A program made the translations under genes and the position numbers. The notes under the pieces are model-generated. The model was not told where the DNA came from. It searched no databases and saw nothing but the letters and a program-made list of their open reading frames with translations. Of a stretch of 64,000 bases of DNA, positions 1-64,000 are shown piece by piece. This stretch comes from Verrucomicrobiales bacterium (GTDB taxonomy: Bacteria > Verrucomicrobiota > Verrucomicrobiia > Verrucomicrobiales > DEV007), in assembly GCA_002698785.1 (NCBI GenBank), contig PAAG01000024.1, positions 62,001-126,000 of the forward strand, written 5' to 3'. Position 1 is the first letter of the stretch. Each line of letters opens with the position of its first letter.

Positions 1-131
1 GTGTCAAAAACCCATTTCCATGGCTCGCAGAGACCATGGACATCAAGAAGGAAGCCAATTTCTTCGAACAGCGCGTCACTGAATACCAAAAGGCATCTGC
101 CCTTCTTCACTCCAGTGATGACGATCTTTAA
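1..131 (+). CDS. nrdB: ribonucleotide reductase beta subunit, C-terminal end (partial)
   Basis: The reading frame that ends at the TAA at 129-131 is open from the window edge (first full codon at 3). It encodes a tail beginning VKNPFPW and containing NFFEQRVTEYQ, which is the conserved C-terminal part of class I ribonucleotide reductase beta subunits (the radical-bearing partner of NrdA). Only about 42 residues are visible, so the metal ligands and radical site are outside the window and the subclass cannot be read. The last residues are acidic (SSDDDL), as usual for the tail that docks on the alpha subunit. The gene precedes nrdA on the same strand and the two are presumably cotranscribed. 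Confidence 0.85.
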   Translation, partial: VKNPFPWLAETMDIKKEANFFEQRVTEYQKASALLHSSDDDL

Positions 132-256
132 TTCCTAAATTTCCGGCAGCCACTCCAAGTGATGTGGTTGCCGTCTTCTCCCACCATCCCATCCCGTTTC
201 GCAACCCATCCATCCCTATCCACCGCATGATTACCAGAAACTTCATTGAGCAAGAC

Positions 257-3200
257 ATGGAACTCCAGCGCTGTGCCGCCACACCGCAGGAGATGAAACC
301 CCGTTTTAACTGGAGCGACGTAGCTCCTGAGCCGGACGTCCCGACTCCACGAATTCTGGTCCAGGCCGGTGAAGAACAGACTGACCTCAGTGTCGCAAAG
401 ATCGCCGAGACTGTCGGCAAGGCAGTCACTGACCTCGCTCTTTCTCGCAAGCAGGACGATATCTTCAACGAAAAGAACCAGAAACTCGTCGCCAACATCG
501 TGAAAGCGGTCGCGGAAATACTGACACAGACGATTTCGTCAGAAGACAGCGACGGCCCCGTCTTGATGACGGCCCAAGAATTGACCGCCATCATCGAGCA
601 GGCATTGGTGAAACAAAATGCTCACGATGTTGCGAAGAGTTTGCTCATTGGTCGTAAGGAAGCCTATGCAAAGCTCTACACAGCAAGCGGTGAAACGGAG
701 AAACCTCTCTGTCGAGTGATTCGCCGAAGCGGTGAGGTAGTGGCCTGGAATCCAAACAAGATCGAAGTCGCCGTGCGGAGCGCCTTTCTTTCTCTTGGAA
801 TGGATTCATCTCCAGCCAAGGAACTTTCCAAAGCCCTGACGGAGCGAATCGCCCGCAGCGGTCAGGAATTCATTCGCATCGAAGATCTTCAGGATCGGGT
901 GCAGGAAGAGTTGATGCGTCAGGGACATTTCAAAGTTGCCGAGGCATACATTCTCTATCGTGCGCATCGCGCGAACAACCGCCTGCACGAAGATGTGGAG
1001 CCCGAGCTACTCGACGAATCTTCTCAGGAGTCGATGATCGTAGTGAATCGCGCCGATGGTTCCAGCGACCTCTGGGATGGACTCGACCTCCGCAGACGAA
1101 TCGACTTCGCGATGACAGGGCTGGACCTCTGTCTGACTCAGGATGAGATCGAACACGAGTTACGCCGGGCTTTCTTTAACGAAATGTCCGAATCGGACCT
1201 GAAAAAGACCGTTATTCTCAACGCAAAGAGCCTTATCGAGAGGGATGGAGATTTCGCCAAATTTGCCGGCCGAATCCTCCTGACATACATCTACGAAGAG
1301 GTTCTCGGATGGGACATTGTGCGTGACGGTGTTTCAGCGCTGGCAGAATTTCACCGTCGTGCGTTCAAAGCGAATCTGGTTCGCGGAACCGAGATCGAGC
1401 GTATCTCTCCTCGCCTGCTCGAATATAATCTGGACCGCCTCGCTGATGCATTGAATCCCACAGCCGATCTGGACTTCGACTATCTCGGTATTCAGACGCT
1501 CTATGATCGCTACCTGATCATCGACAAGACTGGTGGTAAGCATCGCCGCATTGAAACTCCTCAGCTTTTCTGGATGCGAGTTTCCATGGGCTTGATGATT
1601 GACGAGCCCGGAAATGCGGAAGACAAGATCATCGATCTTTACGGCCTCTACTCCAGTCGTCGATTCTGTTCATCCACACCTACGCTCTTCAATTCAGGCA
1701 CTCCACACAGCCAGCTGTCTTCCTGCTACCTTTACAAGGTCGACGACAGCATTGAGTCAATCATGCAGCGAGGTATCGCGGACAATGCTTACCTTTCCAA
1801 ATGGGCAGGTGGACTGGGTGGCTCCTGGACATCCGTTCGCGGAACTGGCAGTTACATCAAAGGAACAAATGGCGAAAGCCAGGGCGTGATCCCCTTCCTG
1901 AAACTCCACAACGACCAACTCGTTGCCGTTAACCAAGGTGGTAAGCGCCGTGGTTCCGGATGTGCTTATCTGGAGACTTGGCACAACGACATCTTCGACT
2001 TCCTTGAGCTTCGGAAGAACACGGGTGACGAGCGCCGCCGTGCTCACGACATGAACACGGCAAACTGGATTCCCGACCTTTTCATGCAGCGCATGGAAGC
2101 TCGCCAGAACTGGACTCTCTTCCGCGCAAATGAAGTGCCTGACCTTCACGAGCTTTACGGTAAAGCCTTTGAAGAGCGCTACGTGCAATACGAGGAAGAT
2201 GCCCGTGCCGGAAAGATTCACGGCAAGGAAGTTCCCGCTATTGATTTGTGGAAGCAGATGCTGAAGATGATCTTTGAAACAGGTCACCCTTGGATGACCT
2301 TCAAAGATCCCTGCAACGTTCGCAGCCCTCAGGATCACGCTGGCGTGATTCACAGTTCAAACCTTTGCACCGAGATCACTCTCAATACATCGGAAGATGA
2401 GACTGCTGTCTGTAATCTCGGTTCAGTCGTACTCGATACTCACCTCACCGATACAGGCGAGTTGGATCTGGTGAAGCTCCGCGAGACCATCCGTATCGCA
2501 GTTCGCGCTCTCGACAACGTGATCGACATCAACTTTTACCCGACCCCATCCGCGAAAAATGCGAACATGCGTCACCGTCCGGTCGGCCTTGGTGTGATGG
2601 GTCTCCAGAATGCGTTGTTCATTCGCAACACTGCATTTGCCAGCCAGGCTGCGGTTGAGTTCAACGACGAGTTCATGGAAGCGATCGCATATTTTGCCTA
2701 CGAGGCATCGAGCGACCTTGCTGCTGAACGCGGCAGCTATCCGACCTTTGAGGGATCGAAATGGCATCGCGGATTGATGCCTGCCGACACGCTCGACCTT
2801 CTGGAAGAGCAGCGCGGAGAACCCATTGATGTTCCTCGCGGTGGTAATCTCGACTGGGACAGCCTCCGCACGAAGATCCAGAAGCAGGGCATGCGGAACA
2901 GTAACGTTCTCGCAATCGCTCCTACTGCGACGATCTCGAACATTATGGGCAGCACTCCGTGTATCGAACCTACGTTCAAGAACCTCTTCGTGAAGGGGAA
3001 CCTCTCTGGTGACTTCATCGTGCTGAACCAGCACCTGGTCCGCGACCTCAAGAAATTAGGCCTGTGGGGAGAAGAAATGGTAGAGCGCCTGAAATACTAC
3101 GATGGCGAGCTCGCCGATATCGATTCCATCCCACAGGATTTGAAGGAGAAGTATGCAACGGCCTTCTCCGTTGACTACACTTGGTTTGTGGAGGCCGCTG

Positions 3201-3493
3201 CGCGTCGCCAGAAGTGGATCGATCAGTCGCAGTCTGTAAACCTCTTCCTTGCCACACCCGATATGAAGACATTGTCTCATATGTATCGGGCCGCGTGGAG
3301 AAAGGGTCTCAAGACCACTTACTATCTTCGTACACTTCAAGCCTCGAACATCGAGAAAGCGACAGCCAACGTTAAGAAAGAAGTGCGAATCTCCGATAGC
3401 TCTCAGCCAATCCGGGAGTTCACAGAAGCAGAAAAGCAGCAGTGTTCGCTCGACGCTCTTCTCAACGGAGGTGAGTGCGAGGCTTGTCAGTAA
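257..3493 (+). CDS. nrdA: ribonucleoside-diphosphate reductase, alpha subunit (class I) with stacked ATP-cones
   Basis: This is the catalytic subunit that reduces ribonucleoside diphosphates to deoxyribonucleotides, working with the beta subunit encoded just upstream. From the start used here (1078 aa) two clear ATP-cone domains lie at about residues 151-243 and 261-352. A weaker ATP-cone-like segment precedes them (about 46-142, ending in a VAKSLL motif). The all-alpha and barrel domains follow, with FNSGTPHSQLSSC, NLCTEITLNTSE, APTATISNIMGS and a C-terminal CEAC pair (thioredoxin/glutaredoxin-accessible cysteines). The family is unmistakable. The start is uncertain: in-frame alternatives are GTG 164, ATG 227 and ATG 293, and none has a strong ribosome site; ATG 257 has GAG seven bases upstream. 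ATP-cones bind ATP/dATP and regulate overall activity. Confidence 0.96.
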   Translation: MELQRCAATPQEMKPRFNWSDVAPEPDVPTPRILVQAGEEQTDLSVAKIAETVGKAVTDLALSRKQDDIFNEKNQKLVANIVKAVAEILTQTISSEDSDGPVLMTAQELTAIIEQALVKQNAHDVAKSLLIGRKEAYAKLYTASGETEKPLCRVIRRSGEVVAWNPNKIEVAVRSAFLSLGMDSSPAKELSKALTERIARSGQEFIRIEDLQDRVQEELMRQGHFKVAEAYILYRAHRANNRLHEDVEPELLDESSQESMIVVNRADGSSDLWDGLDLRRRIDFAMTGLDLCLTQDEIEHELRRAFFNEMSESDLKKTVILNAKSLIERDGDFAKFAGRILLTYIYEEVLGWDIVRDGVSALAEFHRRAFKANLVRGTEIERISPRLLEYNLDRLADALNPTADLDFDYLGIQTLYDRYLIIDKTGGKHRRIETPQLFWMRVSMGLMIDEPGNAEDKIIDLYGLYSSRRFCSSTPTLFNSGTPHSQLSSCYLYKVDDSIESIMQRGIADNAYLSKWAGGLGGSWTSVRGTGSYIKGTNGESQGVIPFLKLHNDQLVAVNQGGKRRGSGCAYLETWHNDIFDFLELRKNTGDERRRAHDMNTANWIPDLFMQRMEARQNWTLFRANEVPDLHELYGKAFEERYVQYEEDARAGKIHGKEVPAIDLWKQMLKMIFETGHPWMTFKDPCNVRSPQDHAGVIHSSNLCTEITLNTSEDETAVCNLGSVVLDTHLTDTGELDLVKLRETIRIAVRALDNVIDINFYPTPSAKNANMRHRPVGLGVMGLQNALFIRNTAFASQAAVEFNDEFMEAIAYFAYEASSDLAAERGSYPTFEGSKWHRGLMPADTLDLLEEQRGEPIDVPRGGNLDWDSLRTKIQKQGMRNSNVLAIAPTATISNIMGSTPCIEPTFKNLFVKGNLSGDFIVLNQHLVRDLKKLGLWGEEMVERLKYYDGELADIDSIPQDLKEKYATAFSVDYTWFVEAAARRQKWIDQSQSVNLFLATPDMKTLSHMYRAAWRKGLKTTYYLRTLQASNIEKATANVKKEVRISDSSQPIREFTEAEKQQCSLDALLNGGECEACQ

Positions 3494-3534
3494 GTTTCCC
3501 CGCCCTGTTCCATTCGCCTCGAATGCGAATTCGA

Positions 3535-3564
3535 AAAGCGGCCCTGCGATGGGCCGCTTTTTTC
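3535..3564 (+). terminator. Rho-independent terminator after nrdA
   Basis: A perfect 10-bp stem, AAAGCGGCCC (3535-3544) with GGGCCGCTTT (3551-3560), encloses a 6-base loop and runs into a T-tract (3558-3563). It lies 42 bases after the nrdA stop codon and separates nrdBA from the following PrsW gene. Confidence 0.9.
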
Positions 3565-3690
3565 GTGTTCGACTTTTCACTTGCCACCAACGGTCCTGCG
3601 GTGCGAGCTTCAATATGGAGGGGCCGAGAAATATTCTCGATCTTTTGATGGAACCGCAAACTCTCAAGGTGTTTTGCTTCGACTGAATCG

Positions 3691-4752
3691 ATGACTTTAT
3701 TTCTTGCTTCTGTAGTGCTGGGCATCGTCCCGATGATGATCTACGCCTTTTTCATCTGGAGACTCGATCGCTGGGAAAAAGAGCCATTCCCCCTGGTCCT
3801 GGCCGCTTTTGTCTGGGGGGCAATTCCTTCGATCATTTTTGCCATCATCGCTCAGGTCATTCTGGGACTTCCCATGGAAGCTACGGAAGGTGAACCAAGC
3901 CTGTCGGGTCAGCTATACCAAGCGAGTCTCGTTGCTCCGGTGACAGAGGAAATATTCAAGGGATTCGGCCTGGCACTCATCTTCCTTATTTTCCGCAAGG
4001 AAGTTGACTCGATACTGGACGGACTGATTTATGGTAGCATGATAGGATTCGGATTTTCCGCCGTTGAGAACATCCTCTACTTTTCCGGACAACCAGATGC
4101 GACCAGTCTTCTCGGGTTGTTTTTTCTTCGAGCCTTTATCTTCGGAATGCTTCACGCTCTGTTCACTGGACTGACTGGTGTCGGGTTCGCCCTGAGCATG
4201 TTTTCGAAGAACGGTCTCATGAAGGTTTTATGGCCTATCCTGGGGCTCCTCGCAGCGATTGGAACGCACGCTCTCCACAATTACTTCGCGACGATTGGAG
4301 GTGAACATATTTTTTATGCGATGGGAGGAATACTGATCGGTATTTCGTGGTTTGTGATCACTGCAGTTGTTTGTCTCGTTCACGAGAATCGATGGATTCG
4401 AATACAACTTGCTGATGAAGTTTCGAATGGGGTCCTGTATTCCCAACAGGCTCTCGACGCCGCCGGATTCTGGACGAGGAGCAGCTTAAGCGTTTTCAAC
4501 CAGGGGTTTTCCACCGTGCTGAAACGGAAGAAACTCCTTCACGAAGCAACTGAGCTCGCCTACGAAAAGCAACGGCATGAGAGATTTGGAGCGACAGAGA
4601 AATGTCTGCAAAAAGTAGCGAGTTTGCGAGAATCCGTTCGAACACTGAGCCGCGAAGATCCTCTTCTCTTGAAAGGGCTCATTCAACCCGACCAGGTTCT
4701 ACCACCACCGCTTCCTCCTGTACGCAGAACGCCACCACCCATCCCGGGTTAG
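3691..4752 (+). CDS. PrsW-family intramembrane metalloprotease
   Basis: A 353-residue protein with about eight hydrophobic segments in its first 230 residues. It carries the hallmarks of the PrsW protease family: a Glu-Glu pair in APVTEEIFKG (residues 86-87), GFSAVENILYF (Glu126), HALFTG (His155) and THALHNYF (His193). These are the expected membrane-embedded metal and catalytic residues. In Bacillus, PrsW cleaves an anti-sigma factor; the substrate here is unknown. The C-terminal 120 residues are cytoplasmic-looking, basic and helical, and end in a proline-rich tail (PPLPPV, PPPIPG). No neighbouring anti-sigma gene is seen. The gene is convergent with the small gene that follows. Confidence 0.85.
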   Translation: MTLFLASVVLGIVPMMIYAFFIWRLDRWEKEPFPLVLAAFVWGAIPSIIFAIIAQVILGLPMEATEGEPSLSGQLYQASLVAPVTEEIFKGFGLALIFLIFRKEVDSILDGLIYGSMIGFGFSAVENILYFSGQPDATSLLGLFFLRAFIFGMLHALFTGLTGVGFALSMFSKNGLMKVLWPILGLLAAIGTHALHNYFATIGGEHIFYAMGGILIGISWFVITAVVCLVHENRWIRIQLADEVSNGVLYSQQALDAAGFWTRSSLSVFNQGFSTVLKRKKLLHEATELAYEKQRHERFGATEKCLQKVASLRESVRTLSREDPLLLKGLIQPDQVLPPPLPPVRRTPPPIPG

Positions 4753-4758
4753 GAGGCG

Positions 4759-5166
4759 TCAACCAAAGACATCATACTGTCGGAGGAAATTCTTCCACTG
4801 CATCGGACGCATCGCGAATACTCCCTGCGTATGGCGACCCAGTCCAGGGTCAAAGACTTCCCAACCAAATTCAGAAGACCGGTTTGCATAGTCGAGCCGA
4901 TGAATCCATTCACCGAATTCATCCTTTCGCCAGAGACTGGGATCGTTCCCAGGAACGATTTCTGCGAACTCCCAGACGCTTTCAATCAGAGCCCGCTCGT
5001 AGCCCGTATTGGAGACCGGCTCATCTGCACCAAAAAGACCAGCATCTTCGACAACATCGAGTTCGCACGGTTCTTCCCCGCCGTCCCTTTGAGACGGGTT
5101 TGAAGCCAATCGGTCGATTTCTTCGCTCCACTGCGGAAACCCGGGATCACTGCGGTCGAAAAACAT
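4759..5166 (-). CDS. hypothetical protein, acidic, 135 aa
   Basis: A 135-residue soluble protein, rich in acidic and aromatic residues (many W, F, D, E), with no signal peptide or membrane segment. It lies 80 bases downstream of carB on the same strand and may be cotranscribed with it. I do not recognise a family. The minus-strand frame is preferred over the opposing plus-strand frame (4602-5168). That frame overlaps the prsW 3' end and has the Arg/Ser/His-rich composition of an antisense shadow. The start is the only ATG available near the 5' end of the frame; no clear ribosome binding site precedes it. Confidence 0.6.
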   Translation of the reverse strand: MFFDRSDPGFPQWSEEIDRLASNPSQRDGGEEPCELDVVEDAGLFGADEPVSNTGYERALIESVWEFAEIVPGNDPSLWRKDEFGEWIHRLDYANRSSEFGWEVFDPGLGRHTQGVFAMRPMQWKNFLRQYDVFG

Positions 5167-5246
5167 AAGCTGAACTTTTGAACAGCATTATTCTACCCTC
5201 GAAATCCCACTAACCAAGGGAAATCTCACTTTTGTCTGACGTCTTC

Positions 5247-8200
5247 TCAGATATTCGGATGGAATTCCTGAAGGGGCTTCACCTCCATTGGAGCAGACTT
5301 CATCGAACGGATAGAGCGAACGCAAGCATTCGCGGCACGAAGGGTCGTAATGATTGGTACCCGATTCGCCAGAGCTCCGCTCCGGATTCGCACCTCATCC
5401 CTACGTGGCACTCTGCCGCTTGGTGTGTTGATGACCATTGCGATCTCGCCATTCTTGATCATATCAAGAACGTTGGGTCGCCCTTCCGCAAGCTTGTGGA
5501 GACGATGAACGCGAACATTTTCCGCTTCGAAGCGGGTAGCAGTTCCAGACGTAGAGAAAATCGTGAAGCCCATATCGCTGAATTCCCGTGCGAGTTCTAC
5601 AGCAGCGTCTTTGTCCATATCCTTGACGCTGATGAAAATATTTCCCTCGAGCGGCAACATGGATGAAGCAGCCATCTGAGATTTCGCATAGGCCATTCCG
5701 AGGTCGGAGTCGATTCCCATCACCTCTCCCGTAGATTTCATCTCCGGTCCCAAGCTGATATCGATTCCGGGGAATTTACTGAACGGGAAGACGGCCTCTT
5801 TGACAGAGTAGTGCTTCGGAAAGACGGGCTCGGTGAAACCAAGATCTACCAGTTTCTCACCCGCCATTACCTTAGCAGCCAGCTTAGCGAGGGAAACACC
5901 AATTGCCTTGGAAACAAATGGTACTGTTCGTGACGCACGAGGATTCACCTCGATCACATAAAGTTCCTCGTCTTTCACCGCGAACTGAATATTCATCAGT
6001 CCACGAACCTGAAGCTCGACCGCAAGATTCTTTGCTGCCTCTGAGATTTTTTCCCGCATGGAATCACTCAGAGAGAAAGATGGAATCACGCAAGCACTGT
6101 CACCACTGTGAATCCCGGCTTCCTCAATGTGCTCCATGATGGCACCTACCACGGTGGTCTGCCCATCGGAGATACAATCGACGTCCACCTCGGTGGCATC
6201 TTCCAGGAACCGGTCGACAAGCACTGGCCGCTCGGGACTCGCGTCGACAGCGTTCTGCATGTATTCCCGCAATTCGTCGTCGTGATAAACGATCATCATG
6301 GCACGGCCTCCCAGAACGAAAGAAGGACGTACAAGAACAGGATACCCAATTCGTTGAGCGATTTCGACGGCTTCGTCGTCTGACACGGCCGTTCCGGCAG
6401 GTGCCTGTTGCAGTCCCAACTTATCCAAAAGGGCCGAGAAGAATTTCCGGTCTTCTGCCAGTTCGATGCTCTTGGGTGAAGTTCCGATGACGTTGCATCC
6501 GAAGCGCTCCAAGTCGGCCGCAAGGTTCAGCGGTGTCTGGCCACCGAACTGAACGATTACGCCCCAGCAGTCTTCCTGCTCGTAGACATTGAGCACATCC
6601 TCGAGAGTCAAAGGCTCGAAGTACAACTTGTCACTCGTGTCGTAATCAGTCGAAACAGTCTCCGGGTTCGAATTGACCATGATGGTTTCGAAGCCGAGTT
6701 CTTTCAGCGCAAACGATGCGTGCACACAGCAGTAATCGAACTCGATCCCCTGTCCGATTCGGTTCGGGCCACCACCGAGAATCATCACGCGGCGCTTGTC
6801 ACTCCCACGCGCTTCATTCTCGATGCCGTAGGTCGAGTAGTAATATGGCGTGTAAGCCTCGAACTCCGCCGCACAGGTATCAACCAGTCGGTAAGTGGGA
6901 ATGATCCCGAGCTCCTTTCGCTTTGCCCGAACGTCATCCATTGATGCACCGGTAAGATTGGCAATCTGTGCATCGGAGAAGCCGAGTTTCTTTGCTCTGG
7001 CGAAATTGAAAGTGTCGAGATCGGTGCCGAAGGTTTTTTCCTCTTCGAGGATGTCCTCAAGGTTCTTGAGGAACCATGGATCAATACCAGTCAGCCCCTG
7101 GATTTCGTCCAAAGTCAGACCCGCTTCAAAAGCGAGACGCAGGAAGAAAATTCGCTCGGCATTTGGTGTCGCGAGTCTCTCACGGATATAGCTGACATCA
7201 GGGTTGCCATCTTTTCCATCGCCACCGAAACCGAAACGACCGGTCTCAAGTGACCGCAGCGCTTTCTGCATCGACTCCTTGAAAGTTCTACCAATCGACA
7301 TGGCCTCACCCACACTCTTCATCTGAGTCGTGAGAGTTGGGTCAGCATCGCGGAATTTCTCGAATGTGAATCGAGGACATTTCACTACGCAGTAGTCGAT
7401 TGTGGGCTCGAAGCTCGCAGGTGTTTCCCGGGTAATGTCGTTCGGGATCTCGTCGAGAGTGTAGCCAACGGCGAGCTTTGCCGCGATCTTCGCAATCGGG
7501 AAACCGGTCGCTTTCGACGCAAGTGCTGAAGAACGAGAAACACGCGGGTTCATCTCGATCACAATCATCCTGCCGTTCTCAGGATTGACGGAAAACTGGA
7601 TGTTCGATCCCCCGGTTTCCACGCCAATCTCACGGATAACAGCGAATGAAGCGTCACGCATCAACTGATACTCGCGGTCGGTGAGAGTCTGTGCAGGAGC
7701 AACAGTGATGGAATCGCCAGTGTGAACTCCCATAGGATCGAGGTTTTCAATCGAACAGATCACCACGCAGTTGTCCGCCCGGTCTCGCATGACCTCCATT
7801 TCATACTCCTTCCACCCGAGGAGCGACTCTTCGATCAACACTTCGTTAACCGGAGACATGTCGATTCCCCGCTTAACGATGATATCCAATTCTTCCCTGT
7901 TGTAGGCGATACCGCCTCCAGTACCCCCAAGGGTGTAAGCCGGACGAATGATAAGAGGAAATGTTCCGATCTCTGCGGCAATCTGGTAGGCCTCATCCAT
8001 CGAGTGCGCTACCCCGGACTGAGGCATATCCAGCCCGATCTTCGTCATCGCATCTTTGAAGAGCTGGCGGTCTTCACCTTTCTCAATCGCATCAGCATTC
8101 GCACCGATCATGCGGACACCGACTTTGTCGAGATAGCCGGAACGGAAAAGCTCCATCGCCGTATTCAAGGCGGTCTGCCCACCGAGAGTTGGAAGAAGCG

Positions 8201-8453
8201 CATCGGGCTTTTCTTTCTCGATAATCTTCTCGACTACCTCAGCTGTAATTGGTTCGACGTACGTTTTCGCAGCGAACTCAGGGTCGGTCATGATAGTGGC
8301 CGGATTCGAATTCACCAGAACGACGGTGTATCCTTCTTCTTGCAGGGCTTTGCAGGCCTGCACTCCGGAATAGTCAAACTCGCACCCCTGTCCAATCACA
8401 ATAGGACCAGAACCAATCAGGAGAATTTTTTGGATCGAAGTGTCTTTCGGCAT
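5247..8453 (-). CDS. carB: carbamoyl-phosphate synthase, large subunit
   Basis: The large subunit makes carbamoyl phosphate from ammonia (delivered by CarA), bicarbonate and 2 ATP, feeding pyrimidine and arginine synthesis. The two homologous ATP-grasp halves are visible, each opening with a nucleotide-fold motif ([13 protein letters not shown] near the N-terminus, [17 protein letters not shown] in the middle). Each half contains [12 protein letters not shown] or [11 protein letters not shown]. The last ~130 residues form the MGS-like allosteric domain. Length (1068 aa from this start) matches the family. ATG 8453 gives the usual MPK-type N-terminus; a GTG at 8477 would add eight residues. 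carA is not in the window, so the two subunits are not adjacent here. Confidence 0.97.
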
Positions 8454-8651
8454 AGAAAGTTCGGGATAAAATTTCACACCCCTTGCATGTCACGGGGGAA
8501 ATCGCAACGGGGGAAAGCGGGATTTTCACAAACGCGCATGCTTCATGCCAGCCTAACTACATGGTTTTGACCAAATCGATACACATCTACCGAGTTTCCG
8601 CTTGAAAAGGGAGAAAATCCTTCCGAGTATGGCTTGACCACTTTTACCGCT

Positions 8652-9029
8652 ATGAGACGAATCTTTCTCACCATCCTCGCCTCTTTGACTGTCTTCGGTA
8701 TCGGCACAACTGCCGAACAATACCCGAACATCAAGCCCGAGTGGAAGTGTCACTATTCGAGGAAAGATCGAAGCATCTGTAAGGTGTTTCCTAATTTCGC
8801 ACTGAAAAAGGGCCTCTGTAATCCAGAGCCAGCAATGCTCGGGCACATAGTCTGGTGCCAGGAAGACATTACGGTCACGGAACAGGACGATTGCGGCGAA
8901 TGGGAGACTTACGAAGCGGTGGTCATCACATATCGTCAGGTTTACGCAAATGGCGCTTGGGGAAAGAAGTTCAAGCGCACTTTCCGCAAGGAACCGACAA
9001 TCGTAACGCCCCCTGTGATCTATAAGTGA
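8652..9029 (+). CDS. secreted hypothetical protein, five cysteines
   Basis: A 125-residue protein beginning with a clear signal peptide (MRRIFLTILASLTVFGIG, then a small-residue cleavage region). The mature part is about 100 residues and contains five cysteines, so disulphide bonding in the periplasm or outside the cell is likely. An upstream in-frame ATG at 8634 would put six extra residues before the basic start of the signal sequence, so 8652 is preferred. It is transcribed divergently from carB. No family recognised. Confidence 0.65.
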   Translation: MRRIFLTILASLTVFGIGTTAEQYPNIKPEWKCHYSRKDRSICKVFPNFALKKGLCNPEPAMLGHIVWCQEDITVTEQDDCGEWETYEAVVITYRQVYANGAWGKKFKRTFRKEPTIVTPPVIYK

Positions 9030-9053
9030 TCACCAACCGTCCTGCTATCGAGG

Positions 9054-9656
9054 ATGGAATTTGACCTCACTGGCGAGCACGCCCGCTATGCCTACCGCCT
9101 ACTCGCGGGTCTAGTAACGCCCAGGCCGATCGCCTGGGTGACAACTCAGGACGAAGACGGTTGCGTGAACGCTGCCCCCTTCAGTTTTTTCAATGTCTTC
9201 GGAACGCGCCCGCCAATCCTGGGGTTCGCCCCGGGTGATAAAGAACCGGGGATTCCGAAAGACACGGCGAGAAACATTCGCCGTACTGGCGAATTCGTCG
9301 TGAATCTCGTCGATGAAGCCTGCGCGGAAGCAATGAATCTCACTTCGAGTGAACTAGAGCATGGCGTCAGTGAAATCGAACTCGCGAAGCTCCACACCAC
9401 GGCCAGCGTCTCCATTGCTCCGCCGCGTATCACTGAGGCTCCAGTTGCCTTGGAATGCACAGAATGGTCGACAATGGAAATCGGCCGCAATCGCCTCGTC
9501 ATTGGGCTCATATCTCGAGTCCACACGGCCGAAAACATCCTCGATCCTGAAACGCTCCTCGTTAATCCTGAGGTTTTTCATCCTATTGGCCGCATGGAAG
9601 TCCCTTCAGGTTACTGTCGCACGAACGACCGGTTTCAGATGAAGCGACCCGAGTGA
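9054..9656 (+). CDS. flavin reductase-like FMN-binding protein
   Basis: A 200-residue protein of the flavin-reductase-like split-barrel family (DIM6/NTAB type). Visible hallmarks are the N-terminal RPIAWVTTQDEDG segment, NAAPFSFFNVFGTRPPI (flavin-phosphate contact region), DTARNIRRTGEFVVNLV and a C-terminal PIGRMEVPSGYCRT. Members bind FMN and reduce it with NAD(P)H or act as partners of two-component oxygenases; the substrate is not evident. It lies 24 bases after the secreted gene, on the same strand. The protein has the usual family length. Confidence 0.85.
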   Translation: MEFDLTGEHARYAYRLLAGLVTPRPIAWVTTQDEDGCVNAAPFSFFNVFGTRPPILGFAPGDKEPGIPKDTARNIRRTGEFVVNLVDEACAEAMNLTSSELEHGVSEIELAKLHTTASVSIAPPRITEAPVALECTEWSTMEIGRNRLVIGLISRVHTAENILDPETLLVNPEVFHPIGRMEVPSGYCRTNDRFQMKRPE

Positions 9657-9802
9657 TATTTTTCTCGAAATTGACATTTAATTTGGCAAAGTGAAATATT
9701 TCGCTTCATTCTGGAATTGAGGGCGGTATAAATGGAACCACGCGATGGTCCTGATCTTGCGGTTTCATTTCTGACTGTCGTCACCAGTAGCCTCCAAAAA
9801 CA

Positions 9803-11563
9803 TTGTCCGAGAACCCGACAGACCAGCTTGGGAAAAATTATTTCCAAACACGTGAGAAACTGAGCGGTGCCATTCAGTCCCTCAGCGAGCTTGGTCGTGA
9901 CTGTGGTCTCAATCCCGCGCGGATCGCCCTCCTGAACAATCTACTCGCCAATTTGGAAGACCCATTCCTCTTTGTCGTGGTTGGAGAAGTGAATGCGGGA
10001 AAATCCACCCTACTCAACTCGCTCTTCGGCGAAGATTTCTGCACGGCGGATGTCATCCCTACAACGGAACGAATCGCCTTTTTCAAATACGGCGACGAAT
10101 CTCACGAGTTCGATTTCTCAGAAGATATCGTCGAAATCTTCCGGCCTGCGGACTTCCTCAAAGATTTCAATATCGTCGACACCCCGGGGACAAACTCGAT
10201 TGAATCCAGACACCAGGAAATAACGGAGCAATTCCTGCCCATGGCAGACTTAGCACTGTTTGTCTTTTCAGTGACTAATCCGTGGGGAGCTACGACTTGG
10301 GATTTCCTGGACCGGATTCACCATCAGTGGAAAAAGAAGATCGTTTTCATCCTCCAGCAATGCGACCTGCGCACCGAAGAAGAGGTTGCTGCGATTCTTG
10401 AGCACCTCCAAAAGACGGCGCACCACAGATTTGGTCAGCATTTTCCAACATTTGCTATCTCGGCGAAGAAAGCATTTCTCGCTAAAACTTCTGAGGTCGA
10501 AAATGATGAGTTGATTGCGGAAAGCCAGATTGCGTCACTCGAACGCTACATTTCTGGCGTTGTTGAGTCTTCCGAGCCGCGGCTCATCAAACTTATTCAT
10601 GCCTGGAGAGCTTCCTGTTTTGTCCTTGGTGAAATCAAAGAGAAACTCGGTGCTGCTTCCGAAATCATTCGAGCTGACAACGAACTTCTGAGCGAACTCG
10701 AACCTGCCAGCAAGTCCCAGCAAGAGCGCACCCTGAAGAAATGCGAACCCCTCTTCGAAGCATTTGACCAGAGCTTCATGGCAGCCGGCCTTCAGGCGGA
10801 ACCGCTGCTCGACAATGAATTTAAAGTTACGGCAGCTCTCATTCCTCAAAGACAGGGAGCTGAGGAAATTGAAGGACTCATCTTCGCGACGACCATGAAG
10901 GCGGTGCGACGCAGCGTGGGAGCTGGCGCCAATGCCGTCCAAGAAGATGTAAACCACCTCTGGGAACGAGTCTCGGAAGAGATGGAGCAGCATTTCAACC
11001 TTGAGCTGAGCGTTGGAGAAGACGGTGCTCCCGACTGGACTGAAAGCCGCGTTCGCATCGAAGAGTCCGTCGAAGAGGCTACCGCCGACGCCCTGCAGGA
11101 TCTCCAGCTCAAGGATCAGCTCGGAAAAATGTTTTCACGCCGCAGCAAGATCATCTGGGGCTTTGTTTTTTCCGCCATTCTTGCCGTTCTCGCCGCAGTG
11201 ATCCTTTCGATGCTGGAACTGAAACCGTGGAACGTCATTTCTTTTGCTCTCGCAGCAGGGTTCTTAACCCTCGGCGCAGCGATTGGTGCCCGTTCGGTAA
11301 AGAACGCCCGCAATTTCTATACTGATACGCTGGAGAAACATCGGGAAATCATCGCGAAAACCCAGCGTGATGCCTTTTCGAAAGCGACCTCACAATTCTA
11401 CGAGGATTTCATCAGCCTATTCGAACCGCTTCGGAAGGTCTGTCGTGAGCACCGGAAGAAGTACGAGCCACAGCTTCGTATAATCGAGCAAACCGAGAAA
11501 AACCTCTCAGAACTCGAACGAATTCTCGCCCCGGTTGAGAAAGCGCTTAACGCTAGGAAATAG
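9803..11563 (+). CDS. dynamin-like GTPase (bacterial dynamin family)
   Basis: A 586-residue large GTPase. The P-loop GEVNAGKST is at residues 61-69, switch-I threonines (IPTTERI) follow, DTPG is at 126-129, and QQCDL occupies the place of the usual N/TKxD base-specificity motif. A helical stalk-like region (about 230-440) contains charged amphipathic helices. Two membrane segments, about 450-497, form a hairpin, followed by a coiled C-terminal helix. This is the layout of bacterial dynamin-like proteins that bind or remodel the inner membrane. The start must be TTG at 9803: an in-frame stop lies at 9788-9790 and no ATG or GTG occurs between. The 3' end overlaps the convergent gmhA by 11 bases. 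Confidence 0.85.
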   Translation: MSENPTDQLGKNYFQTREKLSGAIQSLSELGRDCGLNPARIALLNNLLANLEDPFLFVVVGEVNAGKSTLLNSLFGEDFCTADVIPTTERIAFFKYGDESHEFDFSEDIVEIFRPADFLKDFNIVDTPGTNSIESRHQEITEQFLPMADLALFVFSVTNPWGATTWDFLDRIHHQWKKKIVFILQQCDLRTEEEVAAILEHLQKTAHHRFGQHFPTFAISAKKAFLAKTSEVENDELIAESQIASLERYISGVVESSEPRLIKLIHAWRASCFVLGEIKEKLGAASEIIRADNELLSELEPASKSQQERTLKKCEPLFEAFDQSFMAAGLQAEPLLDNEFKVTAALIPQRQGAEEIEGLIFATTMKAVRRSVGAGANAVQEDVNHLWERVSEEMEQHFNLELSVGEDGAPDWTESRVRIEESVEEATADALQDLQLKDQLGKMFSRRSKIIWGFVFSAILAVLAAVILSMLELKPWNVISFALAAGFLTLGAAIGARSVKNARNFYTDTLEKHREIIAKTQRDAFSKATSQFYEDFISLFEPLRKVCREHRKKYEPQLRIIEQTEKNLSELERILAPVEKALNARK

Positions 11564-12146
11564 ACGACTTTTCGTCAGCGAACGCTATTTCAACCAAATC
11601 GCATATCAGGTGACCAGCGATCATATGGCACTCCTGGACTCGAGCAGTAACGGGCGAAGGCACTGCAAGCACAAGGTCAGAAAAATCCCCACATGGCCCT
11701 GGGGATTCTCCGGTGAATGCGAAAGCCGTGATTTTTTCTGATTTTGCGAACTCGAGGGCTTTGACAACGTTCTTGCTGGTTCCTGATGTCGAGATCCCCA
11801 CCACGATATCATTGGGCCCGCAGAGAGCTTCGATCTGACGAGCGAAGACAGTCTCGAACCCGAAATCGTTGGCACAGGCAGTGAGCACTGAGGTGTCAGT
11901 CGTGAGAGCAAGCCCAGCGAGCCCTTTCCGATTTCTGGTAAAACGCACCGAAAACTCTGTCGCAAGATGTTGAGAATCAGCCGCGCTACCACCGTTACCA
12001 AAAAAGCAGATTTTTCCGCCCTTTTTCAGGCAATCGATGGTTCGCTCGGCCATCTCAGCAATTACGCCGGAGCATTCTTCTTCGAGTTTTGCCACCGTTA
12101 CGGTGTGCTCGGCAATTGTCTTCTGGATAAGTTCGGGGGCTGACAT
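11553..12146 (-). CDS. gmhA: phosphoheptose isomerase (sedoheptulose-7-phosphate isomerase)
   Basis: A 197-residue SIS-domain protein that converts sedoheptulose 7-phosphate to D-glycero-D-manno-heptose 7-phosphate, the first step to LPS-core ADP-heptose. Visible motifs: GNGGSAADSQHLATE (phosphate-binding Ser and the His/Glu region), LTTDTSVLTACAND, GISTSGTSKNV, and a C-terminal QECHMIAGHLICDLVE that supplies the metal-binding His/Glu. It lies 21 bases downstream of the heptose-7-P kinase gene, forming one operon. The length is typical for GmhA. Confidence 0.93.
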   Translation of the reverse strand: MSAPELIQKTIAEHTVTVAKLEEECSGVIAEMAERTIDCLKKGGKICFFGNGGSAADSQHLATEFSVRFTRNRKGLAGLALTTDTSVLTACANDFGFETVFARQIEALCGPNDIVVGISTSGTSKNVVKALEFAKSEKITAFAFTGESPGPCGDFSDLVLAVPSPVTARVQECHMIAGHLICDLVEIAFADEKSSIS

Positions 12147-12167
12147 GGAGATTTCGGGGGGACAGTA

Positions 12168-13208
12168 TCAGTTTTCGGCATTTACGCCACTCCGATACTC
12201 GCTTCCTATCGCCAGCTTCAACTCCTCCATCTCGATGGGGGTTGTTCCCAACTTTCCAACTACAATACTGCTGGCCAGATTCGAGATTCTCGCGGCGTTT
12301 GCCGGGGAAAGCCCAGAACAAAGGCCCAGTGTATAGATCGCAATCGCCGTGTCTCCAGCTCCAGAAACATCGAAAACTTCACGGGCGCGGGCAGGGATGT
12401 GAACCGGTTCTTCATTCTCCGAAAAAACCAGCATACCTAATTCGCCAAGTGTCAGCAGGACGTTCTTACACGCCCAGAGCTCCAGAAGTGCTTGCCCCGC
12501 ACTCAGGAGAGGTTCGTCGCGCAATGGATCCAATCCCGTTTCGCGATTCACATCCTCAATTCCCGAACAGGCAAAGGCTTCGGAGCGATTGGGTTTTACT
12601 GTAGTCACCCCTTTCCACTCGATCGGGTTTCCTGGCTTCGGGTCAACAGTGACAACCAGGTCATGCTCCGAAGCTGCCTCCAAGAGCCCCCCGACGAACT
12701 CGGGTGTGATCAGCCCTTTCCCGTAGTCTTCGATGATAATTCCATCGATGTCGGGAAGAATGGACCGAATCCCATCCAGCAATTGCGTCGACAGCTCCGA
12801 CGAAAGCGGTTTTCTCTTCTCCCGGTCAATTCTCACCACCTGCTGGTGTCTGGCTACCACTCTCGTTTTCGTGATAGTATGGAAGTCTTCCAACTCCAGA
12901 CAGAGGCCGACGCCAATTCCGTTTTCTGCGAGCACTTCCCTGAGCAGGATACCGTTTGGGTCTTTTCCCCACAACCCCGCCAGCTCGATCTTTGCGTCGA
13001 ATGGAGTCATGTTCCGGGCCACGTTGGCCGCACCTCCCGGGTAGCGGGACTCTCGCTGCACTTCCACCACTGGTACTGGTGCTTCGGGGGAAATCCTCGA
13101 AACGCTACCCCAGATGAACCAATCCAGCATGAGGTCTCCGACGACGAGAATCCGTTGCCGACCAAACCGGTCCAATAACTCCTCTGGCGATAACTTGGTT
13201 TCCCCCAT
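12168..13208 (-). CDS. hldE: D-glycero-beta-D-manno-heptose-7-phosphate kinase
   Basis: A 346-residue PfkB-family sugar kinase matching the kinase half of HldE/RfaE (HldA/RfaE1). It has an N-terminal RILVVGDLMLDWFIWG, substrate-loop PEAPVPVV and RYPGGAANVARN, IIIEDYGKG, and the C-terminal anion hole/catalytic base motif DVSGAGDTA. It phosphorylates heptose 7-phosphate at C1. The nucleotidyltransferase half found in enterobacterial HldE is absent, so an adenylyltransferase (HldC/RfaE2) must be encoded elsewhere. Upstream is the NusG-like gene (64-base gap), downstream gmhA. The symbol reflects the family; hldA would be the stand-alone kinase name. Confidence 0.92.
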   Translation of the reverse strand: MGETKLSPEELLDRFGRQRILVVGDLMLDWFIWGSVSRISPEAPVPVVEVQRESRYPGGAANVARNMTPFDAKIELAGLWGKDPNGILLREVLAENGIGVGLCLELEDFHTITKTRVVARHQQVVRIDREKRKPLSSELSTQLLDGIRSILPDIDGIIIEDYGKGLITPEFVGGLLEAASEHDLVVTVDPKPGNPIEWKGVTTVKPNRSEAFACSGIEDVNRETGLDPLRDEPLLSAGQALLELWACKNVLLTLGELGMLVFSENEEPVHIPARAREVFDVSGAGDTAIAIYTLGLCSGLSPANAARISNLASSIVVGKLGTTPIEMEELKLAIGSEYRSGVNAEN

Positions 13209-13272
13209 AGTGGGCGCTAGGCTACGTCTTCAGTTCCGTGATTGCAACCTTACGAGAAGCAGCGCTGAAGGA

Positions 13273-13833
13273 CTAATTCCCCCGGATCTCTCGGCGAATT
13301 TCCCCCGGGCGAGTCAGGGATCTCATGGAAACGACGGCCTCTCTCTCCTGCCCCAGCCAATCAAGGAGGACTGCAACACGGTCTTGCCCGGAAATCAGCC
13401 GAGTCACTACTGTCTGGAGCCCAGCCATCGGCCCCTCGGTCACTATGACATCATCACCTGCTTCAATGGTCGGTTCGATGATTCGAATCGCCTTCTCTTC
13501 CTCCGGAAATTCTTCCTTCAACTCACAGATATAGGCGTCACCAATGACAGGATATTTGTCCGAAAATCGCAGTACCCCAGTCACTCCAGAGGCGGCATTA
13601 ACGGCGCGCAGATCTTCCCGCAGGTCGAATTTTGCAAAAACATAACCGGGAAAGAGGGCTTCAACGAACCAGACCTTCCCTCTGCGAGTCGACTTTTCGT
13701 ATCGAATTCGAGGGCAGAATACTTCGTCAAGATTGGCAAAGGCCTTCAAATTTCGAGCGGCAAGGTGTTCGCTTTTCGGCTTGGTGCGCACGCAATACCA
13801 TCCTTCGGTGAATGTCTCGTCAGAAAGGGACAT
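13273..13833 (-). CDS. NusG/RfaH-like transcription antitermination factor
   Basis: A 186-residue NusG-family protein. The NGN domain begins with GWYCVRTKPKSEHLAARNL and includes PLFPGYVFAKFD-type sequence, and a KOW-like segment (AGDDVIVTEGPMAGLQ) follows. It is shorter and more divergent than housekeeping NusG and sits first in an operon with two LPS heptose genes. A specialised RfaH/LoaP-type role, helping polymerase through long envelope-polysaccharide operons, is therefore likely (inference). The reading frame extends upstream to 13905, but that extension is Arg/Cys-rich and unlike the family; ATG 13833 gives the normal N-terminus. Confidence 0.8.
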   Translation of the reverse strand: MSLSDETFTEGWYCVRTKPKSEHLAARNLKAFANLDEVFCPRIRYEKSTRRGKVWFVEALFPGYVFAKFDLREDLRAVNAASGVTGVLRFSDKYPVIGDAYICELKEEFPEEEKAIRIIEPTIEAGDDVIVTEGPMAGLQTVVTRLISGQDRVAVLLDWLGQEREAVVSMRSLTRPGEIRREIRGN

Positions 13834-14001
13834 AAGATTTTTCGGGGGCAATCGTAATAGGAACTGACACCTATACGCCCGACAAGAGAAGGAATCAAAA
13901 TCCATTCAGCCGCTTTCAGCCCCTCGGCGAGTGGTTGCGGAATCGCCAATTATCCTTTACCAATCCCCTCCTCTGGCACCCCTGCCTGGAAGTCATTTCC
14001 C

Positions 14002-15891
14002 ATGTCCGAGCCTAAAAAATCAAAATCCACCACCCGCGCCCTCGATATCGCCACTTCCGATGTCGAGGAAATGGCCATGGAACGGAAGGATGTCTTCCGG
14101 CGTCTCCTGGGTTATGTGAAGCCGTATCGAGGGAGACTCTTCTGGGGTGTCACTGCGGGAGTTCTCGCCGGAGTCATGAACGGCATTCTGCTGCTGGTGA
14201 TCAAAACAGTCATTCGGGTGGTCTTACCCCCTGGAGAGGGAGCTGATACTGGCGGTGCATACAAGCCATTTGCAGATCTCCCGATCTTCACTGACTTTGA
14301 GATTCCACGATTCGACTTCGGAGACAATGAGTGGATCTTCATCCTCCTCGTCTGCCTCACGATCCCCCTTCTCCTGCTTATCCGAGGCATTTTTGAGTTT
14401 CTTCACAAATACGTGATGCTCTGGATCAATCTCAAGGTCCAGTATCGCCTCAGGGACCAAGTCTTTACCGGATTGATGAAGCAATCCCTCGCCTTCTACA
14501 ACGTCGTCAAACAAGGAGAGCTCATCCAGACTGTCGCCAACCAGACGAAAACCAGCGCTGAAGCTGGTTCAAATCTTCTGAGCGCACTCATTCAAAATCC
14601 GATTTCAATGTTGTCGATTTTTGTGATGCTCATGATTTTCGATCCGCTATACACGGTCGGGGCATTGTTTGTATTTCCCCTTTGTATCGTCCCGGTGGCC
14701 ATGATCAGCCGCCGCGTGAGAAAGGCGGGAGGAAAAGAAGAACAGGAGTCGGAAGGGCTCATGGTCACACTTCACGAAAGCTTTGGTGGCATCCGATTGG
14801 TAAAAGCCAACAGTCGGGAAGAATATCAGCGCGAGCGATTCAATCAGGGAAGCCGGAGAATCAATGAGTTCATCATGAGGTGGAAAAAGGCCATGGAAAT
14901 CTCCAGCCCCATGGTCGAAATTGTCGCTTCGTTAGGAATTTCGATTGGGATGGTATACGCGTGGTGGACAGGAATGGCTGCCGACAAATTCATGACCTTA
15001 AATGTAGGACTCATGAGCATCTATCCCCACGCGAAAGCCCTGAGCCGCATGCAGGTGCAACTGCAGAAATGCTACGTGGCTGCGGCGAAAGTATTCGGTT
15101 ACATCGATGCCGAACCGGACGTCAGAGATGCCGAGAAAGCGTTTGATCTGCAAAACAGCAAGGGCGCGATCGAATTGCAGGATGTGACATTCGCTTATGT
15201 CAAAGATAAGGCTGCACTCAATGGCATTTCCTTAAACTTCGAATCTGGGAAAAAATATGCCTTGGTCGGTCAGAGCGGTTCAGGCAAATCGACTATTCTG
15301 TCATTGATTCTTCGTTTCTACGATGTGGGCAGTGGTTCCATCAAGATCGACGGGACCGACATCCGCGACTACAAGCAAGAGTCTCTGAGAGACCAGATCG
15401 GTCTAGTAAGTCAGGATACATTTCTCTTTCACGACACCATCGAAAACAACATCCGCTACGGCCGTCTCGACGCAACGCACGAAGAAATCGAGCACGCCGC
15501 GAAACTGGCTCACGCACACGAGTTCATTGTTCAGCAGGACAAAGGATACGAAACAATGCTTGGCGATAAAGGCTGCACTTTGTCAGGAGGTCAACAGCAG
15601 CGCCTTTCGATCGCACGCGCTATTCTTCGAAACTCTCCAATACTTTTCCTGGATGAGGCAATGTCAGCCCTCGACTCCGAATCGGAGAAACTGATCCACG
15701 AAGCAATTCAGGATTTGTCTCGCGGGAAAACTGTAATCGCCATTGCACACCGACTTTCCACCGTTCTCGACTCTGATGAAATTGTGGTAATGAAAGCGGG
15801 AGAGGTAGTAGACATGGCACCTCATTCCGTTCTCCTCGAGAGATGCGAGGAATACCAGCAGTTGTATAAGCTGCAGTTTGAGGAAAGCTGA
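14002..15891 (+). CDS. ABC transporter, fused permease-ATPase (MsbA/lipid exporter type)
   Basis: A 629-residue half-transporter that homodimerises. A polar N-terminal stretch (1-30) is followed by six membrane helices (about 36-330; a large polar loop near 75-110 follows the first helix). The ATPase has Walker A GQSGSGKST (about 423-431), a Q-loop, signature LSGGQQQR (about 527), Walker B ILFLDEAMSALD and H-loop IAHRLS. This is the architecture of MsbA-like flippases for lipid A-core or other lipids. Divergent placement next to the heptose operon supports an LPS or glycolipid substrate, but specificity is not readable from sequence. It converges on the glycosyltransferase gene, with a 5-base gap. 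Confidence 0.9.
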   Translation: MSEPKKSKSTTRALDIATSDVEEMAMERKDVFRRLLGYVKPYRGRLFWGVTAGVLAGVMNGILLLVIKTVIRVVLPPGEGADTGGAYKPFADLPIFTDFEIPRFDFGDNEWIFILLVCLTIPLLLLIRGIFEFLHKYVMLWINLKVQYRLRDQVFTGLMKQSLAFYNVVKQGELIQTVANQTKTSAEAGSNLLSALIQNPISMLSIFVMLMIFDPLYTVGALFVFPLCIVPVAMISRRVRKAGGKEEQESEGLMVTLHESFGGIRLVKANSREEYQRERFNQGSRRINEFIMRWKKAMEISSPMVEIVASLGISIGMVYAWWTGMAADKFMTLNVGLMSIYPHAKALSRMQVQLQKCYVAAAKVFGYIDAEPDVRDAEKAFDLQNSKGAIELQDVTFAYVKDKAALNGISLNFESGKKYALVGQSGSGKSTILSLILRFYDVGSGSIKIDGTDIRDYKQESLRDQIGLVSQDTFLFHDTIENNIRYGRLDATHEEIEHAAKLAHAHEFIVQQDKGYETMLGDKGCTLSGGQQQRLSIARAILRNSPILFLDEAMSALDSESEKLIHEAIQDLSRGKTVIAIAHRLSTVLDSDEIVVMKAGEVVDMAPHSVLLERCEEYQQLYKLQFEES

Positions 15892-15896
15892 TCTTC

Positions 15897-17165
15897 CTAA
15901 CTCAGTGATTCAACCGCCGTGGGCGTGCTAGATTCCTTTTCTTTGCCGAAAGAGCGAAGGTCCGAAAGCGATTCAAACAAACGCTTTCCTCTATCCGCCC
16001 ACCTGAATTCTTCCTGACATATTTGCAGAGAATCCTGGCTCATTTGATTCAAACGGCCCAGATCATCAATTGTCTTGATGACCGATACCATTAGTTCTTC
16101 AGTCGTGGATTCCAGGAGAATCTGTTCCGGACTGGAAAGTGGAAGGCCATCAACGGCGCAGGTGAGCCCCGCTATTGGAAGACCATGAAAAACGTATTCC
16201 AGTTGCTTCAGCTTAAAGCCTCCGCCGAACTCTTCGACAATCAGCCCCATTCGCGAATTGAGCAAATAGGGCTCCATTTCAGGAACTCTTCCCACAAAGT
16301 CGACATCGGGAAACCGGCGTTTCATTGCTAGGCGGAATTCTTCATCTGTTTTCCCAACGATCTGCAACTCGATATCTGCATCAGCCAGTTTCGCAGCGGC
16401 CTTCTCAAGAAAGATTTCCAGATTGATTCGTTTTGCGATCCATTCGAATGATCCTGACATAACCAATCTACGTGGCGTCTTCTCATCTATGGAGCGCCCA
16501 GTGTGGATTGGCCCCTCATACCCGGGAGTCAGGCAGAGATATTTCTGGTTCGGAAAATTTGCGCGATAGGCATCGACCTCGGTTCTGGTAATTGCTGTTA
16601 CCAAATCGACGTGCCGGCAGAGTTCGTCTTCGAGGTGAGCATATTTCTCAGCGTCATGCTTCAGCAGCATTTTCTTCGGATACCCTGCAGTCGAGTTATT
16701 CGCCACTTCTCGGCGGACCTTCGCTTCGTGATTGTGAGAGACATAGACAAGTCTTGGTGACTCTTCTCCCGCTGACATCCTCAATTTCATCAACGGACCT
16801 AACGCCCACCCTATTGCAGCGTGGTCTATGATCACTGCATCCCACTTTCTCTGGTCAAGCGCTTGATCAAGCAAAGCCTCGGGGCCTCCGTTTTTTAATC
16901 GCCACGTATCACTTGGGAATCTTGAGACCAAGCTCCCCAATCGAGATCCGAGGCGGGGAGTCCCGAGAAGCCATTCGACACCGTCCTGGTCTTTGTATTG
17001 AGAATTCGTCGACCCGTTTCCCACAGGGACTTCATCATTGTCGTGAGCGATTACTGTCAGGTCAACCGGCTGCGCGGCAAACGATCGAATCAAGCCATTC
17101 GAATAGATCAGCTCACCACTATTGGTGGGGCGAGGATACTTTCGGGTTAACCACAGGCACTTCAT
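15897..17165 (-). CDS. glycosyltransferase (GT-B, family 4-like)
   Basis: A 422-residue cytoplasmic GT-B fold protein. The N-terminus (MKCLWLTRKYPRPTNSGELIYSNGLIRSFA) matches retaining glycosyltransferases, with a glycine-containing loop contacting the acceptor. The C-terminal half includes MSGSFEWIAKRIN and the nucleotide-sugar region GLIVEEFGGGFKLKQLEYVFHGLPI, which corresponds to the conserved EEFGxGxxxKxLE-type stretch. It is the last gene of a three-gene operon with an acyl-CoA ligase and a GNAT-like protein (8-base gap upstream), suggesting assembly of a glycolipid or modified polysaccharide. The donor and acceptor are unknown. Confidence 0.8.
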   Translation of the reverse strand: MKCLWLTRKYPRPTNSGELIYSNGLIRSFAAQPVDLTVIAHDNDEVPVGNGSTNSQYKDQDGVEWLLGTPRLGSRLGSLVSRFPSDTWRLKNGGPEALLDQALDQRKWDAVIIDHAAIGWALGPLMKLRMSAGEESPRLVYVSHNHEAKVRREVANNSTAGYPKKMLLKHDAEKYAHLEDELCRHVDLVTAITRTEVDAYRANFPNQKYLCLTPGYEGPIHTGRSIDEKTPRRLVMSGSFEWIAKRINLEIFLEKAAAKLADADIELQIVGKTDEEFRLAMKRRFPDVDFVGRVPEMEPYLLNSRMGLIVEEFGGGFKLKQLEYVFHGLPIAGLTCAVDGLPLSSPEQILLESTTEELMVSVIKTIDDLGRLNQMSQDSLQICQEEFRWADRGKRLFESLSDLRSFGKEKESSTPTAVESLS

Positions 17166-17173
17166 AGAAAAGG

Positions 17174-18202
17174 TTATTGTAAGAGGAGATCACTCTCGAA
17201 TGGCACACAGGCCTTCTCACGCTCGCTCCATTTTTTGGGAAGTTGAAAATGCAGAATCGATTCCCGGGAAATTCCTCCTGCTACCTCGAAGTCCCCTCCT
17301 TCGTACATCGACCACGCCAGTATGTCGGTTTCTGCTTGAAGTCCTGCCCCTTTTGGATCCCTGACGATCCGGCGAATCAATTCTTCTAACGCATTAGTGT
17401 CAGGGTCCAAATCGACATAATCCATCGGAACGAATGCTCGCACTCCCCACTTGCATTTATAGATTCCAATCAAATAGGCACGAAGAGAACCATATTGATC
17501 ACAGAGCCCAACAAATCTCCTTTCGACCGTACCTATGCGGGTAAGCCACTCCAGGGAGTCGATCGTTATCGTGCGCCTGACTTTACCATCATGCAGCTCA
17601 GGAATCGACTGCACCTCATTCGGATTGACAGCTAAGTAGCTCGATTGATCTATCTCATTAGCCTTTAACTCGAAGCTCAGTTTCAGAGGTCTCAGCAACG
17701 ACCGCGACAATTCACCTCCCATTCGGGCGAGAGGAAAAAAGAATTGATGTCGATCCCCTGCCCGTTGAAATCCCAGCTTTTCGAGGAGAACCCTCATCTC
17801 AGGAGAAGGAGAGCCATCTATCAAATGATACTTTCTGGAAAGCGCACGCTGGCGAGAAAGCATACCCATCACCGCAGACCGATGAGCCGCCCTGACAAAG
17901 AATGATGTCAACACAAGCGAGGGCACCATTTCTCCATCAACCGTGTAGTCGAAGGGTATCAAGCCATTGAACCCGACGATCTCGCCTTCCGGTGAGTAGA
18001 GGATAAAGCCCTTCGGAGAGTCCTCTCTGCAGAAGGGGTTTTCGTCCCACCACCATGTCATTCGTTCCTGCCAGGAGTCCGGAGAGTCGTCGCCTTCACG
18101 GGGAGACTCCAGCTCGTCATCGAGCACAAATCGAGCAAGGAATTCTGCGGCCGGCCTGTTATCGGCGGCATTCCCTGTAACTTTTTCAATTCGATAGCCC
18201 AT
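17174..18202 (-). CDS. GNAT-like N-acyltransferase, hypothetical
   Basis: A 342-residue cytoplasmic protein. The segments KGFILYSPEGEIVGFNGLIPFDYTVDGE and LVLTSFFVRAAHRSAVM resemble the central strands and acyl-CoA-binding region of the GNAT fold. A following stretch, LIDGSPSPEMRVLLEKLGFQRAGDR, resembles the final alpha4-beta6 region. A second, less conserved half may be a duplicated GNAT-like domain, as in FemAB-type enzymes. It lies between an acyl-CoA ligase (15-base gap upstream) and a glycosyltransferase, so transfer of an acyl group to a sugar or amino-sugar is plausible (inference). The function is not established by sequence alone. Confidence 0.65.
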   Translation of the reverse strand: MGYRIEKVTGNAADNRPAAEFLARFVLDDELESPREGDDSPDSWQERMTWWWDENPFCREDSPKGFILYSPEGEIVGFNGLIPFDYTVDGEMVPSLVLTSFFVRAAHRSAVMGMLSRQRALSRKYHLIDGSPSPEMRVLLEKLGFQRAGDRHQFFFPLARMGGELSRSLLRPLKLSFELKANEIDQSSYLAVNPNEVQSIPELHDGKVRRTITIDSLEWLTRIGTVERRFVGLCDQYGSLRAYLIGIYKCKWGVRAFVPMDYVDLDPDTNALEELIRRIVRDPKGAGLQAETDILAWSMYEGGDFEVAGGISRESILHFQLPKKWSEREKACVPFESDLLLQ

Positions 18203-18217
18203 TTCCTGACACCACCA

Positions 18218-19774
18218 TTACTCTGCAAGCGTGCCAGCAAGCGCTTTGCGATCGATTTTCCCATTGATCGATTTTGGCATTTCTTCGAGGATTCGTATCG
18301 CATCAGGAACTTTCGCCGGCTCAAGAGTCTCCGAAAGGGCTTTCAGGATCGCTTTTTCGTCGATGCCGTCATCGGAGCGAGTGACAAAAAGATGCAGAGT
18401 GTCGTCCGACTCTCTTTGATGGAGGCTCGCTTCGACGATGCCGTCGATCGTACAGGCTTCGTTTTCGATCTCCACCGGACTGATCCTGTTACCTCTATGC
18501 TTCAACCAGTCATCACTCCGAGCGGAGAAGTAAATGAATCCGTCTTCATCCACCGATCCAGAATCTCCTGTGAATAACTCCACTGCCGCTTCGGGGGCAC
18601 GCTTACGAAATCGTTTCGCGGTTTCTTCTCGGGCTTTCCAATATCCCAGAGCAACATGCCGGCCGCGAACAACAAGCTCACCGACTTCACCGGCAGGGAG
18701 CCGATTTCCCTCTTCGTCGACGGCGTACACCTCTGTTCCCGCCAACGGACGACCAACGGAATCGGAGTGCTCAGAGAACTCGCATGGCTTCATGATGGAG
18801 ACGCGCTTGCACTCTGTCAGGCCATACATGACGAACACTTCCAACCCAGGGAACATATTCTGCATCTCCTCAATGTAAGACAAAGGAAGCCTTTCCCCGG
18901 TGTTGGTAATAGCCCTGAGTTCGGGCAATTCGAGCGGCTTGCGTCGCCCTAAAGCGATCAGGGCAGCGTAGACAGATGGAACGCCAGGAAGCACCGACAC
19001 GCCCGCTTCCTTCATCACTTGAGGAAGACGAGGCCCGACCTGCCCGGGATCTCCGATGTACAATTTCGCCCCGGCCTGAGCAGCCAGAAAAATCTGGTAC
19101 AACCCGTAGTCGAACGCCAGTGGGAGAAAACAGCCAATCGTATCTTCTGATTGATAATTCAGACGATCCTGAATCGCGCCCACCACATAGCAGATGTTCT
19201 CGTGAGAAAGAGTGACACCTCGAGGTGTTCCGGTTGATCCAGAGGTAAAGACGAGGCAAGCGGCATCAACGTCGAATCCATGCCAGCCTCCCATTTGAGA
19301 GGGAGAGTGTTGAGCGTCTTCCCATGAGACCCAGCCTTCGGGAACCGTCTCTCCGGAAACAACAATTTTCGTCTTGATCTCAAATTCCTGCCCAATGTTT
19401 TCGACAGTCGTATCGTCCGCAATCACTGCCACCGGCTCAGCCTGGTCGAGAATCTTAACGAGCCCCTTCGGCTTCAAGTTTGCATTCAGGACGACGTAGA
19501 TTCCGCCCAACAGGGATACAGCATAAAGCGCTACCGCAATTTCGGCTCGGTTCGACATGTGAATTCCCACGCGGTCACCTCGCTTTACCCCATGTTTATC
19601 AAGGTAGAAGGCCAAGCGACGCACCGCTGCCTCTGTCTCCGAATACGTCAATGAGACACCGAAACGGTCTTCCAGATACGTTTCATCAGGCCTGGAATGA
19701 ACGGCGGAGGAGAGAATGCCAGCAACTCCATATCCGGGTTGCCATCTTTGGGCGAGGGTAGGAACTCGACTCAT
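18218..19774 (-). CDS. AMP-forming acyl-CoA ligase
   Basis: A 518-residue member of the ANL superfamily (adenylate-forming ligases). It has the P-loop-like VFTSGSTGTPRGVTLSHEN (about 170-188), the core motif FVMYGLTECKR, FTGDSG (with the ATP-ribose Asp) and a C-terminal KSINGKIDRKAL carrying the catalytic Lys. It activates a carboxylic acid as an acyl-adenylate and usually passes it to CoA or a carrier protein. First gene of the operon with the GNAT-like protein and the glycosyltransferase; similar ligases occur in exopolysaccharide/exosortase loci. No acyl carrier protein gene is adjacent. Divergent from the sulfatase gene at 19916. Confidence 0.88.
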   Translation of the reverse strand: MSRVPTLAQRWQPGYGVAGILSSAVHSRPDETYLEDRFGVSLTYSETEAAVRRLAFYLDKHGVKRGDRVGIHMSNRAEIAVALYAVSLLGGIYVVLNANLKPKGLVKILDQAEPVAVIADDTTVENIGQEFEIKTKIVVSGETVPEGWVSWEDAQHSPSQMGGWHGFDVDAACLVFTSGSTGTPRGVTLSHENICYVVGAIQDRLNYQSEDTIGCFLPLAFDYGLYQIFLAAQAGAKLYIGDPGQVGPRLPQVMKEAGVSVLPGVPSVYAALIALGRRKPLELPELRAITNTGERLPLSYIEEMQNMFPGLEVFVMYGLTECKRVSIMKPCEFSEHSDSVGRPLAGTEVYAVDEEGNRLPAGEVGELVVRGRHVALGYWKAREETAKRFRKRAPEAAVELFTGDSGSVDEDGFIYFSARSDDWLKHRGNRISPVEIENEACTIDGIVEASLHQRESDDTLHLFVTRSDDGIDEKAILKALSETLEPAKVPDAIRILEEMPKSINGKIDRKALAGTLAE

Positions 19775-19915
19775 ATGGAAACCTATATTATAAATTCAAT
19801 AAAAACAATAACCAAGTAATTCTTGGTTTTTCAGGGCTTGGACAGCTCTTTTTCCATGATTCCGCAGAATTCCGGGTTGCTCGATCCTTCGAAATTCGTT
19901 CCCATGTCTCCCGAA

Positions 19916-21379
19916 ATGAATCTCCGCTTCGCTCCCCTTTTCGTTCTGATCTTGGCCAGCTGTTCTTTTTCTTTGGCCTTGGATAAGCCCAATATCCTCT
20001 GGATCACCGGAGAAAACTTCTCGAACGACCTTGGCTGCTACGGTCAGGCAAATATATCCACGCCCAATCTCGACGCGCTTGCTGAGGCTGGAATCCGTTA
20101 CACCAACGTCTTTTCCACCTCTCCTGTCTGTGCTCCGAGTCGCTCCTGTTTTCTGCTGGGCATGTACCAGACAACGACGGACACGCACAACATGCGCTCC
20201 CACCGCGAAGATGATTTCAAGCTCCCCCCTGGAATTCGCCCGATCACGCACCGCCTCAAGGACGCCGGTTACTACACCGCAAATATCACCCATATCGGCG
20301 AGGAAGAAGTCGGCACCGGAAAACTCGATCTCAACTTCGTGAACGAAGGCGACATCTACGAGACCAAACTCTGGAAAGACCTCAAAGGTAAAGAACCATT
20401 TTTCGCCCACATCAACATGCCCGAGGCGGAGTACGATATCTACGACCGCAAATCAGCGGAAAAAGAGCGAGTGCCCTGGGTCGGTGAAGAATGGCATCCC
20501 AAAGTAGCGACCGCCGAGAACGTGACTCCGCCACCCTACTACCCGGATCATCCTGTCGTCCGTGAAGAATGGGCTCGATATCTGAATTCCATCAGTGGTG
20601 CCGATGTTCGAATTGGAAAAATCCTTGAGCAGCTCAAATCCGATGGATTCGACGATAATACGATCGTGATCTTCTTCTCCGACAACGGGCGCCTGACTGC
20701 ACGCGGTATCCACTGGCCGTTCGACCAAGGTCTCCGCGTCCCCATGATTGTTCGCGGAGCGAAGAATTTTCCCGAAATGGGAGGATTCCAGGTTGGCGCC
20801 GTCAGCGACCGAGTGATCAGCCTACTTGACCTCACTGCCACCACCTTATGGATGGCTGGAGTGGATCGACCACTTGGCATGCAGAGCCGCGTTTTCCTCG
20901 GACCGGAGGCCGGACCAGAAAGGACATATGCTTTCGCGGCACGCGACCGCATCGACGAAACGGTCATTCGCATGCGCTCCGTCCACGACAAGCAGTATCA
21001 CTACATCCGGAATTTCACACCCGGCGCGGGCTTTGAAACGCTCAACCGTTACAAAGAAAAGTGCTTTCTGGTGAAACCACTGATGAGAGAACTCAAAGCA
21101 GAAGGGAAACTAACAGGCCCACCATTGGAACTGATGAAGCCTTTTCCGACCGAAATGCTTTTCGATGTAAAAGCTGACCCGCACGAGATCGAGAACCTCG
21201 CTGACTCCAGCAATCCAGAGCATAAAGAAGCCCTGTCCCGCATGCGGGCGGCTCTCGATACCTGGATGGTTGAATCCGGAGACAGAGGCTACATTTCCGA
21301 ACCCGCTGACACTGTTGCTCCCTTTCTCAAGGAAATGCACGACTGGTTCGGCACCCCCGACTGGGAGCCCTATCCTTGA
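19916..21379 (+). CDS. secreted sulfatase (S1 family)
   Basis: A 487-residue sulfatase that hydrolyses sulfate esters of glycans outside the cytoplasm. It has an N-terminal secretion signal (MNLRFAPLFVLILASCS). Within it LASC could be a lipobox (lipoprotein) or the peptide could be cut after SLA; the two cannot be separated here. Active-site motif CAPSR puts the formylglycine-forming Cys at residue 72. Metal ligands appear in the N-terminal WITGEN region and at FSDNGR. The frame is open upstream to 19823, but only the ATG at 19916 (or 19904) gives a proper signal peptide. The 3' end overlaps the convergent sugar-kinase gene by 10 bases. Confidence 0.9.
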   Translation: MNLRFAPLFVLILASCSFSLALDKPNILWITGENFSNDLGCYGQANISTPNLDALAEAGIRYTNVFSTSPVCAPSRSCFLLGMYQTTTDTHNMRSHREDDFKLPPGIRPITHRLKDAGYYTANITHIGEEEVGTGKLDLNFVNEGDIYETKLWKDLKGKEPFFAHINMPEAEYDIYDRKSAEKERVPWVGEEWHPKVATAENVTPPPYYPDHPVVREEWARYLNSISGADVRIGKILEQLKSDGFDDNTIVIFFSDNGRLTARGIHWPFDQGLRVPMIVRGAKNFPEMGGFQVGAVSDRVISLLDLTATTLWMAGVDRPLGMQSRVFLGPEAGPERTYAFAARDRIDETVIRMRSVHDKQYHYIRNFTPGAGFETLNRYKEKCFLVKPLMRELKAEGKLTGPPLELMKPFPTEMLFDVKADPHEIENLADSSNPEHKEALSRMRAALDTWMVESGDRGYISEPADTVAPFLKEMHDWFGTPDWEPYP

Positions 21380-22305
21380 GTCTCGGCTAACATTCCTTCC
21401 ACCTCAGGCAAAGACGGAAGGTTTCCCCTTCCTCCCAGACCTTTCGCACTCAACGCCGCAGTGGCACTCGCAAAACGTGCACAAGCCTTGGCATCATCTC
21501 CTCGACTGAGAGCGAAAAGAAACGCTCCATGAAAGACATCGCCGCACCCCGTTGTGTCGACGACATCTTCTACGGGAAACGCAGGCTGATGAAATGTTTC
21601 CTGTCGATTGATGAGCCAATCGCTCCCATGAACCCCATTTGTGATCCCAACGATATCCGCTCCCCATTGAGAAAGGGAATCAAGCTGGGGCCTTCGTTCC
21701 TGACTTTCTGATAAACACTCGGCAAAATCACGAGCTACGATCAGAATGTCGACATAGGGAAAGAGGTCATGAAATTTCGAATCATATCGGTGTGCTCCTC
21801 CGTCGAAGGAGACCAGCCCACCGTTCTCTTTCACCATTCTTGCGGCATCGATACAGGCAGGCCAATGGCGCCCATTCAGATGTAAAATCGAAGAATTTCC
21901 AAGAGCTTCAAAAGGCAATTCTTCCGAAGAGAAAGGAGTGAAGTCTCCCTCTTCAAAGATGATGTGACGTTCCCCATCCAACTCGCGGACGAGAACTGTT
22001 CCGAAAGTGCTCCGCGCCTCTGCTTCCCGTTTTAGGAAACTGACATCGACACCAAACTTCGTGTAATCCTCGTGGATCAAATCACCACGCCAGTCATCAC
22101 CAATTCGATCCAGGATAGCGGTTTTTGCTCCAAGCCTCGATGCCGCACAAAGAGCAGTAGGCACTGGTCCACCACCCATCAAGGCGGATCGGTGCACTTC
22201 AGTCACGCCTCCCTCAGCAGGGAAAGAAGGAACGATCTTAATGGAATCGAGGATCGACATTCCGATCCCCACGATGTCGAACGAAGGAACTGCGTCCTCC
22301 GGCAT
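21370..22305 (-). CDS. PfkB-family carbohydrate kinase (ribokinase-like)
   Basis: A 311-residue sugar kinase. It shows an N-terminal DIVGIGMSILDSI, the GGGPVPTALCAASRLGAKTAILDRIGDD substrate region, and the C-terminal DTTGCGDVFHGAFLFAL motif with the catalytic Asp and anion hole. The exact sugar or nucleoside is not readable. Its start overlaps the stop of the upstream hydrolase gene by one base, so translation is probably coupled. Proximity to sulfatases suggests a role in catabolism of released sugars (inference). Confidence 0.85.
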   Translation of the reverse strand: MPEDAVPSFDIVGIGMSILDSIKIVPSFPAEGGVTEVHRSALMGGGPVPTALCAASRLGAKTAILDRIGDDWRGDLIHEDYTKFGVDVSFLKREAEARSTFGTVLVRELDGERHIIFEEGDFTPFSSEELPFEALGNSSILHLNGRHWPACIDAARMVKENGGLVSFDGGAHRYDSKFHDLFPYVDILIVARDFAECLSESQERRPQLDSLSQWGADIVGITNGVHGSDWLINRQETFHQPAFPVEDVVDTTGCGDVFHGAFLFALSRGDDAKACARFASATAALSAKGLGGRGNLPSLPEVEGMLAETQG

Positions 22306-23039
22306 CAGCTGGCGTGAGTTTTCAGCCAGGAAACCACTGCCTCAGTCATCTGATCGAGGCCGGCGCCGCTGTAGACGTGATCTACGCCTTCCAGAATCAC
22401 GAGTTCTTTTGGTTCGTAAGAATTGGCGTACAGCTCTTGCCCTTCTTCGACAGGAACAACGTCATCTTTGTCACCATGGAGAATCAGGAAAGGGACCTCG
22501 ATCTTTTCCGTCTTTCCGAGCACGGACTTAATCTTGGCCATGTCTTCCACGAAAGTTTTGGAAAGCGGGCATTCCTTGTCGTCCCACATGCAACCCTTGC
22601 CGGGAGTCTGGCCACCAAATTCTCGATCGCAGAAATCTTTGGTGTGAACCATTCCAGAGAGAGACGCGAGCAACTCGATACGCTCATCTTTCACCGCAGA
22701 CAAAATACCAACGGCAGCGCCCATGCTGTGTCCCATGTAGCAGATCCGATTGTAACCAGCGTCTTCTGCTGCATCGACGACCGCCTTGAGGTCTTTCACC
22801 TCTTTCGTAATCGTGCAGTCTTCGAATTTGCCATCGGAATTCCCGTTACCAGCAAAGGAAAATCGCAGAGCATTGAATCCTTCTTTCTCAAGGGCTTCAC
22901 CCAGCCCGATTGCCCACGGACGATCCTTGTTCCCGGTAACGCCGTGTCCGATGATCACCAGCAGGGAGGTGTCGGAAGGGTCGCCGTGGAATTCATAGTC
23001 GAGTGATTCCTTCGAAGAGTTGAGAATTTCGCGTTCCAT
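22305..23039 (-). CDS. alpha/beta hydrolase
   Basis: A 244-residue cytoplasmic alpha/beta-hydrolase-fold enzyme. The nucleophile elbow is YMGHSMGAA (Ser105); the oxyanion segment is LVIIGHGVTGNKDRP; the acid and base are in LILHGDKDDVVPVEE and EGVDHVYSGAG. These match the serine aminopeptidase S33/esterase-like group. The substrate is unknown. No secretion signal. It is translationally coupled to the sugar kinase that follows, suggesting a joint pathway such as removing an ester from a sugar before phosphorylation (speculative). Confidence 0.8.
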   Translation of the reverse strand: MEREILNSSKESLDYEFHGDPSDTSLLVIIGHGVTGNKDRPWAIGLGEALEKEGFNALRFSFAGNGNSDGKFEDCTITKEVKDLKAVVDAAEDAGYNRICYMGHSMGAAVGILSAVKDERIELLASLSGMVHTKDFCDREFGGQTPGKGCMWDDKECPLSKTFVEDMAKIKSVLGKTEKIEVPFLILHGDKDDVVPVEEGQELYANSYEPKELVILEGVDHVYSGAGLDQMTEAVVSWLKTHAS

Positions 23040-23088
23040 TTGTTGTCTGTAATGTGCGGTTGGGCTGTAAAATGTCTAACGTCGAGTT

Positions 23089-23391
23089 TTAGAATTGTGT
23101 ATCGAATACACGGACCTCTTTGAACCACTTGCTGTAATTATCAACAAACACGTGGTGGTCGTCGTGCACCTGATATGCATTGTGCTTTTCCACGGACTCA
23201 AACTCAAGCACCAGAGCATAGTCAAATGTATTCTGTGTCACAGGACGCTCAGGCGTGCCAGCAGCTTTTCCAAAAGATCCATTCTGGACGACATCGATTT
23301 CAAAAAGCGCGCGGAGACCATCTTCAAACGAAGCCTTGTCTTCCGGAGTGAGCGACTCTTCGAGCCAGAAATATACGTTGTGTCGGACCAT
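23089..23391 (-). CDS. Dabb (stress-responsive A/B barrel) domain protein
   Basis: A 100-residue single-domain protein of the dimeric alpha/beta-barrel (Dabb) family: MVRHNVYFWLEE at the start, and EFESVEKHNAYQVHDDHHVFVDN near the end, are the usual conserved blocks. Biochemical roles in the family vary and none can be assigned. The frame is open to 23427, but ATG 23391 gives the canonical MVRHxVxFxL N-terminus. Located 49 bases downstream of the hydrolase start on the same strand, and 85 bases after metX. Confidence 0.8.
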   Translation of the reverse strand: MVRHNVYFWLEESLTPEDKASFEDGLRALFEIDVVQNGSFGKAAGTPERPVTQNTFDYALVLEFESVEKHNAYQVHDDHHVFVDNYSKWFKEVRVFDTQF

Positions 23392-23476
23392 GGCGCGGAG
23401 CCTAAATGAGCGTCCGAAATTAATCAACCGGCGACTGTGCCGCGATCAAATTTTCCTGAAAGAAAACTTCGTTTTC

Positions 23477-24640
23477 TTAAATGGTCCCGTTCTGCAAAAC
23501 CGCCTGGATATGCGGGGTGTAAAGATCGGGTTCCAGCAGAAAGGAGTCGTGCCCTTTCTCTGAGTGCACCGTAAGGAAAAGATGGGGGACCTCGGCCTGT
23601 TTCAGGTAATCAACAAGGGCGGCCTGTTCTTCAGGATAGAAACAATAGTCTTCGTCGATGCTGAATACGAGGTACTGGTGCCCAGCCTCTTTCGATCGGG
23701 CAAAAAGATCGACGGAATTCAATGCGTCAACCTCTTCAACCGGGTCATACCGACTCCACATTTCGCAAATCCGGAGATAGGTGTTCGCATCGAAGCGGTT
23801 TGTGAATTTCTTGCCCTGATGGAGCATGTAGCTCTCCACATGATCGTGGGCCTGGTACCAGGAAAAGCGATCCTCAGGGTGCACAACGTCCTTGCTCGCC
23901 CTGCGTTCGATCGCATTCAGGTGAACGAAAGTCTTGTGGCTGATCATACGAGCCAGCGCGAGCCCTGTCTCAGGAGGAGCTGAATCATAATACTCCCCCC
24001 CTTGAAAGCTTGGGTCATTCTCGATGGCCAGAATCTGCTCCAGCAAAATGATCCGGTTCAAAACGGTCGTTTTCACTCCCGTCGCAATGGGAATCACCAC
24101 TCGAACTCGATCAGGATACAAAGTCGCAAAAGTCACACAGGCCAGACCGCCTGTTGACGGCCCCACTACTGCCAGCAGTTGTTCGATCCCAAGTGCATCG
24201 AGAAGAGCGGCCTGACTGCGAACAACGTCTCCGACCATAAGGTTCGGAAAGGTGGAGCCATACCGTTTCCCTGTTTCGGGGTCGATACTTGCGGGACCGG
24301 TTGAGCCATAGCAACCACCGAGGTAGTTGGCACAAATGATGAAATACTTATCCGTGTCGAATGCTTTGCCCGGACCAATGAACAGGTCCCACCACCCAGG
24401 CTTACATTCCCCCGTCCAGAATGGGTTATCCGGCACACTGGGGTTGAACCCTGCCGCATGCTGACTCCCTGAGAAGGCGTGAAAAAGAAGCACCGCATTC
24501 GACTTTTCGGCATTCAGTTCGCCATAAGTCTCGTAGGCGATCTCGACATGGTCCAGCTTGGCACCACTCCGGAAAACGAACGGATTGTCCGGAGTCGTGA
24601 TAGTATGGAACTGGGTTTCTACCTGGCCGATTTCACTCAT
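23477..24640 (-). CDS. metX: homoserine O-acetyltransferase
   Basis: A 387-residue alpha/beta-hydrolase-fold acyltransferase of the MetX family, acylating L-homoserine from acyl-CoA for methionine synthesis. Conserved blocks: IAYETYGELN, LFHAFSGSQHAAG, WWDLFIGPGKAFDTDKYFII, NYLGGCYGSTGP, and the catalytic His in SEKGHDSFLLE. The nucleophile elbow reads VGPSTGGL (Ser162), where MetX enzymes more often have a Met or Leu after the Ser. Acetyl versus succinyl specificity cannot be decided by eye, so the call follows the usual annotation. A GC-rich hairpin lies just upstream of the start. Confidence 0.9.
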   Translation of the reverse strand: MSEIGQVETQFHTITTPDNPFVFRSGAKLDHVEIAYETYGELNAEKSNAVLLFHAFSGSQHAAGFNPSVPDNPFWTGECKPGWWDLFIGPGKAFDTDKYFIICANYLGGCYGSTGPASIDPETGKRYGSTFPNLMVGDVVRSQAALLDALGIEQLLAVVGPSTGGLACVTFATLYPDRVRVVIPIATGVKTTVLNRIILLEQILAIENDPSFQGGEYYDSAPPETGLALARMISHKTFVHLNAIERRASKDVVHPEDRFSWYQAHDHVESYMLHQGKKFTNRFDANTYLRICEMWSRYDPVEEVDALNSVDLFARSKEAGHQYLVFSIDEDYCFYPEEQAALVDYLKQAEVPHLFLTVHSEKGHDSFLLEPDLYTPHIQAVLQNGTI

Positions 24641-24649
24641 GGAATCTAC

Positions 24650-24690
24650 GGGGGCGCCAAGGCTATACCAGATCAGGCTTCCGCGCCACC
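24650..24690 (-). repeat. inverted repeat (hairpin) in the metX leader
   Basis: On the transcribed (minus) strand GGTGGCGC pairs with GCGCCCCC with one mismatch, enclosing 25 bases. The stem ends 10 bases before the metX ATG, where a ribosome site would lie. It does not match a SAM-riboswitch consensus that I can recognise. Confidence 0.4.
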
Positions 24691-24776
24691 GTTTTACCTG
24701 TCATAACAAGACAACGCCACAACCATTCGGAATTGATCAAATGAATCGGTACGATAAGCTCTTGTAAAGCACGCCA

Positions 24777-25007
24777 ATGGACTCCTCCGAAGAAGAATTA
24801 GTCGCTCTCGAAGCAGAATTCCCACTCCTATCCGGAACTGCATTCGAACAGGCGAAAGAGGATGCTTTACGAAGCGGTCTCACAGTGCTGTACGTGCGGA
24901 ACGGAAAGCTCCTTCGTCAACATCCGAACGGCACAGAGGAATTTGTAAAGGAAGTTGAAACACTTGTGGACGTGGAGAAGGGCTCCAAAATCAGCATCCC
25001 CAAGTGA
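24777..25007 (+). CDS. small protein, probable antitoxin partner of the zeta-like kinase
   Basis: A 76-residue acidic, soluble protein with no membrane segment. Its TGA (25005-25007) overlaps the GTG start of the zeta-toxin-like gene, so the two are translationally coupled. By position and size it is the candidate antitoxin, although its sequence is unlike the classical epsilon antitoxin and I do not recognise a named family. It contains SGLTVLYVRNGKLLRQHPNG, which could form a beta-hairpin. Confidence 0.7.
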   Translation: MDSSEEELVALEAEFPLLSGTAFEQAKEDALRSGLTVLYVRNGKLLRQHPNGTEEFVKEVETLVDVEKGSKISIPK

Positions 25008-25741
25008 AGGCTATCCCAAGACTCAGGATGTTTGCCGGGCCCAATGGTTCAGGTAAGAGCACCCTGAATAATCTACTGCTTCCCCATCTGATAGGTGTTT
25101 ACGTGAACGCTGATGTAATTGAGCGCACGATAACCGAAACCGGAAAGTTATGCTTGAAGCAATTTGAGATCGCCGGTCACGGAGAAGAACTGATCCAATT
25201 CCTGCAGCACTCCTCTTTTCTTTCATCAGAGAACCTCACGCCATCATCATCATCTGTTTCGGCTGAACGTGAAACAGTCCTCTTTCATTCCTACCCGGTA
25301 AACTCCTACCTGGCATCCGTCATCGCAGACTTTTTGCGAAAGACTCTGATGGTGAAACGGAAAACACTCACCATTGAAACGGTGATGTCTCACCCCTCAA
25401 AAGTCGACCTCCTGAAAAAAGCACAGGAATCAGGCTATCGAACCTATCTGTATTTCATCGCAACCGAAGACCCGCTCATCAATGTTTCTCGTGTGAAAAA
25501 CCGGGTAGCACAAGGTGGACACCCGGTTCCAGAGGAAAAAATCATAGAGCGATACGATCGGTCCTTGAACCTCCTTTTCGATGCCATTCGAAACACGAAT
25601 CGCGCCTACCTCTTTGACAACTCGGGTGAGAATAAGCAAAGAACGTGGCTCGCTGAAGTGACAGAAGGCAACGAAATCGAATTCAAGACCGATAAGATTC
25701 CGGCTTGGTTCAGGCGCTACTTACTGGAGAAGATTTCTTGA
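25004..25741 (+). CDS. zeta-toxin-like P-loop kinase
   Basis: A 245-residue protein with Walker A GPNGSGKST (residues 12-20) and a NAD segment in which Asp37 sits in the place of the zeta catalytic Asp. It also has TIETVMSHPSK and the family signature GGHPVPEEKIIERYDRS (about 171-187). Zeta toxins phosphorylate UDP-N-acetylglucosamine and block peptidoglycan synthesis; related chromosomal proteins may instead use other small molecules. The start is GTG 25004, overlapping the stop of the upstream small gene. A proven toxic function would need experimental support. Confidence 0.82.
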   Translation: MKAIPRLRMFAGPNGSGKSTLNNLLLPHLIGVYVNADVIERTITETGKLCLKQFEIAGHGEELIQFLQHSSFLSSENLTPSSSSVSAERETVLFHSYPVNSYLASVIADFLRKTLMVKRKTLTIETVMSHPSKVDLLKKAQESGYRTYLYFIATEDPLINVSRVKNRVAQGGHPVPEEKIIERYDRSLNLLFDAIRNTNRAYLFDNSGENKQRTWLAEVTEGNEIEFKTDKIPAWFRRYLLEKIS

Positions 25742-25812
25742 TCCTTGCCTCTTGCGCAACACTACCGCCAATCCGCGGTTGATCAAAAACAGACCCGACT
25801 CTTTCTTTCCCG

Positions 25813-27306
25813 ATGAGAATCCCCGCTCTACTGGCTGCTATCGCGGCATCCGCCATGCTGGCAATCGGCTCCGAGACACCGAATATTGTGATCATCTACG
25901 CCGACGACCTGGGATGGGGGGATCTCTCCTGCTACGGAAATACGGATTGGGAAACCCCGAACATCGACCAGATGGCCGCAGAGGGAGCCCGGCTCACGGA
26001 TTTCTACGTTGCCACGCCAAGCTGCGCTCCATCACGGGTCGCACTACTCACCGGGCGGTTTCCGTTTCGGACGGGAGTTCCTTCAAATCCCACTCCCGAT
26101 GCCGGTCGCGACCACGGCATCAAAGCCTCAGAGGTTACTCTCGCCGAGATCCTTAAGAAGAAAGGCTATGCGACAACGATCGTTGGAAAATGGCATCTGG
26201 GCCACCTGCCTGACTTTTATCCCACCAGGCACGGATTCGACTCCTACTTTGGTATTCTTTACTCGAATGATATGCGCCCGGTCATGCTATGCCGCGACGA
26301 GCAGGCCGTGGAATATCCCGTCGTTCAGTCTTACCTCACCCAGAGATACACCGAAGAGGCGACCCGCTTTATCGAGGAAAATAAGGATGGTCCCTTTTTC
26401 CTCTATTTTCCTCATGCGATGCCTCACAAGCCATTAGCAGCCGCCGAAGACTTCTATTCCCCCGAAACTCCGGCAGATCTCTACGCCGATGTGATTCGTG
26501 AACTCGATTGGTCTGTGGGCGAAGTGCTCAAGAAACTCAAAGAGCTCGATCTGGACGAAAACACCTTGGTGATGTTCTCTTCGGACAATGGCCCATGGTA
26601 TGGCGGCAGCACCGGTGGCCTGAGGGGAATGAAAGGTTCGGGCTGGGAAGGCGGCACACGCGTCCCCGGAATTTTCCGTTGGCCGGGAAAAATCCCCGCC
26701 GGAGAAACCATCTCTTCCCCCTGCGCCACCGTGGATGTATTACCCACTGTCTGTGGGCTGACCGGAGCGGAGAAACCAGCGTACCCTCTCGACGGAGCGG
26801 ACATCTGGCCACTGCTATCAGGGAATGGAAAAGCAGATCCTGAACGCGCCGTCTACACCTGGAACGGGACAGCGCTGCATGCCGTCCGCCAAGGAAAATG
26901 GAAGCTCCATGTCACGGCCGCGAGAGCGCGCCCGCGAGGCAAGAAGTCGGAAACCTGGCTGGACGCTCGCGCACCCGATGGAGCGACCATCATTGCCCCA
27001 AACGAGCAATACCAGCCTTGGCAATACCCATCACCTGAAGATACCGAAAACACGGCCCCGGCAAAACCGTGGCAGCTCTTCGACCTCGAATCCGATCCAG
27101 GGGAGCAGAACGATGTGACTGATCAATACCCTGAAGTCGTTGAGAAACTTCGGAAAATCGCCGAAACAGCCCTCGAAGACACGGCGGATGTTGAAGTTCC
27201 CAGGTATCCGAAGCCAGTCACCCGAATCTATTCTGGTCCCGGCCGTATCACTAAAGATGCGCCGGTCCCCATTGACCAAGTCATTGAAACGAGCCGAAAT
27301 CGCTAA
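25813..27306 (+). CDS. secreted arylsulfatase-like sulfatase
   Basis: A 497-residue S1 sulfatase with an N-terminal signal peptide (MRIPALLAAIAASAMLA). The active-site motif SCAPSRVALLTGR gives the formylglycine Cys at residue 71. Other conserved blocks are IYADDLGWGDLSCYG (metal Asp pair), VGKWHLGH and FSSDNGPW. This is closer to arylsulfatase A than the other two sulfatases in the window. It is followed after 24 bases by a third sulfatase gene on the same strand. It requires a formylglycine-generating enzyme, which is not encoded intact in this window. Confidence 0.93.
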   Translation: MRIPALLAAIAASAMLAIGSETPNIVIIYADDLGWGDLSCYGNTDWETPNIDQMAAEGARLTDFYVATPSCAPSRVALLTGRFPFRTGVPSNPTPDAGRDHGIKASEVTLAEILKKKGYATTIVGKWHLGHLPDFYPTRHGFDSYFGILYSNDMRPVMLCRDEQAVEYPVVQSYLTQRYTEEATRFIEENKDGPFFLYFPHAMPHKPLAAAEDFYSPETPADLYADVIRELDWSVGEVLKKLKELDLDENTLVMFSSDNGPWYGGSTGGLRGMKGSGWEGGTRVPGIFRWPGKIPAGETISSPCATVDVLPTVCGLTGAEKPAYPLDGADIWPLLSGNGKADPERAVYTWNGTALHAVRQGKWKLHVTAARARPRGKKSETWLDARAPDGATIIAPNEQYQPWQYPSPEDTENTAPAKPWQLFDLESDPGEQNDVTDQYPEVVEKLRKIAETALEDTADVEVPRYPKPVTRIYSGPGRITKDAPVPIDQVIETSRNR

Positions 27307-27330
27307 AATCATCCCTTTATTCCCCCACCC

Positions 27331-29493
27331 ATGAAATTCCTTCTCACTTTTTTGCTCACCCTTTCTGGATTCTTTGCCGCTGCCATTGCCGCCGACCGTC
27401 CGAATATCGTCTGGATCTTTGTTGAAGATCAAAACGGATGGTACGGATGCTATGGTGACGACACAGTCCCGACTCCAAATCTCGACGCACTCGCCGAGCG
27501 TGGAGTCCGTTTCGACCGAGCCTACATGCCAGCCGGAGTTTGCTCAGCCACACGATCCGCGATTGCTCTCGGGGCCATGCAAACTTCGATGGGAAACCAC
27601 AACCACCGCAGTTCTCGCGAGCGCGTTCCCGAAGAAGTAATCAACCTGCCCGATGGAGTCGAAACCGTTTACGAGCTGATGCGTGAGGCGGGCTACTATG
27701 TTGCGAGCAGCGAAGGGAAAAACGATTTCAATTTCCTCTTCGACATGGACGAACTCTATGACACCTACGATTCGAAGATGGGTCCTCACACATTGTGGCG
27801 AGAGCAGAGCGGAGACAAACCGTTCTTTGCCCAGATACAGTTGAAGGGCGGTAAGAATTCGGGGCAATTCAAGGGCTGCAATCCGAAGCAGAATAGCGAT
27901 AAAGAGCCGCATACCAATCCGGACGAAATGGAGGTCGCTCCCTACTATCCTGACCATCCGGTGATGCGTCGTGAGTATGCGCACCATTATGACACCATTC
28001 GTCAGACCGATGACGAAGTCGGTGAAATTATAGCTTCGCTCAAAGAAGACGGACTACTGGAAAATACGGTCGTCTTCTACTGGACTGACCATGGTTTTCG
28101 CCTCCCCCGCCACAAGCAGTGGCTCTACGAAGGGGGAGTCCAAGTGCCATTGATTGTCGCTGGCCCCGGAATTGACGCAGGAACATCGCGCGCAGATCTC
28201 GTGAGCGGAATCGACATCACCATGTCCACTCTCTCGCTGGCAGGAGTGGAGAAACCGGACTGGGTCGAAGGGCGCGATCTTTTCGCTCCAGATCATGAAG
28301 AAAGAGAATACGTGGTTTCGGCCCGCGACCGCTGCGACTACACCATCGAACACGTGCGAGCCATCACGACGGAGCGATTCAAGTATCTGCGCAATTTCCT
28401 GACCGATCGCCCCTTCATGCAGCCGCAATATCGCGACGGCCGCGACTACATTGAGGTGCCACGCCAACTCCACAAAGAAGGAAAACTCAACGAAGTTCAG
28501 TCCTTCATGTGGTCAGAAACGAGGATTCCCGAAGAGCTTTACGACCTCGAGAATGATCCACACGAAATTCACAACCTGGTCGACGATCCCGCATTTGCAG
28601 ATGAGTTAGAACGCCACCGTGAGATTCTCGAAACATGGATGAAAGAAACCGACGACAAGGGGCAATACCCGGAATCACTGCATTCGCTTCGCGGTGTTCT
28701 CACTCGGTGGGATGACGTCGCTGTAAATCCCGAATACGAAGCTGCTCGCGAATACAACCGGGAACACCCAACTCCACCTCCCGGATTTGAAATGATCTTT
28801 GACGGCAAAACTCTCGAAGGTTGGGAAGGCAGCCCGGAGTATTGGTCGGTAGAAGACGGTGCTCTTACTGGAGTGACCGACGGGAGCCTGAAGATGAATC
28901 GCTTTATCACCTGGAAAGGTGGCACTGTCAGGAATTTCGAACTCCGCGTAAAAGTCAAAGTCACGCCCGGAGGAAATAGCGGACTCCAATATCGAGGCCA
29001 GGAGCGCCCCGACCTCGGTGACTGGGTCGTGACCGGGTATCAGTGCGATGTCGTAGCAAATCGAGCTGACTACAACGGCATGCTCTATGAAGAGAAAGGG
29101 CGGCGCATTCTGGCCCACACGGGGGAAAAGGTCATCATCGACACAGAAGGACAGCCCTGGATCGCAGGCAAAATGCCGGTCAAAGAATTCAAAGCCGGAG
29201 AGTGGCACGACTATCGGATCGTCGTTCGCGGGAATCATCACCAGCACTGGATCGACGGACACCAGACAGTGGACGTGGTCGACCTGGATGAAGAAGGCCG
29301 CGCCCTCGAAGGAGTCCTCGCAGTGCAGGTCCATGTCGGCCCCGCGATGAAAATTCAGTATCGCGACATCTTCCTGAAAAAGTTCGGACCGAAGATCCCG
29401 CTCATCACTCCCGAAGAAGCGCCTATCCCGAAGGGAGCTGAAATGGTCGAACCGCAGGGGGGATGGAAGAATGGAAAAGCCAAAGCAAAATAA
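27331..29493 (+). CDS. secreted sulfatase fused to a DUF1080 domain
   Basis: A 720-residue two-domain enzyme. After a signal peptide (MKFLLTFLLTLSGFFAAAIAA), the sulfatase domain (about 25-470) has WIFVEDQNGWYGCYG, the FGly motif VCSATR (Cys71; C-x-A-x-R variant) and SEGKNDFNF. APYYPDHPVMRREYA and YWTDHGF resemble heparan N-sulfatase-like members. The C-terminal domain (about 484-710; FEMIFDGKTLEGWEG, GNSGLQYRGQE, QVHVGPAMKIQYRDIFL) is DUF1080, a concanavalin-like domain found in 3-keto-disaccharide hydrolases and binding modules. Such fusions are known from Verrucomicrobia and Planctomycetes. One polypeptide therefore probably couples glycan recognition or cleavage to desulfation. Confidence 0.92.
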   Translation: MKFLLTFLLTLSGFFAAAIAADRPNIVWIFVEDQNGWYGCYGDDTVPTPNLDALAERGVRFDRAYMPAGVCSATRSAIALGAMQTSMGNHNHRSSRERVPEEVINLPDGVETVYELMREAGYYVASSEGKNDFNFLFDMDELYDTYDSKMGPHTLWREQSGDKPFFAQIQLKGGKNSGQFKGCNPKQNSDKEPHTNPDEMEVAPYYPDHPVMRREYAHHYDTIRQTDDEVGEIIASLKEDGLLENTVVFYWTDHGFRLPRHKQWLYEGGVQVPLIVAGPGIDAGTSRADLVSGIDITMSTLSLAGVEKPDWVEGRDLFAPDHEEREYVVSARDRCDYTIEHVRAITTERFKYLRNFLTDRPFMQPQYRDGRDYIEVPRQLHKEGKLNEVQSFMWSETRIPEELYDLENDPHEIHNLVDDPAFADELERHREILETWMKETDDKGQYPESLHSLRGVLTRWDDVAVNPEYEAAREYNREHPTPPPGFEMIFDGKTLEGWEGSPEYWSVEDGALTGVTDGSLKMNRFITWKGGTVRNFELRVKVKVTPGGNSGLQYRGQERPDLGDWVVTGYQCDVVANRADYNGMLYEEKGRRILAHTGEKVIIDTEGQPWIAGKMPVKEFKAGEWHDYRIVVRGNHHQHWIDGHQTVDVVDLDEEGRALEGVLAVQVHVGPAMKIQYRDIFLKKFGPKIPLITPEEAPIPKGAEMVEPQGGWKNGKAKAK

Positions 29494-29504
29494 TCAGAAT
29501 TGAC

Positions 29505-30377
29505 TCATTCTCGCATTCGCTTGGAAATATCCTTTTGAATTATTTTTCTCACCCATTCAGGGTCAGGTCTCGTCGCAACAGACCTCCCGCCTGAGTTCCG
29601 GTTCGATCCATTCACGAGTTGGATGGTATGATTGATGGCAATCAACTTGCCATCGATCCCGACAACAGGTCCTCCGCTATTGCCCGGAACCAGAGGCGCA
29701 TCGTGGGTAATACTCTGGAAGCGCCCCCCAGGTGAACGCAGTTGTCCGATGATTTCGATTTGGCCCGCTGAAATGCGGGTCTCTGTATCGATGTCAATTT
29801 CGTTCGATTCGGGATCTTTCGATTCCTTTTGAAAACCTCCAGAGACAACAGAATCACCAACTTTTGCAGTCTCCCCCCATTCGAAAACGCTGTGAGGTTT
29901 CGCATCGACGTGTAAGACGGCTAGATCCAATTCCTCGTTTCGGCCAGATTTACTCCAAACGACACGTGCCTTCCTCATCTCGATTTCATCCTGCCCCCAG
30001 AACAGAAGAACGGTCTGCTTAGCGGCGATACAATGTGCTGCGGTTAGGAAATAACCTCGCTTATCGATGGCAATCGCGGTTCCAAATTCTACCTCAGCAC
30101 GGTCCAAAAAGGTGACACTCCCAGTGATCGAATTCTCATCTGCCTCCTTCTTGGATAAATCTAACTGCATTCTATCCGAGTTGATAACGAAGCCGATTCG
30201 ATCAGCCAGATATCCGTGAACAGAATTCCCCTGCCACGAAATGCTCTCCAGCAGTTTGATCGACTCTTCCTGTCGACCTGTCTGGATCTCTTCATTGAAG
30301 TCCAATGAGGTGGAAACACATCCCTGGATGAAAAGCGAAACACCCAACAGCGAACTGACTTGAACCTTCAACCTCAT
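29505..30377 (-). CDS. trypsin-like serine protease, lipoprotein
   Basis: A 290-residue S1-type protease. The N-terminus MRLKVQVSSLLGVSLFIQGC ends in a lipobox (IQGC), so it is likely a lipid-anchored envelope protein. The catalytic triad is visible: TAAHC (His115), ELDLAVLHV (Asp151) and VPGNSGGP (Ser234). It lacks PDZ domains, so it is not a full DegP. The start at ATG 30377 is chosen because it begins the signal peptide; an upstream extension to 30485 is not signal-like. Divergent from the next gene. Confidence 0.85.
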   Translation of the reverse strand: MRLKVQVSSLLGVSLFIQGCVSTSLDFNEEIQTGRQEESIKLLESISWQGNSVHGYLADRIGFVINSDRMQLDLSKKEADENSITGSVTFLDRAEVEFGTAIAIDKRGYFLTAAHCIAAKQTVLLFWGQDEIEMRKARVVWSKSGRNEELDLAVLHVDAKPHSVFEWGETAKVGDSVVSGGFQKESKDPESNEIDIDTETRISAGQIEIIGQLRSPGGRFQSITHDAPLVPGNSGGPVVGIDGKLIAINHTIQLVNGSNRNSGGRSVATRPDPEWVRKIIQKDISKRMRE

Positions 30378-30502
30378 TGACGATTCCTTACAACCTATAC
30401 CGAATGTCAATAGACTCAGCCTCGCGAAAGAGGCCCTGCTACCGTTATATGCAGGAAAGTGACACTTGAAGTTACTCCTAATCACGGGAAAAAGTGATTT
30501 TG

Positions 30503-31054
30503 ATGAAACGAATCGCGTTAGCCTCAGCTATAATCTCCATTGTCTCGCATTCCATCTCTGCCGACTGGGACCCTGAGGACACAACTTTTGATCCTAAGAT
30601 CGCATCGGTAGTGGTGGAGAACTCGACCCGAATCGGAGACCCAGCCCCTTTCTGGCAGGAAGGCTACGACATACAGAGCTACACACACGTGCAAGCTTAT
30701 CCGGACACAGGACAAGGAGCGTTGGTAGGAGTGTCTCTGATTGTCCCGATGATTCCTGGCGACACAAAACCAATTGGCGGGGCTTCGATCTATTGCTCAA
30801 TTGAGGAAGCAAAGAAGCTGGCAGAAACTCTGCGCGAAGGAGCCAACCGCGAAACGGCCCCTGAAAAAGACGAAGAACTTGCCGTCATCAAAAAGGAAAA
30901 GAATCCCCATGCGTGGAAAGTCGTCCTGAATACTGATTCAAAAATCGAGCTTCACCAGGATACCGGAGAAACCGTGAATATCTTCCGATTCGCTCCAAAC
31001 CCAGCGAAGAAACTCGCCAGTGCGATCGAGTATTACCTGAAGGAAGTCGAGTAG
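30503..31054 (+). CDS. secreted hypothetical protein, 183 aa
   Basis: A signal peptide (MKRIALASAIISIVSHSISA) precedes a soluble domain of about 160 residues with no recognised family. It contains SVVVENSTRIGDPAPFWQ, NPHAWKVVLNTDSKIEL and NIFRFAPNPAKKLASAIEYYL, suggestive of an alternating alpha/beta fold. Divergent from the protease lipoprotein at 30377 and followed after 14 bases by a NUDIX gene. The start is the ATG at 30503 because it begins the basic part of the signal; an ATG at 30494 would add three residues. Confidence 0.65.
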   Translation: MKRIALASAIISIVSHSISADWDPEDTTFDPKIASVVVENSTRIGDPAPFWQEGYDIQSYTHVQAYPDTGQGALVGVSLIVPMIPGDTKPIGGASIYCSIEEAKKLAETLREGANRETAPEKDEELAVIKKEKNPHAWKVVLNTDSKIELHQDTGETVNIFRFAPNPAKKLASAIEYYLKEVE

Positions 31055-31068
31055 GAGCCCCGCCCCGC

Positions 31069-31545
31069 ATGACACATCGAGTTCGCGCCGCTGCGATAAT
31101 TGTAAGGGGCGACGAACTGCTTCTCGTTCATCATATTGATCCGACTTCGGAAGAGTCGTATTGGGTACCTCCTGGCGGTGGCCTCGAGGCGGAGGATGCA
31201 TCTGTAATTCACTGCGCGATTCGTGAAACATTTGAAGAAAGCGGACTGCGTGTCATCGTTTCAAAGGTTGCTTACGTGGCCGAGTTCCAGGAATCCCCTT
31301 CAGCTACCCTTCACCTCGAGATCTTCTTTCTCGCAGATTCCTACGAAGGAGAAATCACCCTGACACATCTTCCTGAGGACCAGCCCGATTTCGACATCAT
31401 CCAGGAAACTCGATGGGTTCACCGAGATGAACTCGACTCTCTCACCGTCTACCCAGAGGAATTGAAATCAGACTTCTGGGATCACCTCGCCGAAGGTTTT
31501 CCAACCACGATCTATCTCGGCCGCAGAGGCACGGAACCTACGTAA
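31069..31545 (+). CDS. NUDIX hydrolase
   Basis: A 158-residue protein with a Nudix box PPGGGLEAEDASVIHCA followed by IRETFEESGL, carrying the metal-binding Glu residues. It hydrolyses nucleoside diphosphates linked to another group. The substrate is not evident. Starts 14 bases after the preceding gene and converges on the FAD oxidoreductase with a 3-base gap. Confidence 0.9.
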   Translation: MTHRVRAAAIIVRGDELLLVHHIDPTSEESYWVPPGGGLEAEDASVIHCAIRETFEESGLRVIVSKVAYVAEFQESPSATLHLEIFFLADSYEGEITLTHLPEDQPDFDIIQETRWVHRDELDSLTVYPEELKSDFWDHLAEGFPTTIYLGRRGTEPT

Positions 31546-31548
31546 GAT

Positions 31549-34233
31549 TTACTCTGCCGGAAGCTGTCTCAGGATCAACCAGCACAGGCAGGTATTTTTA
31601 CTACTACCGGCCTTCCCAATCGTCACAGTCAACTTTCCATCATCGACCTTCACGGTCGTCACTCTCTCAATAAATGCTCCAGATGCAGTCGGTTCGTCCT
31701 GTATCAAGTCCACACCTTCGATGGACACGTGATGGCCTTCCTGGTTATGCCCCGAATCCCCCACACAAACCGTGACCTCGTATTTCGAGCCCTTTTGCAC
31801 AGCTACCTCCCAGATATCTTCACTTCTCGTGTAAAGAAAAGTGTCGCGATAATTTTCAGGATAAGCAGACCTCTTCCGTCGATTTCCTTTGATCGCCTTC
31901 CGCCAGCCAAAACCAGCCGCCTCTGACCAAGCGCCTCCCTCGTCCGAGTTTACCCCTTCGCTATCGGCTCCGCCAAAATTGAAGCGCATCTCCAGTGGCA
32001 TCTTCTTTTCCGGCCATAGCCCGTCAGACTCCTGTGTGAGCATCGGTTGATTTACACCCCAGACGATCGGCTCGTTGGGAGTGAAAAGCAGGGCATCTTC
32101 TCCATTTTCGATACCATCCCAGTCCGCATCATCGGAACTCTTATTCGGAAACGATTTGGGTTCGGCACCCGATTCTTCCAAAACTGTCCACCATACTTTC
32201 GCGAACTCTCCACGAGTCCAGCCTGCCTCAGGAGGAGCAAGATCGAACTCGCCCGAAAACACTTTCCCCGTCAGTTCCTTCACTTCCGCAATCCACTTAT
32301 CCTTTGCTGGATCGTCTGGACGAAAATCCACTTCCTCACTCCGAATCGGAATACATCCCAGCGCGGACAGGCGATTCACCGCGACGAACGAGTCGTTCGT
32401 GACAGGCAGGTCTCGCCAGGGCCAGACCAACAAAGGCCTGCCCCAAGAATCCCCACACAAGGCACTTCGAACCTTCTCCAGCAAACCACGATCATAAGGC
32501 ACCTCGCGCGGATCAACGCCCTCGCGCAAACTCACTGCAGCGAGGGCACCGCTTGCCTGCCCGACATGAATGCACTGGTCGTGCAATCGAATCGCAGAAC
32601 TGACCACACTGCTATAGCCCACATTCTTCTGCGCCCCTAACAAACCATTCATTTCAATAGGGATCAGGCTCCTCGCAGGAAACACACACCGATCACTCAG
32701 ATAATGAGTGTTTCGCCCCTCTTTCTCGTAATCAATCCACGGACCGGATTCCCCCTCGTCCTCGAGGTAAGTCCGCCCCGTGCGATGAAAGTCATAGTGA
32801 AACTGCCAGGCAAAAAGCCCATCCGGATACATCACTTCGGTGAATCGCTCTTTAGCAGAAACCTTTGTTTCCCCGTCTCGATTCCGGCCGTCCTGCTCCC
32901 GCATCATATACATCGCCTTCAAGCGGAGAGCCTCACGAATGTAGGGTTTGGGAGGAAGGTTGTCTTCCGTCCCGAACTCACTACTCAGATGAAAATTGCG
33001 GAAGGAGTTCGCCTTATCTGGCGCCAGGTCATGAACAAAATTCTGCAAATGATAGAGTACCCCGAGCGAATGATTCTTTGAATCTTGAAAAATCACCTCA
33101 CGCTGTGCCCTTGTCATTTCCACGATATTCTTCTTCGATGCCCCAGGCTCCAGGCTCTCCAACTGATCTACCACCCTCTCGGGCAATCGAGTAAGCGGAT
33201 AATCCTGACCATTCATGTAGCAGAGCAGAATCGACGTTTTCCCATCTTTGCTGGTGGCGCCTTCGACGATTCGCCGCACAGAATACACGGAGAGCATTCG
33301 CGAATTTTCTTCCCCATCGTCCGGCCAATGCAATATCCCTCCAATCCTCGCTTTGCGGTCCCATTTCAGATCATCAAAATGTGGCTTCCCGATACGGGTG
33401 GCGCGTGGATAATTCCGATCATCAAAATAAGGAGGCTTAGGAATCGGAGTCGGCCCATCGGACTCCGCAACGATCATACACCACGTGATCGGATTCATTT
33501 CATTATGAGGAAAAGCTTCCATATCGGTCGGAGCGCTCGGCTCACCATATCGGCTCTGCGGATCGGGCCCGCATTCGTAGGCGGCCCCACTGACCTGGAT
33601 CACCTCTCCCCAGTCAGATGCGTCGATCGTGATAGGGGCTTTCACTCGCAGAACGCATTCGTCACTTCCCACCGGTGCAAATTCGACCGCATTTAAACGA
33701 GGGCGAATACCCGACCGGTCCACCTCGGCCCCTACCGGATAGTGCCTCCAGATCACCTCTACTTGTCCCGATTTCAGATACGGATCGATAATCTCCCGGA
33801 AGGCAGACTCCGCCTCCTTCGGTCGAAATGTCGTCGGTCCGTGCCATGGTTTCCCAGGCATTCGATCTCCATACTTCTCCAGGTTTTGCAGTTCGATCTT
33901 TTCAATCACCTCCAGAAAAAGGCCGCTACGATGAAAAGATCGCTTCATGGGGTGCCAATCCACCCCCCAGCCGACGCGTCCCACCCCTTTGTTCTCGTCG
34001 ACACAAGCCAACGCCTGCTCCGTGAACTGGCCACCGAACCATTCCCCATCATGGACGATGATGATTTTCTCCACCCCGAGTCGCGCGGCATGGACTGCTG
34101 CGGCCCATCCAGACTCCGTCGCCCCCACGACCAGAAGTTGGGCAGACTTTTCCTCAACATCACAGAATGCTGAGGAAAAGAGGCACAAAGACAAAACTGC
34201 GGACAGAGCGATACAAATGGGGGCTTGGCTCAT
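31549..34233 (-). CDS. secreted FAD-dependent oxidoreductase
   Basis: An 894-residue protein with a signal peptide (MSQAPICIALSAVLSLCLFSSAF) and an N-terminal FAD-binding fold (LLVVGATESGWAAAVHAARLG, IIIVHDGEWFGGQFTEQ) of the FAD_oxidored group. The central region carries SDRCVFPARSLIPIEMNGLLGAQKN and QASGALAA, the second FAD contact. The last ~110 residues (EDIWEVAVQKGSKYEVTVCVGDS, a beta-sandwich pattern) resemble the golvesin/CBM-like domain that often follows these enzymes. Reactions in the group include sugar or polyol oxidation. The start could also be ATG 34242 (three extra residues). Confidence 0.85.
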   Translation of the reverse strand: MSQAPICIALSAVLSLCLFSSAFCDVEEKSAQLLVVGATESGWAAAVHAARLGVEKIIIVHDGEWFGGQFTEQALACVDENKGVGRVGWGVDWHPMKRSFHRSGLFLEVIEKIELQNLEKYGDRMPGKPWHGPTTFRPKEAESAFREIIDPYLKSGQVEVIWRHYPVGAEVDRSGIRPRLNAVEFAPVGSDECVLRVKAPITIDASDWGEVIQVSGAAYECGPDPQSRYGEPSAPTDMEAFPHNEMNPITWCMIVAESDGPTPIPKPPYFDDRNYPRATRIGKPHFDDLKWDRKARIGGILHWPDDGEENSRMLSVYSVRRIVEGATSKDGKTSILLCYMNGQDYPLTRLPERVVDQLESLEPGASKKNIVEMTRAQREVIFQDSKNHSLGVLYHLQNFVHDLAPDKANSFRNFHLSSEFGTEDNLPPKPYIREALRLKAMYMMREQDGRNRDGETKVSAKERFTEVMYPDGLFAWQFHYDFHRTGRTYLEDEGESGPWIDYEKEGRNTHYLSDRCVFPARSLIPIEMNGLLGAQKNVGYSSVVSSAIRLHDQCIHVGQASGALAAVSLREGVDPREVPYDRGLLEKVRSALCGDSWGRPLLVWPWRDLPVTNDSFVAVNRLSALGCIPIRSEEVDFRPDDPAKDKWIAEVKELTGKVFSGEFDLAPPEAGWTRGEFAKVWWTVLEESGAEPKSFPNKSSDDADWDGIENGEDALLFTPNEPIVWGVNQPMLTQESDGLWPEKKMPLEMRFNFGGADSEGVNSDEGGAWSEAAGFGWRKAIKGNRRKRSAYPENYRDTFLYTRSEDIWEVAVQKGSKYEVTVCVGDSGHNQEGHHVSIEGVDLIQDEPTASGAFIERVTTVKVDDGKLTVTIGKAGSSKNTCLCWLILRQLPAE

Positions 34234-34318
34234 TATTGGCATTACAGCGGGAAAAACAGTAGACGGCAAGCCCCTGATCCCGCACAAAACGAACTTCCGA
34301 CGGCAGTTGAATTGCGAT

Positions 34319-34338
34319 CGGGAACGGGTTTATTCCCG
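34319..34338 (+). repeat. hairpin two bases before the pth start codon
   Basis: Perfect inverted repeat CGGGAA (34319-34324) and TTCCCG (34333-34338), loop of 8 bases, ending two bases before the GTG at 34341. It would cover the usual ribosome-binding position. Confidence 0.45.
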
Positions 34339-34340
34339 CC

Positions 34341-34964
34341 GTGAGCCTGCTAGACCGATTCTTTTCCAACGAGAGCCCTGATGATTCCGCGCAAACCGAC
34401 GGAATTCGACTCGTCGTCGGATTGGGGAACCCGGGCCCCGAATACGAAAAAACGCGCCACAATATCGGCTTCGACCTGGTTGATCGCCTGGCTGCCGAAT
34501 CCGGCAAAAAATGGGTCCGGGACAGAAAGTTCCGATCCAAAATTTCGGATCCACCAACATTCCCACTTCTCGCAAAACCGCTGACCTACATGAACCTCAG
34601 CGGTAACGCAGTAGCTCGAATTGGACGAAAACATGGATTAGATCCATCTCAGATTCTCGTTGTCTATGATGACGTCGCCCTGCCTGTAGGCCGCCTCAGA
34701 TTCCGCGCGGGGGGCTCATCCGGCGGCCACAACGGTATCAAGTCGATCATTGAATATCTTGGGACCGACGAATTCCCACGGCTCAAGATCGGAATTGGAA
34801 GCGCAGATCCCGACGACGGCATGGTAGACCACGTTTTGGGAAAATTTTCCGATTCTGAATGGGAAGAAATGGAAAAAATCCTAGCGATTGCCACAGATGC
34901 AGTTAATTGTGCGCTTTCCGCCGGGTTGAATTCTGCCATGAATGAGTTTAATGGGCGGACGTAA
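34341..34964 (+). CDS. pth: peptidyl-tRNA hydrolase
   Basis: A 207-residue Pth that recycles peptidyl-tRNA by hydrolysing the ester bond. Canonical blocks are VVGLGNPGPEYEKTRHNIGF (with the catalytic His in RHNIGF), LLAKPLTYMNLSGNA, VVYDDVALPVG, GGSSGGHNGIKSI and FPRLKIGIG. The N-terminus is about 20 residues longer than the usual start. The start codon is GTG at 34341 because no other ATG, GTG or TTG exists in frame between the upstream stop (34308) and the conserved domain. It is followed 51 bases later by rpsF. Confidence 0.95.
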   Translation: MSLLDRFFSNESPDDSAQTDGIRLVVGLGNPGPEYEKTRHNIGFDLVDRLAAESGKKWVRDRKFRSKISDPPTFPLLAKPLTYMNLSGNAVARIGRKHGLDPSQILVVYDDVALPVGRLRFRAGGSSGGHNGIKSIIEYLGTDEFPRLKIGIGSADPDDGMVDHVLGKFSDSEWEEMEKILAIATDAVNCALSAGLNSAMNEFNGRT

Positions 34965-35015
34965 TTGAAAAATTGCTAAACTATCAACAGCCGAAAAAAC
35001 ACCACGCAAGAACAC

Positions 35016-35303
35016 ATGAAGCGCAAGTACGAAGGGGTCTACGTCCTGAAACTCCAAGGTCAGGAAGAAGGCATCGAGGATCTGGTTACCAATATTACCA
35101 AAGAACTCGAGTCAAGCGGAGCCACTCTCGAACAAATCGATCGGCTGGGTCGTAAGGAATTCGCACACTCAAATTATGCGAAGCAAGGCCACGGCTATTA
35201 CGTTGTGTTCCAATTCATCGCGGAACCGACCGTTGTTGATGCTGTTGAGACAAAATTGAAGTTGAACGATCAAGTGATGCTTCAGCACTACCGCCGTATC
35301 TAG
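35016..35303 (+). CDS. rpsF: 30S ribosomal protein S6
   Basis: A 95-residue S6 protein of the small ribosomal subunit: MKRKYEGVYVLKLQG at the N-terminus, DRLGRKEFAHSNYAKQGHGYYVVFQF and a C-terminal VMLQHYRRI. Here pth precedes rpsF, but the usual S6 neighbours (ssb, rpsR, rplI) are absent from the window. A 276-base region without a gene follows. Confidence 0.95.
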   Translation: MKRKYEGVYVLKLQGQEEGIEDLVTNITKELESSGATLEQIDRLGRKEFAHSNYAKQGHGYYVVFQFIAEPTVVDAVETKLKLNDQVMLQHYRRI

Positions 35304-35579
35304 TCGGCAGTCTCGAGCACGTCTCAATCTTACTCTCGTATACTTCGACTCATTCCTTTGGATTGAGGCAAGATGGATTTCACCATCGTGCAAATTTCAC
35401 GTTGAGAGGAAATTTCGTCAGAGATTCCCAGATGGGTTGACGGTTCTCAATCCCTGCCTTTAATTACCGCCCCCAAAATCCGGCTCCCTTCATCTGGGGT
35501 TGGGGTCGGATTCCCTCCTTTGCTTCGGTAAACCGAACGATTCTCACAGAATTCCCAGTACCGATATTCCTCCATTTAT

Positions 35580-38500
35580 ATGAATGTAGATCGCGCGACG
35601 CTCGACTTCCTCAATGCATTTACCGAAGACGAAAAGAAGGAGGGTCAGCGCCTCCACGATGAGGGAGCTGTCACGCAGATCTTTGGCAACCACCTTCTGA
35701 TTCAGGGTAGGATCGAAGACGCAGACTGGTCCTGTCGCACCCGTATTCAACTCCAGGGAAACGATTGGGTTGGTGAAGCCGACGAAAAAAGCGATTCAGG
35801 TCGTGCGGCTCTTTACGCCACCATGCTGGAGAAAATCGCGCGTAAAGGTGATCTCCCTGAAGCACCCAACGAGGTTGGCGAAAAATCTCTGACCGAAATC
35901 ATCGAGGACAAACTGGGACGGTCTCTTACTGGCGAAGAGGATGAATACCTCGGAAAGGTGGAGCGTCGCTACCGCCGATTCGAACTAGAGCGGGAGATCT
36001 TCGATTCAGACCTCGTGCGACTCAATCCTCGCTGGCCCGTAGAAACGTTTGACCCTCTAATTCTATGGCCAACTCCTCCAAACGACATTCTCGAATTCTG
36101 GAACTACATCGCTCACGCATTCCGTAAGGCGAACTTCGATTTTCCGGAGTTCCTTGAAGCAGTGACAGACCGCGAATGGACGGAAAATCGCATGGCTGAG
36201 TGGGAACGTCGCAGGGAAGAGAGCGAGTGGCGATACCAGGTCGAGACCTTTGAAAAACGCCCGCCGGAAGATCCAGTCGAATTTGTCGAGTTCCGTCTGC
36301 GGATCAGCACTCGCGAGGCGAGGTTGATGGTAGCCACTGGTGAACCGAAAGATAGTGAGACGAAGGAATTTTCGCGAATCACAGAAGAAGAAGAATTCGA
36401 ACGTTTCCAGGAACGTTATTCCAATGGCGGGCTTCGAATGGACGGGCCTTCAGAGATTCTGTGGAGCAAATTTATCCATGCGGCGTCAAAACAGGACGTA
36501 GTAGACGGAGGCCTCAGCCTTGACCGCATCGAAAACTGTCGCTTTCTGAACAGGCTGTTTCATCAGCCCGAGATCGCAGGGCGGATTGTCAATTTGGATG
36601 AACATCCATTTCAGATCAGCGAAAAGCCCCTTCGGTGGGTATGCCGGGAGGACACCATGGGGTCCGACGACTACGAGTTACAACTCATAACAGGCGAAGA
36701 TCGCGACGTCTCCCACACTTTGCGCCTGCTTCCCGGTGACGAAGCTCTCTACATGAGTGACGAATGGGTATTTCGCGGTCCGGAGCACTGGGTGAAGGCC
36801 GAGACGCTCATCGACCCCCGCGTGGTAGTGCCTCGCCAGGTGATTGAAAGTGAAACTGGTGTCGCGTTTCTCTATCGGATCGATTCCGAGATTCCCGAGC
36901 AACTGGCACGTCAGATCAAAGAAGAAAAACTCGACGTTACCTTCGATCTCAGCATCTCCTCGAAGGCAACCGGTGCCAGCAGCGAGCACATGTTAATGAA
37001 GATCATCGCCAGCGACAAGGGAGAGAATCGTGAAGAAGTGCTGGGACGCGAAGGATGGGAAGTGGTCAAGAAGCCCGCCCGTTCCAACGACGTTCTTTAC
37101 CGTTATGATCGCTCCCTTCAGCGAAGAGCCGGACGCTTGATCGCCCCCATGCAGCCGACGTTCGACGGCAATCTTGGCTGCTACCGGTCTCGAGTTACGA
37201 AGAATTTCCCGGAGAAATATGCCGAATGGCTGGAAACGCTACCTTCCGAGATTAAAATCAAAGCCGACAAGGATCTCGCCACTCTTGAGGCTGAACCCGT
37301 GGAAGCGCAGGTCTCCTTCGAAGTTGTCGGGGAGGAAATCGACTGGTTCGATCTTAAGGTCGTCGTAAAGGTAGAGGGTATGGACTTGTCGCAGGACGAG
37401 ATTCGCGCTCTCGTCCAAGCACGAGGAGAGTTCGTCCGCATGGAACGCGGTGGCTGGCTCCGCCTCAAGATGAATCTCAGCGAGGAGCAGCAGAACGCCG
37501 TTTCACGTATCGGCCTCGATCCGTTCGATCTCACAGGAGAAACACACCGACTGCACGCTCTTCAGCTCGCCGAACCCGGCGCCAAGGAAGTCTTCGATGC
37601 GAAAGCTTGGGAAAGAATCACGGATCGCGCTACCAACCTGAAACTCCAGGTACGGCCGGAGGTGCCTCCGGGACTGAACGTGAATCTTCGCCCCTACCAG
37701 ATCGAAGGTTTCCACTTCCTTTCCTATCTTGCGACAAACCGCTTCGGTGGAATTCTCGCAGACGACATGGGTCTCGGTAAAACAATTCAATCGCTCACCT
37801 GGCTACTCTGGATGCGGGACGAATTTGGTGACAACGCACCTCCAAGCTTGGTGGTCTGCCCGAAGTCTGTTCTCGATGTGTGGGGTGATGAGGTGAAGAA
37901 GGCAGCGCCTTCGATCCGCGTTCAAGTTCTTCGCAATCGATCCGAGCTTGAAGTTGAGAGACTTGGTAAAGACGTCGATCTCCTCGTGGTGAACTACAGC
38001 CAGTTGCGAACCTGCGGAGATGACTTGAAGTCCGTTCAGTGGCTCGGCATCATCCTCGATGAAGGCCAACAGATCAAAAACCCCGATTCAAAGGCCGCAA
38101 AATCTGCCCGTGCCCTCGAGGGACAAAACCGCTTGGTCCTTACAGGTACTCCGATCGAGAACCGCCTTCTCGACGTTTGGAGCCTTATGTCATTCGCGAT
38201 GCCAGGAATCCTTGGCGACCGGAAGTATTTCCGAGAGAACTTCGATCGCCGGAAAGACTCCCAATCACAAAACCGCCTCACCGCTCGTCTGCGCCCCTTC
38301 CTGTTGCGTCGGACAAAAGGAGAGGTGGCACTGGACCTCCCACCAAAGATCGAAGAAGACGTCTTTTCGGAAATGGAAGATGTCCAGGCACAGCTCTACA
38401 AAGCCGAATTGGAACGTATCCAGAAGGTGTTGCTTGGAATCGAGAACGACGAGAGCCTACGGAAGAACAGTTTCGTGATTCTCCAGGGGCTCATGCGCCT

Positions 38501-39110
38501 CAGACAGATCTGCTGTCACCCCGGTCTCATCGATCCGAAACATTCTCACGAATCGAGCGCCAAGCTGAATGCTCTATTCTACTTGCTGGATCAGCTTCAT
38601 GAGGAAGGGCACAAAGTTCTCGTCTTCAGCCAGTTTGTCTCGATGCTCGATATCATCCGAGACGAACTCGAAGATCGTGATCGCCCATACAGCTATCTCA
38701 CCGGGCAAACCAAGAATCGCCACGAAGTAATCAGCGATTTCCAGGAAACGAAAGACCCCAAGACCTTCCTCCTTTCACTTAAGGCAGGTGGTAGTGGTTT
38801 GAACCTGACTTCAGCAAGCTACGTCGTTCTTTACGATCCTTGGTGGAACCCTGCCGTTGAGAATCAGGCGATTGACCGATGCCACCGTATTGGACAGGCG
38901 AGCACGGTAAACGCCTACCGCCTACTCATGAGAGACAGCGTGGAGGAGAAAATTCGCATCCTCCAGCAGCAGAAGAGCGCGATGATGACCAGTATCCTTG
39001 GAGAAGAAGGCTTTACCCGGAACCTCGAAATGGATGATCTCAAGTTCCTTTTCGATGCGGGTGAAGCAGTCCCACCTCCAGTGAAGAAGAAAAAGCAGGC
39101 ACTTGTCTGA
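35580..39110 (+). CDS. SNF2-family DEAD/DEAH-box helicase
   Basis: A 1176-residue protein. The first ~700 residues form an acidic region of unknown fold and contain no visible zinc-binding SWIM motif. The C-terminal SNF2 ATPase core has GGILADDMGLGKTIQS (Walker A), LVVNYSQL, LDEGQQIKN (DEGQ box), LTGTPIENR and LLRRTKGEV. The second RecA domain has FSQFVSMLDI, LSLKAGGSGLNLTSASYVVLYDPWWNPA and IDRCHRIGQ. Such proteins translocate on double-stranded DNA and remodel protein-DNA complexes; the role of bacterial members is often unclear. No methylase or nuclease sits beside it, so there is no contextual support for a defence role. Confidence 0.93.
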   Translation: MNVDRATLDFLNAFTEDEKKEGQRLHDEGAVTQIFGNHLLIQGRIEDADWSCRTRIQLQGNDWVGEADEKSDSGRAALYATMLEKIARKGDLPEAPNEVGEKSLTEIIEDKLGRSLTGEEDEYLGKVERRYRRFELEREIFDSDLVRLNPRWPVETFDPLILWPTPPNDILEFWNYIAHAFRKANFDFPEFLEAVTDREWTENRMAEWERRREESEWRYQVETFEKRPPEDPVEFVEFRLRISTREARLMVATGEPKDSETKEFSRITEEEEFERFQERYSNGGLRMDGPSEILWSKFIHAASKQDVVDGGLSLDRIENCRFLNRLFHQPEIAGRIVNLDEHPFQISEKPLRWVCREDTMGSDDYELQLITGEDRDVSHTLRLLPGDEALYMSDEWVFRGPEHWVKAETLIDPRVVVPRQVIESETGVAFLYRIDSEIPEQLARQIKEEKLDVTFDLSISSKATGASSEHMLMKIIASDKGENREEVLGREGWEVVKKPARSNDVLYRYDRSLQRRAGRLIAPMQPTFDGNLGCYRSRVTKNFPEKYAEWLETLPSEIKIKADKDLATLEAEPVEAQVSFEVVGEEIDWFDLKVVVKVEGMDLSQDEIRALVQARGEFVRMERGGWLRLKMNLSEEQQNAVSRIGLDPFDLTGETHRLHALQLAEPGAKEVFDAKAWERITDRATNLKLQVRPEVPPGLNVNLRPYQIEGFHFLSYLATNRFGGILADDMGLGKTIQSLTWLLWMRDEFGDNAPPSLVVCPKSVLDVWGDEVKKAAPSIRVQVLRNRSELEVERLGKDVDLLVVNYSQLRTCGDDLKSVQWLGIILDEGQQIKNPDSKAAKSARALEGQNRLVLTGTPIENRLLDVWSLMSFAMPGILGDRKYFRENFDRRKDSQSQNRLTARLRPFLLRRTKGEVALDLPPKIEEDVFSEMEDVQAQLYKAELERIQKVLLGIENDESLRKNSFVILQGLMRLRQICCHPGLIDPKHSHESSAKLNALFYLLDQLHEEGHKVLVFSQFVSMLDIIRDELEDRDRPYSYLTGQTKNRHEVISDFQETKDPKTFLLSLKAGGSGLNLTSASYVVLYDPWWNPAVENQAIDRCHRIGQASTVNAYRLLMRDSVEEKIRILQQQKSAMMTSILGEEGFTRNLEMDDLKFLFDAGEAVPPPVKKKKQALV

Positions 39111-39251
39111 TTCTTTCCCCCTTCAAGGGGAGTGCTCAATTCACTCTCCCGGTGACTCTCAGGAGATTGGTCAAAAATTATTTCCAATCCACCGCGACCG
39201 CGCCCTTGTCGCCAGCCGTATTCTTGGAGACATTTTTTCGCCAATAGAATT

Positions 39252-39770
39252 ATGAAAAATCCCATTCTTACAGCCATTGCCGCTCTCGCCTTCTGCCTCG
39301 TTTATCCTCTCCATGCCGAGCCTTTGAAAGTCGGCGACGACGCTCCTCAGGTAAAAACTGTCGACCAGAACGGCGACGAGGTAGATCTGGGTAAAGAACT
39401 GAGCGAAGGAATCAGCCTCGTCTATTTCTACCCGAAAGCCGATACCCCAGGCTGCACGAAGCAGGCCTGTAACTTGAGAGACGCCTTCGAAGATGTTACC
39501 GATGCCGGCATCAAAGTATTCGGAGCATCCGCCGACAGTAGCGACGACCAACTTGCCTTCGCTAAAAAATACGACCTTCCTTTCACTCTGCTCGCCGATA
39601 AGGATGGGAAAGTTATCTCCGCTTTCGGTGTTCCGACTTTAAATGATAAGGGTTTCGCAGCTCGCCAGAGCTTCCTCGTGAAAGACGGGAAAATCATCTG
39701 GCACGATGCCAAAGCGAATCCCGTCACACAAGCTCAGGACGCCATTGCGGCGGCAAAGGAGAATAGCTAA
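39252..39770 (+). CDS. secreted peroxiredoxin, PrxQ/BCP type
   Basis: A 172-residue thioredoxin-fold peroxidase. The peroxidatic Cys68 and resolving Cys73 lie in TPGCTKQACNLRD, the five-residue spacing typical of PrxQ. A signal peptide (MKNPILTAIAALAFCLVYPLHA) directs it to the periplasm, which is unusual for the cytosolic BCP enzymes. It would reduce H2O2 or organic hydroperoxides with a thiol donor. A terminator follows at 39823. Confidence 0.92.
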   Translation: MKNPILTAIAALAFCLVYPLHAEPLKVGDDAPQVKTVDQNGDEVDLGKELSEGISLVYFYPKADTPGCTKQACNLRDAFEDVTDAGIKVFGASADSSDDQLAFAKKYDLPFTLLADKDGKVISAFGVPTLNDKGFAARQSFLVKDGKIIWHDAKANPVTQAQDAIAAAKENS

Positions 39771-39822
39771 GAGAATTCCAATCAAATCCTTCCTGTCTCC
39801 CAGAGGGACAACTGAAGTGGAA

Positions 39823-39857
39823 AAGGGAACCAGCCGAAAGGCGGTTCCCTTCTTTGT
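39823..39857 (+). terminator. Rho-independent terminator after the peroxiredoxin gene (probably bidirectional)
   Basis: Nine-base stem AAGGGAACC (39823-39831) and GGTTCCCTT (39843-39851) around an 11-base loop that itself can form GCC/GGC with a GAAA tetraloop, followed by CTTTGTT. On the other strand it is followed by TTTTCC, so it could also end the minus-strand gene at 39895. Confidence 0.85.
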
Positions 39858-39894
39858 TGCTTCTTCCGGGTTACTCCGGAAGAGAATCGGCAAA

Positions 39895-40410
39895 TTATTT
39901 CGCGCCTGCAGTTGCTTTCAACTCCCTGAGCTCCATATCGATCTGGGCGAGGTAGGCTGAGGTCGCCTTCAAACGCTTCGTCGTCAACTTGGCGATGAAC
40001 TCATACAGAGCCGCGTAGAAAGGGGCATTGTCCTCCTTAGGCAAAACGTGCTCCAGGAACTTTTGATCCACCGCCAGACAGAAAGTGTCTTTGACGGCAA
40101 CTACGGATGCCGAGCGAGTCTCGTCTTCCAGAGCAGCCAGCTCACCGAAGATATCGCCGGTCTGATCCATCGTTACCAACTGGTCTCCACCTTTCACAAC
40201 AGCGACCTCTCCGGCAAGCAGAATGAATATTCGGGATGCCTCATCACCCTCTGCGATAATCACATCGCCGGGATCACATTCGATAAAAGCTGAAGCATGG
40301 AGAACCTGGTCCAGATGATCCTTTGTAAAGGCCTCAAGGAAAGGCACTTCCATCAAAGTTTCCGGAATATCGTCTTCGTCGTGGATGTAGGCGTACTCTT
40401 GCACGCGCAA
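39895..40410 (-). CDS. cyclic nucleotide-binding domain protein
   Basis: A protein with a cNMP-binding (CRP-like) fold. It has PFLEAFTKDHLDQVLHASAF, ECDPGDVIIAEGDEASRIFILLAGEV and a phosphate-binding-cassette-like GDIFGELAALEDETRSASVVA (with GELA and R-S-A). A helical C-terminus follows and no helix-turn-helix is visible, so it is likely a regulator or scaffold rather than a DNA-binding CRP. Start: the frame is open to 40638, but that extension would cross the amt terminator (40568-40599) and its composition is atypical. A TTG at 40410, preceded by AGGA, or GTG at 40404 is more plausible. It lies downstream of amt. Confidence 0.75.
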   Translation of the reverse strand: MRVQEYAYIHDEDDIPETLMEVPFLEAFTKDHLDQVLHASAFIECDPGDVIIAEGDEASRIFILLAGEVAVVKGGDQLVTMDQTGDIFGELAALEDETRSASVVAVKDTFCLAVDQKFLEHVLPKEDNAPFYAALYEFIAKLTTKRLKATSAYLAQIDMELRELKATAGAK

Positions 40411-40560
40411 AATATAGAATTCCTGAGCTTCACTGTCGAGTGTAAGAAGACGTCTCCCTGACTTTTTCACCAATTCACAGCTAATCTCTTCCGAACTGGC
40501 CCGCCCCGCACCTTCTTGCCTCAGCTTCCCCCCCTTTAAGGAAATGGGAAAGGATTCGTA

Positions 40561-40599
40561 CAAAGAAAAGAGCGGCAGGGCACCCGCCCTACCGCTCTT
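40561..40599 (-). terminator. Rho-independent terminator of amt
   Basis: On the minus strand AAGAGCGG and CCGCTCTT close a stem (40568-40575 with 40592-40599) that continues through AGGGC/GCCCT with one mismatch. The stem is followed by TTTTCTTTG. It lies 48 bases after the amt stop codon. Confidence 0.85.
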
Positions 40600-40646
40600 G
40601 CTGGTCTCACGATGAAAACCGTGAGCGCTTTCGCGCAAAGTTACAA

Positions 40647-42071
40647 TTAGATGTTGTATGCAGGAGCACCGTGCTCGGCGATGTCGAGACCTTCTGCTTC
40701 TTCTTCTTCGCTCACACGGATACCGATAGTAACCTTGAGGATAAGGAAGAGAATGAAAGAGAAGATAAATGCCGCAGCACCAACTGCGAGAACACCCACA
40801 AGCTGTCCTACGATACCGAACTGCTTTTCTCCACCTTCAGGCACAACCTCGAAGATAGCAGCAGCAAGGATACCCCAGATACCGCAAACACCGTGAACGG
40901 AGATCGCACCAACTGGATCGTCGATCTTCAGCTTGTCGAAGAAGATGACTGAGAGAACTACGATGATACCAGCGATAACACCGATGATCATGGATCCTGC
41001 AGGAGAGACGATGTCTGCGTTCGCTGTGATACCAACGAGACCTGCGAGGAAGCCGTTCAGAGTCATAGAAAGGTCAGGCTTCTTGAGAACGATCCAAGAG
41101 CAGAGGATGGCACCAAGAGCACCAGCACAAGCGGCAAGGGTAGTTGTCACGAATACGAGACCAAGAGGTCCGGGAGCAGCCGAGAGAACGGAACCGCCGT
41201 TGAATCCAAACCATCCGAAGAAGAGAAGGAACACACCGATCGTAGCGAGAGGCATGTTGTGGCCGAGGATAGGCTTGATGCCTTCAGGTGTGTATTTGCC
41301 CTTACGTGCTCCAAGAAGGAGAACACAAGCGAGAGCAGCAAAACCACCGAATGCGTGCACCACTGCAGAACCGGCGAAGTCTTTGAAGCCGTTTCCACCG
41401 TTAAGGTCACCCATCCAGCCACCACCCCAGTGCCAGGAACCGACAACAGGATAAGCGATACCCACGAGGATGGTCGCGAAAATCATGAAAGAAGGAAGCT
41501 TAACACGCTCGGCAACTGCACCAGACACGATTGTAGCAGCAGTAGCAGCAAACATCGCCTGGAAGATGAAGTCACCATAACCCGTCATAGCGAGGGAGAG
41601 GCCACCATAGCCCCAGGTATCATCAACGTTACCAGCGCCCAGAGGAGCTCCGAACTTGATCCAGCCGTTGAAATCGCCGGGATAGTGAGTGTTAAAGCCA
41701 ATCAACGCATAGGTGATAAGACCGATGGAGATGATGAAGCAGTTCTTAAACAGGATGTTTACCGTGTTCTTCGATTGCGTCAGGCCTGCCTCAAGAGTAG
41801 CAAAGCCAAGGTGCATGATGAACACGAGTGCTGCGGCAATCACTGTCCACAGCATAGAAGTCGTGAAGAAGTCAAAAGCGGGGGCATACTCTGCTCCCGA
41901 ACTTTCCACGAGTTCAAGGTAATCATCGACCGGCCCAGCTTCCTCCTCTGGAGCTGCCTCGGCAGCGGGAGCTTCCTCCTGCGCAAAAACAGGAGCAATG
42001 GACCCAAACAACAATGGCATCACCAGAAGTGTGGCCAGCAACAACGTTTTCAGGTTGAATGTATATCTCAT
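40647..42071 (-). CDS. amt: ammonium transporter (Amt family)
   Basis: A 474-residue Amt/Mep/Rh channel for ammonium uptake. An N-terminal signal-like segment (MRYTFNLKTLLLATLLVMPLL) is followed by an acidic linker rich in Glu and Ala, then eleven membrane helices (FTTSMLWTVIAAALVFIMHLGFATLEAGL is the first). Conserved parts are the VGSWHWGGGWMGDLNG and AVVHAFGGFAALAC region with pore His, and the second His in AISVHGVCGIWG. The upstream region contains a candidate sigma-54 promoter. No glnK/PII gene is adjacent. Confidence 0.95.
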   Translation of the reverse strand: MRYTFNLKTLLLATLLVMPLLFGSIAPVFAQEEAPAAEAAPEEEAGPVDDYLELVESSGAEYAPAFDFFTTSMLWTVIAAALVFIMHLGFATLEAGLTQSKNTVNILFKNCFIISIGLITYALIGFNTHYPGDFNGWIKFGAPLGAGNVDDTWGYGGLSLAMTGYGDFIFQAMFAATAATIVSGAVAERVKLPSFMIFATILVGIAYPVVGSWHWGGGWMGDLNGGNGFKDFAGSAVVHAFGGFAALACVLLLGARKGKYTPEGIKPILGHNMPLATIGVFLLFFGWFGFNGGSVLSAAPGPLGLVFVTTTLAACAGALGAILCSWIVLKKPDLSMTLNGFLAGLVGITANADIVSPAGSMIIGVIAGIIVVLSVIFFDKLKIDDPVGAISVHGVCGIWGILAAAIFEVVPEGGEKQFGIVGQLVGVLAVGAAAFIFSFILFLILKVTIGIRVSEEEEAEGLDIAEHGAPAYNI

Positions 42072-42140
42072 AGTTTTTTCAGTTAGTTCACAAGCGGCTC
42101 ATTTTTAAGCCCCTGCTCACAGGTTCAATGCCCCAGAAAA

Positions 42141-42155
42141 GCACCAGCCATGCCA
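42141..42155 (-). promoter_or_regulatory. candidate sigma-54 (-24/-12) promoter for amt
   Basis: Reading the minus strand, TGGCATG-N4-GTGC has the invariant GG and GC dinucleotides with the correct spacing (12 bases between GG and GC). Two mismatches to TGGCACG-N4-TTGC. It would start transcription about 58 bases before the amt ATG, and amt genes are classic nitrogen-regulated sigma-54 targets. No rpoN or ntrC gene is in the window. Confidence 0.55.
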
Positions 42156-42363
42156 ACTCCTGAAAATTCCCAGATATTTTCTAATTTTGTCCCCAAACCC
42201 CCGTTAATTCGGCATTTGGAAGCCATTCACCTGCTGCCATTTCGCCACCTAACCTCCTTTGGTTTAGAGACATGGGCATTTGGAAGAACTGTATAAAAAC
42301 ACTTCATCCGCAGACCATTCGCTCCGAAAATTTGTGATTTTCGAAACTGAGAAAGCATCTCAA

Positions 42364-42381
42364 GAGTGCGAATAAGCACTC
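42364..42381. repeat. inverted repeat between the TPR gene and amt
   Basis: GAGTGC-GAATAA-GCACTC, perfect 6-bp arms with a 6-base loop, just downstream of the TPR gene stop. There is no T-tract, so terminator function is weak. The half-site orientation does not match an NtrC site. The rest of 42072-42400 holds the candidate sigma-54 promoter and no gene that I can support. Confidence 0.35.
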
Positions 42382-42400
42382 GCTAACGCGATCGAAGAGA

Positions 42401-42742
42401 TCACTCTTCTTCCTTTACAATTTTCCCGCCCAGGGAAAGGATCCTGGCTTTCGATTTGGCGTCTTCCGCCTCGCCGATTTGGCCGTCCTGAACATACATT
42501 TGAGATAGCGCAGTCCAGGCAAGAAGATCATTGGGGCGCAGCGTCGTCGCCTGCAATCCAGCACCAATCGCTTCCTTTATTCGACCTGTTTTCATCAAGG
42601 CCATGGCCAGGGCATGCCAGCCATCAAAGAAATCGCTGTCCAGTTCGACACACCGTCGGTATTTTTCGACTGCGGCCTCAAGATCGCCAATGGCAAGATC
42701 GCCATTGGCATCATCAAACAAACTTTCTAATTCTTCACTCAC
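42401..42742 (-). CDS. tetratricopeptide repeat protein
   Basis: A 113-residue soluble protein with two to three TPR units (DLEAAVEKYRRCVELDSDFFDGWHALAMALM, TGRIKEAIGAGLQATTLRPNDLLAWTALSQMYV). TPRs are helix-turn-helix protein-binding scaffolds. It overlaps the upstream PpiD-like gene by four bases, so the two are coupled; it may help assembly or secretion of PpiD clients. No enzymatic motif. Confidence 0.85.
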   Translation of the reverse strand: MSEELESLFDDANGDLAIGDLEAAVEKYRRCVELDSDFFDGWHALAMALMKTGRIKEAIGAGLQATTLRPNDLLAWTALSQMYVQDGQIGEAEDAKSKARILSLGGKIVKEEE

Positions 42743-44265
42743 GGCACCATGAGGGACTCTGGCCTTACAGCACCAGACTCCTGACGTCTCTGGTTAAACC
42801 AAGCAGCAAACATCTGGCGGTCGAGACGGGATTTGATCGAGCCACTCAGTGCACCAAGACGACCTTCTTTTCCTTCGTCTTCCCAGATCTCGATTTTGTC
42901 GACATAGACAATGGCATATCCTTCTCCATTAGGTCTTTCGACAACACCCGAAACCTCTTTCGGTCCAAGGCCCTCGACGGCAGACAAAATCAGGCTGGAA
43001 TCAGGAATACCCGCTGGGGGATCTGCCTCGGAAAAAGCTGGAAGCGCTTCCGGCTTTGCTCCGGCGGCTTTTGCGGCCTCGCCGAAACTTTTTCCTGAAT
43101 CCATGGCTTCTTTGATCTTCGCCAGCGCCGCATTGGCAGCATCACTGACCTGACTATTGGATTTCTTTGCTGTTAAAGCAGTTTTGATTGCCTCTTTTGC
43201 CTGCTCCAGAGTCAATGGTTCGGGTGCGACAACTTCACTGAGGTGAAACACAAAGTAACCCTTGTCTTCGGTCTGGAAGGGGACCGTCACCTCGTCCTCC
43301 CGTGTAGTGCTGCTGAATAAATTGGTTAGGATCTCGCTATTTCCTGCTATCTCCTCGGGAGGATCAGCACTTGAGAATGGTTCGAAAGTCCCTGTTTCAA
43401 GTGTGAACTCCGCATTCTCTCCCGAATACGATTTCGCCACTTCGACGAAATTCGCACCATCTTCAGCGAGGTCAGAATAGGCACGGTTCACCGCATTTGC
43501 GAATTGGAGATCGGCCTTGGCAGTCTGCTCGTTGGTAGCGTCTTCCTTGAGTTCCTTCGGAGTAAACTTCACGTATTCGAACCCACGACGCTCATCCGAC
43601 AAAAGCGTGTCCTTATTCTCCTCGTAGTAAGTTTTGATTTCTTCATCAGTCACCTTCACGTCGCCGTCAAAGTCGTTCCGATTGAAGCGGATCACAGAGC
43701 CCGTATAACGCTGGTTGCGCTTCGTGTAACGACGAACCGACTCACTGGGAACAGCCTCGACACCGGCACTTACGAGTTCTCGTAATTTTTGGTAGGACAA
43801 GTAGTCCTTTACCAACTGAGCAAGGTCAGCCTCTGTAAAACCATTCGGACCGAGGATATTGTTCTGGACGATTTCTGCCGTCACCCAGGGTTGCTGGAAA
43901 ATGGGCAGCTTGGGGATAGCCTCTTTGATCTCCGTCGCCGAGGGGCTGATTCCCAGTTTTTCCGCTTCGTGGCGCAACACCACAAGGCTCATCATAAAAT
44001 CCGTTGGATCATCATCCATACGACCAGGCCCAAACAGCACGGTGGCAAAGTCATACATCCCCAGATCGATTGCTACCTGATAGCTTGTGGCGAGTTTGTT
44101 TGCTTCTTTCTCTCGGTAACAGCGATCATAGACCTTGACCCTGCAGTCCTGGCCACCCACTGCCGAGCTGTCGTAATCGGAATACAAGAACGCGAAAGCA
44201 ATAACGATGATGATCGTGACGACGATCAGAGTGCCTTTCTGAATGTGGCGAATTTGAGTCAGCAT
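42739..44265 (-). CDS. PpiD/SurA-like membrane-anchored peptidyl-prolyl isomerase
   Basis: A 508-residue protein with an N-terminal signal anchor (GTLIVVTIIIVIAFAFLYSDYD) and a SurA_N-like periplasmic region (LRHEAEKLGISPSATEIKEAIPKL, TEADLAQLVKDYLSYQKLRELV). A parvulin-like region follows (EDKGYFVFHLSEVVAPEPLTLEQAKEAI), with further alpha-helical repeats. It is comparable to PpiD in layout; catalytic isomerase residues are not well conserved by eye, so a chaperone role is likely. Coupled with the downstream TPR gene. Confidence 0.8.
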   Translation of the reverse strand: MLTQIRHIQKGTLIVVTIIIVIAFAFLYSDYDSSAVGGQDCRVKVYDRCYREKEANKLATSYQVAIDLGMYDFATVLFGPGRMDDDPTDFMMSLVVLRHEAEKLGISPSATEIKEAIPKLPIFQQPWVTAEIVQNNILGPNGFTEADLAQLVKDYLSYQKLRELVSAGVEAVPSESVRRYTKRNQRYTGSVIRFNRNDFDGDVKVTDEEIKTYYEENKDTLLSDERRGFEYVKFTPKELKEDATNEQTAKADLQFANAVNRAYSDLAEDGANFVEVAKSYSGENAEFTLETGTFEPFSSADPPEEIAGNSEILTNLFSSTTREDEVTVPFQTEDKGYFVFHLSEVVAPEPLTLEQAKEAIKTALTAKKSNSQVSDAANAALAKIKEAMDSGKSFGEAAKAAGAKPEALPAFSEADPPAGIPDSSLILSAVEGLGPKEVSGVVERPNGEGYAIVYVDKIEIWEDEGKEGRLGALSGSIKSRLDRQMFAAWFNQRRQESGAVRPESLMVP

Positions 44266-44689
44266 AGAATCTGGACGAGGGTTGTGTTTCGCACTGGTGC
44301 CTGAAAAGCCCCATCACGAAGGGCGGGAACGTAGAGAGAAACGCCCGTTCCTTCAAGGCATTTTTAGCGTGGGAGCAACGGATCAGCGCCCCCTGGCACC
44401 GGCAAATCCAGAAACTCAAAGAGGTGAACGAAAAATCTTAACCAGATACCTCCGAAATTCACGATCAAGAAAGAGGGCGAGCCTTTGGAAGGTGGTCAGA
44501 ATCTTCATCTGTAAATCACTTCTGTCAGATCTAGTCCATACGCCCACGAGATTTACCAGCTCCTGAGATCTCTCAATCAGTTCCAATGCCGGAGCACCCT
44601 GTATTGCTCCAGCAACCGTTCCACCTTTTAAAAATGGAATCTACTAGACCGTTGCTTGCGTCTAGGGAGGGCTCACTCTCACGTAAGGA
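44266..44689. other. intergenic gap without a supportable gene
   Basis: 424 bases between the PpiD-like gene start and the PP2C gene stop. The frames that are open here are short and have poor composition. Two inverted repeats are present: GGAGCA/TGCTCC (44591-44610) and CTAGAC/GTCTAG (44644-44665). The second lies just after the PP2C gene and is followed on the minus strand by ATTTTT eight bases later, so it may be its terminator. I see no tRNA. Confidence 0.5.
44644..44665 (-). terminator. possible weak terminator of the PP2C gene
   Basis: Perfect 6-bp inverted repeat CTAGAC (44644-44649) and GTCTAG (44660-44665), loop of 10 bases, about 25 bases after the PP2C stop codon. A run of five T residues follows about eight bases later on the minus strand. 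Confidence 0.35.
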
Positions 44690-45547
44690 TCACAACCTTC
44701 CCGTGATCAGAGCGATCACGAGTCCGCAAAGAACACCAATTAAGAGGCAACTACAGAGAAAAAGAACGGTATTGAGGCTACTCTTTCGCCTCGGTTTACC
44801 AAATCGGGCAACTACGACGGACAGGTTATCAGCGTTTTCGCCACCAAGTTTTCTAGCTTCTTGAATGTGAAAGCGAGCCCAGTCTTTGAGGTCATACTTT
44901 GGCTGAATATCAATTTTCCATCGCCGCTTTTCCAGAGGCCCCCAAAACCCGTCGGAACAGAGTATGGCGAATCTGCACTTATCAGGGGCATCCTTCATGC
45001 AGCGGAGCTCGGGTTTGCAGCTTTCGACAAACCCTAGCGCGCGAAACACTTCGTTCTTTCCTTTGAAATGCGGAAGCTCTTCTTCAGTAATTTCATTCTG
45101 GTTCACGGCAGCCTGGGCAGCTGAATGATCGAGCGTCCGATGGATGGTCTTCCCGTTTTCGACTAAATAGAGCCGGGAGTCACCCATATGCCCCCAGTAT
45201 AACATCCCATCCCACCGTAACAGGGCTACTACGACTGCCTTGGAATCACCCCCATATTGCTCTCCCGCCTGCACGACTTTTTCATTTGCCTTGTCGAAGA
45301 AATACTGGAGAAAATCTTCTCCCTTAAATTCATCACCACGCGAGAGGGCACCTGTCACATGGTCCCACAAGGTGCCCGCATAATTTACGACAGCTCGAGA
45401 GGCTTCGGCACCACCGCCATGTCCTCCTGCCCCATCACATAAGACGAAGAAGGAAAGACCGTATTCTTTGCTCTCTTCTGCGAACACAGCATCCTGCTGT
45501 TCTTTTCTCGAACCGGGGTCTAAGGCGTAGGCGAAAGTGGAAGTCAT
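44690..45547 (-). CDS. PP2C-type protein phosphatase with C-terminal membrane anchor
   Basis: A 285-residue PPM phosphatase that removes phosphate from Ser/Thr residues. Metal-binding and catalytic motifs are intact: VLCDGAGGHGGGAEAS, WGHMGDSRLYLV, ILCSDGFWG and ADNLSVVVARF. The C-terminus has a single membrane segment (NTVLFLCSCLLIGVLCGLVIALI), so the catalytic domain faces the cytoplasm. It lies 47 bases downstream of the Ser/Thr kinase on the same strand, a standard kinase-phosphatase pair. Confidence 0.9.
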   Translation of the reverse strand: MTSTFAYALDPGSRKEQQDAVFAEESKEYGLSFFVLCDGAGGHGGGAEASRAVVNYAGTLWDHVTGALSRGDEFKGEDFLQYFFDKANEKVVQAGEQYGGDSKAVVVALLRWDGMLYWGHMGDSRLYLVENGKTIHRTLDHSAAQAAVNQNEITEEELPHFKGKNEVFRALGFVESCKPELRCMKDAPDKCRFAILCSDGFWGPLEKRRWKIDIQPKYDLKDWARFHIQEARKLGGENADNLSVVVARFGKPRRKSSLNTVLFLCSCLLIGVLCGLVIALITGRL

Positions 45548-45594
45548 CCTTTCAATCTTAGCTAGGAAGTAGGCGAATCGGTCAAAATGTCGAG

Positions 45595-48363
45595 TCAGGA
45601 TTTTGATTCGGAGACAATCAGCAACTGTCCATTAATCTCTTCGACCCCGAGCACAATACTCTTGTAGGCTGACTCTCCAGAGGGATACCTCGTAAAATTT
45701 GCGGTAAAGCGGATTGTGAACCGCCCATTGTAATAGCTGTAGTCCGGGCCGTTAACAATGGACCAATTGCCGTGCTTGTTTCGGTATTCTCTCACATCCG
45801 CAGCCAGCTTCGATTTCGACCATCGTTCCCCGTAGTAGTTGATACTCGAAGCATATAAGTCACTGTGATCCTTACCATTGTAAGTCGTCTGATTGTTTGT
45901 GCGGATGAATTCATCCACGAGTCGATTTAACGCTGTTTTCCCGGAGCTCGAGATTCCAGAAACTGAGCTGAGCTTTGTTGCGGAAGACATCTCAACAATT
46001 TTCAATTGGTCATTTACGACACGTACCTTCACTGACTTCCTGTAGGTTTCATTCAATTGGGTGTAGCCGGAGGACAATTCTGCCAGGAAAGTAAACGATG
46101 CTGTCCAAGTCTGATTCCCTACAGAAGTTGGCGATACTGAGCTTTCTAGAGAATACGTGCGGTTCGGCCACTTTCTTGCATGTTCGCTCGCTTCACTTCG
46201 CAATTGAAAACTCGAAACCGATCGTCCGTCCTGAAAGACGGTTGATGCAAAATATGACGATTGTCCGGAGCTTCCCGAGTTTCCTGCGCGAATGAAATTT
46301 CCGATAAATGTTGCGACATCAGAAGAAGTGAAACTGACTTTCTCAGAATTTAACTTCGCCAGATCGAGCTTATCCCGGTTGGAGGAAGTCAGTTGAGAGC
46401 GCTTCGAAGAGAAGTCGCCGTATAGATCTCTCCACGCTGCTTTCACCTGATCAGAGGTGTAATAAGCTTTTCCCTCCATGTTTTTTGCAGATTGATAAGC
46501 AGTTTGAAATTCGTCATTCACCTTTTGCGAAGACGAGATACTCGATGATGAGCGAGTTCCAGAACCGCCTGTGCCGCTACTTGCGGTAGAATTTCCTAAA
46601 AAAGGTTTACCGGAGGAGGGTTTGGTCGGAGTTGATGGTTTACTCGTGCCACTCTGGTTCAAGCTATCGAGTTCATCGCGGGCCATGGTAACCAGCCGTT
46701 GCTCATCCGACGTCAATCCCGAGCGGTCCTCGTATTTAAAAAGAAAGCCGGACCAGATATTTTTCTTCCCTTCATTGGTGAGGCTCGGATGTTCAACCGC
46801 GTTCGCTGCTTCCTGATATGCATCCCTGACCGACAGTCCGCCCCCCTGCCCCTGCAGAATCATGTAGCAAGCCAGGATAATTGAGACTAGCGCCAATACT
46901 CCCAGAAACACGAGAATAGGAACCGGATTTGTAGAAGCCTTAGGCTGCGTATTCGCCTTGGTAGTCGTGGAAGTTTCCGGCTGCACCTCTTTGAACTCAG
47001 CTTTCTGCTTTTCAGGACGCGGAGGCGGAGAAGGTGGCTTTTTTTTCTGTGGAGGCGGTTTCCTAGAGGGCGACCGTTGCTCCGGAGGACGCGAATCCTT
47101 TTGAGAAGCAGCCTCAGACGCCGGTATAGAAGGGGGAGAAGTCGTAGAACGTACTTCCTTCTTGGTCCCCTTAATCGGAGGAGGGCTACTCTTCGAGCTT
47201 GAAGCATCAGGCCTACTGGTGATCGGTGGCGGTCCGGTCTTTGGTACTGCAGGGACAACAGCGACTGGAGAGTCATCCTTTGAACGATCTACAACAGTCT
47301 CTTCTGTGTCATTCAACGAATCATCCAGCTCTTCGTCGATACCCGCTTCTTCCCAGCCTTCTGAACTACTTGGCGCAATATGAATCGGAGCCCCTCCTAT
47401 AGAAGCAAACAAATCCGTTTTCCACTCCCCTACAGTCTGTGGTCGATCTGAGACTTTTAATTCGAGCGCCTGGTCAACGGCACGCAGAAAGCCTTCGTCG
47501 TATAGACCCGAATACCCGCCAGCCAGATTTCGAATTTCTTCCTCCTGAAAGCGATCGTTCGCGTCAGGTGGAGCAGCCCCGACGATTGCGTGATAAATTG
47601 TTGCAGCAAGACTGTAGATGTCACTCCATGGACCACACTTCCCTTTCGCGGAAGTTTGTTCAGGAGGAGTGTATCCCCTGGATCGCATTTCCGTGAGCGT
47701 GTCTGTCTGCTCGCTCGTGAAGTAGCGAGCAGATCCGAAATCTATCAACACAGGAAAGACAGAAGCACCATATTCCTGTTTTAATTTTTCATCGGCAGAA
47801 AGCACGATATTCGAAGGTTTGATGTCCCTGTGATAGCAATTCGCAGCATGCAGGGCCTCCAGCGCGTCGCACATCGGTGAGGTAATTTCGGCCAACTCCT
47901 CGCCCGTGAAGTGATTCGCACTCGCCCATCGACTTTCGATCTCGTCTGAAAGAGGAACTCCTTCGATGTATTCCATGACGATGTAGGCGGTGCCGTGTTC
48001 CTCAAAATATTCCTTTATCCCAACGATTGAGGGTTGCCTGGAAAACTTTTCCAGTTTCTTTGCCTCCTCGATGAAGTTCTTCATCGACCAATCGAATGGC
48101 CGGTCATCTCCATTCGAGATAACCTCCTTTTCTGTCATCGAAATGCGAGTCGCATATTGGCGAGGAAAGTTCTCTTTGATCGCGACAAAGCATTCCAGGT
48201 TCTTATCCCATGCCTTGTAAGTAATTCCGAATCCACCGCAACCGATCACCTCCCGAATTTCAAAATTCTTCAGCAACGATTGTCCCGGCTTAAGAAAAGG
48301 GTTTTTCCTGGCCTCAATCCGTCGCCGGCGTTCTGAATCAGTTTCTTTCGATTGTTCTTTCAC
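45595..48363 (-). CDS. membrane Ser/Thr protein kinase with tandem NTF2-like C-terminal repeats
   Basis: A 922-residue receptor-type kinase. The N-terminal kinase domain (about 34-325) has an intact G-loop GCGGFGITY, the VAIKE Lys, YHRDIKPSN (HRD 178-180), DFGSARY (DFG 208-210) and GYTPPEQ. A Pro/Ser/Lys-rich linker (about 370-475) precedes one membrane segment (about 481-503). The extracytoplasmic part is Ser/Thr-rich. Its end (about 690-922) looks like two copies of a roughly 110-residue domain with NTF2/SnoaL-like character (VATFIGNFIRAGN... and LNRLVDEFIRTNN..., each ending in VRVVNDQLKIVE- or VEEINGQLLIVS-type strands). These could sense an envelope ligand. Confidence 0.85.
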   Translation of the reverse strand: MKEQSKETDSERRRRIEARKNPFLKPGQSLLKNFEIREVIGCGGFGITYKAWDKNLECFVAIKENFPRQYATRISMTEKEVISNGDDRPFDWSMKNFIEEAKKLEKFSRQPSIVGIKEYFEEHGTAYIVMEYIEGVPLSDEIESRWASANHFTGEELAEITSPMCDALEALHAANCYHRDIKPSNIVLSADEKLKQEYGASVFPVLIDFGSARYFTSEQTDTLTEMRSRGYTPPEQTSAKGKCGPWSDIYSLAATIYHAIVGAAPPDANDRFQEEEIRNLAGGYSGLYDEGFLRAVDQALELKVSDRPQTVGEWKTDLFASIGGAPIHIAPSSSEGWEEAGIDEELDDSLNDTEETVVDRSKDDSPVAVVPAVPKTGPPPITSRPDASSSKSSPPPIKGTKKEVRSTTSPPSIPASEAASQKDSRPPEQRSPSRKPPPQKKKPPSPPPRPEKQKAEFKEVQPETSTTTKANTQPKASTNPVPILVFLGVLALVSIILACYMILQGQGGGLSVRDAYQEAANAVEHPSLTNEGKKNIWSGFLFKYEDRSGLTSDEQRLVTMARDELDSLNQSGTSKPSTPTKPSSGKPFLGNSTASSGTGGSGTRSSSSISSSQKVNDEFQTAYQSAKNMEGKAYYTSDQVKAAWRDLYGDFSSKRSQLTSSNRDKLDLAKLNSEKVSFTSSDVATFIGNFIRAGNSGSSGQSSYFASTVFQDGRSVSSFQLRSEASEHARKWPNRTYSLESSVSPTSVGNQTWTASFTFLAELSSGYTQLNETYRKSVKVRVVNDQLKIVEMSSATKLSSVSGISSSGKTALNRLVDEFIRTNNQTTYNGKDHSDLYASSINYYGERWSKSKLAADVREYRNKHGNWSIVNGPDYSYYNGRFTIRFTANFTRYPSGESAYKSIVLGVEEINGQLLIVSESKS

Positions 48364-48625
48364 GGCACGGCTCGGTTTATCCCGAAATTCTCAGGGTCTG
48401 TCTACTATCTACGGGTATCTAAGATGAAATGAGATGTCAGCATTTTTCTTTCCAAGAAAAATTACCTACTCGCGTTTTTCGAATAAAGGGAAAGTGACGA
48501 TTCTTATTCTGATCAAGAGTGATGAATTCTTCCATAATTTTCAGCCAGCTCCGCCTTGGACTGGTTGACGGGCATGTCATTTTTGGCCATCGTTCACCAG
48601 ATCGAATTCTGCTCACGACAATCAC
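48364..48625. other. divergent intergenic region of the kinase and lysozyme-like genes
   Basis: 262 bases between two divergent gene starts, AT-rich, with several runs of T. Probably contains both promoters, but I cannot place a -10/-35 pair with confidence. No gene is evident. Confidence 0.4.
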
Positions 48626-50497
48626 ATGAAGTTAAAGCATTATTTTCTCGGTACACTGCTCTGGATTTTCGGATGTCTGGTGGGCTTCTTTGTTCTCCCC
48701 TCGCTGATCAATTCTTCCACTCCTAAGCCCGAACAACCACCTCAGGGAAATCAGCAAAACCCTCCGACAGCTTCTCAAAATGTTTCAAACAATCCGGAGA
48801 AGGTCATTGGCGAAGCAGATGATACAGAAAAGGAAGAAGTGGTTACAGCAACTGAAGGAGAGGAGAATACAAAAATTGAAGCCCCAATCGAAACCGAAGG
48901 TCATCAAAATCTTCCAAGCGATCCTGTCGCCCAGGTGAGACAGGACACAGAAGAAATTCCTTTAGAGGAAATACCTCCCGTTGATGAACCAGTGGCAGAT
49001 ATGCTCGCAGGGTCCCCTCCTCCAGCTGATCTTCTCGGTATGTCCGGCAAACTGATCCGACAAGCAGTCGATGAGCTCAGCATCGGATGCGCGTGGCACC
49101 CTTGGAATTCATTTCCCTCCGCAGGAGCAATAGGACTTCCCTGGTATCAAAGTGATGAGAATCCAAAAGTGCACTACAGTCTCAAAAACTTCCTTGAGTT
49201 TTACGGAAGTCAAAATGATCTGCCACCGATTCCCGCTGAATTCTCAGCAACCCCTCCCTATCGATTAAAAGAACCGAAGGACATCCCAAGTATCCCACGG
49301 CCAATTGCGGACTTTTTTCTTCGGACAACTCAGGAGCAATCTGTTTTCTTACATCACCAACTGCGGGAGAAAAAAGACCTTCTAATTGCAGATCCTCAGA
49401 ATCTGAGTGCTAAGTCTGCCTTCGATACCATGCTTCATTCCCGAGAGGGGTTCGCCCTTCTGGGTGCATACACTTCCCTTTTTGGACTCGGCCTCGAACC
49501 CCAACAGAGCCCCGTGAGCCTACTTGAAGTATTCAAGCGATTCCCTCAGACACCGGCTTCCCCAGAATCCTCATCAGAAGAAGCCTCAAGACAACAGTTT
49601 CTTGCAGCCACACAAGCTACCCTTACACAAGCGCCTGGACCTGAAAATATCCGTAAAGCGCAACTCGATGCATGGAATGCTGCCTTGGAGCGCCTCTCCG
49701 CCCCACCTGAAACTACCGAACCTATAAAAGCGGAACCGGTGGTAACCGAAAATGTATCTCTGGACGAGTTACTCAACTACCCGGGCTTCGCCGAGAAGGC
49801 GGGAAAGAGAATATGGCAGAGTGAATGTGCAGGAACCAAAGCGGGTTTAACTTCTTGGAACAGCGGTGAGGGTTTCGCGTCTTTAGGAATCGGTCACTTC
49901 CTCTGGTATCCCTCTGGTAAGGAGTTCGAATTCGAAGAAAGCTTCCCAGACCTCTTGAAATTCTATCAAGCCAATCACTCAAGATTGCCTCGCCCGATTC
50001 CTCAGTGGCTACTCGAAACTGAAGATTGTCCCTGGAGTACGAAGTCCGAATTTGAGAAAGCGGCCAACGATGCGCGAATGGTACAGCTGCGCGATTACCT
50101 CTACGAGACTGTCCCGCTGCAAACCGAGTTTATCTACGAACGCCTAAAAGCTTCCCGAGCGAAGTTACTCGAAAATACCGATCCTGAGAACAGGGCGCGC
50201 GTCGGACAAGTCTTTGATACACTGCTGAAAACCCCTCCCGGATTTTTTGCTATGTTAGACTACGTCAACTTCAAGGGAGAGGGCACCAGTCCGAAGGAGC
50301 GTTACAACGACGAGGGCTGGGGGCTGCTTCAGGTTCTTGAGAAAATGCCGGAGGACGTTTCTCCGAAAAATGCACACAAAGCATTTTCCACAGCTGCTAC
50401 AGCAACACTGACGCGACGCACGCAGAACAACCCAAAGGATAAGAAATGGCTGAACGGGTGGACAAATCGGACAAGCGCATACGCGAACGATTTTTAA
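48626..50497 (+). CDS. membrane-anchored protein with two tandem lysozyme-like domains
   Basis: A 623-residue protein with an N-terminal membrane anchor (HYFLGTLLWIFGCLVGFFVLP) and a Pro/Glu/Thr-rich linker (about 30-135). Two homologous blocks follow, at about 143-355 and 381-623. The second has IWQSECAGT, LTSWNSGEGFASLGIGHFLWYP and PQWLLETEDCPW; the Glu plus GIGH pattern recalls T4-type lysozyme (Glu then YTIGIGH). The first has the matching AVDELSIGCAWHPWNSFPSAGAIGLPWY, in which GIGH has become AIGL. Wall cleavage or binding is inferred; the fold is not proven. It is transcribed opposite to the flanking kinase and CsgG-like genes. Confidence 0.7.
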   Translation: MKLKHYFLGTLLWIFGCLVGFFVLPSLINSSTPKPEQPPQGNQQNPPTASQNVSNNPEKVIGEADDTEKEEVVTATEGEENTKIEAPIETEGHQNLPSDPVAQVRQDTEEIPLEEIPPVDEPVADMLAGSPPPADLLGMSGKLIRQAVDELSIGCAWHPWNSFPSAGAIGLPWYQSDENPKVHYSLKNFLEFYGSQNDLPPIPAEFSATPPYRLKEPKDIPSIPRPIADFFLRTTQEQSVFLHHQLREKKDLLIADPQNLSAKSAFDTMLHSREGFALLGAYTSLFGLGLEPQQSPVSLLEVFKRFPQTPASPESSSEEASRQQFLAATQATLTQAPGPENIRKAQLDAWNAALERLSAPPETTEPIKAEPVVTENVSLDELLNYPGFAEKAGKRIWQSECAGTKAGLTSWNSGEGFASLGIGHFLWYPSGKEFEFEESFPDLLKFYQANHSRLPRPIPQWLLETEDCPWSTKSEFEKAANDARMVQLRDYLYETVPLQTEFIYERLKASRAKLLENTDPENRARVGQVFDTLLKTPPGFFAMLDYVNFKGEGTSPKERYNDEGWGLLQVLEKMPEDVSPKNAHKAFSTAATATLTRRTQNNPKDKKWLNGWTNRTSAYANDF

Positions 50498-50505
50498 CCG
50501 TGAAC

Positions 50506-51156
50506 TTATCTCGGTCTGCGCGCCTTCTTTAGCGAACGCCGAATCAACGCGAGGAAGATAAGCACGGCAAGGATACATCCACCGATGATCAAATAGAGCC
50601 GAATCTGCCCCTGCGTGTAAAAAGACTGCGTTTTTCGGAGTGCTTCACCTCCCCACAACACCTTAGCGGTTTCTACTTCCTGCACTTGGAGGTTTGCTCG
50701 GACGGAGAAAGAATTGTTCCCAAGTCTCGTGATGTCAATTCTGGTAAAAGCGACAGCATCGGCACCTTGGATGCGACCGAACTTCTGAACCGTCGCCGGA
50801 TCCATGACATCGACGTAGTTGTCATTCCACTCGATTTCACTGAGAACATTGGCGAGCGAGGAATCCGCGCGCGTAAATACTTGGAGACCGGTCTCATCAG
50901 ACAAATTCGAAAGGGTATTTTCTGCCTGTATCGTGAAGTAACCCGAATCAACATCTCGCTGAATGGGTAAGATGGCGACTCCGTTCGTCCCTTCGTTTCC
51001 GAACTCGGCAGCGAACTCACTCGCCACAGCTTCGATTGCCTCCTTGCCCATGGTCTTAATCGCGTCCATTTCGTCGGGCGTGTAGTTTTCTTGAGCAAAG
51101 ACCGACAAGCTACAAAGTAGCAGCCCTGTCGCTATGGTTGCGGAAAAGATTTTCAT
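50506..51156 (-). CDS. CsgG/LpoB-like periplasmic domain protein with C-terminal membrane anchor
   Basis: A 216-residue protein: signal peptide (MKIFSATIATGLLLCSLSVFA), a domain of about 110 residues (VAILPIQRD, DETGLQVFTRADSSLANVLSEIEW, FGRIQGADAVAFTRID), then one membrane segment (LYLIIGGCILAVLIFLALI) and a basic tail. The domain pattern (IAVLP-start, RADxxL, GADAV) resembles CsgG/LpoB-type folds, which in LpoB activate a penicillin-binding protein. Anchoring by a C-terminal helix instead of a lipid is unusual for these. Assignment is by pattern only. Confidence 0.6.
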   Translation of the reverse strand: MKIFSATIATGLLLCSLSVFAQENYTPDEMDAIKTMGKEAIEAVASEFAAEFGNEGTNGVAILPIQRDVDSGYFTIQAENTLSNLSDETGLQVFTRADSSLANVLSEIEWNDNYVDVMDPATVQKFGRIQGADAVAFTRIDITRLGNNSFSVRANLQVQEVETAKVLWGGEALRKTQSFYTQGQIRLYLIIGGCILAVLIFLALIRRSLKKARRPR

Positions 51157-51213
51157 GATTTTAATTCTCTTCGATTAGTAAAGTATAGTTTTGTCAGGTT
51201 TCGCTCCCCGAGA

Positions 51214-52158
51214 TTATTCGACAAACCAATCCTTGTACGCTTCCCGGATCTGCTTATTTCCTTTGAAGCGAAAGGGTTTCTTCTTTTTCTTTCCCTTGTT
51301 GGCTTCTGGCCACTCCTCCAGGTGAGCTCTCCAGAAATTTTCCGTGTGAGGTGCTGCAACAATTTCGATGATCGCCACTTTTGTGTTCTTGTCGTATTTC
51401 ATTTGCCGGACGTGATAGACGCCCTCCAGCTCCTGCGCATATTCGATGATCCTTGCAAGGTGCTGGTTGTCTTTCACATCATGAAACTCTGCTTCCAGAA
51501 CTAAGTGCTTGTGTGCTTTTTCCAGAAGCTTTGCGATGACTTCTTTGACAGCTGCGTCTGCGGATTCCTCTCGAGCGGTTCTTTCGGCTTCATATTGGTC
51601 AGCCATTCGGTCCCCATTCATACGCGATGTGTGGATTGCGAGAATCTCTTCTGAAAGCGGACTATATGCTGTGATCGTAGTTTCAGCCTCAAACAGAGCA
51701 GAGTTCCCCAGCTTGTTCTTCAAGCGAGAGTCTGTCTGGACGTGCACCACAAAATCAGCGTAGCGATCGTTACCCATCTCATGCATGCGCTTGGGGCTCA
51801 GTTCTTCTTCTTCGAGTTGAATGGCAGATGGAAACACTCGGAAGTGAACGTCCGAAAACCGCTGTTTCATCAATTTATCAACGTCTGCGGCCTGCGGAGA
51901 AAGCACAAGAAGCATGCGCATACAACCAAGCTCCGTAATCTGGACGCCTTCGGTCAGTGCGTCCTGATCTACATCAGGAGGAGTGGTAAATGGGGCAACT
52001 CCAGAGTCGGGCTTTTCAGTAGCTGGAGACGGTTCATCATTCCCCGCTGAAATCTCTCCCGTGTCCGAAACTACGTCAGCAAAGAGTTGACTTCCAGATC
52101 CCGCAATCAAGATCGAGACAAGCACGACAGTGGGCAGTTGGAGTAATTTCTGTTTCAT
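51214..52158 (-). CDS. secreted hypothetical protein, 314 aa
   Basis: A signal peptide (MKQKLLQLPTVVLVSILIAG) is followed by an acidic linker and about 240 residues of alpha/beta character with no recognised family. It contains ITELGCMRMLLVLSPQAADVDKLM and VKEVIAKLLEKAHKHLVLEAEF, and the C-terminus is strongly basic (GKKKKKPFRFKG). It lies 23 bases downstream of the divergent PP2C-like gene and 57 bases upstream of the CsgG-like gene, on the same strand. A periplasmic role alongside these envelope genes is inferred. Confidence 0.6.
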   Translation of the reverse strand: MKQKLLQLPTVVLVSILIAGSGSQLFADVVSDTGEISAGNDEPSPATEKPDSGVAPFTTPPDVDQDALTEGVQITELGCMRMLLVLSPQAADVDKLMKQRFSDVHFRVFPSAIQLEEEELSPKRMHEMGNDRYADFVVHVQTDSRLKNKLGNSALFEAETTITAYSPLSEEILAIHTSRMNGDRMADQYEAERTAREESADAAVKEVIAKLLEKAHKHLVLEAEFHDVKDNQHLARIIEYAQELEGVYHVRQMKYDKNTKVAIIEIVAAPHTENFWRAHLEEWPEANKGKKKKKPFRFKGNKQIREAYKDWFVE

Positions 52159-52181
52159 AATTCTAAGAGGGAATGCAGATT

Positions 52182-53261
52182 TCAGTTTTCCGGTTCAGTC
52201 GGCAAATTTTCTTCAACAGTGGGTTCCCGGGACTCCGTCTCGCCCTCGACGTCAGGCTCAGAACCAGGGTTTTCTATCTCTTCCTGTTCGACGATCGGAT
52301 TCGCTTCAATTTCACGGTCAAATGCGCCCGATTCCTCCAAATATATCATTGCGAATTTCCAGGCAACAAATCCAAGCAATGCAATTCCTGCCACAGTGAG
52401 AAGAAACCCAAAAACTTTGCGTAGCAAGGACATGCGGCTCACTGAATCTTCGACCTGAACCGAATCTGTCTCTCCTTCCTTAACAATCGAGTTCGATTCA
52501 GCCCCAGTCTCTCTCAACTCATCTTGTGACGTAGTCTCAGGAGGATCGAGTTCAACTCCTAGAAACGTGATATCGTCGAGCAACTCCCGTTTCCCGATCC
52601 AATTCGCGATGGTCCCTTTCTCAAACGAGACACGCTCACCTGAAACTAACAGGTCACGAATCCGAGAGATACCTACCATTTCCTCCAAGCCATCTGAGAG
52701 CAGCAGTAAACGATTCACAGATTCCCGTTCGAAAGTTTCAAGGTCAGAAGTTTGGGAGGCGATGGTAGATTCTCCCATGTAAACCCCTTCCCGGAGATGC
52801 CTTACCTCGGGGACATCTCCATCCCTTGGAAGGATAGAACTGCCCCCCGCCCTGGTGGTATCGCTAAAGCGAAAGCACAAGCCCGAATCCAAACCCACAT
52901 ATGCAGCACAGTCCCCCACGCCACCCATGTAGACTTTACGATTTCCGACAAGAACGAATACAACTGCGGCCCAGCAATTGTCAGACTCGTCTACCATTCG
53001 CTGATTGGCTACCATCATAATATCAACAAGGATACGATCACCCATACCAGCATCTACTTCCTTGCCCAATGTCGCCTTCCCCCTCGATTCCAAATAAGAA
53101 TCAACAGCGTTTATCAAGACACCCGCACTACCAGGTTGCGCCACTGACGGGGCATCAGCCACTAGTCCGATCCAACATCCCTCGCCTAACGAAAACGAAA
53201 CATACCCGTCACCATTGGTTCCGCCGGGATTCATTGGATAGCTGGCGGCGAATGGTTTCAT
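52182..53261 (-). CDS. divergent PP2C-like protein with membrane anchor (probably inactive or altered)
   Basis: A 359-residue protein with a recognisable PPM fold but altered catalytic motifs. The first motif reads TNGDGYVS (usually xNEDx), the second LVADAPSVAQPG (the DGHGG Asp kept, the following glycines lost), and the third GVGDCAAYV (usually GDSR). The later LLLLSDGLEEMV and DDITFLGVEL are intact. A membrane segment (SLLRKVFGFLLTVAGIALLGFVAWKFAMIYL) near residue 280-305 is followed by a short Glu/Pro-rich tail. Loss of the first metal-binding motif makes activity doubtful. Next to two pseudokinases on the same strand. Confidence 0.75.
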   Translation of the reverse strand: MKPFAASYPMNPGGTNGDGYVSFSLGEGCWIGLVADAPSVAQPGSAGVLINAVDSYLESRGKATLGKEVDAGMGDRILVDIMMVANQRMVDESDNCWAAVVFVLVGNRKVYMGGVGDCAAYVGLDSGLCFRFSDTTRAGGSSILPRDGDVPEVRHLREGVYMGESTIASQTSDLETFERESVNRLLLLSDGLEEMVGISRIRDLLVSGERVSFEKGTIANWIGKRELLDDITFLGVELDPPETTSQDELRETGAESNSIVKEGETDSVQVEDSVSRMSLLRKVFGFLLTVAGIALLGFVAWKFAMIYLEESGAFDREIEANPIVEQEEIENPGSEPDVEGETESREPTVEENLPTEPEN

Positions 53262-53306
53262 GATTTGTGAAAGGAGCGTTTCCAGGCGGCGGAGCCTTTT
53301 TTGAAA

Positions 53307-55892
53307 TCAGATTTCTGAAAGAGAAGGTCGATCCAATGGATTGTAAGCGAGCATCGAGATCACTTTTTCAATCTCCTCCGAAGCGTGGGGTGCCAATAAC
53401 TCGGGAAGAATGCGCTCTACTCGGCGGGAATACTCCTCTTGCGTAAGGCCGAGGCGCAACTGGATTACCGGCTCTATCGAAATTCCGGGCTGCAAGGTAA
53501 ATACTTCCAAATAGAGAAGGCCCAAAAGATAAACCAGATAAGGCTCTGGCTGGAACTCAAGAGACCGATCAAAATCCTCTGGCGGTCGATATTGTTCCCG
53601 AGTAATCGACTCGTCGCGCTGAAAGGATATCTTCTCGATGTATGAGCCAAAGTCGCCCACGAATAGACGCGGGGTGTCGGGCTCAGCGCATGTCTCTTCT
53701 GATTCGCGAAGGAATGCCTCCGCATCGAAAGTGGGGAAGAACGTATCACTCAGTGTGAAATCCGTGCATACAATTCCTTTGCTGAGCGTCCGCCGAGAAA
53801 ATATCGCCAGTTCTTCTGCAACCCGGCTCGCCACATACGACTTGGCAGATTCATCGATTTTCCCAGACCGTAAATACCCTTCAACACTCAAGTATTCAGG
53901 CATGACAAAGATCGGAATCATCCCCGGGCGAGGGTTTCCATAGGTATCAACCCGGTGAATCTCAACATCTGAAGGGATCACTCGCGCGTCGATCAACTTC
54001 TTCGCAGAAACACTGCTCGCAAAATAAGATGAATGGGTAGGATCGAGCAGTTTGGCATAGTAGCGGCTTGTTTCGCCATCAAGGGCACGGTTCCCCCGAG
54101 AGACGAGACCTTGGGCACTTTCTTCTTCAAGGACTTCGAGATCGGAAAACGCAGCACGACGAGCGAAGTTAATGAGCGCAGCCCTCAATTCTGCATTAGA
54201 ATAAGACACCCCTCGCTCCGTTTCCCCTGGGGCAGGACTACCGAGATTTACTTTGAGAACCAATTGGTTGCTTTCACTTCCAGTACGGAAATAACAATCA
54301 GAAGCAGGGATCGAAGAGTACCCCTGATCTTCTAAAGGTGAAAAACCTTCTCTAGGCTCAGGAAAATCTGAATAGGAAGAGAAATTTTTGAATCCTTCAG
54401 GATCCCCTGCCGCAGGTTTCATGAACTTCGTGATAGCGGCATTCTCCGCAAGCTTGATAAAGTACTTGTGAATTTTGCTGCCATGGCTGACTGCCCCTCT
54501 TCGAATCTCGAAGTTTCCGCCTTGCGTCGAAATCACTGCCTTTCGGGCAGCCGACAATCCTCCAAGAAAACGAGTGAGGAGCTTGTTCTGCTCTGATGAC
54601 TCGATGGTGTAAACCGAGGCCTGCGGATGCACCATCAGGTTCGGTGCAGAAACATTCAAAAGACTCAGGCAATCGTCGTCGGTAATCTCACTGGTATCCA
54701 AGGGCTCGAAGGTCTCCCCATCAAACCACCCACAGACCTGTACAAAGCCTTTTTGGTCCAATTGGTAAACATCGGATACGGAGTAGGTGCTGCGTTCAAA
54801 AAGGACTCGGATGTTTAGTTTTCGTTGCAGGTCCTCATCATTCGCAAGTGCGTCGATTCGCATGCAACGGCCCCGCTCTAGTCGATCACTCCACAAATCA
54901 ACAATGGCTGAGCTAAACTTTTCCCCTCTGCGCCCCATGGAAAATGCCGGCCCCATTGTGATGGTGGAATTTTCGCCACCATAAAAATATCGAGATGGGG
55001 TCTTTCTCCACCCTCCAGACGGAAGTTGTTCCCAGAAGGTGAAGGGCTTGGCTTCGAGATCCAGGTCCTGCCAGTCATCTTGGACAGGCACAATCTGGTA
55101 GCGCACGTCCTGCTCCGCGCGCATTCTGGATTTCCGGGCGGCGAGGAGAATGTGAGAATGGACATCGGGAATCAGCAAGATTTCAAATCGAATAAAACTC
55201 TCAAATTGACTGCTGAGATCTCCGGCGCCCCCTGCAATGTCCTGTAGTTTATCTTTGAGCGCCTCGTGCAATTCATTGCGAAACTCCTCGGAAGTCATTC
55301 CGGGGATGGCATCAATCAGTTGCTCAGAAAACGCGAGACTGATGATTTCTGAATGGGTAGCCTTCTCCTCGCGAACTAAGGGAATCAAACGCCGAATCGA
55401 TTCATACTCAGACGTTCCCTCGCCAAGTATGTAGTTGCAGAGAGAAACGGGCAGCGGGATCTCCCGACCAGTGTTCGGATCTTTTTGATGAAGCTTCGTG
55501 AGTGGCTCTGTGATGTCTCGGAGTTCAAAGCCGAAATCCAAGTATACCTGCAATCCTTCTTTGACTCTCTGTAGATCTTCTTCCTTTTTTTCCTGCTCAT
55601 ACCGCTCTTGTGCCTCCCGCCGTTCGCGCTCATCCTCTTCGACCTTAGCCTGATGCGCTTCCATTTTTCCACGAGCGATGTTATTGACCACTCCGCAACC
55701 AAGGAATGCTGCAACGAAAACAAAGAAGAAAATCATAACCAAACTGGTTGTCGCTCTCTCTCCAGAAACAATCGATAGAGCTACCCCTAAGACAGCCAGC
55801 CCACCAGCTATGAAAAACACCAATGGGCCTTTAATCAGTTTGTTCGATGATGATTTCACTATGGGTCCCGTAGGATCATCTAATCCACTCAT
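53307..55892 (-). CDS. membrane pseudokinase-like protein, 861 aa
   Basis: The N-terminus has two membrane helices (KGPLVFFIAGGLAVLGVALSI; TSLVMIFFFVFVAAFLGCGVV) and a charged coiled coil (about 75-120). The C-terminal third (about 570-861) keeps the order of a protein-kinase C-lobe: hinge-like FVMPEYLSVEGYL, TDFTLSDTFF in place of HRDLKPxN, VGDFGSYIE (DFG near residue 747), YRPPE and MLAYNPLDRPSLSE. The Asp of the HRD position and DFG are kept, but the Lys and Asn are lost. Whether it still phosphorylates is uncertain. The central region has no recognised family. Confidence 0.7.
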   Translation of the reverse strand: MSGLDDPTGPIVKSSSNKLIKGPLVFFIAGGLAVLGVALSIVSGERATTSLVMIFFFVFVAAFLGCGVVNNIARGKMEAHQAKVEEDERERREAQERYEQEKKEEDLQRVKEGLQVYLDFGFELRDITEPLTKLHQKDPNTGREIPLPVSLCNYILGEGTSEYESIRRLIPLVREEKATHSEIISLAFSEQLIDAIPGMTSEEFRNELHEALKDKLQDIAGGAGDLSSQFESFIRFEILLIPDVHSHILLAARKSRMRAEQDVRYQIVPVQDDWQDLDLEAKPFTFWEQLPSGGWRKTPSRYFYGGENSTITMGPAFSMGRRGEKFSSAIVDLWSDRLERGRCMRIDALANDEDLQRKLNIRVLFERSTYSVSDVYQLDQKGFVQVCGWFDGETFEPLDTSEITDDDCLSLLNVSAPNLMVHPQASVYTIESSEQNKLLTRFLGGLSAARKAVISTQGGNFEIRRGAVSHGSKIHKYFIKLAENAAITKFMKPAAGDPEGFKNFSSYSDFPEPREGFSPLEDQGYSSIPASDCYFRTGSESNQLVLKVNLGSPAPGETERGVSYSNAELRAALINFARRAAFSDLEVLEEESAQGLVSRGNRALDGETSRYYAKLLDPTHSSYFASSVSAKKLIDARVIPSDVEIHRVDTYGNPRPGMIPIFVMPEYLSVEGYLRSGKIDESAKSYVASRVAEELAIFSRRTLSKGIVCTDFTLSDTFFPTFDAEAFLRESEETCAEPDTPRLFVGDFGSYIEKISFQRDESITREQYRPPEDFDRSLEFQPEPYLVYLLGLLYLEVFTLQPGISIEPVIQLRLGLTQEEYSRRVERILPELLAPHASEEIEKVISMLAYNPLDRPSLSEI

Positions 55893-55999
55893 AAAAATGC
55901 GTTCGAGTCACAAATTGGTTCCAAATACATAGGAACATGTCGGAAAGCTCAGTGGCTGAGCAAGGGTAAATATCGTCAGAAACGAACGCAGTTTTTGCA

Positions 56000-57979
56000 T
56001 CACTTTCGTTCCCAAAGGGGTTTATCGGCCTTCTTTCCTCCCTTTACTCCAGAAACGTTTGGCTTTCTCCCAACGCTTGGAGTCTTCTCGGCACTCCCTT
56101 CGTCAGCGTCAAGAGAAGAATCCAAGCCGTCTGATAATACTGGTCGAACAACTACAAAGGTGAAGGGGAGCTCTGCCCCACTTTTCGATTCCATGGAAAG
56201 AATATCCGTGCCTTTTGTTTCCGAACTACGGGGAAGCCGGTATTCCACATCAGGTCCGATCTTGCCTTGATTCCTGTCTCGCTTCTCAAGGCGATCCAAA
56301 AACTCAACGGCTTCGCTACGGGTAACAAACTGAACTTTTTCCGGATTGCCTCTGGCTTCTTGATTCATCAGATCTCCCCACTCTCCACGACTCACGGGGT
56401 ATCTGGAGAAACCAACAACCAACTCCGAATCTTTCCGTTTCGGTGTTTCAAGAACAACGGTGTCTAGGCTTGGTTTAATTGCGATTGGTTTGATAACTGT
56501 TTCTGCCTTCTCGGATACCACTTCCGTTTCGTCAGCCGCCAGTGCATCGACGGAGCCAATCTTAACTTTTTCATCTCCTGAAGAATTTCCCGGAATACTC
56601 TTCTCACTTTCTTGAAGACCGTCACCGATTCCATCTGATACAACTTCGACAGGCTTCGGCTGCGATCCACCAACAGTCGTCACATTTTCTTCTTCACTCT
56701 CTGAAGTCTCGCCGACACTTGCAGTGGGCGACCCGACTCCTGTCGGTTTTGAACCTTCCACCAGGACTACTTCACCACTTTGATCTTCTACAGAAACTTT
56801 TGTCTCTTCTATGGCCCCACCGGTAATCGCCCCTTCCCCGTGCTGGTTACTCTCCGAAGTTCCTCCGCCGGTTGAACCATTTGCAACGACAAGAGGGGTT
56901 TGTTCGACTGTTCCCGAAGTATTCTCTCCCTGTTCGACAGTCCCATCCACTTCGCTTTCGAAACTCCCCTGATCGTTAAACCACTCTCTAAACCCATCAG
57001 GATCATCTTGAACAACTTCGTTGCCACCACTGCGCCCTCCATCTCCCGCTGGCTTGCGGGATACAACGGCAAAAATCGCGAGGACAATTAGTAAGAACAG
57101 CGATCCAAGAACGATTACTTTCCTATCCAACGTGAATGGAAATGGAGCGGAGCCCGAATCATTAGTACGCACTTCCTCCGGCTCAGCCGGTCCCTTAGGA
57201 AGGACAGCATCTGTCACAAGGCCCGTTTCTTTTTCCAAATCAGAAGTGCCTTTCTGCAGAAAAGAGTCAATCGAAACGGGATTACCATTATTATGCTTTC
57301 GCACGGCGGCTCCGGCCGCCGCCGGTAAAGGTCCTGGGAGATCACAAAGAAACTCGACCAGATTCCTTATGTCTCCTGTAATGGTTGGTGGATCGGATGG
57401 CTGCATCCCACCTGAAAAAAAATTGTGATCTGGACGAACTTTCTCTAACTGCCCGAGAACCAGGTCAGTAAGGCCCGGTGGCAGAAAAACCGAACGCCCA
57501 CCAGAATCAGTTGCGACTAAGTCGGAGTCAAAATACCCGAGTGCCCGTCTGTTTTCATGCACCTCGCGAAGGGTTGCAACAAGGCCATTGACCAAAATGT
57601 CTGTATTCGCCTCGCGGTCAGCAATCTCCGAAAGAGAATGAAATCCCTCCAGATCCTGACCATCGAGTTCGAAAGCAATGTTTCCACCAGAGTGAAAATC
57701 GACTGCAGTCAGCACATTATTTAAAGCACACGAACTCGCTTTCCCATTCTGCACCCATTTCCGAAATTCTTCGTGGGTCTGCGTTACAAAATTCAATTCA
57801 GCCGGGAGAAACAGAAGACCACATTTCGCCTCAGTCTGTACGTTCAAGGCGGACCACAACTCAAAACCGGCCGGATGCAAAAGAACCGGTCTGTGAAGGT
57901 CGAACCGATCAAATACGCGGGCCTGTTCCTGGAAACGGTGAGTCATCATCTCCTTCAAACAAATAGGGTGTACTATCAT
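56000..57979 (-). CDS. pseudokinase-like / membrane / FGE-like fusion protein
   Basis: A 659-residue protein. Residues 1-235 have features of a strongly degenerate kinase C-lobe (EVHENRRALGYFDSDLV in the HRD region, SVFLPPGL like the DFG-APE area). One membrane segment lies at about 287-305, followed by a long Ser/Thr/Glu/Gly-rich low-complexity region. The last ~105 residues (about 517-620) read GFSRYPVSRGEWGDLM, FVTRSEAVEFLDRLE and EYRLPRSSET, matching the FGE/SUMF1 (formylglycine-generating) fold. It is too short and lacks catalytic Cys, so it is a relic or binding module. The start could also be ATG 57946, beside an AAGGAG. Confidence 0.65.
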   Translation of the reverse strand: MIVHPICLKEMMTHRFQEQARVFDRFDLHRPVLLHPAGFELWSALNVQTEAKCGLLFLPAELNFVTQTHEEFRKWVQNGKASSCALNNVLTAVDFHSGGNIAFELDGQDLEGFHSLSEIADREANTDILVNGLVATLREVHENRRALGYFDSDLVATDSGGRSVFLPPGLTDLVLGQLEKVRPDHNFFSGGMQPSDPPTITGDIRNLVEFLCDLPGPLPAAAGAAVRKHNNGNPVSIDSFLQKGTSDLEKETGLVTDAVLPKGPAEPEEVRTNDSGSAPFPFTLDRKVIVLGSLFLLIVLAIFAVVSRKPAGDGGRSGGNEVVQDDPDGFREWFNDQGSFESEVDGTVEQGENTSGTVEQTPLVVANGSTGGGTSESNQHGEGAITGGAIEETKVSVEDQSGEVVLVEGSKPTGVGSPTASVGETSESEEENVTTVGGSQPKPVEVVSDGIGDGLQESEKSIPGNSSGDEKVKIGSVDALAADETEVVSEKAETVIKPIAIKPSLDTVVLETPKRKDSELVVGFSRYPVSRGEWGDLMNQEARGNPEKVQFVTRSEAVEFLDRLEKRDRNQGKIGPDVEYRLPRSSETKGTDILSMESKSGAELPFTFVVVRPVLSDGLDSSLDADEGSAEKTPSVGRKPNVSGVKGGKKADKPLWERK

Positions 57980-58063
57980 CTTTTGCTAGACCAGTAAAAA
58001 GCCTTGGTCTAAACAGGAAAGTAAGAGGGAATTCATTTTTCCGGTTCTTTTCCTCAAACCGCT

Positions 58064-58984
58064 ATGGATCAGAAAACAAAAGAGGAGTATGCAGGGCATT
58101 TCCTGACCTTGTTGCGCGTCTGGGACGCGTGGATTGACGGTGACACTGCCGTCATTCCCCCGGAGACTGAGCAATTCTTTATCGAGCTCACCGACAAGTA
58201 TTTTCGCGATGCACTCTCTACCAAGTTCAAAAAAGAAAAAGGTCGTTTGGAGGAACTCGGTGGTAATGAATTACAAGGAGAAGCTGCGTGGCAATGCATG
58301 AGAGCCTATTTCAATGTAAAGCGCCCTCGAGCGAAGTATTCAATTCTCCATTCGATATTTGCAGAAGCACAGGCAAGTGCTGCACGAAGCGACTCTGGTG
58401 ACGACGAAGCACAACTATCGGATATCATCTTTATTCTCCTGAATCGCTACAAATTGCAGTGCCGCTCTGCGGTGAGAGACTTCTGGGCACCTGAAGCTCT
58501 CGGAACCACAGGGCAGCGTTGGAATACCGAATCCGGCGATGCTCCAATACAAACGGAACGAGGTGAATCACGACCACGCTCCAAATTCGACCTTCTGCAA
58601 ACTGAAGCCGCCACCCTTTCGCCTGAGGAAGAAAACGAATATCATGAGATCGCTCAATCAGCCGTGAATGCTTTTTTCCCTTCTCTCTCTGATTCGCAAA
58701 AAGCGGGGCTCTATGCGATTTTTTGCAGGAACAATGCTGGCGAGAAACTGCTTTATAACGATTCCCGGATCGGGAAATTCGTCGATGTAAAGCAAGCGCA
58801 ATTCTACGAAGGGCGAAGGAAAGCGATCAAAGAATTAATCGAATCGTTTCGGGATGGTCCAATTTGGGAAAACGAAGACAATGTCGGAAGAATTCGACTC
58901 GAAATACTGCTGGAAGAAAAACTGCTCGATGAATCTTTTGAATGGTTTCACCGGAAAACGAAAGAGGAGGTTCCCTCTACTTAA
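58064..58984 (+). CDS. hypothetical protein, possible sigma-like regulator
   Basis: A 306-residue soluble protein of high helical content and no membrane segment. A segment of about 60 residues near the end (FFPSLSDSQKAGLYAIFC..., then IGKFVDVKQAQFYEGRRKAIKEL) is loosely like sigma-70 region 4 and its helix-turn-helix, and AYFNVKRPRAKYSILHSIFAEAQ may be region-2-like. The resemblance is weak, so this remains a hypothesis. It starts the divergent plus-strand cluster, 85 bases from the pseudokinase gene, and is followed after 54 bases by the PemK-like gene. Confidence 0.5.
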   Translation: MDQKTKEEYAGHFLTLLRVWDAWIDGDTAVIPPETEQFFIELTDKYFRDALSTKFKKEKGRLEELGGNELQGEAAWQCMRAYFNVKRPRAKYSILHSIFAEAQASAARSDSGDDEAQLSDIIFILLNRYKLQCRSAVRDFWAPEALGTTGQRWNTESGDAPIQTERGESRPRSKFDLLQTEAATLSPEEENEYHEIAQSAVNAFFPSLSDSQKAGLYAIFCRNNAGEKLLYNDSRIGKFVDVKQAQFYEGRRKAIKELIESFRDGPIWENEDNVGRIRLEILLEEKLLDESFEWFHRKTKEEVPST

Positions 58985-59038
58985 CTGATCCTAGTAAACA
59001 GGGATGTATGTTCTTAATCCCAATCCTATTTCTATCTC

Positions 59039-59737
59039 ATGAACAAAGAATCTGATGATTCGAGGTGGGCTGACGAGTGGAATGAACTCGTAACCGACCT
59101 GAACGACACCATGGAAGACGAAAAAGCCATGGTAAAGGAGAGCGCGTTTTCTTCCTCAAATACGAATCCGCACTTGGCGGCTAAAGGAAAATCTGTCGCG
59201 AACGCATTGCTGCGTCAAATCAGGGAATCCATTCGATATGAGGGGGCTACCGGTTCGGCCAGCCAATCGGTTTTTGTTTCTTCGGCGCCTGCGTCACAAG
59301 CAAAAGTCGAAGTGAGCAAAGGAGACATCATACAGCTAGATCCAAGTCTAGACCCAAGCTGGTGCCGCCCCGTTTATGTTCTAATCATGGATCAGACTGA
59401 TGAAAAGATCACGATCATTCCGTTCGGTCCGTTAAGCCTTCCGGCAACTGACACGGAGCTCGCGACAAACCTTGGAGAACGCGGGCTGGATGTTCTCTGC
59501 GTCTGGAATGTATCCAAAATCGAACGGAAACATTTGCAGCGACATTTCGCCATTGCCCATGCAGATGATGAATTTATCTCAGAAGTAGAATCACTCCTTG
59601 AGGCGATCAGATCCAAGTCCCCCGCACCGGAGCCGCTCCAAGCCAGGGTGGGCCCCTCTCGATTCGGAGTCGGAGATGCAAAACAGGATTACCTTGACCA
59701 CGAAGAAGGTCTCCTTGCCGGAATCTCTACGGATTGA
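59039..59737 (+). CDS. hypothetical protein with PemK/SH3-like central segment
   Basis: A 232-residue soluble acidic protein. The central part (KGDIIQLDPSLDPSWCRPVY, KITIIPFGPLSLPATD, VLCVWNVSKIERKHLQRHF) resembles the SH3-like barrel of PemK/MazF proteins, but the catalytic residues are not evident. It lies between the possible sigma-like gene and the SEDS gene on the same strand (54- and 39-base gaps). A partner or antagonist of the sigma-like protein is a plausible guess; no function is proven. Confidence 0.5.
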   Translation: MNKESDDSRWADEWNELVTDLNDTMEDEKAMVKESAFSSSNTNPHLAAKGKSVANALLRQIRESIRYEGATGSASQSVFVSSAPASQAKVEVSKGDIIQLDPSLDPSWCRPVYVLIMDQTDEKITIIPFGPLSLPATDTELATNLGERGLDVLCVWNVSKIERKHLQRHFAIAHADDEFISEVESLLEAIRSKSPAPEPLQARVGPSRFGVGDAKQDYLDHEEGLLAGISTD

Positions 59738-59776
59738 TTCCCTTATTCAATAACAGGAAATCCAAAAGATCACTAA

Positions 59777-62700
59777 ATGCAATCACTGACTCTGTTCTAC
59801 CTATTCCCCGCGATTGCATTTCTGATCGTATCCGGAATCTGGCTGGCTAACCGCAGCCCGGGAGTTCTTGGATGGCTACCAATCGCCGCATGTTATTTGT
59901 GCAGCGGATTAGTTCTCTTCCTCGGCGGATGCCACCAGATGGCACACGTTCAATTGAAAGGTGTAGAAATAGACTTGGGTACACCTGAGTCTCCGCGAGA
60001 AATCATGATTGGTGGCCCGCCGGAAGACGCTATCGAGCAGCCAGCCCCAGCTTTTGAGGTTTCTGGCTATCCTTACGATGCGTTGCGTTTAAAGCTTCAC
60101 GGAGACGGTCTCGTTATCTCACCGGGAAGCGGATTCGATCGCTCGATTGTCGTCCAAAGTGGAGAGGAAATTGTCCCTTTGGTGAATTCAATCCCTGCCC
60201 TCTACCACCTCCAGGATCAGGATATCATCGAAATAGGCTCAGATGCATCCACTCAAAAATGGACCCTTGGACGTGCCGCCGACCACCTTACCCCGACTAC
60301 CGGCAACGAGCCGCGCTGGGTAGGCAGAGACGGCACAGGAGTCGCTTTTTCCGGGAACCTCCCCCCTTCGGTTGTTGGCCTCCAAGTAAAATCGGGAAAT
60401 CTGATTGTGACTCGCGGGCCAGGTTTATCCGGGCAAATAAAGGTAATCATCAACGGGCAGACTCTAGAAGGTGAGCAGGAAAGTTGGTCTCTTCCGTATG
60501 ACTCTGGCAAAACCACGTTAGAAATCAGCACTCCCGATTTGCTAGCGGGGAACATGACAGTCAATCTTGGAGTGGAATCAGCTTCCCTGTCATGGAAGTC
60601 AGCATCTGCCGAGAATCCACCATCCCTGTTACAGTCAGCTATTTTGAGAACAGGTGATACTATCACGATGGGGGGAGGCCCTGACGACGAGATACGCGTG
60701 TTCGGTTTACTGTCCGGGTTTTTCGAATTAACCCTGAACCCCGACAAAAATATTGTCGTCAGCCTTTCCAAAGCCGGAATCGAGGCAATGGAAGAAGGAA
60801 AAGGGCTGTATGCTGACCACCGAATTTCCCGATCTTTTGCTGAATACAAAAATGGCAAGATCATCAACAAAGAAGACGGCTGGACACTGGGAACTCCGGA
60901 ATCTCCCACCGGAGGCAAACTAATTTTCAGAATTCAGTCCAATGCCTCAGGTAGGGAAGAAGAGCGCAACGCGCCAGCAGAAGTCAGTGGAGACCTACCA
61001 ACAGAGCCAGAGCTTTCGTCCGACAGCGTCGTAGCTGAAATACGTTGGCTCAGTAGCCCCCAGACAGAGTGGGTGCTTCCCAACAGGCAAGTCACCCTCC
61101 CCATGTTTCCGGACCATACCATTTCACTATTTACACGAAGAAATTTCAGACAAGCTGCATTTCCGTTGAAACGGGCAAGTGGTTATCCATCCAGTGTGAC
61201 GAGTTGTCTTTTCTCCGGACTTCAGAATGAAGATTTCAACTCGCTGAGCCTATTACAAACGGATCCCGGCGTGAGAGTTTTTCGAGACGGAAAACCGCTG
61301 CGTGCTGCCAACGGAGAGCGCCCGCTCGGATTACTCGAGCCAAACGCTGAGATCTCTTTTCTTCAGCTTTTGACTACAAACAACGATGTGCGAACCGGCG
61401 GCTCAGGGTCTCTCCTTTCAGATATTCTGCGGTTAGCAACCCGAGATAAGTTCGCCAAATTCGAACTAACCACCCGTCCCAACGGAAACTCTTCTCGCCG
61501 CATACTGGCTGTGGATTTCATCAATCCCGAGATTCAAGCAATTCCCATGGGCGATATCAAACATGGAAAGAAAATTGCCGAGTCTGACGACCGCAGTATT
61601 TCTTTCGGAGTAAACGAGGTTTCCGGGTTCTCGACCGAATCTTATCAAGTGCGCTTCAAGGCTTTGACTTCATGGTTCCGAAAAGCAAATGCGAAAGTCA
61701 TCTTGCAGTCGGATATCACAGTCCAGGACGACTACCGGACGCAGGAGATTGACTACAGCACTCCCTTCACTATCGGCGACCGCGACAGGTTGAGACTGGA
61801 GATTTCAAAACGAACTATTCCTTTCAAGACGATCTTCTGGCTTCTGACTGGGGGACTCATACTAATCAGTGTTTTCTTCGTTCACCGAAATGATATCGGT
61901 TGGTATTTCCTTCTGTTCGGTATCGCCTTCCTCACCTGCAGCAGAGTCCTTTTTGCCCAGGCGGCAATGGTGAACCCTCCTTATAGTTTCGAAGCAGCAT
62001 CGACTGCAACATTCGCAGTCATTATCATTCCCCTGATGGTGGCCGTCATGGCCATCGCGCTTCCACTCATCATGCCCGGCCGACTGGAAGCCCAACTCAG
62101 GCAATGGCAAAACGGTGCCCCTTTTACAAAATTGGCGATCGCCGCAGGGATAGTGTTTGCGATTCGAGTTGCATTCCTGTTTCTCGGCTTCAAAGAATCA
62201 GTCAATCTCGGCGTCGGACGGTTTGCACTCTCAATTATTTCAGTTCCTGCACACATCATTATCTTCAGTCTGGGTTGCGCACGGCTATTTGCAGAAAGGA
62301 AATCAAGCGGTTCCTACGAATTTTCCTTAATCGGAAAATTCTTTACCTTCGTTTGCGCATTGTTCTTTTTCCAATTTGCTACGGCCTTTCTTGTGAGTGA
62401 TGTAGGTCTCTTCCTCTACCTGCTGCCTCAAGTTCTAATCGTCGCCCTGATTGGACTCTCCATTTGCATTGAAGCGACATCCAAGCTGAGACGATTTGAC
62501 GTGGATAAAACGGAAGTGGTTTCCCAGGCGCTTACCGCCGTCTTACTTGTGCTCCCGCTCGCTTTTACCATCTGGACTTTCACCTCGCCTAGGATTCTGT
62601 ATTCCATGCCAGTGCTGAGTGGCATTCTTGCAACCGATCAGGAGATCGCCACAGGGAGTACGGAACTCCGCATTCTTCAATTCATTAACGAAGAATATTT

Positions 62701-63184
62701 GATAAAACTCGGAACTGATACGGCCGAAAGAATCGCGCAGGACCATGCAATCATGGAAAACTATGCTCGGCGGGGACTGTGGGGCGAAGGCTATCTCCAA
62801 GTCGACGTCATTCATGCAAAGCGAAACACGTCGCTGAACGACAATGTGTCAGCCATATTTATCTTTGCTCAATTCGGCATTCTTGGCGCACTCGCCGTGG
62901 CACTGGCGTATTTATCCGTTGTCTTTTCCACCTCACAAGCTGCTGACGGAATTAACGGACCTGTGGGCTGGGCCGCGGTGACTGCCAGCCTCACTTTTTG
63001 CCTCGCAAGTGTGTATATGATGGCGGCCAATTATGGTTTCCTCCCTTTTACAGGGCGGAACATGTATCTTCTTGGGCTTAACAGTAAGAGCGACCTCATC
63101 GAATCGCTTGGCGTACTATTTTTCTGTATCCTTGCACTGGTTTACGCAGCACATCGCAAAAAAATCAGCGCTGTACCGGAATGA
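59777..63184 (+). CDS. SEDS (FtsW/RodA/SpoVE-like) protein with large FHA-like insert
   Basis: An 1135-residue membrane protein. Two N-terminal helices (LFYLFPAIAFLIVSGIWLA; GWLPIAACYLCSGLVLFLGG) are followed by about 620 residues of beta-rich sequence with repeats resembling FHA domains (REIMIGGPPEDAI... LVISPGSG; TITMGGGPDDEIRVFG). It then resumes with eight or more helices from about residue 685. SEDS hallmarks appear late: FLVSDVGLFLYLLPQVL (Asp near 875), RGLWGEGYL, NDNVSAIFIFAQFGILGA and ANYGFLPFTGRNMYLL (the GLLPxTG motif). SEDS proteins polymerise peptidoglycan glycan strands. FHA-like domains bind phosphothreonine, but the usual Arg/Ser/His residues are not evident here. Confidence 0.75.
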   Translation: MQSLTLFYLFPAIAFLIVSGIWLANRSPGVLGWLPIAACYLCSGLVLFLGGCHQMAHVQLKGVEIDLGTPESPREIMIGGPPEDAIEQPAPAFEVSGYPYDALRLKLHGDGLVISPGSGFDRSIVVQSGEEIVPLVNSIPALYHLQDQDIIEIGSDASTQKWTLGRAADHLTPTTGNEPRWVGRDGTGVAFSGNLPPSVVGLQVKSGNLIVTRGPGLSGQIKVIINGQTLEGEQESWSLPYDSGKTTLEISTPDLLAGNMTVNLGVESASLSWKSASAENPPSLLQSAILRTGDTITMGGGPDDEIRVFGLLSGFFELTLNPDKNIVVSLSKAGIEAMEEGKGLYADHRISRSFAEYKNGKIINKEDGWTLGTPESPTGGKLIFRIQSNASGREEERNAPAEVSGDLPTEPELSSDSVVAEIRWLSSPQTEWVLPNRQVTLPMFPDHTISLFTRRNFRQAAFPLKRASGYPSSVTSCLFSGLQNEDFNSLSLLQTDPGVRVFRDGKPLRAANGERPLGLLEPNAEISFLQLLTTNNDVRTGGSGSLLSDILRLATRDKFAKFELTTRPNGNSSRRILAVDFINPEIQAIPMGDIKHGKKIAESDDRSISFGVNEVSGFSTESYQVRFKALTSWFRKANAKVILQSDITVQDDYRTQEIDYSTPFTIGDRDRLRLEISKRTIPFKTIFWLLTGGLILISVFFVHRNDIGWYFLLFGIAFLTCSRVLFAQAAMVNPPYSFEAASTATFAVIIIPLMVAVMAIALPLIMPGRLEAQLRQWQNGAPFTKLAIAAGIVFAIRVAFLFLGFKESVNLGVGRFALSIISVPAHIIIFSLGCARLFAERKSSGSYEFSLIGKFFTFVCALFFFQFATAFLVSDVGLFLYLLPQVLIVALIGLSICIEATSKLRRFDVDKTEVVSQALTAVLLVLPLAFTIWTFTSPRILYSMPVLSGILATDQEIATGSTELRILQFINEEYLIKLGTDTAERIAQDHAIMENYARRGLWGEGYLQVDVIHAKRNTSLNDNVSAIFIFAQFGILGALAVALAYLSVVFSTSQAADGINGPVGWAAVTASLTFCLASVYMMAANYGFLPFTGRNMYLLGLNSKSDLIESLGVLFFCILALVYAAHRKKISAVPE

Positions 63185-63211
63185 AGATAACCGTTTTCCC
63201 ATTATAATGAC

Positions 63212-64000
63212 ATGAGTGATTCGGCAACGCTCGACACCAAAGTCGAAGACATAAACATAGGTCCCCGCACCATTCGAATAGCGGCACTGGTGGCTGCCTC
63301 GGCGATTGTGTTCGTTTTTGTTTTTCTGTTCCTGAATCAATCGTCTGTTTCTGAGAGAGAGTTTTACCAGCCAGACGGATATATCGAGCGAGTTCAGGAT
63401 CTTATCGATTCCCACCGCTTGGAATACATTCCTCCCACGCAGGAATCGATTGCCGAACAACCTTGGGGCCGCATCGAATTCGTGGAAGATCCTGAGGGAA
63501 TTTCTCCAGAGAAAGTGCGCCTTCAAAACGACTTCTTTAACGAAAGCCGTCGGATTCAGGAGGACATAGAACAGTTCAACGAATCAGGCGAAGGAATCTT
63601 CACAGTCAGGAAAAGACGCGACCGCGAAACTGGAGAAATGAGAGCGGATATTCGTTTCGACCATTCTTCCTACAACTTCTTTCTTCCCTACCCGCAACGT
63701 CCACCAATGGACAGCAAGTTTTCTTTCGGCGGTGAAGAGCTCCCCACCCTCGGGGGAGATGGAATCGCCCTCGGATTCACTCCACTCGATGAAACAGTTA
63801 CTGCGGCTGACCCTGATGCCATTATCGCATTACCACTGAGAAAGTGGTTTCAGCCCGGCCCAAAGGATGGTGGCTACTATCAAGCACTCGGATACAACCT
63901 CCTCGAGAGCGGAACGGGAGCTGTCATTAACCTGAGAGCGACAAAAGATGGAACTGTTCTCCGCGTCTTCAAGCCCCGCCGGTTCTTTCTTTTTATCAAT
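63212..64000 (+). CDS. bitopic membrane protein, possible PBP partner of the SEDS protein (partial)
   Basis: An open frame from ATG 63212 to the window edge (263 codons). A short acidic cytoplasmic start (MSDSATLDTKVEDINIG) precedes one membrane helix (IRIAALVAASAIVFVFVFLFL), and the rest is probably periplasmic and polar. By position it is where the transpeptidase partner of a SEDS protein is often encoded, but no SxxK, SxN or KTG motif is visible in this fragment. The family cannot be named. It starts 28 bases after the SEDS gene, so cotranscription is likely. Confidence 0.55.
   Translation, partial: MSDSATLDTKVEDINIGPRTIRIAALVAASAIVFVFVFLFLNQSSVSEREFYQPDGYIERVQDLIDSHRLEYIPPTQESIAEQPWGRIEFVEDPEGISPEKVRLQNDFFNESRRIQEDIEQFNESGEGIFTVRKRRDRETGEMRADIRFDHSSYNFFLPYPQRPPMDSKFSFGGEELPTLGGDGIALGFTPLDETVTAADPDAIIALPLRKWFQPGPKDGGYYQALGYNLLESGTGAVINLRATKDGTVLRVFKPRRFFLFIN

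Follow-up and report, generated by a model that had tools for sequence, protein, structure and literature searches.

In a bacterium of the order Verrucomicrobiales, a gene cluster of 32 kb encodes a putative SEDS-type polymerase, a predicted class B PBP and several kinase-like proteins and phosphatases, and is best explained, with a probability that we hold to be moderate, as an accessory peptidoglycan synthase module (SEDS-bPBP) equipped with its own kinases and phosphatases. This reading is based on the profile homology of the SEDS protein, the catalytic motifs of the PBP, the constant adjacency of the two genes, and the co-occurrence of two neighbouring genes, PSK1 and X314, with them. Additional support comes from the position of PSK1 and PPP2 beside the pair in four further loci, from a polysaccharide deacetylase domain in the SEDS loop of two relatives (G247 and G422), from the retention of canonical SEDS genes elsewhere in the genome and from the precedent of the pstP-rodA-pbpA-pknA-pknB locus (PMC6554272).

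The window, that is, the whole stretch of 64,000 nucleotides analysed here, corresponds to bases 62001-126000 of a contig of 140,724 bases in a genome of 7.0 Mb, and the 15.7 kb to its right were also analysed. Region 44690-64000 (19 kb) holds about the left 60% of the cluster, and all the open reading frames named there by an initial annotation, made from the sequence alone, are present and intact, arranged in tight divergent runs. Rightwards from 44690 come PPP1, STK1 and LYS, followed by the minus-strand run PSK2-PSK1-PPP2-X314-LPO, from which the plus-strand run Y306-Z232-SEDS-PBP-OMPA diverges, with gaps of 27-54 bp. According to the gap table, the two runs share an intergenic region of 84 bp (57980..58063), in which no sigma-70-like site was found. 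The window edge cuts the PBP gene, the partner of SEDS, and the extension beyond 64000 that the initial annotation called for supplies the rest of this class B PBP (63212 to 65704) plus another seven genes, the last of them reaching about 76487. Elsewhere in the window, three sulfatase-like genes lie close together (19823-21379, 25813-27306 and 27331-29493), clusters of this kind being common in polysaccharide-degrading Verrucomicrobiota.

The core gene of the module, encoded at 59777..63184 (+), specifies a protein of 1135 aa that we identify as a very divergent SEDS-type polymerase from profile-profile comparison, the motifs of 10 orthologues and its topology, in which two TM helices precede a periplasmic insert of 634 aa and a SEDS core of 1+10 TM helices. 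The Pfam model of the FtsW/RodA family (PF01098) does not match this protein, while it does find the two ordinary SEDS genes of the genome (FtsW and RodA), which are located on other contigs; the SEDS-PBP pair would thus be a third, very divergent one beside the normal FtsW and RodA. When hhalign set the alignment of the 10 orthologues against 17 canonical FtsW/RodA sequences, the match reached P 7.7e-8 (Prob 94.5), and the controls stayed clean, with P 0.09 for the reversed alignment and 0.2-0.27 for AmtB, an unrelated polytopic protein. The canonical HMM also matches the orthologue from genome G495 (E 1.7e-4). In the profile-profile alignment, three motifs of the orthologues fall in register with canonical ones: (S/K/Q)DxG with PDLG, L(N/C)D with the catalytic Asp of HTDF, and P(F/L)TG(R/K)NxxxLGLNS with LPxTGxxLPFxSYGGS. 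Residue D1022 in loop 4 (codon 62840..62842, +), aligned with the HTDF Asp (Asp262 of Escherichia coli RodA), and D875, the Asp of DxG, are invariant across the 10 orthologues; functional roles have been described for Asp262 and Asp159 of E. coli RodA (PMC10449877). The claim of a SEDS polymerase made in the initial annotation is therefore borne out by these comparisons.

The equivalents of W102, Q111, E114 and K117 of E. coli RodA are not clear in the window protein, which has GFKESVNLGVGRFALSI, and a Q.S motif at this type of site is kept only in the compact-type relatives described below. Since residues of this type are not universal definers of the SEDS family, their absence affects membership less than function: SEDS activity remains plausible, though perhaps in an altered form. 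The AF2 model of the protein (pLDDT 55, with the loop 4 region under 50) shows ten TM helices after the last extra helix of the insert. A search of the PDB with this low-confidence model returned match lists in which no SEDS chain appears, a result that, with loop 4 so poorly modelled, speaks neither for nor against a SEDS identity.

Residues 49-682, which make up the insert, are placed outside the cell by the predicted topology, and the short inside loops carry basic residues. Loop 4 is periplasmic in SEDS proteins generally, and counting back from it through the ten TM helices and the extra helix leaves the insert in the periplasm. Within the insert, residues 167-268 (60275..60580, +) are predicted by Foldseek and VIA to form an FHA-fold domain, matching about twenty FHA structures over 80-90 residues, with a Foldseek probability of up to 0.96 and a VIA Z of about 6. 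Such a Z alone is weak, and the fold is accepted because many FHA entries agree on one and the same stretch; in the predicted model, then, the FHA domain appears real as a fold. In the orthologue alignment, the residues that bind pThr are not conserved, GR being found in the window protein only and GS/GA in the orthologues, with SxxH absent, and the SEDS protein of G495 is shorter and lacks the FHA region. Given the periplasmic topology and the loss of the pThr-binding residues, the domain is probably no phospho-reader and probably has a structural or glycan-facing role. Thus, of the FHA-like SEDS polymerase in the initial annotation, the fold stands as a prediction, and the parallel with an FhaA-like phospho-reader falls. 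A better candidate for a cytosolic FHA protein is the FHA-TM-trypsin protein encoded past the window. An FHA domain common to PBP and SEDS could not be shown.

The same insert houses a different domain in the compact-type SEDS proteins, namely a polysaccharide deacetylase of the NodB type (Pfam 9.5e-19 in G247, gene L009:2869-6939; 3.5e-31 in G422, gene C69:18193-21651). Polysaccharide deacetylases are a class of enzymes acting outside the cell, and their presence in this insert supports its periplasmic placement. Compared with NodB-type deacetylases (PF01522), the domain is here fused within a SEDS polymerase, whereas the window protein lacks it and has the FHA fold instead.

The gene crossing the window edge (63212..64000, +, continuing to window-equivalent position 65704) is likewise a core gene, and its product reads as the class B PBP partner of SEDS. 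It matches the Pfam Transpeptidase model (6.7e-7), its profile finds MrdA in the PDB (2.2e-4), and it keeps all three catalytic motifs, SxxK, SSN (SxN) and KTG. Past the window lie the genes for OMPA, PSK3, a VanX-like M15 dipeptidase, an FGE-sulfatase (SUMF1) protein, a zinc-ribbon/trypsin protein, the FHA-TM-trypsin protein and a LysM/YkuD L,D-transpeptidase. OMPA (L003:2738-3256) matches ZorB models non-specifically. In loci of the compact type, the genes after PPP2 encode a small TM protein and then an OmpA/MotB-like one (L058:10590-11917; L009:14660-16297). Together with the ZorB matches of OMPA, this makes a MotAB-like pair possible.

The signalling part of the cluster begins with PPP1 (44690..45547, -), a PP2C-type Ser/Thr phosphatase with a C-terminal TM anchor (263-281) and intact metal-binding Asp motifs, which matches Pfam PP2C_2 (1.7e-8) and the NCBIfam Stp1 model (6.8e-35, below the equivalog cut-off of that model). 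Next to it, STK1 (45595..48363, -) has the features of an active Hanks-type Ser/Thr kinase (Pfam Pkinase 2.8e-32, with HRDIKPSN and DFG), followed by one TM helix (481-499) and a periplasmic C-terminal part of about 420 residues that has no Pfam domain. PPP2 (52182..53261, -), a core gene, encodes a divergent PP2C with a TM helix and an acidic C-terminal tail, whose Pfam PP2C_2 match (6.2e-5) scores 23.1, just under the cut-off of 24, and whose metal Asp ligands, in DAP, GD, (S/T)DG and DD, are conserved in its orthologues. The active-looking kinase and phosphatase and the divergent second PP2C reported in the initial annotation agree with these matches.

The two membrane pseudokinases that it also described hold only in part, as kinase-like proteins. 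Pfam kinase models match neither PSK1 nor PSK2. PSK1 (53307..55892, -), another core gene, has two N-terminal TM helices and a C-terminal kinase-like domain, recognised from an alignment of five orthologues in which CTD...D, DFGSY and a C-terminal RP are conserved (D711, D716 and D747-G749-S750), the Asn of the catalytic loop is replaced by Asp, and the Lys of VAIK is K or R. Because it keeps the catalytic Asp and the Asp of DFG, with D711, D716 and D747 invariant, the term pseudokinase is uncertain for this protein. By hhalign, PSK1 is related to an 896-aa protein of G247 (P 1.7e-6); its predicted structure (pLDDT 44) is unusable. PSK2 (56000..57979, -) has a degenerate cytosolic region whose likeness to kinases is judged by eye only, a TM helix (288-306) and a periplasmic C-terminal stretch with a short BLAST match (E 0.001) to a 406-aa protein of locus L006 encoded divergently upstream of SEDS. 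A third pseudokinase, PSK3, is encoded just past the window and combines a Pkinase match (2.7e-22), in which HRD is changed to HCG, with four PEGA domains and an SH3_3 domain. Pfam finds no PASTA domains in the kinases of the locus, and those of the G471 island carry PG_binding_1 domains; together, PG_binding_1 in G471 and PEGA plus SH3_3 in PSK3 fit what would be expected from cell-wall sensors. One Ser/Thr kinase of the G471 island (L053:8044-9765) is an odd fusion, ending at its C-terminus in a domain of ribosomal protein L7/L12 (Pfam 3e-15).

The remaining neighbours are less readily classified. LYS (48626..50497, +), a TM-anchored protein of 623 aa, is a neighbour outside the conserved core, since its C-terminal half belongs to a single-domain family that is widespread and also present in genomes lacking SEDS. 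Its initial description as a tandem lysozyme-like part of the module was not upheld, with no match in Pfam, PDB or PHROG and a family missing from the conserved set. LPO (50506..51156, -), a secreted or TM-anchored protein of 216 aa whose orthologues adjoin X314 in G471, G495, G537 and G450, had been taken for a CsgG/LpoB-like protein, an identity left unsupported by Pfam and by a four-sequence profile searched against the PDB, neither of which gave a match. X314 (51214..52158, -) is a secreted protein of no known family whose occurrence follows that of the SEDS gene, and no relation between LPO and X314 was detectable when they were compared. The SEDS run opens with Y306 (58064..58984, +), a soluble protein of 306 aa with a non-significant PHROG match to a transcriptional activator (E 0.005). 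Its C-terminal part reads like sigma region 4, which makes a sigma-factor-like regulator a weak possibility, and it has no detectable relation to the protein found at the same place in G495. Z232 (59039..59737, +), soluble and 232 aa long, has a conserved counterpart in G495 immediately upstream of SEDS, as indicated by phmmer (7e-10) and by an iterated match.

How far the module is conserved was assessed by searching 387 genomes of the order Verrucomicrobiales for SEDS, with a profile, and for PSK1, and 357 of the order for X314. The SEDS gene is present in 10 of the 387 genomes, distributed over five genera. This spread is visible only by profile searches: a single-protein BLAST in 36 relatives returned nothing. 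An earlier profile built from two sequences, run on 388 genomes across the phylum, found only the genome of the window and one other of the ten. Conserved synteny, the test named beforehand in the initial annotation, is observed. PBP adjoins SEDS in all ten loci, with small ORFs or genes intervening in G455, G485 and G495 (in G455, at L051:13862-14626, a protein resembling REP-associated transposases), and PSK1 and PPP2 directly follow PBP in four further loci belonging to two families (G495, G422, G513 and G247). PSK1 occurs in six of the 387 genomes, five of which are SEDS carriers (p 2e-8, a value that ignores phylogeny), and in all five PSK1 and PPP2 share the SEDS locus. X314, in turn, occurs in six of the 357, again with five SEDS carriers among them (p 3e-8, likewise ignoring phylogeny). 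The sixth PSK1 genome, G547, is a 68%-complete MAG whose short contig shows a PSK1-PPP2-PSK3-PSK3-SUMF run in the same order as in G495; PPP2 orthologues thus stand beside PSK1 in G495, G422, G513, G247 and G547. The module is real, conserved, rare and unusual.

Two types of locus can be distinguished. The compact type, found in G247 and in the same-genus genomes G422 and G513, consists of SEDS, PBP, PSK1, PPP2, a TM protein and an OmpA-like protein, in this order, and closes with a seventh family. The large type comprises the window, G495, G471, G485, G455, G523 and G537, where kinases, SUMF1, X314/LPO and trypsin genes lie nearby or elsewhere in the genome, as far as the contigs are long enough. 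G495 repeats most of the window set (Z232, SEDS, PBP, PSK1, PPP2, two PSK3-like kinases, SUMF, X314 and LPO), with most of these genes on one strand and in one stretch. PSK1 was not detected genome-wide in the SEDS-PBP carriers G455, G471, G485, G523 and G537, nor was a PPP2-like gene seen near their SEDS-PBP pair. In G471 and G485, the pair is adjoined by caspase (Peptidase_C14) and CHAT proteins (L053:12658-14490, L054:812-4195 and L055:824-3775). In the tree, which has some long branches, the SEDS protein of the window clusters with genes of another family and not with its own genus, indicating that the module has been shuffled by transfer or differential loss and that genes found side by side again and again reflect more than descent within a single lineage. 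The module gave zero matches in plasmid and viral collections.

What these observations show is gene content, sequence divergence, active-site motifs, co-occurrence and adjacency. From them we infer a scheme for the enzymatic activities, for the action of the kinases on the synthase, and for the signal and physiological role of the system, in which phospho-control of peptidoglycan synthesis would best explain the locus. The SEDS protein would polymerise lipid II, its product being cross-linked by the class B PBP encoded next to it, while the periplasmic insert of SEDS, be it an FHA fold or a polysaccharide deacetylase, would modify, position or regulate the nascent glycan. STK1, PSK1, PSK2 and PSK3, with cytosolic kinase or kinase-like domains tied through TM helices to periplasmic parts, would sense the state of the envelope. 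STK1, PSK1 and the pseudokinases would set the activity of the synthase by phosphorylation, and the membrane-anchored PPP1 and PPP2 would reverse it.

Counting against this module reading are the lack of clear counterparts to the RodA residues that surround the donor and acceptor sites, a structure search that, on a low-confidence model, did not confirm the TM core, the five SEDS-PBP loci without PSK1, and the signalling set of G450, a genome in which X314, LPO, an FHA-trypsin protein and a kinase were found and a SEDS gene was not, so that the signalling part may exist without SEDS. In G450, X314, LPO and FHA-trypsin adjoin a protein that reads as TIR, with the kinase and an FHA protein nearby (L093:2261-7523). 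These genomes are what a rather unlikely alternative would draw on, according to which the SEDS-bPBP pair and the kinase, FHA, trypsin and SUMF genes are separate systems sharing one island, the kinases signalling to proteases or caspases. Such a view would also account for the mixed sets of kinase, SUMF, FHA, trypsin and caspase genes in G471 and G485, and for the SEDS-PBP pairs of G455, G523 and G537, where no kinases are found nearby in the available DNA, two of the contigs being very short. It fits poorly, however, with the position of PSK1 and PPP2 directly after PBP in four loci of two families, with PSK1 almost never occurring without SEDS, and with the G495 genes lying mostly on one strand in one stretch.

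We consider it unlikely that the locus is a conflict or defence island, in which kinases and proteases would sense envelope damage and SEDS-PBP would reinforce or rebuild the wall against phage or bacteria. The patchy distribution (10/387), the grouping of the window SEDS with another family, and the caspase, CHAT and TIR-like proteins encoded nearby in relatives would suit such an island, as would the matches of the STK1 kinase domain to defence kinase models and of OMPA to ZorB models, both of which are non-specific. PADLOC, however, finds no complete anti-phage system, its matches being generic ones to kinase, trypsin and OmpA, and no toxin or nuclease is recognised in the window module. 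Still less probable is that the protein is a SEDS relative with a different action, for example as polymerase or ligase of another lipid-linked glycan, and that it works with the PBP-like protein on a surface polymer that is not peptidoglycan. The very low similarity, the loss of several RodA residues, the extra TM helices and the huge periplasmic inserts can be read in that sense, but the catalytic Asp and the DxG Asp are invariant, the partner keeps SxxK, SSN and KTG, the SEDS-bPBP pairing is a hallmark of peptidoglycan synthases, and a deacetylase insert suits a GlcNAc polymer.

The proposed phospho-controlled SEDS-bPBP module has its closest known counterpart in Actinobacteria, where pstP, rodA, pbpA, pknA, pknB (a PASTA kinase) and the FHA genes fhaA/fhaB are linked in one locus (PMC6554272), so that the parallel originally drawn with PknB-PstP-FHA-RodA-PbpA is a fair one. 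Both loci bring together a Ser/Thr kinase, a PP2C, a SEDS polymerase, a class B PBP and an FHA domain. Contrary to the actinobacterial locus, however, the one described here has a SEDS protein of a different subfamily, unseen by PF01098 and carrying its FHA fold in the periplasm, several kinase-like proteins devoid of PASTA domains, two PP2Cs, and SUMF, trypsin, OmpA and VanX-like neighbours, and it is accessory in its order and belongs to a diderm phylum. With the RodA-PBP2 elongasome (PMC10449877) it shares a SEDS gene lying next to one for a class B PBP, the catalytic Asp of loop 4, the DxG Asp and the PBP motifs; it differs in the residues mentioned above, in three extra TM helices and the large insert, and in being an extra pair beside the normal FtsW/RodA. 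The vWA-MoxR and related conflict systems of multicellular bacteria (PMC7159879) likewise have islands that combine domains of the kinase, FHA, trypsin, caspase and FGE types, whereas here no vWA-MoxR or VMAP core is recognised and the centre is a SEDS-PBP pair; FtsW is not mentioned in the text on those systems (PMC7159879). In the openly licensed literature we found no description of the locus, in line with its initial designation as undescribed, and no SEDS protein with a deacetylase or FHA-fold insert.

The control of SEDS-bPBP synthases by kinases and phosphatases is known from Actinobacteria. A similar pairing is seen here in Verrucomicrobiales, which are diderm, where it forms an accessory module around a SEDS subfamily missed by standard annotation. 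Tentatively, and as a somewhat unlikely possibility, it may represent a horizontally spread peptidoglycan "writer" that brings its own kinase-phosphatase switch and a built-in domain for modifying or sensing the glycan, and that builds a wall of distinct chemistry, to serve either a special structure or defence. To our knowledge, there is no precedent for a SEDS polymerase with a deacetylase or FHA-fold periplasmic domain; such a protein, with either domain in its loop, would, if true, couple glycan synthesis and its modification or regulation in one polypeptide.
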